Below are positions 1-35,406 of a stretch of 35,406 bases of DNA, in pieces (the stretch's first letter is position 1; each line of letters starts with the position of its first letter). Below the pieces are notes generated by a model that saw nothing but the letters and a program-made list of their open reading frames with translations, did no database searches and was not told where the DNA came from. Position numbers and translations under genes: made by a program. Origin of the DNA: Gemmatimonadota bacterium (GTDB lineage Bacteria; Gemmatimonadota; Gemmatimonadetes; Palauibacterales; KS3-K002); the NCBI GenBank assembly GCA_020344215.1, contig CP070815.1, forward strand, positions 2,817,894-2,853,299, written 5' to 3'.

Positions 1-450
1 GCCGCCGTCCGCCGGGCCCCGGGGGCCTTTCGCGAGGCCGTACAGTTCGCCGACGAAATCGCCGAGATCCCCTGCCACGACGTACGAGGAGCGGAGATCA
101 TCGGATGGGCGCAGTACCTAGGGGTACTGCGACCGCAGCAGGCGACCGTTGCGTTCCGCGAGTGGAAGCGACCGTCCCACGAGGAATTCGGCCCCCGGAA
201 CCTGCTGAGCCTCTACAACGGTTTGACGGAGGCCGTCAAGCGAGGCCCCGGGCACGGTCTGACGAGCCGTCTGGTGACGGTGGACACGTTCATGCGCGAC
301 GTTCGAGCGAAGGAGCAAGCGCGCGCCGATTTCATCGCGACCGCTCGCGACTGCATCCGACAGGTCTACTCCGGGAACGCACGGGCGATCTCCGGGCCTT
401 CCGCCGCTCTTCCGGCCCCCGCAGTCGAGGCAGAATTGATCGACGCCTAA
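1..450 (+). CDS. DUF932-like phage/plasmid protein, C-terminal part (partial)
   Basis: The reading frame is open from the first base to the TAA at 448-450, so the gene starts outside the window and 149 residues are visible. The segment NLLSLYNGLTEAVKRGPGHG, followed by a basic and aromatic stretch, resembles the C-terminal end of DUF932 proteins, where a conserved region reads like 'tlwglyNAvTe'. DUF932 proteins are common in phages and plasmids; their biochemical role is not established. The gene is followed by a strong hairpin terminator, so it ends a transcription unit that begins to the left. The family call rests on a short match. The codon pattern (G/C in third positions) supports a real gene. 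Confidence 0.6.
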   Translation, partial: AAVRRAPGAFREAVQFADEIAEIPCHDVRGAEIIGWAQYLGVLRPQQATVAFREWKRPSHEEFGPRNLLSLYNGLTEAVKRGPGHGLTSRLVTVDTFMRDVRAKEQARADFIATARDCIRQVYSGNARAISGPSAALPAPAVEAELIDA

Positions 451-473
451 ACGGCCGCATAGGCCCTCTCAAG

Positions 474-510
474 AAGGCCCCGGGGACGCTCCAAGCGCCC
501 CCGGGGCCTT
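474..510 (+). terminator. Intrinsic terminator-like hairpin after the DUF932-like gene
   Basis: Bases 474-485 (AAGGCCCCGGGG) pair perfectly with 499-510, and the inner bases 487-490 and 494-497 can extend the stem past one mismatch. The hairpin starts 23 bases after the stop codon. The 3' side is only mildly T-rich (CTTCTCGCTT), so termination may be incomplete. Confidence 0.7.
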
Positions 511-546
511 CTCGCTTGGGCCTTCCTGGAAACTCTCCGATTATTC

Positions 547-584
547 TTGACACTATCCCGGGCCGTCCATGTAGACTCAGAGTC
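547..584 (+). promoter_or_regulatory. Sigma-70-like promoter with palindrome at the -10
   Basis: A perfect -35 hexamer TTGACA lies at 547-552, and a TAnnnT -10 (TAGACT, 572-577) follows after 19 bases. The palindrome GACTCAGAGTC (574-584) overlaps the -10 and the expected start point, which is where an operator would lie. This is the only perfect TTGACA noticed next to a gene start in the window. It would drive the four small genes from 622 to 1740. The 19-base spacer is longer than the optimum. Confidence 0.5.
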
Positions 585-621
585 AATCGGGGCATGCCGC
601 CCCGTTAGGGAGAAAGAAGCC

Positions 622-867
622 ATGTACTACCCCCCGATGCACCGCAAGAAGTTCAAGGTCGGCGACATTGCCGAGGGAATCCATCCGTCGAACCATGGAA
701 CCCGAGGAACCGTCCTCTCGGTCGACATTTACGAGCACACCGCAACGATTGAGGGCGACGATTGGGACGGAGAGATCTGCTACCGGGGACCGGATCAGAT
801 CCTCGTTTGGGTTTCCGGCTATGAACCGACTTGGACCCAAGCGGCCGACTGGAAGCCGATCAGCTAA
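622..867 (+). CDS. Small protein with possible SH3/KOW-like fold, unknown function
   Basis: This encodes 81 residues. ATG at 622 is chosen because a purine-rich Shine-Dalgarno (AGGGAGAAAG, 607-616) precedes it at normal spacing. Residues 10-55 (KFKVGDIAEG, then GTRGTVLSVD and ATIEGDDWDGE) read like a small beta-barrel of the KOW/SH3 type: 'vGD' at the start, a Gly-rich turn, then alternating hydrophobic strands. That is a pattern judgement, not a family assignment. The rest is rich in Trp and Tyr, with no signal peptide or membrane segment. It is the first gene of a four-gene unit between the promoter at 547 and the terminator at 1762, a typical setting for early or accessory phage genes. Confidence 0.65.
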   Translation: MYYPPMHRKKFKVGDIAEGIHPSNHGTRGTVLSVDIYEHTATIEGDDWDGEICYRGPDQILVWVSGYEPTWTQAADWKPIS

Positions 868-929
868 CCGAACCACGACGGGGCCCGGCCGGGCCCCGTC
901 CACCACACACACCAAGGGAGACAGAAACC

Positions 930-1082
930 ATGATCAACGAAATCATCGCCAAAGCTATGGACGCCGCCTACACCATCGCCACGATCGGAGCGAGCCCGGC
1001 CACCGGGGACTTTGAAGTGGTCGCTTGGTGGGTAACCGCCATGTCGGTCGTGTTCGGCATCGCCGCCATGTACTCGAAGTAG
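930..1082 (+). CDS. Small single-pass membrane protein
   Basis: This encodes 50 residues. ATG 930 follows the Shine-Dalgarno AAGGGAGA (913-920). Residues 1-28 are soluble in character (MINEIIAKAMDAAYT...). Residues 29-48 (VVAWWVTAMSVVFGIAAMYS) form one hydrophobic segment ending in a Lys at the C-terminus, consistent with a C-tail-anchored inner-membrane peptide. The function is not recognisable. Small membrane proteins in accessory operons often act on the host membrane, in exclusion or in lysis timing, but nothing here distinguishes these. It lies between two other unknown small genes. Confidence 0.6.
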   Translation: MINEIIAKAMDAAYTIATIGASPATGDFEVVAWWVTAMSVVFGIAAMYSK

Positions 1083-1094
1083 AAGGGCAGGACC

Positions 1095-1418
1095 ATGAAC
1101 AACCCGATGCCCGAAGCTATCCAGGCGCCCGAAGACGTCCGGGATCTCGCCCGCAAACTTGCCCCCCTTTACATTCTCCGCCGTCGAATGGAGACGGATT
1201 CGGACAGGCGAGAATGCAGGGATCTCGGCTACCTCGATCAAGTCAACGACTTGATCCACACATTCGAGAGCGAGCACGTTACCCTCTCCGGCTTCTATAT
1301 GAACGCCGGTTACCCGAACACCGAAGAGCGCTTGGAGCGCCTGTACGGGGCCGATCTGCTCCGCGTCTACGAGGACGGGATCGTATCCACGATCATGGAG
1401 GGTCTGACCCATGCCTGA
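1095..1418 (+). CDS. Hypothetical protein
   Basis: This encodes 107 residues and is not recognised. The start at 1095 has an upstream GAAGGGCAGG. The sequence is mostly helical in character (DVRDLARKLAPLYILRRRME, DQVNDLIHTFESEH, EERLERLYGADLLRVYEDG), with a balanced charge and no membrane segment or Cys motif. It overlaps the next gene by 8 bases (1411-1418), so the two are probably translationally coupled. It has no close visible relation to its neighbours. Confidence 0.6.
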   Translation: MNNPMPEAIQAPEDVRDLARKLAPLYILRRRMETDSDRRECRDLGYLDQVNDLIHTFESEHVTLSGFYMNAGYPNTEERLERLYGADLLRVYEDGIVSTIMEGLTHA

Positions 1419-1740
1419 TCATCTTGACGAAATGAAAGCGACCGCCGATCGGCACGGGTGGCTCTTCTATCCCGGCGAGGACATGCCCGGGGGCAATCTT
1501 CCGATGCTCTGCCCCGTCGGGCTGCCGGTGTCCTGGGGAGTCGAACTGGACGAGGACGCGCCCGATCCCGGACACCGGTTCGTCTGGCACGTGCGAGACG
1601 AGAAGGGCGAGGAGAGAGTCCACGGGGCAGCTTGGGATCTCGGTCCGGCCATACGGGCAGCAAGGGCCCACGCCGCCCGCTTGGCCGCACTGCTCGACCC
1701 TCCCGCCGCCTACGAAACGGAGGACGATATACCCTTCTAA
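1411..1740 (+). CDS. Hypothetical protein with an SSB-like C-terminal tip (EDDIPF)
   Basis: This encodes 109 residues. Its start overlaps the end of the previous gene by 8 bases. The C-terminus is ETEDDIPF, which matches the conserved acidic tip of bacterial single-stranded DNA-binding proteins (E. coli SSB ends DDDIPF). In SSB this tip docks recombination, repair and replication proteins. The rest (HGWLFYPGEDMPGGN, PVSWGVELDEDAPDPGHRF, then an Ala/Arg-rich helix near residues 70-92) does not read as an obvious OB fold, and the protein is shorter than a typical SSB. It could be a divergent SSB, or a small phage protein that uses the tip to bind host SSB partners. A strong terminator follows 22 bases after the stop. 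Confidence 0.65.
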   Translation: MPDHLDEMKATADRHGWLFYPGEDMPGGNLPMLCPVGLPVSWGVELDEDAPDPGHRFVWHVRDEKGEERVHGAAWDLGPAIRAARAHAARLAALLDPPAAYETEDDIPF

Positions 1741-1761
1741 CCCGCACCGCCCGACCGCCCG

Positions 1762-1795
1762 GCCCGGGCCCCCGCATGGGGGCCCGGGCTTTTTT
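1762..1795 (+). terminator. Strong rho-independent terminator
   Basis: A perfect 12-base-pair GC stem (1762-1773 with 1778-1789) has a GCAT tetraloop and is followed directly by six T (1790-1795). It closes the small accessory operon 622-1740 and insulates the non-coding region and terminase gene to the right. Confidence 0.92.
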
Positions 1796-1900
1796 CTTGG
1801 CCCGGCCTGGAAAGTCGGCACGTTTTTTGTCAACGCAGGAAACATGCCAACTTTTCGGGCAACTTTTTGACCCCCTACCTTTCAGGCTGACGGCCCGGCA

Positions 1901-1919
1901 AATCTGATCGTATCCGATT
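1901..1919. repeat. Imperfect inverted repeat in the non-coding region
   Basis: AATCTGATCGTATCCGATT reads almost the same on both strands: AATCnGAT pairs with ATCnGATT across CGT. It lies in the AT-rich stretch between the terminator at 1762-1795 and the direct repeats at 1941. A protein-binding site is the simplest reading. The partial repeats CCAACTTTT and GCAACTTTTT lie just upstream, around 1847-1868. Confidence 0.4.
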
Positions 1920-1940
1920 GAAAATGCCCGTGTTCATGCA

Positions 1941-2119
1941 CATAAAAACAAGCACAAAAGCAGGCGCCAAACGCATAAAAACAAGCACAAAAGCAAGCGT
2001 CAAACGCATAAAAACACGCAGAAAAGCCGACAACAAGCCCCCTACCCCTCGCTGCACAAAAAAGCTCTCGAATACAAAACGCGAAGTGGCGTAAAGAATA
2101 AAAACACACAGAAAAGCCG
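1941..2119. repeat. 33-base tandem direct repeats upstream of the terminase gene
   Basis: Two adjacent 33-base units start with CATAAAAACAAGCACAAAAG (1941-1973 and 1974-2006) and differ at very few positions. A third, diverged unit begins at 2007 (CATAAAAACACGCAGAAAAG), and a fourth core lies at 2097-2119 (AATAAAAACACACAGAAAAG). The block is A-rich in the given strand, in sharp contrast to the GC-rich genes. It is too regular for chance and carries no supported gene. Possible roles are a replication origin (iterons), a packaging recognition site next to the terminase gene, or a regulatory array. The sequence alone does not choose between them. The remainder of 1796-2146 holds the inverted repeat at 1901, a weak promoter at 2122 and nothing else that I can support. 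Confidence 0.75.
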
Positions 2120-2121
2120 TC

Positions 2122-2127
2122 TAGTAT
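2122..2127 (+). promoter_or_regulatory. Candidate -10 element for the terminase gene
   Basis: TAGTAT fits TAnnnT and lies 19 bases before ATG 2147. No clear -35 and no Shine-Dalgarno are visible between it and the start codon (GTCGTGTTAGCGTTTGCGG), so any leader would be about 12 bases long. It belongs, less convincingly, to the set of -10 elements described in the findings. Confidence 0.35.
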
Positions 2128-2146
2128 GTCGTGTTAGCGTTTGCGG

Positions 2147-4312
2147 ATGCCCGACCCTTCTCTGACTCCGCAGGAGCAGCGCAAGCTCCGTCAAGACGCG
2201 GCACGCGACGCAGCAATCATGGACCTGGGCACGTTCATCCGTGCCATGTGGAGCATCGTCGAGCCGACGATCCCCTTTGAGCCCAACTGGCACGTAGATG
2301 CGGTGTGTTGGGAGTTGGCGCGAGTATCACGGGGTGAGGTGGATCGTCTGACGATCAACATCCCGCCCGGTTCCATGAAGAGTCTTGCCGTATCCGTCTT
2401 CTGGCCTGCATGGGAGCGCATCCACAAGCCGGGCGACCGCAGTATCTACCTGACGCACGGCGAGGGGCTTTCTCGCCGTGACGCGCGCCGTTACAGGACG
2501 CTCATCAACAGCGACCGTTACAAAGACCTAGTAGCTCGCTACATCCGAAACCTTGTTCGGCGGCTCAAGACGCTTTCGCCGGAGCAGCGACGAGAGTTCC
2601 GTAAAGCTCCGTACCCCAAAGGGATGGGCGCGTACAAGCGGCTCGTCCCGAACACCGACGGTATGGACGAGGAGCAGGCCGTCAAAACACTCGACGCCTT
2701 CGCGGCTAGGCAGCGGGACGGTGCCCCGGCACGGAACAAGAATCGTGCTTCGGGAAGCAAAGAAGCGAGCGAACCTCTCATCTGGACGATTCCACGGGAT
2801 CAGGACCAGCTACTCAATCTTGGTACGTCCCTGGCCGGTATGCGAGCAGCGCAGCCTCTTGGTGCTGCCATCACGGGTAAGCGCGGCGACAAGATTGTGA
2901 TCGACGACCCCTACGACGCGAAGGACGTCATTCAGGGATCCGCCGAAACCATCGCCAACCGCATGCAGGCGACGGTGGACGACGTGGACAAAGCGGTCAG
3001 CACCCGCGTCAACGACCCGCGGCACGGTGGTCACGCGTTCGTACTCATCATGCAGCGGCTTCACCCCGACGACCTTGCAGGCGTCGAGCTACGCAGAACC
3101 AAAGCGGCGGCGGCAGCCCGCGAAGCAGGGGAGCCCACGCCCGAGCACGCGCGAGGCTACGAGCGAGCAAGAGCGGTCGTGTTGCCCATGCGGGCCGTCG
3201 ACCCGCACACGCTACACACCAAGCGCGACGCACCACCGCCTTACGAGTGGGACCCACGGTGGAGCGAAGACCCGCACGACCCCCACACGGGCAAATCGGT
3301 GGTCGCAAGAGCCCTGGACGGCAAGGTCAAGGACGCCTTGGGACGCGAACGACCCATCGCAGAGGCGCCGCCCTTCTACCTCGACTACGACGGGCCACGA
3401 GGCGAAGGGGCGCTTCTGTTCCCCGGACGCTTCCCCGAATACGTGGTCGACCAACTCGAAGCACGCCTGCAAGAGCAGTCGAGCGCACAGCTACAACAGA
3501 ACCCCGCGCCGACCAAGGGAGCCATGTTCGACGGGCCGCTCAAGAACGCCCGCGTCTATCACGAAGACCCCGTCGCACTGGCGACCGCGATGAACCTCAC
3601 GCTCGTAGTCGACGCCACGTTCGGAAGCAAAAGCAAGACCGCCAGCGAAGTGGGCCTCATTTTGCTCGGGCGACGCGCGCCGACCGCCACGAGCCCCCTC
3701 GCCCAAACCATCAGAGCCAAGGACGTCTACCTTCTGCACGCCGAAAGCGCACGCATGACGTTTTTGGAGATGCTTCCGCGCATCGTGGCCCTTCGCACGG
3801 GCTGGCCTCGCGTCACGACGACGCTCATCGAGGCGAAGGCCAACGGGCCCGTACTCATCGAGGTCATGCAGGAGCAATTCACGGGCGTCGTGCCCTTCGA
3901 CCCCAAAGGAACGAAGGAGGAGCGCGCAGCCGTCCCGGCGCTTCACATGAAGGTCGGCGACCTTTTGGTCCCGGCGGGGCGCTTTGACGACCGTTCCGTA
4001 AGACGGAACGAGCGAGCACCGTGGTGGTGGGGTACGGACGGCATGCAGGAGCAGATCGCCACATTCCCGAAGGGTCGCAAGGACGACCTTGTGGACTGCC
4101 TTAGTAGCGGGACGATTTGGTTCAACAGCTTGGAGGGCATCGGGGGTGCGGCGTTGGACCCGACGGGCGGCTGGGGTTTTCTTATTGGAGAGGAGCGCCC
4201 GCGCGCGCACGCGAGGGAGCGTCCGCCCGAGCGTCGGGAGGCTCCGACGCGCGACAAGGAGTCTTTCAACCGCGCGGTGGCGAACGCTTTGCGGGGGCCA
4301 TGGCCCTTCTGA
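2147..4312 (+). CDS. terL: Terminase large subunit
   Basis: This protein is the ATP-driven motor and nuclease that packages DNA into the prohead through the portal. ATG 2147 (721 residues) is preferred over TTG 2141, two codons upstream. The ATPase domain shows a Walker A-like PPGSMKS near residue 75 and a Walker B KIVIDD near residue 250. The nuclease domain has VVDATF (Asp near residue 490), IEAKANG in the middle, and KDDLVD near residue 650, which are expected metal ligands. Between Walker A and Walker B about 90 residues (roughly 130-225, charged and Lys/Arg-rich) look inserted relative to compact relatives. The C-terminal 35 residues are Arg/Pro-rich. No small terminase gene is recognised nearby. 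A bulged hairpin follows the stop, so the gene may be its own transcription unit. Confidence 0.95.
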   Translation: MPDPSLTPQEQRKLRQDAARDAAIMDLGTFIRAMWSIVEPTIPFEPNWHVDAVCWELARVSRGEVDRLTINIPPGSMKSLAVSVFWPAWERIHKPGDRSIYLTHGEGLSRRDARRYRTLINSDRYKDLVARYIRNLVRRLKTLSPEQRREFRKAPYPKGMGAYKRLVPNTDGMDEEQAVKTLDAFAARQRDGAPARNKNRASGSKEASEPLIWTIPRDQDQLLNLGTSLAGMRAAQPLGAAITGKRGDKIVIDDPYDAKDVIQGSAETIANRMQATVDDVDKAVSTRVNDPRHGGHAFVLIMQRLHPDDLAGVELRRTKAAAAAREAGEPTPEHARGYERARAVVLPMRAVDPHTLHTKRDAPPPYEWDPRWSEDPHDPHTGKSVVARALDGKVKDALGRERPIAEAPPFYLDYDGPRGEGALLFPGRFPEYVVDQLEARLQEQSSAQLQQNPAPTKGAMFDGPLKNARVYHEDPVALATAMNLTLVVDATFGSKSKTASEVGLILLGRRAPTATSPLAQTIRAKDVYLLHAESARMTFLEMLPRIVALRTGWPRVTTTLIEAKANGPVLIEVMQEQFTGVVPFDPKGTKEERAAVPALHMKVGDLLVPAGRFDDRSVRRNERAPWWWGTDGMQEQIATFPKGRKDDLVDCLSSGTIWFNSLEGIGGAALDPTGGWGFLIGEERPRAHARERPPERREAPTRDKESFNRAVANALRGPWPF

Positions 4313-4381
4313 CGGGGGGTGCCTCTGTTACGCTTCTTCGGCGGCGCGTCGCACGGGCCGTGCGGGTCGGGCTGTCCCGCT

Positions 4382-4424
4382 GGGCCCCCCGCCATCGAAG
4401 CGGGGCGGCCCTACCCGTGTTTTC
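4382..4424 (+). terminator. Terminator-like hairpin between terminase and portal genes
   Basis: GGGCC (4382-4386) pairs with 4407-4411 and CCCCGC (4387-4392) pairs with 4400-4405, giving 11 pairs with one bulged C (4406) and a 7-base loop. TTTT (4420-4423) lies 9 bases further on. That tract is too far away for a textbook terminator, so efficiency is uncertain. It immediately precedes the -10 element of the portal gene. The 130-base gap contains no other supported feature. Confidence 0.5.
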
Positions 4425-4429
4425 TGAGG

Positions 4430-4435
4430 TAGTCT
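4430..4435 (+). promoter_or_regulatory. -10 element placed for a leaderless portal transcript
   Basis: TAGTCT is separated from ATG 4443 by only seven bases (GCGCGGC), so transcription would start at or next to the start codon. GAGG at 4426-4429 is 13 bases from the ATG, too far to act as a normal Shine-Dalgarno. No -35 is visible. The same arrangement recurs at 11514, 14833, 20078 and 22861. Confidence 0.5.
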
Positions 4436-4442
4436 GCGCGGC

Positions 4443-6218
4443 ATGGCCCTTCGCGACTTCCTCCGTTCCGCCGCCTCCGAGGCACTTGACGCCGCCATAG
4501 GCACTCGGCGCGAGCCTTCTTTTGACGCTCAGGTGCGTTTTGACGCCGCTCCGTCGGAGGCTCCGTCTACGGAGCCGACGTGGCGCGAGGCTCAGTCTCG
4601 GATGGACAGCCTTCTGAACACCGCGACCGGCATGGGCGTGGCGGCTCAGGACAAGGGTGCTTCGACATCGGTCGACGTGGCTCGCACGGCTTTGACGAAC
4701 CGTCAGCTTACGACGCTTCTGACTTTCAACGGTTACGTCGTCGACTACTTCGACAAGCTCGAAGACGTCGCGACGGGCTTTGGTTGGAGCTTGCAGGTCG
4801 ACAAGCAGAAGAGCGATGCGTTGCACGAGGACGAGGAGCGCTTGGACGTCTACAGCCGCGTCGGCGAGGCGTTCCGCAGCGGTCAGGAGTACGGCGGTTG
4901 CCTTTTGCTTCCGGTTATCGACGACGACGCGACGACGCCTGAGGATTTGCTTCGGCCATTGAACCCGGAGTCGGTGACGCGTGTTCACGCGTTGCACGTG
5001 TTTCATTGGGACGAGTTCATCCCGGTGGACTACGAGACGTCGATGTTGGACAACGGTTTTCGCGAGCCGAAGACGTGGCGTATCACGCCGAAGAACGCGG
5101 GTTGGATTCCGCCCGCGGACGAGTCGGGTTTCGGTCCATGGGAGACGACATCGCGAGGCTTCACGATCCACCACAGCCGTGTTTTGTATTTCCGCGGCAT
5201 GCGCAGCAAGCCGTACGAGCGCGCAGCGAACGGCGGTCGCGATCGTTCGGTGGTGCAGCACTTGTGGGACGCGTTGGTGGGCATCGGCGGCGTGGACGCA
5301 GGCGCCGCGACGATGGCTCAGGAGATGAATTACACGACCATCAAGGTCGCAGGTTTGGGACGCATGGAGGCGTCGAGCGCTTGGTCCACGATTTTGACTC
5401 GTTTCAAGATCATGGATTTGGGTCGAAGCCTCTACAACGCGCTTTTGATCGGCGAGGACGACGCTCACGAGCGTCACACGGCGAACGCTAGCGGTTATCG
5501 AGAGTTGAAGGACGGTGCGAAGAGCACATGGGCAAGCCACACGGGCATGCCGGAGACGCTTGCGTTCGGGGACACGCCTTCGGGTTTGAACACGGACGGC
5601 GAGGCATCGCGTCGGAATTGGGACCGTAAGGGTGTGGTGTTGCAGCGGAAGGTAGTGGGACCTCCGCTCAAGCGTTTGTATTTCGATTTCCTGATCCCCG
5701 CCCACGGTGGTGGCGAGACGGAAGCGTTGCGCGATGCGCGTCTTGTGTTCGAGCCGATCGGGACGCTTACGCGCAAGCAGCGTTCGGACATGGATCGTCA
5801 CGACGCGGAGACGGCGACGATGTTGGTCGAGCGCGGCGTGTTGTACCCGGACGAGATTCGCGAGGCGTACTACGGCAAGGACGGCAAGCGTCCGATCGGC
5901 CCGGTCGAGCCGCTTCGCGGCGGCGTCACGGGCGGTTTGAGCCCGACGACTTTGAAGTGGCTCGACAAGGTCGCGGCTTCGGGTTCGGACGGGGCGATCA
6001 AATCTGCGGAGATCGCCCTGGCGATGCTCAAGAGCGGCGAGGCGACGGACATTCCGACGGAGATCGAGCCGCCCGAAGTGCCTCCCGCATTGGCGGGCGC
6101 CGCTGGCATCCCCGGCGAGGACGAAGACATGACCGAAGACGGTCGTGAAGGCGCGAGCCCCGAGCGGCGAGCGGAGCGAAACCCCGTAGGGGTGCAGAAC
6201 GGAGGAGAGTCGGAATGA
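4443..6218 (+). CDS. Portal protein (DUF1073 type)
   Basis: This encodes 591 residues. The portal is the dodecameric ring at one capsid vertex through which DNA enters and leaves. The middle of the protein has the DUF1073 portal features: a helical start around 'LTTLLTFNGYVVDYFDKLEDVA', the wing strand pattern, HHSRVLYFRG near residue 245, and the helical clip/crown part with LGRSLYNALLIGEDD and GMPETLAFGDTPSGLNTDGE. The last 60 residues are acidic and Pro-rich and probably disordered. It follows terL, as expected, and overlaps the next gene by 4 bases (6215-6218). Its start lacks a Shine-Dalgarno and follows a -10 element closely, suggesting a leaderless message. Confidence 0.92.
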   Translation: MALRDFLRSAASEALDAAIGTRREPSFDAQVRFDAAPSEAPSTEPTWREAQSRMDSLLNTATGMGVAAQDKGASTSVDVARTALTNRQLTTLLTFNGYVVDYFDKLEDVATGFGWSLQVDKQKSDALHEDEERLDVYSRVGEAFRSGQEYGGCLLLPVIDDDATTPEDLLRPLNPESVTRVHALHVFHWDEFIPVDYETSMLDNGFREPKTWRITPKNAGWIPPADESGFGPWETTSRGFTIHHSRVLYFRGMRSKPYERAANGGRDRSVVQHLWDALVGIGGVDAGAATMAQEMNYTTIKVAGLGRMEASSAWSTILTRFKIMDLGRSLYNALLIGEDDAHERHTANASGYRELKDGAKSTWASHTGMPETLAFGDTPSGLNTDGEASRRNWDRKGVVLQRKVVGPPLKRLYFDFLIPAHGGGETEALRDARLVFEPIGTLTRKQRSDMDRHDAETATMLVERGVLYPDEIREAYYGKDGKRPIGPVEPLRGGVTGGLSPTTLKWLDKVAASGSDGAIKSAEIALAMLKSGEATDIPTEIEPPEVPPALAGAAGIPGEDEDMTEDGREGASPERRAERNPVGVQNGGESE

Positions 6219-7357
6219 CTCCGAAGACCCCCACAGAGAGCGCGGCGTGGCGTACGGATCGCTACATCGCGCTTCGCAAGCCTCGCAGCAACGGCGCCGG
6301 TGGCCTGATTTTGGACGCGTTCATCAGCAAGCCGGGCGTGCTGGTCTACAAGCGCGCCGACGGCAGCGAAGTACGCGAGTTGGTCACAGCCGAAACGCTG
6401 CACGAGACGATGTCGCTCGACAGCGCGCGTCTCGCTCCGGTGACGGTCGACCATCCGAACGACGGTGTGGTCACGGCACAGAATTACGAACAGCTTGCGG
6501 TCGGCATGGTCGGCGAGCGCATCGATATTGCCGAGGACGGTCGCGTTCGCATGACGCTGAACATCGCATCGGAGCGTGGAGTCAAGGCGATCGAAGGACG
6601 TCTCGACGGTCAGCGCCGCCGCGAAATCAGCGCGGGCTACTTCGTCAACATCGATGAAACGCCCGGAGTACATCCCGAATTCGGACAATACGACCGGATT
6701 CAGAAAGACCGTATGTACAATCACATCGCGCTAGTGCAAGCTGGGCGCGCCGGTCCGAGCGTCCACGTCCGAGCAGACGAGGCGCATCGGACGCTCGACG
6801 AAGGAGACGACGTGGACATCAAGGAACTCAAGGCCCGCCTCGAAGACGAGCAGAAGGCCCGGGAGACTCTTCAGGCTCGCCTCGACGCGATGGACGCCGA
6901 GAAGAGCGCGTCGATCAAGGCCGACTTCGACGCCATGGTCACTCGCATCGACGACCTCGAAGCCGCTTTGACCGACGCGTTGGCCGAGCCCTCCGACGAG
7001 GAGAAGGCCGAAGCCGCCAAGGTCGCCGCGCAGGCTCGCCAGGACGACCGCATCTTCCGCCGTCGCCTGGACTCGCTGCTTCCGATCGCGAAGATCGAGG
7101 CGGCCGATGCCGACAAGCTGGACACGGACGACCTCGTCGAGAAGCTGTTTGGCGCTCTCGACCTGACGCCCATCAAGCTCGACGGTGTGGATGAGGTGGC
7201 GAGCCGCAAGGCTGCGGTCGTTTTCCATCTCGACGCGAAGCCTTCGCGCCACCCTTACGAGATTGACGAGGCGTCTGTGGCTCGTCAGGACTCGACGGAC
7301 GCGCCCGAGCGCAACCTCGACTTCGCTTTCGACAACCTCGCGCCCGCCAAGGCGTAG
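6215..7357 (+). CDS. DUF2213-type prohead protease fused to a scaffold-like coiled coil
   Basis: This encodes 380 residues; ATG 6215 overlaps the portal stop and has GGAGGAGAG upstream. Residues 1-185 match the DUF2213 layout of phage prohead proteases: TVDHP (candidate catalytic His near residue 80) and REISAGYFV (candidate nucleophile Ser near 143), followed by KDRMYNHIALVQAGRAG. Residues about 200-265 form a strong charged coiled coil (DIKELKARLEDEQKARETLQ), the usual place of the internal scaffold that is cleaved away on maturation. The C-terminal 100 residues contain a second helical, acidic region. The gene lies between portal and capsid genes, as expected for a maturation protease and scaffold in one polypeptide. 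Confidence 0.85.
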   Translation: MTPKTPTESAAWRTDRYIALRKPRSNGAGGLILDAFISKPGVLVYKRADGSEVRELVTAETLHETMSLDSARLAPVTVDHPNDGVVTAQNYEQLAVGMVGERIDIAEDGRVRMTLNIASERGVKAIEGRLDGQRRREISAGYFVNIDETPGVHPEFGQYDRIQKDRMYNHIALVQAGRAGPSVHVRADEAHRTLDEGDDVDIKELKARLEDEQKARETLQARLDAMDAEKSASIKADFDAMVTRIDDLEAALTDALAEPSDEEKAEAAKVAAQARQDDRIFRRRLDSLLPIAKIEAADADKLDTDDLVEKLFGALDLTPIKLDGVDEVASRKAAVVFHLDAKPSRHPYEIDEASVARQDSTDAPERNLDFAFDNLAPAKA

Positions 7358-7405
7358 CCCCGAACCTTCCACCTTGCCCGTGCAACCGCGCGCTTCGAGG
7401 ACACC

Positions 7406-8599
7406 ATGAGCATTCTCCAGAACGACATTTTCGACCGCCTCCCCGAAGGCCACATTGGTGAGGTCGCCACGGGCTACCCCTCCTTCCGTCTGAGCGGCGT
7501 GTCGAGCGACGGGCAGGTGAAGCAGGTTTCGACCATCACGGTCACTGCGAACGCCGTGGCTAACTACGTCTTCTCGGTCGATGGTGTGGCTTACACCTGG
7601 GCCGAGCCGACCGCCACGAGCACCACGACCGTCGCGACGAACATCCGCGACTTCTGGAACGACACGCCCGCCCTCCGCGGCATCGGCGTGGCGACCAGCG
7701 CGGTCAACGTGGTGACGATCACGGGCGATTGGCCGGGAATCAGCTTCACGCTGACGGACGCCGACGCGAAGATCACCACGGCCACCCCCACCGCGGCTGC
7801 GAACGCCGGGACCGTCAACTTCGGTCGCGCCGTCTGCTCGCTCGGGTACCCCGCTTCGGCCGGGAACTTCGACCGCGGCGACACGCAGCAGATTTACGCC
7901 GAGGCCGGTGTGGGTCTGTTCACGGCTCAGATCGCGACGTGGACCGTGGCCGACCCGGGCACGGGCCAGTACATCGGCGCGGTCCTCCGCATCGTCGGCG
8001 TCGACCACGTCTTCCGGGCGCAGGTCCCCTGGAACACCGACCTCGACACGACCCTCGACGACCTCGCCACGGTCCTGAACGCGATGCTGACCGATGTCGG
8101 CGCCGACGCCTACGTGACGGTCGCGGGCCCGGCGGGTGTTCCCGGCGCGGGCGAGATCGCCTTCGCGGCCGCCATCGCGGGTGTCGAGTTCCACAGCCTC
8201 ATCACCTGTGACGACGCCGCGGGCTACCCCGCCATCACGGTCACCGACAACATCGCCGGGCCCGGCTCCGCCACCCCGACCAGCTTCTACCGCTGCTTCC
8301 GCGGCATCTCGGAGCGCTCGACGGATCAGGTTGTCGACGGTGACGCGGTCGCCTACTACCCCTCGAACCAGTCGGTCACGGTTGTGGCTCAGGGTGACAT
8401 GTGGGTCAGCGAAGATGGCGTCACGCTCGGTGGTCAGGTCTACGTCGACCTTTCCGCGGGCAACGAGGGTCTGTTCAACATCGCCGCTGGCGCCGACCGC
8501 CTCCCGCTGCCGCTCGACATGGCCGAGTGGTTGCGTGACAGCAACGACGTCCAGGGCGAAGACATCGCCAAGCTCCGTCTCAAGAAGGCCGTCGCCTAG
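7406..8599 (+). CDS. Cement/decoration-like head protein with two inserted beta domains
   Basis: This encodes 397 residues; ATG 7406 has CGAGGAC upstream. The start (MSILQNDIFDRLPEGHIGEV) and the last 110 residues (VTVVAQGDMWVSEDG, VYVDLSAGNEGLFN, EDIAKLRL) resemble the beta-rich capsid cement proteins made just before the capsid protein in many phages. Between them lie two Thr/Val/Ala-rich segments. Residues about 30-140 (TITVTANAVANYVFSVDGVA ... VVTITGDWPGISFTLT) and about 170-285 (WTVADPGTGQYIGAVLRIVG ... YVTVAGPAG) share one pattern: strands, then a helix of the type 'ttvatnIrdfw/ldDLatvLNamL', then strands. They look like copies of one domain often found in phage virion proteins. The likely role is stabilising the capsid exterior; the assignment is by position and pattern. 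Confidence 0.7.
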   Translation: MSILQNDIFDRLPEGHIGEVATGYPSFRLSGVSSDGQVKQVSTITVTANAVANYVFSVDGVAYTWAEPTATSTTTVATNIRDFWNDTPALRGIGVATSAVNVVTITGDWPGISFTLTDADAKITTATPTAAANAGTVNFGRAVCSLGYPASAGNFDRGDTQQIYAEAGVGLFTAQIATWTVADPGTGQYIGAVLRIVGVDHVFRAQVPWNTDLDTTLDDLATVLNAMLTDVGADAYVTVAGPAGVPGAGEIAFAAAIAGVEFHSLITCDDAAGYPAITVTDNIAGPGSATPTSFYRCFRGISERSTDQVVDGDAVAYYPSNQSVTVVAQGDMWVSEDGVTLGGQVYVDLSAGNEGLFNIAAGADRLPLPLDMAEWLRDSNDVQGEDIAKLRLKKAVA

Positions 8600-8652
8600 A
8601 CGGCGCCGATATCAACCACGACCCCGCAACCCCGGGACCTGAGGAACACACC

Positions 8653-9867
8653 ATGAGCACCACCGTCATTAACGCAGCGGCCGACTGGCGCGGCGCCCTC
8701 GCGAGCGGACGACCGCTGCCGACCGTGGACGCGAACACGGAGCGCGCGACGACGAACGGCCTCGCCGCCGCGTACAACCGCTTCGGTGTGAAGCGGTCCG
8801 CCCCGGGTCGACTCACGCTCGACGCCATGAACCGAGCCTTTCTGCACAACGTGGCTCAGGCCGCGGGCAAGCAGATGGACGTTACGAGCATGCGCTCGGA
8901 CGACGTCACGAAGGCGCTGAAGAGCCTTCGCAACGACGCCTCCAAGTTCCTGCCGGGCGCCACCGTGGCGTTCCAGGGCGAGTTGGAAGAGGTCCTTGGC
9001 GACCTCATCCGTCAGGAGCGCCGGGTTCGCGACATGAAGTCGCTGTTCGCCGTCGATTCCACGCTGTCCCCGGGCAAGCGCGAGTACAAGATCCGCGCTC
9101 TGTTCACCGCCGGTAACGCTCGGGTCTTCCGCGAGGGCATCGACATTCCGATGCAGTCCGTCAGCACCCAGGAGGAGAGCCGTCCGATCCGTCACGTCGT
9201 GGCCGGGTTCGAGCAGACCTTCTTCGACGCGCAGGCTGGCGCCCACATGGACGTGGACGAGTTCCGCGAGAAGGCCAACGAGGCTGCCGAGCAGATCGAG
9301 GATCTTCTCGACGCGCTGTGGTGGCAGGGGTCCGAGGCGGACGACATTTGGGGCTTCATGTCGGCGCCCTACATCAACCGCCGTGAGGTTTCGGGCATCA
9401 CGTTCGACGAGGGCGACGGCACCGCCGCCACCTTCGACGCCATGAAGAACGCGCTGAACGAGATCGCCAACTTCCCGTCGCTGAGCCAGAGCGGGCAGGT
9501 GGGTATGATTCGCCGCTGCATCGTGGGCCCTCGTCAGAAGGCTCAGATGTCCCAGGTCATGCACCCGGAGATGCCGCTGACTTTGGAGCAGGCGTTCCTG
9601 AACGGCCAGCCGCTTCTGGACCGCGTTGAAGTCTCCCCCGGCTTCCAGGGTCGTGGCCCGGGCGGCACCGACGTCATGTGGTGCTCCTCCGACGCCAGCA
9701 GCGACCCGCGTCTCGTCCAGCCGCAGGGTTTGACCACCTTGCCGCTCATGCAGGGGCCCTTCGGGCTGTCGCAGCGTCAGGCGATGTACGCCTCGACCGG
9801 CGGCGTGCGCTTCACGCGTCTGCTGGGCTCGGTCATGGGCCTCCTGACGTTCGACTACGGCGGCTAG
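8653..9867 (+). CDS. Major capsid protein (DUF2184/encapsulin-like HK97 fold)
   Basis: This encodes 404 residues; ATG 8653 has CTGAGGAACACACC upstream, almost identical to the start context of the sheath gene at 12503. Family features are a variable N-terminal arm (1-85), a helical spine (ELEEVLGDLIRQERRVRDMK), the E-loop/axial region with FREGIDIPMQSVSTQEESRP, FEQTFFDAQAGAHMDVDEFR, and the C-terminal beta part with TLPLMQGPFGLSQRQ and MGLLTFDYGG. Its place after the protease/scaffold and cement genes, and before a terminator and the neck genes, fits the major head subunit. A 13-pair hairpin 29 bases after the stop ends the unit. Confidence 0.9.
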   Translation: MSTTVINAAADWRGALASGRPLPTVDANTERATTNGLAAAYNRFGVKRSAPGRLTLDAMNRAFLHNVAQAAGKQMDVTSMRSDDVTKALKSLRNDASKFLPGATVAFQGELEEVLGDLIRQERRVRDMKSLFAVDSTLSPGKREYKIRALFTAGNARVFREGIDIPMQSVSTQEESRPIRHVVAGFEQTFFDAQAGAHMDVDEFREKANEAAEQIEDLLDALWWQGSEADDIWGFMSAPYINRREVSGITFDEGDGTAATFDAMKNALNEIANFPSLSQSGQVGMIRRCIVGPRQKAQMSQVMHPEMPLTLEQAFLNGQPLLDRVEVSPGFQGRGPGGTDVMWCSSDASSDPRLVQPQGLTTLPLMQGPFGLSQRQAMYASTGGVRFTRLLGSVMGLLTFDYGG

Positions 9868-9895
9868 TCCCTCCACCCCTCATAGTCGCTCTTGA

Positions 9896-9925
9896 AGGGC
9901 TCTCCTGGCGACAGGGGAGCCCTTC
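9896..9925 (+). terminator. Hairpin terminator after the major capsid gene
   Basis: AAGGGCTCTCCTG (9896-9908) pairs with 9913-9925 through one G-T pair, around a GCGA tetraloop. It is followed by CTGCGTT rather than a T run, so it may act partly as an mRNA-stabilising 3' end. A promoter-like element follows at 9942. Confidence 0.7.
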
Positions 9926-9941
9926 TGCGTTAGGGCGTCTG

Positions 9942-9950
9942 TGCTAGGGT
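9942..9950 (+). promoter_or_regulatory. Extended -10 promoter for the neck genes
   Basis: TGCTAGGGT matches TGnTAnnnT. It comes 16 bases after the capsid terminator hairpin and 41 bases before ATG 9992, which has a good Shine-Dalgarno (AAGGAGAA). No -35 is evident, as is usual for extended -10 promoters. Unlike several others in the window it gives a normal leader of about 34 bases. Confidence 0.55.
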
Positions 9951-9991
9951 GACGGGGTCCTCGCTGAGCGAGGAGAAGGAGAACAGCCCCT

Positions 9992-10285
9992 ATGAGTAAC
10001 AAGACCAAAAAGCAGACCGTGGGTCCGACTCGCGTTCAGATCACAAACTTCTCTCGGCACGTGCTGAACTTCCCCATCTACACTGAAGTGCAGATGGCGA
10101 AGGGCTCGCGACGCAAGACCGTGAAGACCATCCGCATCGCCAGCGGTTACAAGCCGGAGCCCGGCTCGAACCGCGTGATCGTGACCGCTGAAGAGTGGGA
10201 GCAGGCGAGCGAAGGCAGCAAGATGATTCCGGCTTTGCTCGCGAAGGGCATGGCTGGCGGCATCGAAGTTCAGCGTCTCCCGTAG
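9992..10285 (+). CDS. Hypothetical virion-region protein
   Basis: This encodes 97 residues and is not recognised. ATG 9992 has AAGGAGAACAGCCCCT upstream. The N-terminal 12 residues are basic (MSNKTKKQTVGPTR). The rest reads as short beta strands (VQITNFSRHVLNFPIYTEVQ, KTVKTIRIASGYK) and a helix (TAEEWEQASEGSKMIPALL). It is the first gene after the capsid gene and shares its unit with a DUF4054-like head-tail connector, so a minor head or vertex role is plausible but unproven. Confidence 0.6.
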   Translation: MSNKTKKQTVGPTRVQITNFSRHVLNFPIYTEVQMAKGSRRKTVKTIRIASGYKPEPGSNRVIVTAEEWEQASEGSKMIPALLAKGMAGGIEVQRLP

Positions 10286-10300
10286 GCGCAAGGAGACGAC

Positions 10301-10696
10301 ATGGCGGCGGACGCGGCTCTTTTCAAGCGTCTTGCGGTCGGGGCATACGACAGCCTCACCGACGCGGACATCAACCCCTGGTTGAGTGACGCGGAAGCGA
10401 TTGTCTCGCAAACCTTCCCTACGGGGACGCGTGACAACGCCGTCGCCTATCTCGCCCTGCATTTCTACACGAGCAACCTTCCGGCCGGTTCGGGCGGCGG
10501 GGGCGGTGCTGGAAGTGGTGCCATCGTTGAGCGCAAGGCGCGAAACTGGACCATCAAGTACGCGTCCTCGTCGTCGTCCTCTTCAGGAGCGGGCGGCTCT
10601 GGCGATTACGAGAGCACGAGCTTCGGTCGCCGTTATCTCGACCTAGTACACACCATGGGCTACGGCTCCCCTCGAACCGTGTTCCAGTCCACCTGA
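10301..10696 (+). CDS. DUF4054-like head-tail adaptor
   Basis: This encodes 131 residues; ATG 10301 has AAGGAGACGAC upstream. The helical first half (LTDADINPWLSDAEAIVSQT, then AVAYLALHFYTSN) and the C-terminal STSFGRRYLDLVHTMGYGSP match the arrangement of DUF4054 connector proteins, which form a ring under the portal. The middle has low-complexity Gly and Ser runs (GSGGGGGAGSG near residue 64 and seven Ser near residue 90) flanking a strand pair (VERKARNWTIKYAS), probably a flexible loop. Neighbouring genes are a small Lys-rich protein and a tail-completion protein. Confidence 0.72.
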   Translation: MAADAALFKRLAVGAYDSLTDADINPWLSDAEAIVSQTFPTGTRDNAVAYLALHFYTSNLPAGSGGGGGAGSGAIVERKARNWTIKYASSSSSSSGAGGSGDYESTSFGRRYLDLVHTMGYGSPRTVFQST

Positions 10697-10706
10697 AGGA
10701 GAAGAC

Positions 10707-10964
10707 ATGTCCGATAAGTACGAGCACAAGGTGGTTCGCATCCGCAAGCGCGCGGGCGAAGAGGCTTTCCGAGCCGAATTGGAGAAGCAGGGCGAGGACG
10801 GCTGGCAGGTTTGCCACTCCGAGTTGGCGGGACGCGATCGTGTCGCTTACATGCAGCGAATGAAGGCCGAGCCCAAGAAGGCCAAGGCGCCCGCCAAGAA
10901 GGCGCCTGCCAAGAAGGCTCCCGCCAAGAAGAAGGCCGCGCCCAAGAAGTCGAAGGACGACTAG
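10707..10964 (+). CDS. Small protein: DUF4177-like head plus Lys/Ala/Pro histone-like tail
   Basis: This encodes 85 residues; ATG 10707 has AAGGAGAAGAC upstream. Residues 1-50 (YEHKVVRIRKRAGEEAFRAE, then EGWQ-like GEDGWQVCHSEL) resemble the small DUF4177 fold, in which a helix ending 'lnelGeeGWe' packs on strands. Residues 52-85 are almost only Lys, Ala and Pro, built from three direct 15-base repeats encoding APAKK, and end in SKDD. Such H1-like tails bind nucleic acid non-specifically. The gene sits among neck genes, so a DNA-contacting or RNA-binding role is possible, but the family has no defined biochemical function. Confidence 0.65.
   Translation: MSDKYEHKVVRIRKRAGEEAFRAELEKQGEDGWQVCHSELAGRDRVAYMQRMKAEPKKAKAPAKKAPAKKAPAKKKAAPKKSKDD
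10887..10931 (+). repeat. Three 15-base coding repeats (APAKK units)
   Basis: The units GCGCCCGCCAAGAAG (10887-10901), GCGCCTGCCAAGAAG (10902-10916) and GCTCCCGCCAAGAAG (10917-10931) are tandem and in frame inside the Lys/Ala-rich tail. Such repeats can expand or contract by slippage, changing tail length without breaking the frame. Confidence 0.85.
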
Positions 10965-10966
10965 AC

Positions 10967-11503
10967 ATGCTGAAGTTCGGGTTCGACGACAAAGACCTGG
11001 GCTTCAACAAGGTCGTGGGCGATATGGACCGTTTGACGCGGTCCGGTCTGGACGTCGGCCTGTTCGAGGATGCCGTCCACGAGCCCCGGGGCATTCAGAT
11101 GGCTTTGATCGCCGTCGTCAACGAGTTCGGTAGTGCCGAAGCAGGCATTCCCGCACGCCCTGTGTTCATCAAGTCTTTCTTGCGGAACGAGCGCAAGCAC
11201 GCCAACGCGTTCAAGGTCATGATCATCGAAGCCGTCGGTCGCAACAACTCGAACATCAAGCGGGACCTGTTGGCGATTGGCGACACTATCGCCAAGGACA
11301 TCAAGCAAGCGCTGCGTGACTACGATCAGATTCCGAACGCTAAGTCGACCATCGCCAAAAAAGGCGACAGGGACGATCCGTGGATTGACACGGGACAGCT
11401 TGTCGAAGCGATAGAGGCGCGCGTCGGAGACAGTGGCCTTCGCATCACGAAGGACAAGTTGAACCGCGCGCGCATGAGAGACAGTCGGGGCCGCTTCCTG
11501 TAG
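10967..11503 (+). CDS. Tail-completion/neck protein (HK97 gp10-like or virion morphogenesis type)
   Basis: This encodes 178 residues. ATG 10967 is chosen because GAAGGACG lies just upstream and the previous stop is only 2 bases away. The family marks are VVNEFGSAEAGIPARPVFIK near residues 50-70, a long basic helix region, and PWIDTGQLVEAIEARV near residues 143-158. This combination (NEFG, IPxRPf, W-x-DTG-x-L) is characteristic of phage gp10-like and Mu gpG-like tail completion proteins, which join the neck and terminate the tail tube. It is followed by the next neck gene and its own -10 element. Confidence 0.75.
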   Translation: MLKFGFDDKDLGFNKVVGDMDRLTRSGLDVGLFEDAVHEPRGIQMALIAVVNEFGSAEAGIPARPVFIKSFLRNERKHANAFKVMIIEAVGRNNSNIKRDLLAIGDTIAKDIKQALRDYDQIPNAKSTIAKKGDRDDPWIDTGQLVEAIEARVGDSGLRITKDKLNRARMRDSRGRFL

Positions 11504-11513
11504 CAGTCTGCGG

Positions 11514-11519
11514 TAGAGT
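11514..11519 (+). promoter_or_regulatory. -10 element placed for a leaderless neck-gene transcript
   Basis: TAGAGT is followed by six bases (AGCCCC) and GTG 11526. No Shine-Dalgarno and no -35 are visible. The geometry is the same as at the portal, tape measure, baseplate J and 22874 genes. Confidence 0.5.
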
Positions 11520-11525
11520 AGCCCC

Positions 11526-11897
11526 GTGATCTTCTCCGACACCCTGGTCCACCGTACTTACGGCGTCGCGACCGCCAACGCGCTGGGAGGCGACGACCTG
11601 CCAGCGCCGACGGTCGGCAGCATTCGTGCGTCCGTGCAGCGCCCGAGCAACGCCGAGGTCATGCGGTTCAAAGACCAGTACGTCGGCAAGCGCACTGACG
11701 ACTTGTGGCTCGTAGATACCTACAGCGCTCTGAAGACGGTCGACGAGCCCGGCGGTCGCCCGGCGGATCAAGTCGACATCGTCGACCCGAACGGCGTCAC
11801 GCGCGCTTACGAGGTTGTGGCGGTGCAGCACGTCCGAGCCGTGATCGTCCATTACGAAGCGCTTGTGGCTCGCATCGCTGAAGGTAAGCAACCGTGA
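11526..11897 (+). CDS. Putative head-tail joining (neck) protein
   Basis: This encodes 123 residues from GTG 11526. It is not a clear family member. The predicted strands (SIRASVQRPSNAEVMRF, DLWLVDTYSALKTV, DQVDIVDPNGVTRAYEVVAV) and their spacing resemble small beta-barrel neck proteins. Its position between a gp10-like tail-completion gene and a neck terminator gene is where such proteins occur. The gene overlaps its successor by 4 bases (GTGA at 11894-11897). The start lacks a Shine-Dalgarno but sits 6 bases after a -10 element. Confidence 0.6.
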   Translation: MIFSDTLVHRTYGVATANALGGDDLPAPTVGSIRASVQRPSNAEVMRFKDQYVGKRTDDLWLVDTYSALKTVDEPGGRPADQVDIVDPNGVTRAYEVVAVQHVRAVIVHYEALVARIAEGKQP

Positions 11898-12472
11898 CCC
11901 TTCGCAACGACCTCATTCAAGCGGTCCGTACGTGGATCAAAAGCTACGGCGACCCGGCAGGGGCGATCTCCGACGCTCAAGTCAAGAACAGCGATCTCGA
12001 CTTCCAGCGGCCCGAAGGCGCCTACGCCGAAGTCATGCCGCTCATCATCGACCGCAAGCTCACCGATCTCGGCGACGAACAACTGCACGGCATCTCCGGC
12101 GGTCTGCCCACGCTCGCCATCGGCGGCAAGCGCGAAGCGATCTTCCGAATTCAGTTTTTCAACGACGATGCCGTCGAGTGGGCCTCGAACCTGGGCTTGT
12201 CGTTGTCGCGGCCCGATGTCATGAGCACACTCGCCGATCTCGGCGTCTCAATCGTGCCCGAAACGGCCGTCACACCGATTACGTTGTCCATGGGAGCGCG
12301 CCGCGAAATTCGTGCGTTCATGGACGTGCTCGTTAATTATCGCATCCGTACGGCCACTCTCGGAGCCGCTGAAGGCGTTGTCGAAGCGACTTCCGTTGAC
12401 CTTTCCGTGGACTTCACCGAAACTGACGGCGGCTCGCCGGTCCTCGAACTGGACACGACGATTACGCTGTAG
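11894..12472 (+). CDS. Tail terminator/neck protein (LIC_12616-like)
   Basis: This encodes 192 residues from GTG 11894, overlapping the previous stop. The N-terminal NDLIQAVRTWIKSYGDPAGA and the middle alternating strand-helix part (AIFRIQFFNDDAVEWASNLG, then SRPDVMSTLADLGVSI) match the conserved phage protein family named after LIC_12616, which sits directly before the sheath gene in many small-baseplate myoviruses. It probably caps the tail tube or sheath at the neck. The C-terminal strand SVDLSVDFTE completes the fold. Confidence 0.75.
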   Translation: MTLRNDLIQAVRTWIKSYGDPAGAISDAQVKNSDLDFQRPEGAYAEVMPLIIDRKLTDLGDEQLHGISGGLPTLAIGGKREAIFRIQFFNDDAVEWASNLGLSLSRPDVMSTLADLGVSIVPETAVTPITLSMGARREIRAFMDVLVNYRIRTATLGAAEGVVEATSVDLSVDFTETDGGSPVLELDTTITL

Positions 12473-12502
12473 CCCGACGCAGGGCGAACCTGAGGAACAA
12501 AC

Positions 12503-13603
12503 ATGGGTACGCCCCTCATTCCGTCGCTCTTCAGCATCACTGTCAACCTCGCCCCACAGGCGCTCACGCCCGCTGGTTTCAGCGAGTTGACCCTGTTCGT
12601 GGACGAGGCCGCGGGTAACCCGCTCGACGGTAGCTCCCGTTATCTGACCTACACCACGCTGGCCGCCGCTCAGGCGTCCCAGGTTGCGGGCGAGATCAGC
12701 ACCGCGGTGCTGAACCAAGTCACAGTCGCTTTCGACACCGACCTCCCCCGACCCGTGACGTCCGTTCGCGTCGTTCGCGTCGATACGGGCGGCGGTGAGA
12801 CGTACTCGACCGCTTACAACGGTGCGGGCCTGACGCCTGCGAGCTACCTCGAACTGAACCCCGGCAACGTATGGGGCATCTGCATGGACAGCCGCACGGC
12901 TGTCACGCAGGCTGCGTTCGCGGCGACCATCGTCACGCAGGGTCAGCACGTGCTGTTCATCCAGAGTGCGCAGGCCGACATCATCACGACCGGCGCTCCG
13001 GCGACGTTCGTTGCGGACAACCGCACCGTGGGCATCTTCCACGACACGGCCACCGCGTACGCCGACATGGCACTGCTCGCGAACCGCGCGTCGTTCGACC
13101 CGGATGAGCGCTCAGTCGGCTGGAATTGCAGCCTCGAAGGCGTCGCGGCTTACGCGACCGACCTGACTACGGCCGAGGTCAACTTCGGCTTGGCTAACTA
13201 CTGGAACATCATCGGCGATCTCGGAACGTCCACGACCTTCTTGACGAAGGGCTGGACCCTCGCCGGTCGAGGCATTCACGAGGCTCTGACGCGAGACTGG
13301 CTCAAGGTTCGCGCCGAAGAGAAGATGGCGACCCTGGTCCAGACCGTATCCGCTCGCGGCGAGAAGATTCTCGTCAACGAGACGGGACTGCGACAGGTTT
13401 CCGCGGCCGTCAACGAGGTCTTCGCCATGGGCGAGGCTGCGCAGCACTTCGCTCCGACGGCGACCTCGAACGCGTACACCATCAGCCCGCAGGCCGTTAC
13501 GGCGGCCGACGTGACTGCCCAGCGGCTTCGTGTCAACGCGACGGCCATTCTCGGCGGCAACGCCGTGTCCTTCACCTTCGTCTTCGACCTGACGCAGACC
13601 TGA
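12503..13603 (+). CDS. Tail sheath protein (DUF3383 type)
   Basis: This encodes 366 residues; ATG 12503 has CTGAGGAACAAAC upstream. The sheath contracts on attachment and drives the tube through the envelope. The N-terminal half carries a Rossmann-like outer domain (WGICMDSRTAVTQAAFAATI, FIQSAQADIIT, VGIFHD). The C-terminal half has the conserved core: FLTKGWTLAGRGIHEALTRD near residues 246-265, a WL-helix, NETGLRQVSAAVNE and the final strands TAQRLRVNATAILGGNAVSF. The next gene is the tube gene, the standard order. The protein is compact for the family, which fits a simple contractile tail. Confidence 0.9.
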   Translation: MGTPLIPSLFSITVNLAPQALTPAGFSELTLFVDEAAGNPLDGSSRYLTYTTLAAAQASQVAGEISTAVLNQVTVAFDTDLPRPVTSVRVVRVDTGGGETYSTAYNGAGLTPASYLELNPGNVWGICMDSRTAVTQAAFAATIVTQGQHVLFIQSAQADIITTGAPATFVADNRTVGIFHDTATAYADMALLANRASFDPDERSVGWNCSLEGVAAYATDLTTAEVNFGLANYWNIIGDLGTSTTFLTKGWTLAGRGIHEALTRDWLKVRAEEKMATLVQTVSARGEKILVNETGLRQVSAAVNEVFAMGEAAQHFAPTATSNAYTISPQAVTAADVTAQRLRVNATAILGGNAVSFTFVFDLTQT

Positions 13604-13624
13604 GCCATCAGGTAGGAGAGCGCT

Positions 13625-14086
13625 ATGCCTTTGACGCCGCAGACCCCTATCAGCCACAACCCCGCCGCCCACATTCTTGTGGTCGAGGGCTTCACCATCC
13701 GCGGTTTTGGTGAGGACACGGGCATCGAGTTCGAGCCGAAGACGCAGGCCGAAGTGACGGTCGGTGTGGACGGCATCGCGGCCGTCGAGTTCGACGCGAT
13801 GAGCCTCCACCGTGAATGCACCGTGACGGTCATGAACGGCTCGCAGGGTGCCAAGGACATGGCTGCTGCGAAGGAGACGCAGCGGCTTGTGCTGGCTGCG
13901 GGCGGGCGCATCACGCCCAACAACTTCTCGTACACCGACCCTCAGAAGGGCACGACGACCAACGCCGCTTTCGCGGTGTTCAAGGACGACCCTCAGGGCG
14001 GTTTGCAGAAGAAGGCTGGCGAGTTGGCCTACACGCTCTTCCTGATCAACGTCGCGGAGACGCAGAACACGCTCGCCGTTCCGTAA
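13625..14086 (+). CDS. Tail tube protein (DUF3277 type)
   Basis: This encodes 153 residues; ATG 13625 has TAGGAGAG upstream. It forms the inner tube through which DNA passes. The features are AAHILVVEGFTIRGFGEDTG near the start, the strand QAEVTVGVDGIAAVEF, then HRECTVTVMNGSQGAKDMAA, and the C-terminal part NNFSYTDPQKGTTT, which fit the DUF3277 beta-sandwich tube family. It sits between the sheath and the chaperone genes, as in related phages. Confidence 0.85.
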   Translation: MPLTPQTPISHNPAAHILVVEGFTIRGFGEDTGIEFEPKTQAEVTVGVDGIAAVEFDAMSLHRECTVTVMNGSQGAKDMAAAKETQRLVLAAGGRITPNNFSYTDPQKGTTTNAAFAVFKDDPQGGLQKKAGELAYTLFLINVAETQNTLAVP

Positions 14087-14110
14087 TCCCCACATAGGAG
14101 CAACAGCCCC

Positions 14111-14638
14111 ATGGCTCCCACGAATATCAGCGCGTCGAGCGCTGCCCCCATCAAGTTCACGCTTTCTGACGCTTCTGGCGTCGAGCACCACTACGAGGCG
14201 ACGTACCATCGTGCGTCGGAGGGCTTCCCTCTCGCCGCGCAGTGGTTGACGGGCGTGCTCGAACCGCTGGCGTCTTTGCTGGGCATCGAGATCAAGGATC
14301 TCAAGATTGGTGCCGAGGTCGACTTCAGCTTGGCCGCGAACATCAGCGCGGGTGCGGGCGCTCAGGCTCTCAGGACCATCCTGACGGATTCTGCGACCTT
14401 CCCGCTGCTTCGGGCCACCCTGGCGAATACGCGCCGCGACGGAGCGGCCCTGTCCTCCGAGGCAGTGTTCGACGTGGTGTACCGGGCGAACTACTCCGAG
14501 TTCCTTCAGGCGGCTCGGATTGTGGCGGAGGCCAACGATTTTTTCGGGCCTGCCGCTGGTTGGATCGCTATCGCAAGGCAGAAGTTGACCGAAGCGATGC
14601 AGGATCCGACCGATTCGAGCGGCGTCGCAGACGCGTAG
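14111..14638 (+). CDS. Tail assembly chaperone, short (G-like) form
   Basis: This encodes 175 residues; ATG 14111 follows TAGGAGCAACAGCCCC. It lies between the tube and tape measure genes, the universal position of the chaperone that loads tube subunits on the tape measure. The N-terminal part is beta-rich (IKFTLSDASGVEHHYEATYH). The rest is helical (AQWLTGVLEPLASLLGIEIK, FLQAARIVAEANDFFGPAA). A second frame that opens at -1 overlaps its end and holds the expected C-terminal extension; the slippery heptamer is at 14539. The short form is not expected to enter the finished virion. Confidence 0.85.
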   Translation: MAPTNISASSAAPIKFTLSDASGVEHHYEATYHRASEGFPLAAQWLTGVLEPLASLLGIEIKDLKIGAEVDFSLAANISAGAGAQALRTILTDSATFPLLRATLANTRRDGAALSSEAVFDVVYRANYSEFLQAARIVAEANDFFGPAAGWIAIARQKLTEAMQDPTDSSGVADA

Positions 14639-14835
14639 CAGCGCAACTCGAAGAGGATCTTGCGATCCCTGAGTTTTTCTACCTGCTGGCCTTCGCGTCC
14701 GAGACTAAGGCCCCGGTCGAAGACCATATAAAGCGCCCGTTCGTGTATGTCCTTGGCGATCTCATAATGCTTCGGGCCCGCGCCGACATGCGTCAGATAG
14801 ACGAAGACGAGCGCGAGTCGAAGAGCAGCAGGTAG
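14111..14835 (+). CDS. Tail assembly chaperone, long (GT-like) form made by -1 frameshift
   Basis: A -1 slip on T TTT TTC (14539-14545) joins residues 1-145 of the short form to 96 codons in the other frame (14545-14832, stop TAG 14833-14835), giving 241 residues. The added part begins RACRWLDRYRKAEVDRSD. It contains LEEDLAIPEFFYLLAFASET and ends with the acidic, charged DMRQIDEDERESKSSR, as expected for the T domain that binds the tube protein. The downstream frame has no plausible independent start or Shine-Dalgarno near its unique part, but it has good codon use. The frameshift is inferred from the heptamer, the gene order and the family habit. Confidence 0.75.
14539..14545 (+). other. -1 ribosomal slippery site T_TTT_TTC
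   Basis: The frame of the chaperone reads GAT TTT TTC. Slipping back one base keeps TTT TTT paired with tRNA-Phe, so the heptamer fits X XXY YYZ exactly in phase. It is the only long T run in the gene. GC-rich sequence follows (GGGCCTGCCGCTGG), which could form a stimulatory structure. Confidence 0.75.
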
Positions 14836-14838
14836 AGT
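14833..14838 (+). promoter_or_regulatory. -10 element overlapping the chaperone stop, leaderless tape measure start
   Basis: TAGAGT begins with the TAG stop codon of the long chaperone frame and lies 6 bases (GCGGGC) before GTG 14845. No Shine-Dalgarno is visible at useful spacing. An alternative is translational re-initiation from the nearby stop, which would need no promoter. Confidence 0.45.
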
Positions 14839-14844
14839 GCGGGC

Positions 14845-16569
14845 GTGAGCGTCATTCGCCAGTTTACGATTCGCGTCAATTCGGACACCCGCGAGGCCGA
14901 GAAGGGTCTTGCGCGGATCAACATGAGCCTCAGAGGCTTGCGTAGGGCTATCGGCAACACCGCCAGTTTCTTCGCCAGGATGGTCACCGAAACGGCCAAC
15001 GTCGGTGACGCCGCCGCTGTTACAGCGTCTCAGTTGAGTATGCAGTCGCAGGCGTTCCAGCAGCTTTCGCACGTCGCTGATATCGCAGGCGTGCCGGTCG
15101 GCAGGTTTCAGGTGTTCCTGCGACGCATGGGCGACAACCTCGTAGACGCGAGAAAAGGCGCGGGCACGGCTGTTGACGCGTTGGAGTTGTTGTTCGGCGC
15201 CGTTGACAAGGCTCCGACGGACAACCTTGAGGCTTTTCTCTCTATTCACGAAAAGCTCTTCAAGAGGGCTAGAACGCCAGGAGGTTTTCAAGAGACACGA
15301 AGCCTCATGGCTCAAATCGGCGGTCGTGCGGGCGCTTTGAGCGCGCCGATTTTCGACATGTCTCCTGAAGCGCTACGAGAGCTTATGCAGGAGGCTAAGG
15401 ATCTCGGGCTGGTCCTAGACCCGGAGATCACTCAGGCGACGCAGAAGTTCAACGATGAGGTGCTTCGCCTACAAAAGTCTTTCCAGGGCGTCCGCAATGT
15501 CGTGGGCTCTCGGTTGCTGCCCGAGATAACCAAAGTCGTCAACGTCACACAGCGTTGGTCGCGCGAGAGTCGGTCGCTCATCAACTCGGCGTTGGAGCCG
15601 TGGCTTCGATCCATCGAGATCGGGGCCGAGTTCGTCGCCCATCTCATAGACCGGGCACGTAGGGCGTTCAACCAGTTCCTTCGGCCGCTAGAGAAAGTCT
15701 CGAAGGCTCTCGGCAAGTTCAGTGTTTTGCTTGGGGGTGCGGCGATAGCCGGGTCGGTTATCGGCAGCCTTACGGTGTTTATCGGCTCGCTCGTCGCGCT
15801 CGCCAAGGGCTTCACGCTCGTAAGAACGGCCTTCTTGTTCATGTGGCCGATCTTGAGTCCGATACTCGGCTGGGCCTTGCTCGCCGCGGGCGCGTTTACG
15901 GCGCTTTATCTCGTCATTGAGGACTTCATTACGTTCCTGCGAGGCGGCGGCAGCGTCTTGGGCGATTTCCTCGAAGATACGGGGCAGCTTGAGAACTTCA
16001 ACGAGTTCCTTGAGTCCATGAAGGGGCTGCTGGACTCCGTAAACGGTCTATTCGAGGAACTGAAGAAAAGCACTGACGGCTGGCTAGACGCCCTCAAAGA
16101 ACTCGTGGATTTTGTTACGACGTCCTTCCTCATCGACCCGTCGATGAAATTCGGCACCGAGGCTTACTGGCGAAACCTCAAGAACTCTGTTGGCGACATG
16201 GTCGGGGTTGAGCTTCAAAAAGGCACGAAAGCGGTAGCGGCGGGCAGGGCGGCTGTCGCCTTGTCAACAGCTTCTTTGGAGCGCAAACGACTCGATCGAG
16301 TGGCGAGAGAAAACCTGCCCCGTCAGGGCTTTACCTTCGGGGGGCGTCTAAGGCATCTCATGAACCACCCTCTAATGCAGCCTGTGCAGATTGGGAACCC
16401 GCGTGCCGGGCAAGCGGCGGGCGGCCGTATGCCGAGCACACCGGCCCCTGTGGGTGGCACGTTCATCGAGATCACCAACAACGGTGTCGACCCCATCGAT
16501 GCCACCCGAGATCAGCTAGATCAGGCGGCTCGTATGAGCGCTTCTTCAACCGTGAATGGGGAGAGGTGA
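14845..16569 (+). CDS. Tape measure protein
   Basis: This encodes 574 residues from GTG 14845. It sets tail length and is ejected ahead of the DNA. The protein is mostly helical: an N-terminal part with TIRVNSDTREAEKGLARINM and a long stretch with few Pro, then a hydrophobic block near residues 290-365 (GGAAIAGSVIGSLTVFIGSL, then AFLFMWPILSPILGWALLAA), then more charged helices. The C-terminal segment (GGTFIEITNNGVDPIDATRD) is typical of the end of phage tape measures. At about 0.15 nm per residue the tail would be near 86 nm. It follows the chaperone genes directly and precedes the Dit-like gene. Confidence 0.92.
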   Translation: MSVIRQFTIRVNSDTREAEKGLARINMSLRGLRRAIGNTASFFARMVTETANVGDAAAVTASQLSMQSQAFQQLSHVADIAGVPVGRFQVFLRRMGDNLVDARKGAGTAVDALELLFGAVDKAPTDNLEAFLSIHEKLFKRARTPGGFQETRSLMAQIGGRAGALSAPIFDMSPEALRELMQEAKDLGLVLDPEITQATQKFNDEVLRLQKSFQGVRNVVGSRLLPEITKVVNVTQRWSRESRSLINSALEPWLRSIEIGAEFVAHLIDRARRAFNQFLRPLEKVSKALGKFSVLLGGAAIAGSVIGSLTVFIGSLVALAKGFTLVRTAFLFMWPILSPILGWALLAAGAFTALYLVIEDFITFLRGGGSVLGDFLEDTGQLENFNEFLESMKGLLDSVNGLFEELKKSTDGWLDALKELVDFVTTSFLIDPSMKFGTEAYWRNLKNSVGDMVGVELQKGTKAVAAGRAAVALSTASLERKRLDRVARENLPRQGFTFGGRLRHLMNHPLMQPVQIGNPRAGQAAGGRMPSTPAPVGGTFIEITNNGVDPIDATRDQLDQAARMSASSTVNGER

Positions 16570-16572
16570 CCA

Positions 16573-17169
16573 GTGGCGACGCTTCTCACTAGAGACAGCG
16601 ACGGCGAGTCCATCGTGCTCGACGTAGTTACGTCGTTCATTGTGTCGCCGTCGGCAACCGTCTCTCGGCACCCCATCGAGGAAGGCGCCGATATCGCGGA
16701 CCATCGTCACGTCGAGCAAGTGCAGATCAATCTGGTCTGTCGCGTCACGCCTAGCCCTCTCTCGACGGCTCAGGGCAGCGAGACGGGCGCCGCTCGCGTG
16801 CAGAAAGTGTGGGACTTCCTGAATACGGCGGGCCGCATCTCGCAACAGGACCGCGGGACAGTGACGCTGTCCAGCGACAGCGAGAAGATCGATACCTGGG
16901 AGAATCTTGTGCTGCTCCGCTGGCCTCGATCCGTTGGCTTGCTGAGCGGCGCAGAATTCCAGCTTATGTTCCGGCAGCTTGCCTTTGCGACCATCGAGCG
17001 AGTCAAGGCGCCGGATCGCGCGATTACGTCCTCAGGCTCGAACAAGGAGAAGGGCGAGAACGGCACCGACCCGGCGTCAGACGTAGACGACTCGACGCTC
17101 AAACAAGGGACTGAGAAAGCACGCGACGCCATTAAATTCGTCGGCGCACCCTTCAACCCTTTTTCTTAA
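16573..17169 (+). CDS. Dit-like baseplate/tail protein
   Basis: This encodes 198 residues from GTG 16573, with GAGAGG upstream. Residues 9-55 read DGESIVLDVVTSFIVSPSAT, then SRHPIEEGADIADHRH, a pattern shared with the N-terminal domain of Dit-like proteins of small-baseplate myoviruses ('HPVE.GadIsDHv'). The next part is a beta/helix hub (ARVQKVWDFLNTAG and the RWPRSVG strand). Residues 155-198 are hydrophilic and probably disordered (SGSNKEKGENGTDPASD). It most likely forms the ring joining tube and baseplate, next to the plug and hub proteins encoded downstream. Confidence 0.7.
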   Translation: MATLLTRDSDGESIVLDVVTSFIVSPSATVSRHPIEEGADIADHRHVEQVQINLVCRVTPSPLSTAQGSETGAARVQKVWDFLNTAGRISQQDRGTVTLSSDSEKIDTWENLVLLRWPRSVGLLSGAEFQLMFRQLAFATIERVKAPDRAITSSGSNKEKGENGTDPASDVDDSTLKQGTEKARDAIKFVGAPFNPFS

Positions 17170-17187
17170 TCGAAGCGGCGAATTGAT

Positions 17188-17553
17188 ATGCAGCGACTTC
17201 GTTTCTTCCCCGAGTTCGAGCGCCACTCGCAAGTCGTCGAGTTGGGCACGGGCGACGATGCGCGCGCGTTCAGCGTGATTTCCGAGTGGAGTCGCAAGGA
17301 GAGCGCGTGGTTTCTGTCTTTTTATGAGGCCGACGGCACTGCCCTCGCAGAGAACATTCGCGTATCGCCGGGGAATGTCATGATCCCCGACATGGACCGT
17401 CTTAGTGCCACGAAACCGAAGACGGCGTTCATCATAGCGCTCGGTCCCGAGCCCTACGATCGACTCGATCTCGGCGTGACAGTCAGAGTCTTTCACGCGC
17501 TTTATTCCGAGTTCCCCGAGGCGGCGGGAGACGGCACCGTCTTCTCGGTGTAG
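17188..17553 (+). CDS. Baseplate plug protein (Pam3 gp18-like)
   Basis: This encodes 121 residues; ATG 17188 has only a weak purine-rich upstream region. The protein is one small beta domain: RFFPEFERHSQVVELG, AWFLSFYEADGTALAENIRV, then VSPGNVMIPDMDR and a final FIIALGPEP...LGVTVRVFHALY. This 'W-x-L-x-x-x-(E)ADGT-x-L' arrangement fits the plug proteins of simple cyanophage-type baseplates (Pam3). The gene sits between Dit-like and hub genes, as in those phages. Confidence 0.6.
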   Translation: MQRLRFFPEFERHSQVVELGTGDDARAFSVISEWSRKESAWFLSFYEADGTALAENIRVSPGNVMIPDMDRLSATKPKTAFIIALGPEPYDRLDLGVTVRVFHALYSEFPEAAGDGTVFSV

Positions 17554-17556
17554 CCC

Positions 17557-18399
17557 ATGCCTTACGGACGCATAGTCGAGGTCTTCGTCGGCGAGCCGGG
17601 GACGGTTGGGCGCAATATCTCGTCGGTTCGTCCCGACGGCCTTCCTGGCATCTCGATCGACTTCAGCATCGACCACGCGCGCAAGAAGCAGCCCGGCCGC
17701 TGCGTGCTGCGCCTGTACAACGTCTCAGACGAGACGGCCGAGGCGTTCGAGAGCACCACGTCTATCGTCCGCGTCGAGCTTGGCTATCAGGACGAGGGCA
17801 CCTTCGTGGCGTTCACCGGCAATCCGGTTCCCGGCGGCGTCTACTTTGCCAAGCGCGGCTCCGAGCGCGTGTTGCACGTCGAGGCTCAGGACGGGGGTCG
17901 TCGTTACCGCATCGGCCGCGTGGACTTGTCGTTCAGCGAGCAGGTCAGCGCCCAGGACGTGTTTGACGAGATCATCCGACAGACCAGCTACCCGACGGGC
18001 GAGGTAGACCTAGCGACCGCTCTGCCGTTCGTTCGTGGTTGGGTTTTCAGCGGCATGGCCCGCGACGCGCTCGACGAGTTCGTGGGCCACATCGACCGCC
18101 AGTGGTTCGTGCGGGACGGGGCATTGTATGTGATTGACGCTCGCAACGCCGTCACGGAAACCGCGCCTCTCTTTTCGTCGGCTAACGGCAACCTCGTCGG
18201 CTCTCCGACCGCTGTCGAGATCGAGAAGATGCGCGGCGTCGAAGTCCATGCGTTGCCGGTCGCCGGTATGAAAGCGGGCAAGCCGTTCAAGGTCGAGAGC
18301 CGTAACTACAACGGCTTCTACACGGCTCAAGAGGTCAGCTACCGCGGTTCCAGCTACGATGGCAGGTTCGAGGTCGTTGTCAGAGGGGTTCCGCGATGA
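17557..18399 (+). CDS. Baseplate hub protein (gp27/gp44-like, late control D type)
   Basis: This encodes 280 residues; ATG 17557 follows the previous stop by 3 bases. The fold marks are GISIDFSIDHARKKQPGRCV and VLRLYNVSDETAEAFES at the start, VRVELGYQD, and the later domain with AQDVFDEIIRQTSY and DEFVGHIDRQWFVRDGALYV. These are usual in trimeric hub proteins that connect the tail tube to the spike. It overlaps the spike gene by 4 bases (18396-18399). No lysozyme domain is attached. Confidence 0.82.
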   Translation: MPYGRIVEVFVGEPGTVGRNISSVRPDGLPGISIDFSIDHARKKQPGRCVLRLYNVSDETAEAFESTTSIVRVELGYQDEGTFVAFTGNPVPGGVYFAKRGSERVLHVEAQDGGRRYRIGRVDLSFSEQVSAQDVFDEIIRQTSYPTGEVDLATALPFVRGWVFSGMARDALDEFVGHIDRQWFVRDGALYVIDARNAVTETAPLFSSANGNLVGSPTAVEIEKMRGVEVHALPVAGMKAGKPFKVESRNYNGFYTAQEVSYRGSSYDGRFEVVVRGVPR

Positions 18400-19037
18400 A
18401 GCACTACTCGGGCGGCTTGCGCGTCACGACCGAAGAGGTAATCGACGCTTCGATCAAGGGGCAGATCGCCGTACAGCACAACGTCGAGTTGGGCGTCGTG
18501 CAGGCGTTCACTGCCGCTGCGGCGGGCTCAGGCCCAACCGCGACGATCAAGCTCTCGACGAAGTTCCGACGGCTCGTAGACGGCGTGTTGGAGACTTACG
18601 CGCCGCCCACGCTCGGGAACGTGCCGGTGCTTTACAGCCGCCTCACGTTCCCGCTACAGGCTGGCGACGAAGTGCTTGTGCTCTTCGCCGATCGCGGCGT
18701 CGACACGGCATACATCAACGGCGGTACAGGCAACGAGCCCGACGGCACACGCCGCAACAGCCTCTCAGACGCCTTCTGCATTCCGTTCGCGTGGAGCAAG
18801 GCTTCGACGCAGTTGACGCACACGGCGTCGACCGTCGTCTTGAATCAAGGAGCGCAGACGTCGATCCACGTCGGCGACGGCGCGACCGCGGCAGCCGCAC
18901 GCGTAGGTGACGACGTCGCCGCTGCGGCTGCTTGGGCAACGTGGTTTGCTTCTGTGGGCACGGCTGTCGGCATCGCGCCCCCCGCGGGCGTTTTGGCTGC
19001 GATTTCGACTGGAAGCAGCCTCGTTAAGATCGAGTAG
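18396..19037 (+). CDS. Baseplate spike protein (gp138/gpV OB-fold type)
   Basis: This encodes 213 residues; the ATG overlaps the hub stop, with GAGGGG upstream. The N-terminal 110 residues form the OB-like domain of the gp138 family (GVVQAFTAAAAGSGPTATIK, YSRLTFPLQAGDEVLVLFAD, then a Gly/Asn-rich end). A Thr/Val/Gln-rich beta part follows (TQLTHTASTVVLNQGAQTSI), suitable for a beta-helical spike shaft. The last 45 residues are Ala/Gly-rich, with a helix (DDVAAAAAWATWFASVGTAV). No HxH iron-binding tip motif is seen. It pierces the outer cell layer when the sheath contracts. Confidence 0.82.
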   Translation: MKHYSGGLRVTTEEVIDASIKGQIAVQHNVELGVVQAFTAAAAGSGPTATIKLSTKFRRLVDGVLETYAPPTLGNVPVLYSRLTFPLQAGDEVLVLFADRGVDTAYINGGTGNEPDGTRRNSLSDAFCIPFAWSKASTQLTHTASTVVLNQGAQTSIHVGDGATAAAARVGDDVAAAAAWATWFASVGTAVGIAPPAGVLAAISTGSSLVKIE

Positions 19038-19049
19038 TGCTCTTCCGAC

Positions 19050-19058
19050 TGCTAGGCT
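19050..19058 (+). promoter_or_regulatory. Extended -10 promoter in the baseplate region
   Basis: TGCTAGGCT matches TGnTAnnnT and lies 13 bases after the spike stop and 30 bases before GTG 19089. That gene has its own Shine-Dalgarno (TTAGGAGC). No -35 is visible. Confidence 0.5.
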
Positions 19059-19088
19059 TCCGAAACCGCTAAGCCTTAGGAGCGCCCC

Positions 19089-19619
19089 GTGCCGAATCGC
19101 TTTCCCTTTGTAAACAGCCAAGGCGGCCAGCCGCTTGTTCGTTACCTCGACACGAACGGCGACGGCACCGGAACCAACAACGCTGTAGCCGACTACAGCG
19201 CCACCAGTGCCGAGTTTTTCATTCAGGCGCCTCCTGGCGAGTCGTTCATCATCCACCGGATGATCATCTCGATCGCGAACGGCAACATGCGACCGGACCA
19301 GTACGGTGGCTCGGGCGGCGCGCTGTCGAACGGCATCGCCGTTCGCATGCAGAGCAGTAGGGGAGTCCTAGACCTCCTCGACGGAGTGCCCCTCACGACG
19401 AACAGTGATTGGAACTACGTTGCTCACGACCGCCTTCTGGACGAGTACGGATCCGCGACCTCGCAAACGCTCACGGTACGCTGGACGTTTGCTCGGTTCG
19501 GCGGCCCGCTCGTCTTGAACGGCACGCGCGGCGACCAGTTGGTTGTTGAGTGCTCGGACGACTTGACGGGCTTGAGCACCCATCGCTTCATGATTCAAGG
19601 GTATCGAGTCGAGTTGTGA
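19089..19619 (+). CDS. Baseplate-region structural protein, unknown
   Basis: This encodes 176 residues from GTG 19089, with AGGAG 7 bases upstream. It is almost entirely beta-stranded, with no Cys-rich or enzymatic motif: NAVADYSATSAEFFIQAPPG, ESFIIHRMIISIANGN, LTVRWTFARFGGP, THRFMIQGYRVEL. It looks like a single beta-sandwich virion protein. The gene lies between spike and gp25-like wedge genes and overlaps the latter by 4 bases (19616-19619), so it is probably a baseplate or peripheral tail component. I do not recognise the family. Confidence 0.65.
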   Translation: MPNRFPFVNSQGGQPLVRYLDTNGDGTGTNNAVADYSATSAEFFIQAPPGESFIIHRMIISIANGNMRPDQYGGSGGALSNGIAVRMQSSRGVLDLLDGVPLTTNSDWNYVAHDRLLDEYGSATSQTLTVRWTFARFGGPLVLNGTRGDQLVVECSDDLTGLSTHRFMIQGYRVEL

Positions 19620-20056
19620 CCATCTACACCGCCGCAGAGCTTGTCGTAAACGACGGCATCGAGGACATCACGTACTACTCGGGCTTCCTGACGGGCCTCG
19701 ACGCGCTCCGAGTGCGTATCGGCCACCGTCTTGCGAGGTTCCGCGGCGAGTGGTTTGCAGACCGAAACATCGGCGCGCTGCGTATGCCCAGCGACGCCAA
19801 CAAGCCGTCGGCCGCGACGTACGCGACATGGCTCAGGAGCGATCTCGAAGCCTGCCCCGGCGTCGACCGCGTCTCGGTCTTGACCGTCAGCACCGACAAC
19901 GCCACAGGGCATCTGACGGCGTCAGGGACGATCCACGCCGAGCAGCAAAGCATCCCCGTCGCGATACGGCTGCCATCGTCGGTGTCGGGTATCGGCAACG
20001 TGCCGCCTTCGACGTCCGTCTTGTCCTCGACGTCCTCGCCTACCTGGGTCTTCTAG
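19616..20056 (+). CDS. Baseplate wedge protein, gp25/DUF2634-like
   Basis: This encodes 146 residues. GTG 19616 overlaps the previous stop (GTGA) and starts VTIYTAAELVVNDGIED; it is preferred over an upstream in-frame start that would overlap the preceding gene by 70 bases. The conserved middle ALRVRIGHRLARFRGEWFAD with NIGALRMP is typical of the gp25/DUF2634 wedge family, whose members start sheath assembly at the baseplate. The C-terminus is Ser/Pro-rich and probably flexible. The gene comes just before the baseplate J gene, the expected order. Confidence 0.8.
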   Translation: MTIYTAAELVVNDGIEDITYYSGFLTGLDALRVRIGHRLARFRGEWFADRNIGALRMPSDANKPSAATYATWLRSDLEACPGVDRVSVLTVSTDNATGHLTASGTIHAEQQSIPVAIRLPSSVSGIGNVPPSTSVLSSTSSPTWVF

Positions 20057-20074
20057 CCGCTGGCGCAGGCTTGC

Positions 20075-20083
20075 TGGTAGGCT
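20075..20083 (+). promoter_or_regulatory. Extended -10 element placed for a leaderless baseplate J transcript
   Basis: TGGTAGGCT matches TGnTAnnnT. Seven bases (GCCGAGC) separate it from ATG 20091. No Shine-Dalgarno is present. The hexamer and first discriminator bases (TAGGCTGCC) are identical to the element before the 22874 gene. Confidence 0.55.
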
Positions 20084-20090
20084 GCCGAGC

Positions 20091-21260
20091 ATGCCTCTCT
20101 CCGCCGCCGGTTATACGATCCAGACCGAAGACGAGACGTTTGAAGAACTCGTCTCGACTTTCGAGAACGAGACGAACACGACCGTCGATCGGAACCGTAC
20201 GGACGACCAGATCGTCGCAGCCATGTGCAAGGTGTTCGCGAACGTCTTGCGTAAGCGCGACGAAGAGCGTCTAGCCATCTACAACGCCGGGTCGATCAAC
20301 AACGCTACCGGGCTCCGACTCGAAGACCTCGTCAGCATCGTGGGCGTCGAGCCGAAAGGCGCGACGTATACGACCGACGGCGCTGCCGTCCCGACCGGCA
20401 CTTTCGGTACCGTCATTCCCGCTGGCGCGCTTGTCGAATACAACGACAACCGCTTCCGAGTGCTTGAAAACGTAGGCATCGGCGGCGGCAACACCGTCAA
20501 GCTACAAGCGTTGCAGGCAGGCGCCATCAACTTGCCGACCGGCACGGGCATGACGATCGTGACGCCCATCGCAGGCTGGGACACGATTACGTCCAGTGCG
20601 ACCAAGGTCGCCATCGGCCGAGCACGCGAGACGGACCAAGAGCTTCGCATTCGCCGCTCGCAGAGCCTTTCCGCCGCGGGCGCGGGCAGCACAGCGTCGA
20701 TCCAGGCAGGGTTGCTGTCCCTCGACTACGTGACAGCCGCCGTGGTGCTCGCGAACCAATCGTCCGCATCGGCAACGGTTCAGGGCATCACGATGAACGG
20801 CAACAGCCTTGCCATCTTCATCTGGCCCGCGCCTTCGGGCATGACCAGCGAGCGCCAGGAGGAGATCGGCGAGACGATCTGGCGCAGAAGCCCAGCCGCG
20901 ACCGAATACGACCCGCCCAGCGAAGACGTCACGGTGACGGTCACGGACAGCGGTGGAGGCGTGCAGACGGTCAAGTTCGACGACGCCGTCACCGACCCCA
21001 TCACGGTGACGATCAAGGTCTACCTTGCCGCCGGTTACAACCTCTCCGATGTCTCGACTCAAGTCGACACCGACATCACGGCGTACTTCAATCGCCTGAC
21101 GGTCGGGCAGCCCGTCTACATCATGGAGTTGTATTCGGTCATGGATGCGATCGAGGGTGTGACGGGCGCCGACTTCACGCTCGATGGAACACCCGACTCG
21201 AATTACGTGCCGAACGTCACGAACCTTGTGACCATCTCAGGAACGATCACCATCACATGA
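20091..21260 (+). CDS. Baseplate J-like wedge protein
   Basis: This encodes 389 residues. ATG 20091 has no Shine-Dalgarno but lies 7 bases after an extended -10. The N-terminal helices (ETFEELVSTFENETNTTVDR) and the conserved middle match baseplate J/gp47: IVGVEPKGATYTT, GTVIPAGALVEYNDNRFRV, ALQAGAINLPTGTGMT, then DQELRIRRSQSLSAAGAGST, DYVTAAVVLANQ, and a C-terminal ferredoxin-like part ending VTNLVTISGTITIT. It forms the arms of the baseplate ring with the next wedge protein. It overlaps a 61-codon gene by 4 bases (21257-21260). Confidence 0.92.
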   Translation: MPLSAAGYTIQTEDETFEELVSTFENETNTTVDRNRTDDQIVAAMCKVFANVLRKRDEERLAIYNAGSINNATGLRLEDLVSIVGVEPKGATYTTDGAAVPTGTFGTVIPAGALVEYNDNRFRVLENVGIGGGNTVKLQALQAGAINLPTGTGMTIVTPIAGWDTITSSATKVAIGRARETDQELRIRRSQSLSAAGAGSTASIQAGLLSLDYVTAAVVLANQSSASATVQGITMNGNSLAIFIWPAPSGMTSERQEEIGETIWRRSPAATEYDPPSEDVTVTVTDSGGGVQTVKFDDAVTDPITVTIKVYLAAGYNLSDVSTQVDTDITAYFNRLTVGQPVYIMELYSVMDAIEGVTGADFTLDGTPDSNYVPNVTNLVTISGTITIT

Positions 21261-21442
21261 CGCCCTGCCCCGCCATTGACGACTCCTCTTCGCAGCACGC
21301 CGTCGCCCTCGATTACTGCATGGGCGGCAACGAGCACATCGAAGTAGTTGTGGACGCCTACGGCATCGTGATCGTCGGCTACTTCATTGGCGACGCACCC
21401 TACGAGACGGTCATGCTCGCGTTCAACGTCGCGGAGGCGTAG
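21257..21442 (+). CDS. Small protein between wedge genes, unknown
   Basis: This encodes 61 residues. ATG 21257 overlaps the baseplate J stop (ATGA), and its own TAG ends directly before ATG 21443, so it is closely nested in the operon. The sequence has two short acidic and hydrophobic strand-like stretches (HIEVVVDAYGIVIVGYFIGD, then VMLAFNVAEA), with Cys at residues 4 and 21. The tight coupling suggests a real gene. No function can be given; a small baseplate accessory or chaperone role is possible. Confidence 0.6.
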   Translation: MTPCPAIDDSSSQHAVALDYCMGGNEHIEVVVDAYGIVIVGYFIGDAPYETVMLAFNVAEA

Positions 21443-22075
21443 ATGGCTCTTCCTCCATACACGCTCGGGCTCGGGACTGAAGTCAACGCGCCCGACCCCA
21501 CAAGCCGCGACATCGTCTTCCTGCACGACGCGTCTGTGGTCGAGGACGGTCTTGCGCTCATGCCATCGGCGCTGCGAGCGAAGCCGAACGTCATGGCACT
21601 CATGCGTTCGGCGCTGCAATCGGCGCAGACGCGAGCCGACGAGAATTTCAACCTGTACATAATGGGCGCCATCGACATGGCCGAGGGCGACATGCTCGAC
21701 CAGTGGGGCTCCATCGTTGGCGAGCCGCGCGGGCAGTTTTACAACGACGAAGAGTACCGACCCTTCGTCAAGGCCCGCGCGTTGGCGAACAGCAACGACG
21801 GCACGGTCGACGAATTGCTGAACATTTTTGGCCTCGTCACGGCACCCATGGTCTGTGTCGAGTACATCCTGCTTCCGCCGGGGGGCATGCAGCTTCAGGT
21901 TTTCCGGCAGAGTTGGATGAGCGATTACAAGCGAGGTCGCGTGCGCCGCATCATGGCCGACGCTTGTCCCGGGCCTCGACTCCATCTGCTTGTGGAGTCG
22001 ATGGTGGGTAGTTTCGGACCGCCTCGCGACGACAGTAAAACCTTGCCCGGCGGCCCGCTTCCGCGATTCATCTAA
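21443..22075 (+). CDS. Tail/baseplate wedge protein, DUF2612-like
   Basis: This encodes 210 residues; ATG 21443 has GCGGAGGCG upstream. The region FNLYIMGAIDMAEGDMLDQW, then GSIVGEPRGQFYNDEEYRPF and VKARALANSNDGTVDELLNI, is the hallmark of the DUF2612 / tail protein I-like wedge family ('G..LD.lG.ivg..R....D..YR'). The C-terminus is Gly/Pro-rich. These proteins link the baseplate J arm to the tail fibers, and the next gene has a fiber-type N-terminus. Confidence 0.82.
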   Translation: MALPPYTLGLGTEVNAPDPTSRDIVFLHDASVVEDGLALMPSALRAKPNVMALMRSALQSAQTRADENFNLYIMGAIDMAEGDMLDQWGSIVGEPRGQFYNDEEYRPFVKARALANSNDGTVDELLNIFGLVTAPMVCVEYILLPPGGMQLQVFRQSWMSDYKRGRVRRIMADACPGPRLHLLVESMVGSFGPPRDDSKTLPGGPLPRFI

Positions 22076-22093
22076 TAATGCGTCTTCTCACGC

Positions 22094-22099
22094 TACTCT
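22094..22099 (+). promoter_or_regulatory. Possible -10 element before the fiber-like gene
   Basis: TACTCT fits TAnnnT, lies in the 65 bases between the DUF2612-like stop and ATG 22141, and would give a leader of about 35 bases. There is no TG extension and no -35, so this is weak. Confidence 0.3.
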
Positions 22100-22140
22100 G
22101 TGTCTTGGCGCTGTCCTGCACGCCTATCTACGAGGACATC

Positions 22141-22815
22141 ATGGCTCGACCAAGTGCTTATCCCGACCACGACACGTCCAACAGCAACTCTGTTGCCACC
22201 GCGGCACAGATCCAGGCGAACGGCTGGCCCGAGCGCGCCCAGGTGCCGAACACAAGCTGGAACTGGCTGCATCAGCTTGCAGGCAAGTGGCTTCGCTATT
22301 TCGGCGACAGCACTCAGTGGGTCGCTTCGCAACAAAGCGGCACCGGCACGGTCGGGGTTGAGGATGTCGAAGATTCATTTGTCGTCGCTGCGGGCGAGTT
22401 CAACGGGCGTGTTTGCCTCGATGTCAGAGGATCTATCGCCGTTTTGAATAACGGCGACGCCTCCGACCTAACCGTGCGTTTGCGGTTCGGTCGAACAGCA
22501 GATGCCCTTGGTTCGCGAGAGATTGTGGGCTCGTGGACGTTCACGGCCCCAACCGTGGGTACGTTCATCGACTTCAAAACGGTGATTAACACCAACAACG
22601 CTGAGACGTTGCTGTACTACTCGACGACCGCTCTTTTCGGTCCTTCCGGCAGCCCGGCGGTGTACCAAAAAGGCACCGGATGGAGTGCCGTGGCGATGGT
22701 TATGAGCGACGAGACGAGCTTGTCGTTCACTTTCGAGTGGGATAGCGGAGCCGATATCAACCACGGTCACGCAGTCGTGGCGGGCCGCGCGTTCCTTAGC
22801 GAAGAGCCTCCGTAA
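22141..22815 (+). CDS. Tail fiber/adhesin-like protein
   Basis: This encodes 224 residues. ATG 22141 has CGAGGACATC upstream, the same start context as the cement gene. An in-frame ATG at 22078 would add 21 residues without any Shine-Dalgarno. The N-terminal 55 residues (SAYPDHDTSNSNSVATAAQI, NGWPERAQVPNTSWNWLHQL, AGKW) follow a pattern common at the base of phage tail fibers and appendages ('GW..n..P...NWL....g.W'). The rest (SFVVAAGEFNGRVCLDVRGS onwards) reads as a beta-sandwich with many Ser, Thr and Gly, a likely receptor-binding head. It is probably attached through the DUF2612-like wedge protein. Confidence 0.65.
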   Translation: MARPSAYPDHDTSNSNSVATAAQIQANGWPERAQVPNTSWNWLHQLAGKWLRYFGDSTQWVASQQSGTGTVGVEDVEDSFVVAAGEFNGRVCLDVRGSIAVLNNGDASDLTVRLRFGRTADALGSREIVGSWTFTAPTVGTFIDFKTVINTNNAETLLYYSTTALFGPSGSPAVYQKGTGWSAVAMVMSDETSLSFTFEWDSGADINHGHAVVAGRAFLSEEPP

Positions 22816-22857
22816 ATCAGGGAGGCGCACAAGCGCTAGTCCTGCTCCCCAACCACC

Positions 22858-22866
22858 TGATAGGCT
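22858..22866 (+). promoter_or_regulatory. Extended -10 element placed for a leaderless adhesin transcript
   Basis: TGATAGGCT matches TGnTAnnnT, and seven bases (GCCCCGC) separate it from ATG 22874. No Shine-Dalgarno lies at useful distance; GGGAGG at 22820-22825 is about 50 bases away. The element shares TAGGCTGCC with 20078-20086. Confidence 0.55.
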
Positions 22867-22873
22867 GCCCCGC

Positions 22874-23815
22874 ATGAGCGCTCCCGTCGGAAACAATCTC
22901 GCCGTCCTGTTGACGGAATTGACTGCGGGCCGTAACCCCGGTTGGTACCAGTACACCGCGGGCACGCCCGCTGCATGGGATCCGCTCAACGAGCCGCCCA
23001 AGGACATCAACGACGGCGTAAGCCTGCTCGATGGCGACATGGGCACGGCGATCGTCACGATGGTCATGGTGCAGCCGCGAGAGAACAGCGCGTTCCGCAC
23101 GGCTCGCATCTCGTTCACGGTCACGAATACCAGTGACTACGCCTTGCAGATCACCGGACCGAACCTGAACGGCAGCCCTGTGACGGTCGGCTACACGTCC
23201 GACGGCAGCGCCACGGCTCCCGAGATCGTCGCTGGGCTCAAGGCGGCCGTTGAGGCCAATGCCGATCTCACGGCTTATATCAGCGCCGACGCCGACCCCG
23301 AGGACGGCGACGTGCTGCTCCTGGCAGGCAAGACCGGCACCGTAACCAGCGGTTCGCCGAGCGCGGCCAACGACGACCACTGGACCATCACGACGCTGAC
23401 TTCGTCTGCCGGTGACGACCCCACGGCCATCGCCGACGCGCACAGTGCCGACATCGTGGTCAAGGGTTACCCGGGCGGCCATCGCTTCAACACGGCGGCG
23501 GGCATCGACCCCACGACCGACCAAGCGGCCAGCGCCACGCAGGCCGCACGAAGTAATTGGGCCATGGTCAACCTCGTTTCGCGGCCGACGACGACCGTTG
23601 CGAACCCTGAGGGCGTCTACATCGACTTCCGTGGGTACTGCGACGCGTTCGGCACGGCCGGGCGTGCTCGCTTGCACGTGCAGGTCAAGAATCTCGCGTC
23701 CATCTCGGGCGAGAACGCCGTGACGGGTACCCCGGCGGCCGGAGAGATTGGCCTACGCGTTCCCGACGTCTTCATCGGACCCTGCCGTCGCGAGTCTGCG
23801 GTTCAGGGCTCGTAG
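22874..23815 (+). CDS. Putative tail appendage protein with a phage beta domain
   Basis: This encodes 313 residues from ATG 22874. Residues about 70-160 (AFRTARISFTVTNTSDYALQ, then APEIVAGLKAAVEANADLTA, then DVLLLAGKTGTVTSG) have the strand-helix-strand layout seen twice in the cement-like protein at 7406: strands, a helix 'eIvagLkaaveana', and strands. The N-terminus (LLTELTAGRNPGWYQYTAGT) and C-terminus (VYIDFRGYCDAFGTAGRARL, VPDVFIGPCRRESAV) are not recognised. The place after the fiber-like gene suggests an outer tail or host-binding protein. Confidence 0.6.
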   Translation: MSAPVGNNLAVLLTELTAGRNPGWYQYTAGTPAAWDPLNEPPKDINDGVSLLDGDMGTAIVTMVMVQPRENSAFRTARISFTVTNTSDYALQITGPNLNGSPVTVGYTSDGSATAPEIVAGLKAAVEANADLTAYISADADPEDGDVLLLAGKTGTVTSGSPSAANDDHWTITTLTSSAGDDPTAIADAHSADIVVKGYPGGHRFNTAAGIDPTTDQAASATQAARSNWAMVNLVSRPTTTVANPEGVYIDFRGYCDAFGTAGRARLHVQVKNLASISGENAVTGTPAAGEIGLRVPDVFIGPCRRESAVQGS

Positions 23816-23853
23816 GCGCTGCTCCGTCTAACGTATAAGCCTGGAGGCGTACA

Positions 23854-24612
23854 ATGACGCGCGCTACGTGGCCCGCCCTCGCCTCGCTCCCCAAAAGCAC
23901 CATTGTGACCTCCTCGTTGACGTCGTTGGCTACGACGCTGTCGCCGAACGGCGATGGTGCTCCTTCGTCGGTTGCGGACGGGGTGCAACTCGATAACGGG
24001 ATGTTCAGGGGCTACTACGTTCGTAACTCGAACGGTCTGACGATGTCGATCAACGACGACGGCGCCAAGTACCGCGTGACGGCATCATCGGGCGCTGGGC
24101 AGAACGAGTGGAACAGCGCCAACGCGTTTCGTAATTCGCTGCACCTAGAGCATCCTCAGTCGTTCATGGGTGACATCGACGCCTCCATGAAGTTCAAGCT
24201 CGCGTCTCCCATGGGGAGCGCGACGACGCACATCGCCTTCGGCGTCGGCGGCGGTAAGACGTTGAACGAGTGTCGAGGTGTGGTTGCGAGGTTCGGACGT
24301 TGGCAGACGACGAACGGTCGCGAGTACGCGCACTGGCTTTCGGGCACGGACAACGATCAAGTCCTGGGCACGGTAAACCGGCCGCTGACGAACACGTACT
24401 GGCTTCGCTGGACTTCGGTCGAGCAGGTCGGGACGCTTTATTGGAAGCAGGCCGACGGGGATCCGTGGAGCACGATCGATTCCCGAGAGCAGCTTGTGGA
24501 TGGCAGTGCCCGCAAGCTCGTTATCGGCTTCTATCCGGCGGCTGCCAGTGAGACTTTCGACATTTTGGCGTTCGAGATCACCAAGGGTTATCAGTACGAC
24601 GCCAACCCATGA
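23854..24612 (+). CDS. Putative receptor-binding/tail appendage protein with jelly-roll-like pattern
   Basis: This encodes 252 residues; ATG 23854 has CTGGAGG upstream. No enzymatic motif is seen. The body from residue 60 is a chain of beta strands and aromatic loops (GDIDASMKFKLASPMGSATT, TYWLRWTSVEQVGTLYWKQA, DGDPWSTIDSREQL, LVIGFYPAAASETFDILAFE) typical of a concanavalin/LamG-like carbohydrate-binding sandwich. The N-terminal 55 residues are Ser/Thr-rich and may anchor to other tail proteins. It is the last gene of the tail block before the lysis genes. The function is inferred from position and strand pattern only. Confidence 0.55.
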   Translation: MTRATWPALASLPKSTIVTSSLTSLATTLSPNGDGAPSSVADGVQLDNGMFRGYYVRNSNGLTMSINDDGAKYRVTASSGAGQNEWNSANAFRNSLHLEHPQSFMGDIDASMKFKLASPMGSATTHIAFGVGGGKTLNECRGVVARFGRWQTTNGREYAHWLSGTDNDQVLGTVNRPLTNTYWLRWTSVEQVGTLYWKQADGDPWSTIDSREQLVDGSARKLVIGFYPAAASETFDILAFEITKGYQYDANP

Positions 24613-24615
24613 TGC

Positions 24616-24645
24616 TTGCTAGAGGGTCTTACTCGCACGTACTCT
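24616..24645 (+). promoter_or_regulatory. Possible promoter before the lysis region
   Basis: TTGCTA (24616-24621) and TACTCT (24640-24645) are separated by 18 bases, and a Shine-Dalgarno AGGAGG (24663-24668) precedes ATG 24677. Both hexamers are imperfect. Confidence 0.35.
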
Positions 24646-24676
24646 CATCGTACGAAGCGACTAGGAGGTAGTAAGC

Positions 24677-24877
24677 ATGACTGCAATCGCGTCCACGGCC
24701 CATCCGAAGCTCGTTGTGGTGCCTGATAACGATTGCGTCTGTTTCCTGGGTAAGCCTCGAACTGACGCGCAGCATGCGCGTTTTCGGAAAGCTCTAGCGA
24801 GGGTCGAAGCGGCTCTCGCCGTACCTATTACCCGTCCCGAAGGGGACCTCCGATGGCAGACGACTTCGACAGATTGA
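24677..24877 (+). CDS. Small hypothetical protein at the start of the lysis region
   Basis: This encodes 66 residues; ATG 24677 is preceded by CTAGGAGGTAGTAAGC, a strong Shine-Dalgarno. The sequence begins MTAIASTAHPKLVVVPDNDC, followed by a basic, helical middle (DAQHARFRKALARVEAALAV). It has no membrane segment. It overlaps the next gene by 25 bases. The function is unknown. Confidence 0.55.
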   Translation: MTAIASTAHPKLVVVPDNDCVCFLGKPRTDAQHARFRKALARVEAALAVPITRPEGDLRWQTTSTD

Positions 24878-25449
24878 TCGCAGTCCTCGACCGACTCTCC
24901 GATGATCGTGTAGCCGTCGCCAAAGAGCTAATGCTCGTACGCGCCGACGCTGCCGCGAGAGACGGTCGACTCGACATTATCGAGAAGACTCAAACGACCA
25001 TTCTGGAAAATCAGGAGAAGGCTCAACAGAGTCAGGCGGTGGTCGTCGAGTACGTTCAGAAGCGTATGGCTCAGGAGAAGGAGGCCGAGGTCCAGGCGCC
25101 CATCGTGGCCCTGCAAGCTCGCCTTGCTGCTTTGGAAGAGGCTCCGAAGACGCCGCCGCCGACGGAGCGGATCGAAGCGCGTCTGCATCTCCCACCGGGC
25201 TTCCTCTCTGAGAAGTGGCTGCTACGTGCGGCGATTCTGGTCGGTGCTTTGTTGAAGCTCGGTTCGATGATCGCCACTGGCGAGCCTCCCGAGAGTTTCG
25301 ACGTCGAGGGTCTTGACGAGGCTTTGGACGCTGGGGGGATGATTCCGTCGCTCGACGCGATGGACACGATCCCGATAGTCCCGGCGATCCCTTCCATAGA
25401 TGCAGTAGAGCCCGACAATGGTGCGGAAAACTCTGAGGAGTCGCCGTAA
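24853..25449 (+). CDS. Coiled-coil protein with one membrane segment, possible holin
   Basis: This encodes 198 residues; ATG 24853 has AGGGGACCTCCG upstream. Residues 1-95 form a long charged helix and coiled coil (DRLIAVLDRLSDDRVAVAKE ... VVVEYVQKRMAQEKEAEVQA). A linker with PKTPPPTE follows. Residues about 119-140 (KWLLRAAILVGALLKLGSMI) are hydrophobic enough for one membrane span. The last 55 residues are acidic and Pro/Ile-rich (DTIPIVPAIPSIDAVEPDNG). It overlaps the endolysin gene by one base, the classic place for a holin or other membrane lysis protein. A single span with a long cytoplasmic coil is not a standard holin, so the role is tentative. Confidence 0.55.
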   Translation: MADDFDRLIAVLDRLSDDRVAVAKELMLVRADAAARDGRLDIIEKTQTTILENQEKAQQSQAVVVEYVQKRMAQEKEAEVQAPIVALQARLAALEEAPKTPPPTERIEARLHLPPGFLSEKWLLRAAILVGALLKLGSMIATGEPPESFDVEGLDEALDAGGMIPSLDAMDTIPIVPAIPSIDAVEPDNGAENSEESP

Positions 25450-25919
25450 TGCCCGCTTTCGGTAGCACGAGCAAAAGCAATCTCGCGACGGTCCACCCCG
25501 CTCTTCAGGCGGTGTTCAACAAAGTGATCGAGGTCTACGACTGCTCGGTGATTTCTGGTCGCCGGTCCGCCGAGGAGCAGCAACAGCTTTATGCCGAAGG
25601 GCGGTCGCAGAAGGACGGCGTGACCAACCTGAGCAAGCACCAACCCGAAGCGTGGCCCGACGGGCCGAAAGACGCGGACGGGATCGTGCTGGTCGGCGCC
25701 GTCGATGTCGCCCCGTATCCGATTAATTGGGAGAATCGCGAGCGCTTCCTGCACTTTGCGGGCTACGTCATTGGCGTGGCACGAACCATGGGCGTCGTGC
25801 TCAGGTGGGGCGGCGATTGGGACTCCGACGTTTACGTGAACGACAACGGGCTTCGGGACCAGACGTTTTTCGATTTGCCACACTACGAGATCCTGTCGCT
25901 CTCGGACGACTGGCGCTGA
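25449..25919 (+). CDS. Endolysin: M15-type L,D/D,D-peptidase
   Basis: This encodes 156 residues; ATG 25449 overlaps the previous TAA (TAATG). Zinc-peptidase motifs of the M15 family are present: ISGRRSAEEQQQLYAEGRSQ near residues 35-54, His64 in SKH, Asp86 in GAVDVAPYPI, and His145 in DLPHYEI. The spacing between the His and Asp ligands is about 22 residues, longer than the compact SxHxxGxAxD form, with a Pro/Asp/Gly insert. The enzyme should cut peptide stems or cross-links in peptidoglycan. No cell-wall-binding domain and no signal peptide are visible, so release would need a partner membrane protein. Confidence 0.88.
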   Translation: MPAFGSTSKSNLATVHPALQAVFNKVIEVYDCSVISGRRSAEEQQQLYAEGRSQKDGVTNLSKHQPEAWPDGPKDADGIVLVGAVDVAPYPINWENRERFLHFAGYVIGVARTMGVVLRWGGDWDSDVYVNDNGLRDQTFFDLPHYEILSLSDDWR

Positions 25920-25940
25920 TACCGAATCAGGAGGGACAAC

Positions 25941-26555
25941 ATGCGAGCCACCATCTTCGTCGACTACAAGCCGCCCGTGGAGCAGCGGGCATGGCCCCAT
26001 GAATCCGATCACGTGCATGGCTGGAAAAACCAGATGCCGTACGACATGCGGACACTCATGGAGCGCTTTGAAAACGAGGGCATCGACGCCGAGATCGACG
26101 ACGCCATGTATCCGACGCACCCCCTGGACCCCGCCGCCCACTGGATTGCTGCGGTGCCCAAGGAGCAGGAGGGATTCGCGTACCGCGTTCGCGACGAGTA
26201 CATGCAGGAGCGTTACGTGACCTTCCGAGAGGGCGCGGCCCGCGTCGGGAAGATCGCAAAGGGCTCGACGTTCATCCTGCGCTTGCTGAGCACCATTTTC
26301 AGCGGCACGCCGATCGGTAAGGGGCTGGCGTGGGCTGCCGCGGGCGCCGACGTCGTGGACGACATCCCCGAAACCATCGTCGACTTCGCGGATGGTGATA
26401 TCAGCGAGGAAGACCTTGAAGCGGGCGCCTTGCTGTTCGAGGGCGGTCGCAAGTGGGTCGAGGGTCTTGAGCGCGCGTCGTCGGGCGCGGACGTCCCGAC
26501 CGCTGCCGACAAGCCGTTGGATCTGGCCGAACGTCTGCGCGCCCTCAAGGGCTAG
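25941..26555 (+). CDS. Hypothetical late protein with an amphipathic hydrophobic segment
   Basis: This encodes 204 residues; ATG 25941 has CAGGAGGGACAAC upstream. Residues 1-100 are polar and acidic, with many aromatic residues (PHESDHVHGWKNQMPYDMRT). Residues 108-140 (STFILRLLSTIFSGTPIGKG, then LAWAAAGADVV) are a Gly/Ala/Leu-rich hydrophobic stretch that might insert in a membrane. The C-terminal part is helical (GGRKWVEGLERASSGADVPT). It is the last plus-strand gene; its stop abuts the stop of the first convergent minus-strand gene. A lysis role is possible because of position, not of any recognised motif. Confidence 0.6.
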   Translation: MRATIFVDYKPPVEQRAWPHESDHVHGWKNQMPYDMRTLMERFENEGIDAEIDDAMYPTHPLDPAAHWIAAVPKEQEGFAYRVRDEYMQERYVTFREGAARVGKIAKGSTFILRLLSTIFSGTPIGKGLAWAAAGADVVDDIPETIVDFADGDISEEDLEAGALLFEGGRKWVEGLERASSGADVPTAADKPLDLAERLRALKG

Positions 26556-27308
26556 TTATCGGTGCTTGACGCGCTTGCTCGTCCGAGGCTCGAAGTTCGC
26601 CTCGACGACGTGCTTGTGACGCCGACGACGATCGCGACCTAGAGCGTCCTTCGAGGTCGTGTTTTCGCGGTCGCGTTCGAGCCACAGATCGCGGAGATAC
26701 GCGCCGACGGACGAGTAGCCCGCTGCTCGGGCCCTAGCCTTGATCTCACGCTTCTCCTGCTTCGACAGAAGCACGCGCATCATGGAACCCTCACGGTACT
26801 CCATGATGTCGGCCTGACGCGTGGACCATCCCTCAGGAAGCTCCACAGTCTCGTCTACGACCGGCCACGCGCTTCCGTAGCCGAGAGCTACCTCACGTAG
26901 CCAAATGCCCGCACGACGGCGCCGAAGCGCTCCTGCACGCGACATGCGCGCCTCAATGACTTCTTTCTGGAAAGACGTCACGCGCACAGGGACGATCTCC
27001 GTCCGCTTCATGCCTCTCGGCAGCGGTGGTCGACCCAAGTTCAGCGCGAGTTTCGCTCGCGTCTCGTCAGTCAGAGGCTTGCGCCTGCCGTCGAGTTGTC
27101 GAGCCACAAGCTGCCGCTGGCGCTTCTTGGCTTCACGCTTCTCAGCCATGCGCTGTCTCTGACGCGCACGGTAAAGCTCGTTGTGGGCTTTACGCTCTTC
27201 CTCAGTCGCGTTGGAAGACAGTTGACCGACGATGATGCGTTGCTGCTTTTTCGATCGGCGGTTCCTTGTCGGGCGTCTGATAGGCGCCAGAAGATCCTCG
27301 TCCTCCAT
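26556..27308 (-). CDS. Basic protein with two ribbon-helix-helix/MobC-like segments
   Basis: This encodes 250 residues. ATG 27308 (read leftwards) is chosen because ACAAGGAGACTAGAT precedes it and the upstream gene ends 2 bases before. Residues 15-95 are very basic and partly coiled (RARQRQRMAEKREAKKRQRQ). Residues about 104-145 (IVPVRVTSFQKEVIEARMSR then WLREVALGYG) and 176-212 (MMRVLLSKQEKREIKARARA then AGYSSVGAYLRDLWL) each read as strand, helix, helix, like MobC/RHH DNA-binding units ending in 'ylRel'. Two such units in one chain could form the DNA-binding fold within one molecule. It is the last gene of the minus-strand operon. A DNA-binding or regulatory role is inferred. Confidence 0.6.
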   Translation of the reverse strand: MEDEDLLAPIRRPTRNRRSKKQQRIIVGQLSSNATEEERKAHNELYRARQRQRMAEKREAKKRQRQLVARQLDGRRKPLTDETRAKLALNLGRPPLPRGMKRTEIVPVRVTSFQKEVIEARMSRAGALRRRRAGIWLREVALGYGSAWPVVDETVELPEGWSTRQADIMEYREGSMMRVLLSKQEKREIKARARAAGYSSVGAYLRDLWLERDRENTTSKDALGRDRRRRHKHVVEANFEPRTSKRVKHR

Positions 27309-27310
27309 AT

Positions 27311-27508
27311 CTAGTCTCCTTGTCCGGGTGCGCGAAGCGCCCACAACTCCGTGACGCGATCTCGCGCCACGTCGATCGTCTGCTCATAAGCAACATGGAC
27401 GATTTCGTCACAGCACGGAACGATGAAAGAGCCGCCATAGCGGCAGCCCTCAGGGATATCCACGTCGTCGTCGCAGTGGGGGCACACAAGCACGATGTCC
27501 ATCGTCAA
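27311..27508 (-). CDS. Small zinc-ribbon-like protein
   Basis: This encodes 65 residues; ATG overlaps the upstream gene's TGA by 4 bases. CPHCDDD (Cys 9 and 12), then Cys 22 and the pair CC near residues 32-33, give a possible Cys4 zinc site, followed by a short acidic helix (DVARDRVTELWALRAPGQ). Such small ribbons act as DNA- or protein-binding adaptors. The next gene upstream also carries a Cys-rich end. The function is unknown. Confidence 0.6.
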   Translation of the reverse strand: MTMDIVLVCPHCDDDVDIPEGCRYGGSFIVPCCDEIVHVAYEQTIDVARDRVTELWALRAPGQGD

Positions 27509-27882
27509 CCTTCGAGTACAAGCGGCGAGTAAGACAAGACGGCACGCAACACCATGCTACGACCGCACCGGCACGAGACGGCCATCGTTTCGACGGCAAC
27601 GACGCGGATCTTCCGGCAGATCGAGCACGAAGCCACGACTTCAGCGCTGTCCCATTCACCACGAAGCCTCCACGGGCTCATACCGGCCCCTTCGGAGGCT
27701 TTCAATCGCTGCCGCCGAAGCACACCACTATCGATGCCGAGAGCGCGACGATCGTTCGCGACCGTTGTGTCACTCACGCCGAGAGTAAGAGCCACGGCCG
27801 TGTCGCTCATCGATGGGTCTTCGGCCAAAAGCTCAGCGACGCGACGACGGCGCTCCTCTCGGGCCTTGCGTGCAGCGGTCAC
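27505..27882 (-). CDS. HTH plus zinc-ribbon regulator-like protein
   Basis: This encodes 125 residues; ATG 27882 overlaps the methyltransferase stop (ATGA). Residues 1-52 contain a helix-turn-helix: RRVAELLAEDPSMSDTAVAL then TLGVSDTTVANDRRALG, close to the winged or ParB/LuxR type in which the second helix ends 'TV..dRr.LGI'. Residues 84-110 hold CSICRKIRV and CRCGRSM, a Cys4 zinc ribbon. A DNA-binding regulator or replication accessory protein is likely. It lies between methyltransferase and zinc-ribbon genes in an overlapping cluster. Confidence 0.68.
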   Translation of the reverse strand: MTAARKAREERRRRVAELLAEDPSMSDTAVALTLGVSDTTVANDRRALGIDSGVLRRQRLKASEGAGMSPWRLRGEWDSAEVVASCSICRKIRVVAVETMAVSCRCGRSMVLRAVLSYSPLVLEG

Positions 27883-28622
27883 TTCGTCTCCTTACGGCTC
27901 GGGCAGATGCGAATGCGTGCGTCGCCCGTAAAGCCCTTCTTCCACGTCACCCACGCGTAATCGACTGCGTCGGTGCGGCTCGCTTTGTAATGGGTGCTGC
28001 CCGGCGCGACCCCGGAGTACGGACACGAAGACACAGGGTGCCGCGCCGTGCTGAGTGGGATACCTGCCGGAAACTGCCAGGAACCACCGCACGCCTTACA
28101 GCGAGTGCTTGTGCAAAAGCTCGGGCGGTCGGTGAGCACGTCGACCCGATACAAGCCCGAGTGCGACGCCAGGAGATCGTAGCGTTGTCTTCCCGAGCCC
28201 AGGAAGTTCAAACGCAGCAAGAAGCACACAAGGCCACCGTCGCCGACGAGGTCGAGCGCCCTGTACACAAAGTCGACCGCAAGACTGTATGGCGGGTTGC
28301 CGACAACGTGGTCGATGTCGAACATGCGAAGCTCGACAAAGCTCGTATCGACCGTCGGCAGCCCGCGTCGGTTCGACTCCGTGGCACGCCCCTTGTCCAA
28401 CTCGATGCCGACAACGTCGCACCGAACCGCTTTCTTGACAGCGAGGCCGATCGCCCCCGTCCCGCACCCCGCGTCGATGATGATCGGGTTTTTCCGCGGA
28501 GGTAGCTCTTCGGCCAACACACCAAGCAACGACGCGATGGCGTCCGAAGGCGTCTCGTAAAAGTCGAGAGGTTGTGCCGCTAGACGATCCGCCTTCGACT
28601 TCGTTCGGTTCGTGGCACTCAT
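27879..28622 (-). CDS. SAM-dependent DNA methyltransferase (N6-adenine type)
   Basis: This encodes 247 residues. The start at 28622 (MSATNRTKSKADRL) is chosen because its ATG overlaps the upstream stop and has GGAAGAGGCAGTC before it. Motif I is IIIDAGCGTGAIGL near residues 47-60, the acidic loop is GIELDKG near 72, and the catalytic motif IV is VVGNPPYS near 107-114, as in amino-methyltransferases acting on adenine (or on protein Gln). The C-terminal DAVDYAWVTWKKGF is typical of phage N6-adenine enzymes. Between RPSF (residue 166) and this end there is an inserted Cys-rich stretch (FCTSTRCKACGGSW, later SSCPYSG) that may bind zinc. It probably modifies phage DNA against restriction. Confidence 0.8.
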   Translation of the reverse strand: MSATNRTKSKADRLAAQPLDFYETPSDAIASLLGVLAEELPPRKNPIIIDAGCGTGAIGLAVKKAVRCDVVGIELDKGRATESNRRGLPTVDTSFVELRMFDIDHVVGNPPYSLAVDFVYRALDLVGDGGLVCFLLRLNFLGSGRQRYDLLASHSGLYRVDVLTDRPSFCTSTRCKACGGSWQFPAGIPLSTARHPVSSCPYSGVAPGSTHYKASRTDAVDYAWVTWKKGFTGDARIRICPSRKETK

Positions 28623-28798
28623 GACTGCCTCTTCCATCCGTTGACGTGGCAGGAGAAGGCCAGGAGAGCCACCGCAGCCATCTCGTTGTACGAATACAGC
28701 GCGAGCACGCAGGCCGTGAACACGCCCACCTTGGCCCCGCGTCGCGTCCAGCGAAGCAGCACGCTCAAGGCGTGGTCGATGGGGTCGGGGTTGCTCAC
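28619..28798 (-). CDS. Small membrane protein, unknown
   Basis: This encodes 59 residues from GTG 28798, which overlaps the upstream TGA, while its own stop overlaps the methyltransferase start by 4 bases. Longer in-frame starts would overlap the RuvC-like gene heavily. Residues 21-54 are hydrophobic (GVFTACVLALYSYNEMAAVA, then LLAFSCHVNGW), one long or two short membrane spans. No function is recognised. Its place among replication genes argues against a holin role. Confidence 0.55.
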   Translation of the reverse strand: MSNPDPIDHALSVLLRWTRRGAKVGVFTACVLALYSYNEMAAVALLAFSCHVNGWKRQS

Positions 28799-29391
28799 GA
28801 TGCACCCCCAACGCGTCCCGGCCGCTTCGTGCCTTGCAGGCGACCGCAACGCCACAGACCGATACCCACCGCGTCCATGACTTCCTTCAGGTTCGGATGG
28901 TCGCCGACCACGCCGCGCTTGCCGAAGCCACCGCGGTAAGGCTTGACGCACTCCAACTCCGAGAGCGACAAGCGGTCGAGAATGCGTCCGTGGTGGACCT
29001 TTTTCGGTACCTGCCCCTTCCAAGCCTCAGGCGCGACCTTCTCGCGAAGCGATGCGCGATTGACCGTCGACAAGGCAATGGCGTCGGAAGCCTCCTGCAA
29101 AATCTGAACGTCGGCGTGCGTCGAACGACGCGTCCCGCGCTTGACCGGATGCTCGACTACCCACACGGACGTGCGGAAAGCATCGCCGCTGACGCCGATG
29201 TCCACGCTGAGCCTCTGAGCGCTTCGAGCCAACGCCAGAGCCATGGTGCGAGGCGCATGACGCCGCTGGCACTTGTCGATCTCCACGACCGAAGCGCCTA
29301 CAAGCGTGTAGCGATCGTCCCGACCGAAGGCGGCGAACATCGCAAGACCTGAAACCCAAAGGCCCGGGTCGACAGCAAAGAGCACGTTCAC
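28795..29391 (-). CDS. RuvC-like Holliday junction resolvase / RNase H-fold nuclease
   Basis: This encodes 198 residues. GTG 29391 gives the start VNVLFAVDPGLWVSGLAMFA with AGGGA upstream; an earlier TTG would add 30 residues without a ribosome site. Three acidic RNase H-fold positions can be placed: Asp8 in AVDPG, Glu80 in VWVVEHP, and Asp173 in KEVMDAVGIGLW. The stretch PEAWKGQVPKKVHHGRIL near residues 121-138 is typical of phage RuvC-like proteins. The enzyme would resolve branched DNA during replication or before packaging. The neighbours are polymerase and methyltransferase genes. Confidence 0.72.
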   Translation of the reverse strand: MNVLFAVDPGLWVSGLAMFAAFGRDDRYTLVGASVVEIDKCQRRHAPRTMALALARSAQRLSVDIGVSGDAFRTSVWVVEHPVKRGTRRSTHADVQILQEASDAIALSTVNRASLREKVAPEAWKGQVPKKVHHGRILDRLSLSELECVKPYRGGFGKRGVVGDHPNLKEVMDAVGIGLWRCGRLQGTKRPGRVGGAS

Positions 29392-29495
29392 GAATCCCTG
29401 TTCTTTCTCGCCCGTTGGCGTGGGCGTCACCCGTTTCGTCGGGCTCGGTATGAATATAAACGTGCAATCCGGCGCCGACAACGACAGTTACCGTC

Positions 29496-29741
29496 TTACG
29501 GAACGCCGTCTTCGGGGTTTTTCTTACGTCCTACAACGAGGCAGTTGCCCGCACGCCACAGGCGCGCTCGTACGGCCGCCAGGGCGTCTCTATCGAGATT
29601 CATGCTCTGTAGTTCCTGGCAAACCTGCTCGATGAGCGCTATTCGCCCATTCAGTACGCGGGCGCGATCGTCGATGAACGTGCGCCGCGTCGTGGCATTC
29701 GACGGAAGCTGCCTGCCTGTCAGTTTGCAGTGGCGAGGCAC
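29496..29741 (-). CDS. Hypothetical small basic protein
   Basis: This encodes 81 residues from GTG 29741, one base after the polymerase stop, with AAGGGCGG upstream. It is helical (LNGRIALIEQVCQELQSMNL, then RDALAAVRARLWRAG) and basic, with no family recognised. It is followed by a 104-base gap before the RuvC-like gene, in which I see no feature. Confidence 0.55.
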   Translation of the reverse strand: MPRHCKLTGRQLPSNATTRRTFIDDRARVLNGRIALIEQVCQELQSMNLDRDALAAVRARLWRAGNCLVVGRKKNPEDGVP

Positions 29742-29742
29742 C

Positions 29743-32292
29743 CTACCAACCGCCCTTCGGCTCCCACGGCATGAGCACGTCGCCGTTCCACACCGCCTTC
29801 ATGCTCTTGTGCCAGCGAAGGCAAAGCGCGGGCTCGGCCTCGACGACCGAGCGCATGTCGGGGCAGAAGGCTGCGAGCGCTTCGACGCCGAGGCGAGAAA
29901 GTTCCATCGCGGCATCCGTGGTCGGCGCGGGGTCGTCGGCGTTCCATGGAAGTTCGAGGATCTGCTCGTCATGGACTGACAGTACGCCACGAGCGCCGTA
30001 GAGCGGGGAGCGCTTACCAGTTCGCACGAACGGCGGTAGGTCGATGCCGGGACGCCCGGGGGAGCGGAAGCCGCCCCAAACGATTTCGCCATCCGTCGCC
30101 CCTACGTCGGTGTGGCCGCCGGGGTGGAAGCACGCAAGCGCGACAAGCCATTCCCACAAGCCGAGGGCGTCACCCACGAGGGGTTGGAAGCCCGCGTTGC
30201 ACCCGTCCGTGTATCGGCTCTCGCCTCGCTTGCGGCCGGAGATCCAGTTCTCATACGTGAACGTGCTGTCCCCGCACCACGACGAGACGCGATCGAAGTA
30301 CGCCTGCATGACGGGGTACTCGGCGAGCCAGAGTTCCTTCAACTCCCGCGCTTTACCGAGCGACAGATGGATGCCCGCCATGGCTCGGGCGTAAGCCACA
30401 AGGCCACGCTTCGGGTCGCCCTCGACGCCGGGGCCCAGCCCTCCGCGGAAGCCGAAATTGGGAACCTTGCCGAACTGGCGAAGCCCGATGCGCTCGGGCG
30501 TGCGCTCGGGAGCGTCGGGGTCGCCCGCGAAGATGCGGTGGAGCACGTGGTTGTCGTCAGAGAGCGCCTTGAGTGCTTCGTCATAGGTCACGGTGGCCGA
30601 CGGGTGATCGGCGTTGTACATGGCGACGGCGAGCTTGGTGTGCGTGTCGACGCCGTCGAGCACCTGAGTCGTGAACTCGTTGGGCCCGAACATCCACAAC
30701 ATGACCTGAGCGAGCGTGACGGTTTCGGCGCCGCTCCAATCGACGGAGCAGTAAATGAAGCCGGGGCGCGGCTCGAAGCAACCGCGAAAGCCACCGCCAC
30801 GCGGGGGCTGATGAAGACCGTCCGATGCCGACGTTCGGCCCGTTCGCTTGAGCGGGTCGAAGCGGTACGTGATGGGGTGGTCGTAGCCACGCCGCACGAT
30901 GGGCACGAACGTGTTTCGGTTCTTCTTGACCGACCCGAACTCGGCAAACGTCACGAGCACCGGGTCGCGACTCTCGCGAAGCGTGTCGTTGTCGGTCTGC
31001 GTGTTGCCCTTGTCCGTCTGCGGGGCGTCGAGCCCACGAGCGTAGTAGGCGGCTTCGACACGGGCCCGAAGCGCGTTCGTGTCTACCGACCCGTCGAGGC
31101 GCACGAAGCCGTGCTTGTAGCCCCAAATGGATTGCTTGTTGGCGCCGCCGTCCATCTCCGCGGCCCAGCGTTCGCCGCGTTCGCGGTTCGTGCGCAGCCC
31201 CCACAGGGCTTTCCAGTCAAGGCCGATCCATTTCTTCGCCTGCCACGCTTCGTCCACGACGCCTCCGCGGGGCGTCGAGACGGTGCGGTAGCCGACGTTG
31301 TGGTCGAAGACGTCCAGAGCCGTCAGGGGCGTTCTGAGAAGCGTCTGCGAGCTTCCCTGCGTGCCCTCGATATCGTAGAGGCCCGGCGTGCCGAAGTACG
31401 TGAACAACTCGCCCTGGTCCAGAGCGATGTCGATCGGCCACAAGGCGTCCATGAGGCTGTAGTCGACGGCCTTCTCAGGCCAGCGCGAGAGCGGCACCCC
31501 TTCGAGATCGTGGTAGCGAAGACGCCAGGGCACGTACGTGCCGCTGCCCTTGCAGTCGAGGCAATCCACGACCTCGCCGACCCCGGCGGCGACCTTGCCG
31601 GTCGAGCCGCACGTCTCGCACGGGCCGGGCTTCTTGTCGGCCTGCAAGTCGACGCGTTCGAGGTCACGCGTGACGGGGTCGCGATGCAGGAAACGGCGGT
31701 AGACGATGTCACGAAGGCTGTACTTCGGTGCGCCGATCCTCATGCCCTCCACGTGCATCGAACCGCCGCTCTCGTCGCTCTGGCCCGACGTAAGCAAACC
31801 GAACGACACCGCGATGAGCTTGTCTCGCTCCTTGACGTCGATCACCCGACGAGCGCCGAACGCGTCCAACCACAACGTCCGCAACCGAACGGCGCTTCCC
31901 GCGCCCAAACGCCCAAGGCGCTCAAGACGCTCGGCGTGGGCGATGGACTGCGTCACGTCATACATGACGTAGTTGCCCAGCAGCAGCACGCTGTCGTCCT
32001 CAAGTGCCTGAAAAAGCACCTCGATGGAGACGTCGGGCGTGCAGACCAACCCGAAGTCGCCACGCTCGCGAACGAACAACGCGCGGTCGCCGTGGAAGAC
32101 CGACCACGTGCTCGCGAACGAATCAACGTCGTCGGAAGCGAAGCCTCGACCCCAAAACGAAGCGCAAACCGACCGCGGGGCGCTATTGCCGGGCACCACG
32201 AGATGCGACTCGTAGTCGAAGCCCAGCATGGGCCGAAGGTTGCCGCTCTCGTCGAGCAGCGGAATGGACGTGGGGTGCTTGTGGTCGATCAT
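29743..32292 (-). CDS. Family A DNA polymerase with 3'-5' exonuclease domain
   Basis: This encodes 849 residues; ATG 32292 has AAGGACC upstream. It is the replicative polymerase of the phage. The exonuclease domain shows Asp26/Glu28 (GFDYES), Asn107-Asp112 (LGNYVMYD) and Tyr278/Asp282 (DYSLMDAL). Between the second and third motifs lies an insert with Cys225, 228, 244 and 247 (CETCGSTGK and CLDCKGSG), like one half of a DnaJ zinc domain. The polymerase domain has motif A VDWSGAE (Asp518, Glu523), motif B RQFGKVPNFGFRGG (Arg605, Lys609, Phe613) and motif C VHDE (Asp775, Glu776). The motif B position that is usually Tyr (E. coli Tyr766) is Gly here. There is no 5'-nuclease domain. Confidence 0.93.
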   Translation of the reverse strand: MIDHKHPTSIPLLDESGNLRPMLGFDYESHLVVPGNSAPRSVCASFWGRGFASDDVDSFASTWSVFHGDRALFVRERGDFGLVCTPDVSIEVLFQALEDDSVLLLGNYVMYDVTQSIAHAERLERLGRLGAGSAVRLRTLWLDAFGARRVIDVKERDKLIAVSFGLLTSGQSDESGGSMHVEGMRIGAPKYSLRDIVYRRFLHRDPVTRDLERVDLQADKKPGPCETCGSTGKVAAGVGEVVDCLDCKGSGTYVPWRLRYHDLEGVPLSRWPEKAVDYSLMDALWPIDIALDQGELFTYFGTPGLYDIEGTQGSSQTLLRTPLTALDVFDHNVGYRTVSTPRGGVVDEAWQAKKWIGLDWKALWGLRTNRERGERWAAEMDGGANKQSIWGYKHGFVRLDGSVDTNALRARVEAAYYARGLDAPQTDKGNTQTDNDTLRESRDPVLVTFAEFGSVKKNRNTFVPIVRRGYDHPITYRFDPLKRTGRTSASDGLHQPPRGGGFRGCFEPRPGFIYCSVDWSGAETVTLAQVMLWMFGPNEFTTQVLDGVDTHTKLAVAMYNADHPSATVTYDEALKALSDDNHVLHRIFAGDPDAPERTPERIGLRQFGKVPNFGFRGGLGPGVEGDPKRGLVAYARAMAGIHLSLGKARELKELWLAEYPVMQAYFDRVSSWCGDSTFTYENWISGRKRGESRYTDGCNAGFQPLVGDALGLWEWLVALACFHPGGHTDVGATDGEIVWGGFRSPGRPGIDLPPFVRTGKRSPLYGARGVLSVHDEQILELPWNADDPAPTTDAAMELSRLGVEALAAFCPDMRSVVEAEPALCLRWHKSMKAVWNGDVLMPWEPKGGW

Positions 32293-32340
32293 GGTCCTTG
32301 CTCTTCCTCGACGCTGGCTACGTCGGAACCCCCCAAGAAA

Positions 32341-32370
32341 GAGAGGGCGCCCCCGAAGAGACGCCCTCTC
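32341..32370 (-). terminator. Hairpin terminator between the 242-residue gene and the polymerase gene
   Basis: GAGAGGGCG (32341-32349) pairs perfectly with 32362-32370 around a 12-base loop. Read on the minus strand it lies 46 bases after the stop at 32417 and is followed by TTTCTT. It may reduce transcription into the polymerase gene; no separate polymerase promoter was identified. Confidence 0.65.
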
Positions 32371-32416
32371 AATGCAACCATCGCCTCAAGGGAGGAAAAA
32401 GCGACGGCCACTACTC

Positions 32417-33145
32417 TCAGGCTTCGGCGACGGGCGTGGCCGAGGAGCCACCCGTGAAGTCGAGCATCTGAATCGCCTCGCGATCGTTGCTCGCCCAAAC
32501 CTCGCGGATCTGCGCCTCCTCGTCCGGCGAAAGCGCCTGGAAACGAGTGATGCACATGCCGCCCTCACCGCGACGGATGGTCTGCCAGTGCGTCACCGCA
32601 CGGACGAGACGCCCCGTCATGGCCGACGGCTTGTCGGAGCCCCGGTCGGCGAACACGGGGTTCTCCTCCCAAAAGGCGTCTTCCTTGGCGAAGCTCTGGT
32701 CGTCCAGCGCCTTGCCCATGTTGCCAGCGGCGTCCATCTCCTGAGCGATGCCCAGGGCGTCTTCCAAACCGAGGCAACGCACGGCCGCATCTTGGAAGTT
32801 GCTGACGTTGCCGCACTGCTTGTCGTAGCCGTCGGTGTTCGTCGGGTCGGTCACGACCAACCACCCGCGCATGCCGCCCAGGTTGTTGGGGTCGGCCTTG
32901 TACTGGCCCGTGAAGACCTTTTTGTAGGTCGCGTCGTCGACCGGCGCGTTGCTCTCAACCACGCGGATCGTCATGTCGATCGCGTAATTGTGCTTGCCTT
33001 TGCGGATGTCGGCCTCGCGGGTCGGCGCGAAGTTTTCGGCTTTGTTGATCTCGACGATCACCGAGCCGGGGGCGAGCCGCGCGTAGCGGGCTCCTCCCTC
33101 GGCAGCGCGACGACGGAGGCGACTCATGGAAGGGGCAGGAGGCAT
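32417..33145 (-). CDS. Possible ssDNA-binding or replication accessory protein
   Basis: This encodes 242 residues; ATG 33145 has AAAGGAACAGAA upstream, and there is no other ATG, GTG or TTG in frame before the previous stop codon. The first 20 residues are basic. The centre has strands (GSVIVEINKAENF, NYAIDMTIRVVES, GMRGWLVVTDPTNTDGYDKQ), then helices (NFQDAAVRCLGLEDALGIAQ) and a final strand pair around RAVTHWQTIRRGEGGMCITR. It resembles phage proteins encoded next to polymerases that are thought to bind ssDNA, but I do not recognise a family with confidence, and it lacks an SSB tip. The C-terminus ends TGGSSATPVAEA. Confidence 0.6.
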   Translation of the reverse strand: MPPAPSMSRLRRRAAEGGARYARLAPGSVIVEINKAENFAPTREADIRKGKHNYAIDMTIRVVESNAPVDDATYKKVFTGQYKADPNNLGGMRGWLVVTDPTNTDGYDKQCGNVSNFQDAAVRCLGLEDALGIAQEMDAAGNMGKALDDQSFAKEDAFWEENPVFADRGSDKPSAMTGRLVRAVTHWQTIRRGEGGMCITRFQALSPDEEAQIREVWASNDREAIQMLDFTGGSSATPVAEA

Positions 33146-33160
33146 TTCTGTTCCTTTGCG

Positions 33161-33177
33161 CTCTCGCTCAGCGAGAG
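33161..33177. promoter_or_regulatory. Short hairpin/palindrome in the leader of the 242-residue gene
   Basis: CTCTCGCTCAGCGAGAG forms a 7-base-pair stem with a TCA loop, 16 bases before ATG 33145 on the minus strand. It could be an operator for the neighbouring XRE protein or an RNA hairpin close to the ribosome site. The rest of the 132-base gap 33146-33277 shows short CTTGAG repeats only. Confidence 0.4.
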
Positions 33178-33277
33178 GGCTATGCGCATCGGGCTCTGCT
33201 TTTTTCTTGTGCTTGAGCTTGAGCCGGTGCTTGTTCTTAGGCCGCCGCAGACAATCCGCGACGACGACGATCAGAAG

Positions 33278-33523
33278 CTAGTCCTTTTCCTCCTGGGTGG
33301 CAAGGAAAAAGTTGTTTTCTCTCAACTTAACCTCCCACAAGTTTTCCACAGTGACCTCGAAGAGCTTTGCGAGCAGCAATACGCCTTCGACCGTCGGTTT
33401 ACGTCGTCCCGCCTCCCAATGCGCCACGAGGCTTTTGTCGATTCCGACCTTCGATGCGAGTTCGGTTTGCGACCAATCCTTGCGGATGCGTAGCAGTCGG
33501 ATGTTCTCGGCGAAGTGGCTCAT
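33278..33523 (-). CDS. XRE-family helix-turn-helix repressor-like protein
   Basis: This encodes 81 residues; ATG 33523 overlaps the helicase stop (ATGA). Almost the whole protein is one HTH_3 domain: NIRLLRIRKDWSQTELASKV, then GIDKSLVAHWEAGRRKPTVE, then GVLLLAKLFEVTVENLW. The recognition helix is around DKSLVAHWEAGR. Such proteins bind short palindromes as dimers. Translational coupling to the helicase gene and the palindrome in the next gene's leader suggest control of the replication genes, possibly autoregulation. No antagonistic Cro-like or integrase gene is seen, so it need not indicate lysogeny. Confidence 0.88.
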   Translation of the reverse strand: MSHFAENIRLLRIRKDWSQTELASKVGIDKSLVAHWEAGRRKPTVEGVLLLAKLFEVTVENLWEVKLRENNFFLATQEEKD

Positions 33524-35406
33524 GGTCTGACCCTATCGGCTAGTAGTAGGCGCGGTCGTTGGCTGCTCATGTCGAGGGCCGTGACGGCTTCTTGCCACGC
33601 GGCCCCGGGGATCTCCCCGCAGATGCGGAAACGGACCTCGTCCGCTTGCTGGCCGGGCCGGTGGTGTCGTCCGATGAGTTGTTCCCACCGGTAGTTGCTT
33701 ACGGGCGGTTCGAGCACGAGCGCGTTCGACCACGCCTGCATGTTCTTGCCGGTGCCGTGGACGTTGATTGAGCACGCCGGGAACTTCGTGCTGCTCGGAG
33801 GCGTGTCCGAGCCTCGACCGAAAACGCTGAAGCCCAGGTCGGCGAGGATTGCTCCGAGGGCGGGTGACGAGTACCAGATAACGCCCGGGGCGGTCGCATC
33901 CGCCATGAAGCGGTCCAATGTCTCGCGAAGCGCTTGCCGCGTGCGCCCCTTGTCGAGCCACACGATGCGCCCGGGAGGCTGCCTCAACTTCGCCCCGCTT
34001 TCGGGGTCGACGCTCCAATACTTGTCTTTGACGGCTGCCCAACGCTGCCACGCGGCGGTGGCCGAAGGGCCGAGTTCGCCTTCGGCGGCGAGCTTCCGCG
34101 CCAGAGCGCCGCTATCCGACCCCACGGTGCCGTGGTTGCGAATGTACTCGTCTTCGGCTGCGTTCCAACCGCGTCGAGCCGCAAGCCATTCGTGGTCGCC
34201 GGGCGGTATGGCCTGCGAGTCGTAGTCGGGGTCTGCCGGACACCCCGGGAAGCCGACCGACGCCCAATCCCACACGCGGAAAAAGCCCCACCTGAGCGTT
34301 TTGACGTGACGGGCGTAGTCCTTCGCTTCCTGAAGTTCCTCGCCGTTCGGCGCCGCCTCGCACGGCGGAAGCGTCCACGTCGAGGCGAACTCGGCGACCT
34401 CGAACGCAAACGGTCCGGGGCGTGTGTCCTCTTCGACCACAAGGCGCGCTTCGCACGACACCGACCGCGTGAGCACCACGCCCGGCGTCAACTCCAACCG
34501 AAGCTGGAACGCCTGTCGCGCCTCACGCTGAAAAGCCCGTGAGGTTTGTTCGACGCGTGAGGCGCGGCGCAAGGCCGCTGGGCTGCGAACCCTGCTCGCT
34601 GCACCGGGCGGCCGATAACGCGCAACGCTGTCCTTGAGAGCGGACTGAGCGACGTTGCGGCTGGCGTCGGCGCCCAAGCCCGTGCGGTACATGGTCGCCC
34701 ACTTGCACAACGGCTCCAAAGCGCGCTTCGCTATCCAGTCGGGCTCACCGTGAGCGTCGAGGACCGACGCCCATATCATGAGGCGCTGTTGGATCTCGTA
34801 CGGGTTGCTGCCCATTACCGGCGCCGGGACGTTGTGGCGTAGGCAGATTTCGAGGAACACGCTGATGTCCTCAAACGCCTTCTTCCACAACGTGCCCGAG
34901 AAGACGCACAGGCGAGGACTGATCCCATACTTCGCTGCCCCGTCCTCGTCTGCGAACCACGAAACAAGGCGTCGCCTGCGAACGCTGTCCCCCGCGAACG
35001 CGTGAGCCTCGTCAATCACGACCAACTCGGGCCGGATGCGGTGGAACAAGTCGGTGTTCTGAGGGATCGACGCCTGCCCGTGAGACACGACGAAGAAGGT
35101 CCCGAGACTGTGGTCGCCCACGCCCGCGTGAGCGGCCGGGATGCGGTAGTGCTTCTGCCACTCCGCAAGCCGCTGGAACGTCTGCCCCTTGCCTCGCATG
35201 TGCGTGTCGCTCGGTACAAGCAAAAGCGTCCGCGGAGCGCTGGGCCCTTCGGGGTCCACACCGCGTGCGATGGCGAGCGTGGGGCCGAGGAGAAACGTCG
35301 ACAACGTCTTGCCGCTACCAACGCCTTCTTGACCGTAGACGCCCGTCACGGCGCCGAGAGACGGGTCCAGTTCGAGAAGCGTCCGCATCTGGATGTCCCA
35401 GGGCAG
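33520..35406 (-). CDS. SF2/SNF2-like helicase (partial, start outside window)
   Basis: The frame is open to the right edge, and the first visible residues LPWDIQMRTLLELD form the 'pwQ'-type motif that precedes the ATPase core, so the real start lies beyond the window. 628 residues are visible. Motif I is GQEGVGSGKT near residues 25-34, motif II VVIDEAHAF with DEAH near 132, and motif III FSGTLWKKAFED near 169. The C-terminal motifs are VIWYSSPALG and QLIGRHHRPGQQADEVRFRI, where 'iGR.hRpGQ' is typical of SNF2-type motif VI. The middle holds a large Arg/Ala/Glu-rich insert. Phages use such proteins in replication initiation, fork remodelling or recombination. It overlaps the XRE gene by 4 bases. 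Confidence 0.85.
   Translation of the reverse strand: MPWDIQMRTLLELDPSLGAVTGVYGQEGVGSGKTLSTFLLGPTLAIARGVDPEGPSAPRTLLLVPSDTHMRGKGQTFQRLAEWQKHYRIPAAHAGVGDHSLGTFFVVSHGQASIPQNTDLFHRIRPELVVIDEAHAFAGDSVRRRRLVSWFADEDGAAKYGISPRLCVFSGTLWKKAFEDISVFLEICLRHNVPAPVMGSNPYEIQQRLMIWASVLDAHGEPDWIAKRALEPLCKWATMYRTGLGADASRNVAQSALKDSVARYRPPGAASRVRSPAALRRASRVEQTSRAFQREARQAFQLRLELTPGVVLTRSVSCEARLVVEEDTRPGPFAFEVAEFASTWTLPPCEAAPNGEELQEAKDYARHVKTLRWGFFRVWDWASVGFPGCPADPDYDSQAIPPGDHEWLAARRGWNAAEDEYIRNHGTVGSDSGALARKLAAEGELGPSATAAWQRWAAVKDKYWSVDPESGAKLRQPPGRIVWLDKGRTRQALRETLDRFMADATAPGVIWYSSPALGAILADLGFSVFGRGSDTPPSSTKFPACSINVHGTGKNMQAWSNALVLEPPVSNYRWEQLIGRHHRPGQQADEVRFRICGEIPGAAWQEAVTALDMSSQRPRLLLADRVRP

What the first reader, a model, noticed from the sequence alone, without database searches (positions are those of the whole stretch)
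4430..22873. Family of -10 elements positioned for leaderless transcripts at five late genes
At portal (TAGTCT 4430), neck (TAGAGT 11514), tape measure (TAGAGT 14833), baseplate J (TAGGCT 20078) and the 22874 gene (TAGGCT 22861) a TAnnnT hexamer ends 6-7 bases before the start codon, with a GC-rich discriminator, no Shine-Dalgarno and no -35. Two share TAGGCTGCC and an extended TGn. Transcription would begin at the start codon. Most other genes in the window have clear Shine-Dalgarno sequences, so these five stand out and could set the dose of key structural proteins separately.
Basis: partly seen in the sequence, partly recalled or inferred. Interest (0 to 1): 0.7.

Follow-up and report, generated by a model that had tools for sequence, protein, structure and literature searches.

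The report
Phage genes switched on without leaders
In a tailed-phage contig filed with an uncultured bacterium's genome, a promoter-like DNA box sits 6 or 7 bases before the start codon of seven genes, six of them in the particle-building region, so these messages likely begin right at the start codon with no ribosome-binding leader, and a distant phage relative shows the same layout at eleven genes.

Summary
All five hexamers are where stated; terL (TAGCGT, 2135) and a minus-strand HTH regulator (TAGGGT, 33535) share the arrangement. Of 41 curated starts, 7 have TANNNT at gap 6-7 and none at gaps 0-5 or 8-18; 5000 shuffles averaged 0.5, maximum 5. In the late region a core Shine-Dalgarno is present in 0 of 6 box genes and 20 of 25 others. 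A distant relative (TerL 46%) has the box at 11 of 18 listed late starts, four at the same genes (portal, neck protein, tape measure, baseplate J), 8 of 11 being TAC/TAT. Across 18 boxes G at -14 is kept (17/18), no -35 is. Deinococcus and Thermus plasmids show the signal; among annotated lambda genes only cI does. So these are most likely -35-less promoters for leaderless mRNAs. The window is one contig between 100-N joints in a Gemmatimonadota bin whose chromosome shows no excess: host and integration are unproven. No transcript was measured; separate dose setting is untested.

The parts
2135..2140 (+).
2147..4312 (+). terminase large subunit (terL), box gene
   Evidence: PHROG phrog_38 E 3e-47; start agrees with P0007 and P0009
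4430..4435 (+). TAGTCT box, 7 bases before portal ATG
4443..6218 (+). portal protein, box gene; start supported by two homologues; a database gene call of this same contig starts 53 codons later
   Evidence: PHROG phrog_146; A6 alignment with P0127, P0128, P0129
11514..11519 (+). TAGAGT box, 6 bases before GTG 11526
11526..11897 (+). minor head / neck protein, box gene; first residue aligns to the relative's
   Evidence: PHROG phrog_4185 E 7.5e-5; A5
14833..14838 (+). TAGAGT box, 6 bases before tape measure GTG; its TAG is also the stop of ORF 14242-14835
14845..16569 (+). tape measure protein, box gene
   Evidence: PHROG phrog_8125; start agrees with P0002 (A4)
20078..20083 (+). TAGGCT box with TGG before it, 7 bases before ATG
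20091..21260 (+). baseplate wedge (J-like), box gene; first residue aligns to the relative's
   Evidence: PHROG phrog_6; A3
22861..22866 (+). TAGGCT box with TGA before it, 7 bases before ATG
22874..23815 (+). 313-aa protein without a family match, box gene
   Evidence: no PHROG at E 0.001, no Pfam at E 0.01
33530..33535 (-). TAGGGT box, 6 bases before the HTH gene; lies inside the 3' end of the upstream helicase-like gene 35388-33520(-)
33278..33523 (-). 81-aa HTH_3 (Cro/C1-type) regulator, box gene; laid out like lambda cI
   Evidence: Pfam PF01381 E 1.9e-13; PHROG regulators; lambda cI control

Best explanation
Seven genes of this phage contig, six of them in the late (particle) region, carry a TAGNNT box ending 6 or 7 bases before the start codon, and each box is likely the -10 element of a -35-less promoter whose transcript would begin at or one base before the start codon, so that the gene would be translated from a leaderless mRNA. 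SHOWN: box positions, their excess over chance, absence of a core Shine-Dalgarno at the late box genes, start codons backed by homologues for five of the seven (not 22874 and the HTH gene), G at -14 in 17 of 18 boxes of two phages, no -35, and the same layout at the same genes in a distant relative. INFERRED: that a primary-type sigma factor of the host reads the box through T-12, A-11, T-7 and G-14; that the 5' end falls on the start codon; that ribosomes start there without an SD. In the window several box genes head tightly packed gene groups (portal-protease, neck-terminator, tape measure-16573, J-21257-21443-22078), so each box would restart transcription of a small unit whose later genes use Shine-Dalgarno sequences or coupling. 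The HTH gene would be a leaderless regulator as in lambda cI.
For: Excess: 7 of 41 curated starts at gap 6-7, none at gaps 0-5/8-18, Poisson P 7.6e-8, shuffle maximum 5 in 5000. Relative R (IMGVR_UViG_3300025687_000177, 33,023 bp; TerL 46%, portal 35% identity): 11 of 18 listed late starts, P 2.7e-19, plus terL at gap 8; shared with the window at portal, 11526, tape measure and J. Exclusion: core SD at spacing 4-11 in 0 of 17 late box genes and 26 of 32 others in the two phages, Fisher 1.6e-8. 18 boxes: T-12, A-11, T-7 by definition; G-14 17/18, C or G at -8 18/18, no -35 information. In R 8 of 11 boxes are TAC/TAT, which excludes a stop-codon explanation. Starts backed by homologues: portal, 11526 (78), J (76), tape measure (77), terL (46, 106). 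Controls by the same count on annotated genes: D. deserti plasmid 1 10/31, T. thermophilus pTT27 7/47, first 50 kb of phage phiYS40 13/59; lambda 1/63, which is cI. In D. radiodurans the same motif at 6-7 bp was shown by mutation to be a promoter, not an RBS (PMC12340547, Results part 1 of 3 read). TerL homologue P0008 begins MRGVCYGLG-M, which back-translates to TGY-TAYGGN-N6-ATG, a box if that Gly codon is GGT.
Against: No RNA data. With fully blind ORF choice the signal is weaker: window 5 of 39 ORFs, P 0.0015; R 4 of 34, P 0.0003. R starts were listed after the hits were seen, although 6 of the 11 (portal, 17188, hub, 18396, W, 21443) are the first start of their ORF; three matched R genes with unclear starts (capsid, neck1, 22078) were left out of the 18, and the upstream bases printed for them show no box. 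Three box genes have a nominal SD match of 4-5 bases at spacing 11-12. The 14833 box overlaps a stop codon; the 33535 box lies in coding sequence. The bin's own chromosome shows no excess, so if that bacterium is the host, leaderless late genes would be unusual for it. T-15 is kept in only 6 of 18, so these are not full TGn promoters. Thermus phage P23-45, a known extended -10 phage, has 0/37 in its late arm. A more distant syntenic phage, G405, has only two candidates and fragment L148 none.
Confidence: 0.82

Rival explanations
1. The hexamers are promoters, but the layout is simply the norm of the phage's real host, a leaderless-rich bacterium (Deinococcota or Actinomycetota type), and the contig was binned with a Gemmatimonadota by mistake.
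For: The contig is bounded by 100-N joints on both sides; TerL search of 395 sampled Gemmatimonadota genomes found, besides the contig itself, five with partial distant matches; the portal was found in the bin alone of 100 genomes; the bin chromosome shows no gap 6-7 excess in 760 kb (17 of 670 ORFs, gap 6+7 = 17 against 12.1 expected, P 0.11); three loci with TerL matches in other Gemmatimonadota genomes gave 0 of 17, 18 and 15 ORFs in the blind test (two isolated gap-7 matches); Deinococcus and Thermus plasmids do show it.
Against: No positive link to any other host was found. Tetranucleotide fit does not decide: mean r 0.74 to the bin, 0.57 to the Deinococcus plasmid, 0.20 to the Thermus plasmid, while twelve single loci, among them Alphaproteobacteria, Acidobacteria and one Gemmatimonadota, reach 0.82-0.87. 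Compatible with the main explanation; it changes only the host.
Confidence: 0.5
2. The boxes are a phage-specific translation-start or binding motif (like the Start-Associated Sequences of Cluster K mycobacteriophages), not promoters.
For: They are tightly tied to start codons and repeat across genes.
Against: The kept letters are T-12, A-11, T-7 plus G-14, as in a -10 element; the SAS motif (GGGATAGGAGCCC, PMC3203893 passages) contains an SD and is not seen in these upstream stretches; the same motif in D. radiodurans is a promoter.
Confidence: 0.1
3. Chance plus upstream stop codons: TAG of the previous gene falls near the next start in a packed genome.
For: All seven window boxes start with TAG and one (14833) is a stop codon of ORF 14242-14835.
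Against: The other late boxes are not stops of the preceding gene; R uses TAC/TAT in 8 of 11; shuffle and gap controls.
Confidence: 0.03
4. The boxes are read by a phage-encoded sigma or by host RNA polymerase remodelled by a phage factor that removes -35 contact (P23-45 gp39 or T4 AsiA type), making them a late-phase promoter class.
For: No -35, G-14 kept; six of seven in the late region; gp39-type factors spare -35-less promoters (PMC7403470 passages).
Against: No sigma factor or RNA polymerase gene among the window proteins searched (not every ORF was searched); one box serves the HTH gene on the other strand.
Confidence: 0.2

Closest known systems
-10-motif adjacent to ORFs of Deinococcus-Thermus (Zhong et al. 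2025, PMC12340547; Zheng et al. 2011, PMC3160421)
   Same: TANNNT about 6-7 bp before the ORF in place of an RBS motif; T1, A2 and T6 nearly invariant.
   Different: There it marks nearly a third of the genes of a cellular genome; here it marks a minority of genes of a phage, mainly in the particle region, with G kept at -14, in a contig binned with a bacterium whose chromosome shows no excess.
Leaderless phage repressor mRNAs: lambda cI, PY54 cI and cro (PMC4488713, passages)
   Same: The HTH gene 33523(-) has TAGGGT-N6-ATG; lambda cI has TAGATT-N6-ATG and is the only hit among 63 annotated lambda starts.
   Different: Repressor role and lysogeny are not shown here; the late genes have no counterpart in lambda.
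Predicted leaderless SigA promoters of Cluster O mycobacteriophages (PMC4351075, passages)
   Different: Three such promoters (PL1, PR2, PL2) are named; they are not spread over many structural genes of one strand.
Thermus phages P23-45 (extended -10 middle and late promoters, gp39) and phiYS40
   Same: -35-less promoters for phage genes; phiYS40 (first 50 kb) shows the same gap-6/7 excess (13 of 59).
   Different: P23-45 late arm shows 0 of 37 boxes next to start codons. That phiYS40 transcripts were mapped as leaderless is recalled, not read.

Membership tests
Deinococcus-type -10-adjacent leaderless genes | TANNNT with first T, second A, last T, 6-7 bp before the start codon, in excess of chance | tested here: met
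   7 of 41 starts; same count on controls
Deinococcus-type -10-adjacent leaderless genes | No Shine-Dalgarno at these genes | tested here: met
   core SD in 0 of 6 late box genes against 20 of 25 others
Deinococcus-type -10-adjacent leaderless genes | Transcript 5' end on the start codon | not testable with these tools
   no RNA data
Deinococcus-type -10-adjacent leaderless genes | Wide use in the cell's own genome | tested here: not met
   bin chromosome, 38 x 20 kb, no excess; whether this is the host is unknown
Extended -10 (TGn) sigma70-type promoters | T-15 G-14 before the hexamer | tested here: inconclusive
   G-14 in 17 of 18, T-15 in 6 of 18
Extended -10 (TGn) sigma70-type promoters | No -35 element | tested here: met
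   no information around -35 in 18 aligned boxes; activity without it not testable here
Cluster K Start-Associated Sequences | 13-bp GGGATAGGAGCCC with SD upstream of starts | tested here: not met
   not present in the 45 bases upstream of the 7 window boxes printed
Lambda-type leaderless repressor gene | HTH regulator with a -10 ending 6 bases before ATG | tested here: met
Lambda-type leaderless repressor gene | Acts as immunity repressor of a temperate phage | not testable with these tools
   no integrase among the proteins searched; contig ends not joined to host DNA

The most novel reading that the evidence does not exclude
A lineage of tailed phages has replaced the single late operon by scattered -35-less promoters that each start a leaderless message at a virion gene, in a host that itself depends on Shine-Dalgarno starts; orthologous virion genes swap between the two start modes, so the phage runs two parallel translation channels and can keep making particles when leadered translation or -35 promoters are shut down.
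Probability: 0.22. Interest if true: 0.75.

Novelty: new variant of a known kind. Interest (0 to 1): 0.58.

Why it matters
The leaderless phage genes that I could read about are repressor and cro genes and a few predicted mycobacteriophage promoters. Here the layout is spread over the particle genes, excludes Shine-Dalgarno gene by gene, and recurs in a relative at about 32-63% protein identity while the set of genes that carry it changes. That makes SD-to-leaderless switching directly comparable between orthologues. It also has practical effects: a database gene call of this same contig starts the portal gene 53 codons late (538 aa instead of 591), and the layout may serve as a clue to host for unassigned phage contigs.

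Tried and rejected
Stop-codon coupling: rejected, because R uses TAC and TAT boxes. General habit of the bin's bacterium: an apparent gap-7 excess in 360 kb (27 against a mean of 14.9) follows a three-base codon rhythm that Alphaproteobacteria and Acidobacteria loci also show; with 760 kb there is no excess. Prophage reading: dropped, since both flanks are 100-N joints. G404 (the record of L132, 51 kb, GC 68%): five gap 6/7 matches on its + strand before long frames looked promising, but the blind ORF test gave 0 of 48, so it is not counted. G405, a partly syntenic phage (14 window proteins matched in order, portal on the opposite strand, tape measure not matched), has only two candidates: the head protease start 3349 and a start at 18542/18554 (blind test 2 of 21, P 0.02). 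L148 and L150, distant fragments: none. In a coarse count of TerL relatives L119-L134 and of L138-L144 only L124 and L132 stood slightly out. Blind controls: D. deserti 7 of 38, pTT27 6 of 47, phiYS40 17 of 51 (all P below 0.001), lambda 2 of 51 (P 0.67), P23-45 4 of 57 and 0 of 29. Host search by DNA: of 60 genomes 31 had some match at E 0.01, but apart from the window itself all were under 100 bases, many of them to one stretch at window 10,860-10,950. No tRNA. Scans with J and the tube protein (two 22-residue matches) gave no usable relative.
Full report
WHAT THE WINDOW IS. The window is G000:C1:2817894-2853299 of a 4.74 Mb one-contig assembly. It is bounded on each side by exactly 100 N (L002:19901-20000 and L003:1-100); runs of 100 N also occur in other stretches of that assembly, so the window is one whole 35,406-bp contig put into a bin, not a shown prophage. 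The bin's RpoB is closest to a Gemmatimonadota MAG at 68%. The contig carries a contractile-tail phage module on the + strand: terL, portal, head protease, capsid, neck, tail terminator, sheath, tape measure, hub and baseplate genes, and on the - strand a methyltransferase, DNA polymerase, an HTH_3 regulator and a helicase-like protein. No integrase was seen among the proteins searched; not every ORF was searched. A database protein 96% identical to its TerL carries a name in the format of the Tara ocean set.

THE OBSERVATION. All five hexamers are present as described. Scanning both strands adds terL (TAGCGT-N6-ATG) and the HTH gene (TAGGGT-N6-ATG).

IS IT CHANCE. The + strand has only 59 TANNNT. 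Among its 853 ATG/GTG triplets, gap 6 and 7 hold 4 and 3 cases, the other gaps from 0 to 24 hold 0-4; 6 of the 7 are the gene starts above. At 41 curated starts the counts are 4 at gap 6, 3 at gap 7, none at gaps 0-5 and 8-18; Poisson P 7.6e-8; 5000 dinucleotide shuffles gave a mean of 0.50 and a maximum of 5. Two minus-strand entries (one of them my guess for the methyltransferase) were dropped there because they were not start codons, and the helicase start at the contig edge was not entered. A fully blind ORF set, which in GC-rich DNA includes shadow ORFs, still gives 5 of 39 ORFs, P 0.0015.

SHINE-DALGARNO EXCLUSION. In the late region, a core SD (GGAG, GAGG, AGGA or AAGG at spacing 4-11) is found in 0 of 6 box genes and 20 of 25 others; in R in 0 of 11 and 6 of 7; pooled Fisher 1.6e-8. 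With a looser rule (any 4 bases of the anti-SD complement in the upstream 20), 3 of 7 box genes and 30 of 34 others match, P 0.018.

THE RELATIVE. One IMG/VR record, R (TerL 46%; 33,023 bp, GC 68.5%), matches 21 of 36 window proteins in the same order. It has 43 TANNNT on its + strand. Eleven lie at gap 6 or 7 before late genes: portal, protease, 10301-like, 11526-like, tape measure, 17188-like, hub, 18396-like, W, J and 21443-like; terL has one at gap 8. The count of 11 of 18 leaves out three matched genes with unclear starts (capsid, neck1, 22078-like), whose printed upstream bases show no box. Portal, 11526, tape measure and J are shared with the window. The protease, 10301, 18396 and 21443 orthologues use an SD in the window and a box in R; 17188, hub and W have neither in the window. 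So orthologues swap start mode. Eight of the 11 R boxes are TAC or TAT, so a stop codon is not what is kept. Among the 18 boxes of the two phages (7 window, 11 R; R terL left out), G at -14 is kept in 17, C or G at -8 in 18, T at -15 in 6, and nothing stands out around -35. In the blind ORF test R gives 4 of 34, P 0.0003.

START CODONS. Portal: homologues P0128 and P0129 begin MALKD and MALRD against MALRD here, while the database call for this contig (P0127) starts 53 residues later. 11526 and J align to R from the first residue, and the tape measure start agrees with P0002, R being 8 residues longer. TerL agrees with P0007 and P0009. The starts of 22874 and of the HTH gene were not tested by homologues.

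CONTROLS. The same count on annotated genes gives D. deserti plasmid 1 10 of 31 (P 2.8e-10), T. thermophilus pTT27 7 of 47 (P 3e-7), the first 50 kb of phiYS40 13 of 59 (P 7e-5), lambda 1 of 63, and that one is cI (TAGATT-N6-ATG), the known leaderless gene; P23-45 0 of 37 in the late arm and 3 of 76 in the left arm. The bin's chromosome, 38 stretches of 20 kb, gives 17 of 670 ORFs, gap 6+7 = 17 against 12.1 expected (P 0.11), and the narrower motif shows no peak. Three loci with TerL matches in other Gemmatimonadota genomes give 0 of 17, 18 and 15 ORFs, with two isolated gap-7 matches in a looser listing. So the signal is a phage trait relative to the bin, and looks like that of leaderless-rich bacteria.

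HOW IT LIKELY WORKS. The kept letters are the main sigma-contact letters of a -10 element plus G-14, which can stand in for a -35 (established knowledge of sigma contacts; recalled). The distance puts +1 on the first base of the start codon at gap 6 and on it or one base before at gap 7. In D. radiodurans the same motif at the same distance was shown by mutation and RNA measurement to be a promoter and not an RBS (PMC12340547, Results part 1 of 3 read). In the window several box genes are followed by genes packed at -4 to +3 bases (portal-protease, 11526-terminator, tape measure-16573, J-21257-21443-22078), so each box would head a small unit whose later genes use SDs or coupling. Initiation on the start codon itself and ribosome behaviour are inferred. 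The HTH gene resembles lambda cI in layout; PY54 cI and cro are further leaderless examples proven by RACE (PMC4488713 passages).

WHAT SPEAKS AGAINST. No RNA evidence; one box overlaps a stop codon and one lies in the helicase coding sequence; T-15 is not kept; R starts were listed with the hits in view; the blind tests are weaker than the curated ones; a more distant partly syntenic phage, G405, has at most two such genes and fragments L148 and L150 none, so the trait is confined to part of this phage group.

LITERATURE. Searches for TANNNT with leaderless (20 of 35 listed), Gemmatimonadetes or Gemmatimonas with leaderless (3 and 0 papers), Thermus phage leaderless and phage late, structural or mapped leaderless transcripts (the last 25 of 183 listed) showed, among the papers listed, none whose title or abstract start reports leaderless promoters spread over phage structural genes; the library is open papers only. 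Zheng et al. (PMC3160421 passages) report leaderless genes in 207 of 953 bacterial genomes, above 20% of genes in Actinobacteria and Deinococcus-Thermus; the string Gemmatimona does not occur in the held text. PMC10783764 (passages) gives Gemmatimonadetes an anti-SD of UCACCUCCU. Cluster O mycobacteriophages have predicted leaderless promoters, one within the structural operon (PMC4351075 passages). P23-45 gp39 was seen only through a review (PMC7403470 passages). A phage paper notes in passing that phage transcripts are often leaderless (PMC5312081 passages), so the phenomenon as such is not new.

VERDICT. It is a known mechanism in an unusual, distributed setting.

Noticed in passing
window 1-35406; L002:19901-20000; L003:1-100: The window is a stand-alone contig between two 100-N joints of a Gemmatimonadota bin; phage-host linkage and integration are unproven.
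   Followed up: yes
window 1937-2119: Four copies of a 27-bp AT-rich repeat (three of them in a 33-bp spacing, CATAAAAACAAGCACAAAAGC type) just upstream of terL; possible regulator, origin or packaging sites.
   Followed up: no
window 14111-14835: Two overlapping frames (14111-14638 and 14242-14835) before the tape measure gene, the usual place of a tail-assembly chaperone frameshift pair; neither has a PHROG match.
   Followed up: no
window 4443 and P0127: A database gene call for this contig starts the portal gene 53 codons late; leaderless starts may be missed where no SD exists.
   Followed up: yes
L137+L136 (R) 16860-17312(-), 24431-24895(-), 26629-27102(-): Small minus-strand ORFs with SD-like sequences lie before three box genes of R (11526-like, 17188-like, 18396-like), as if the box restarts late transcription after an inserted antisense gene.
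   Followed up: partly
window 547-577: TTGACA and TAGACT 19 bases apart before the SD-led ORF at 622: a more usual promoter layout in the small-gene region left of terL.
   Followed up: no
P0008 residues 1-10: The annotated N-terminus MRGVCYGLG-M of a 78% TerL homologue back-translates to TGY-TAYGGN-N6-ATG, possibly a hidden box read as protein.
   Followed up: partly
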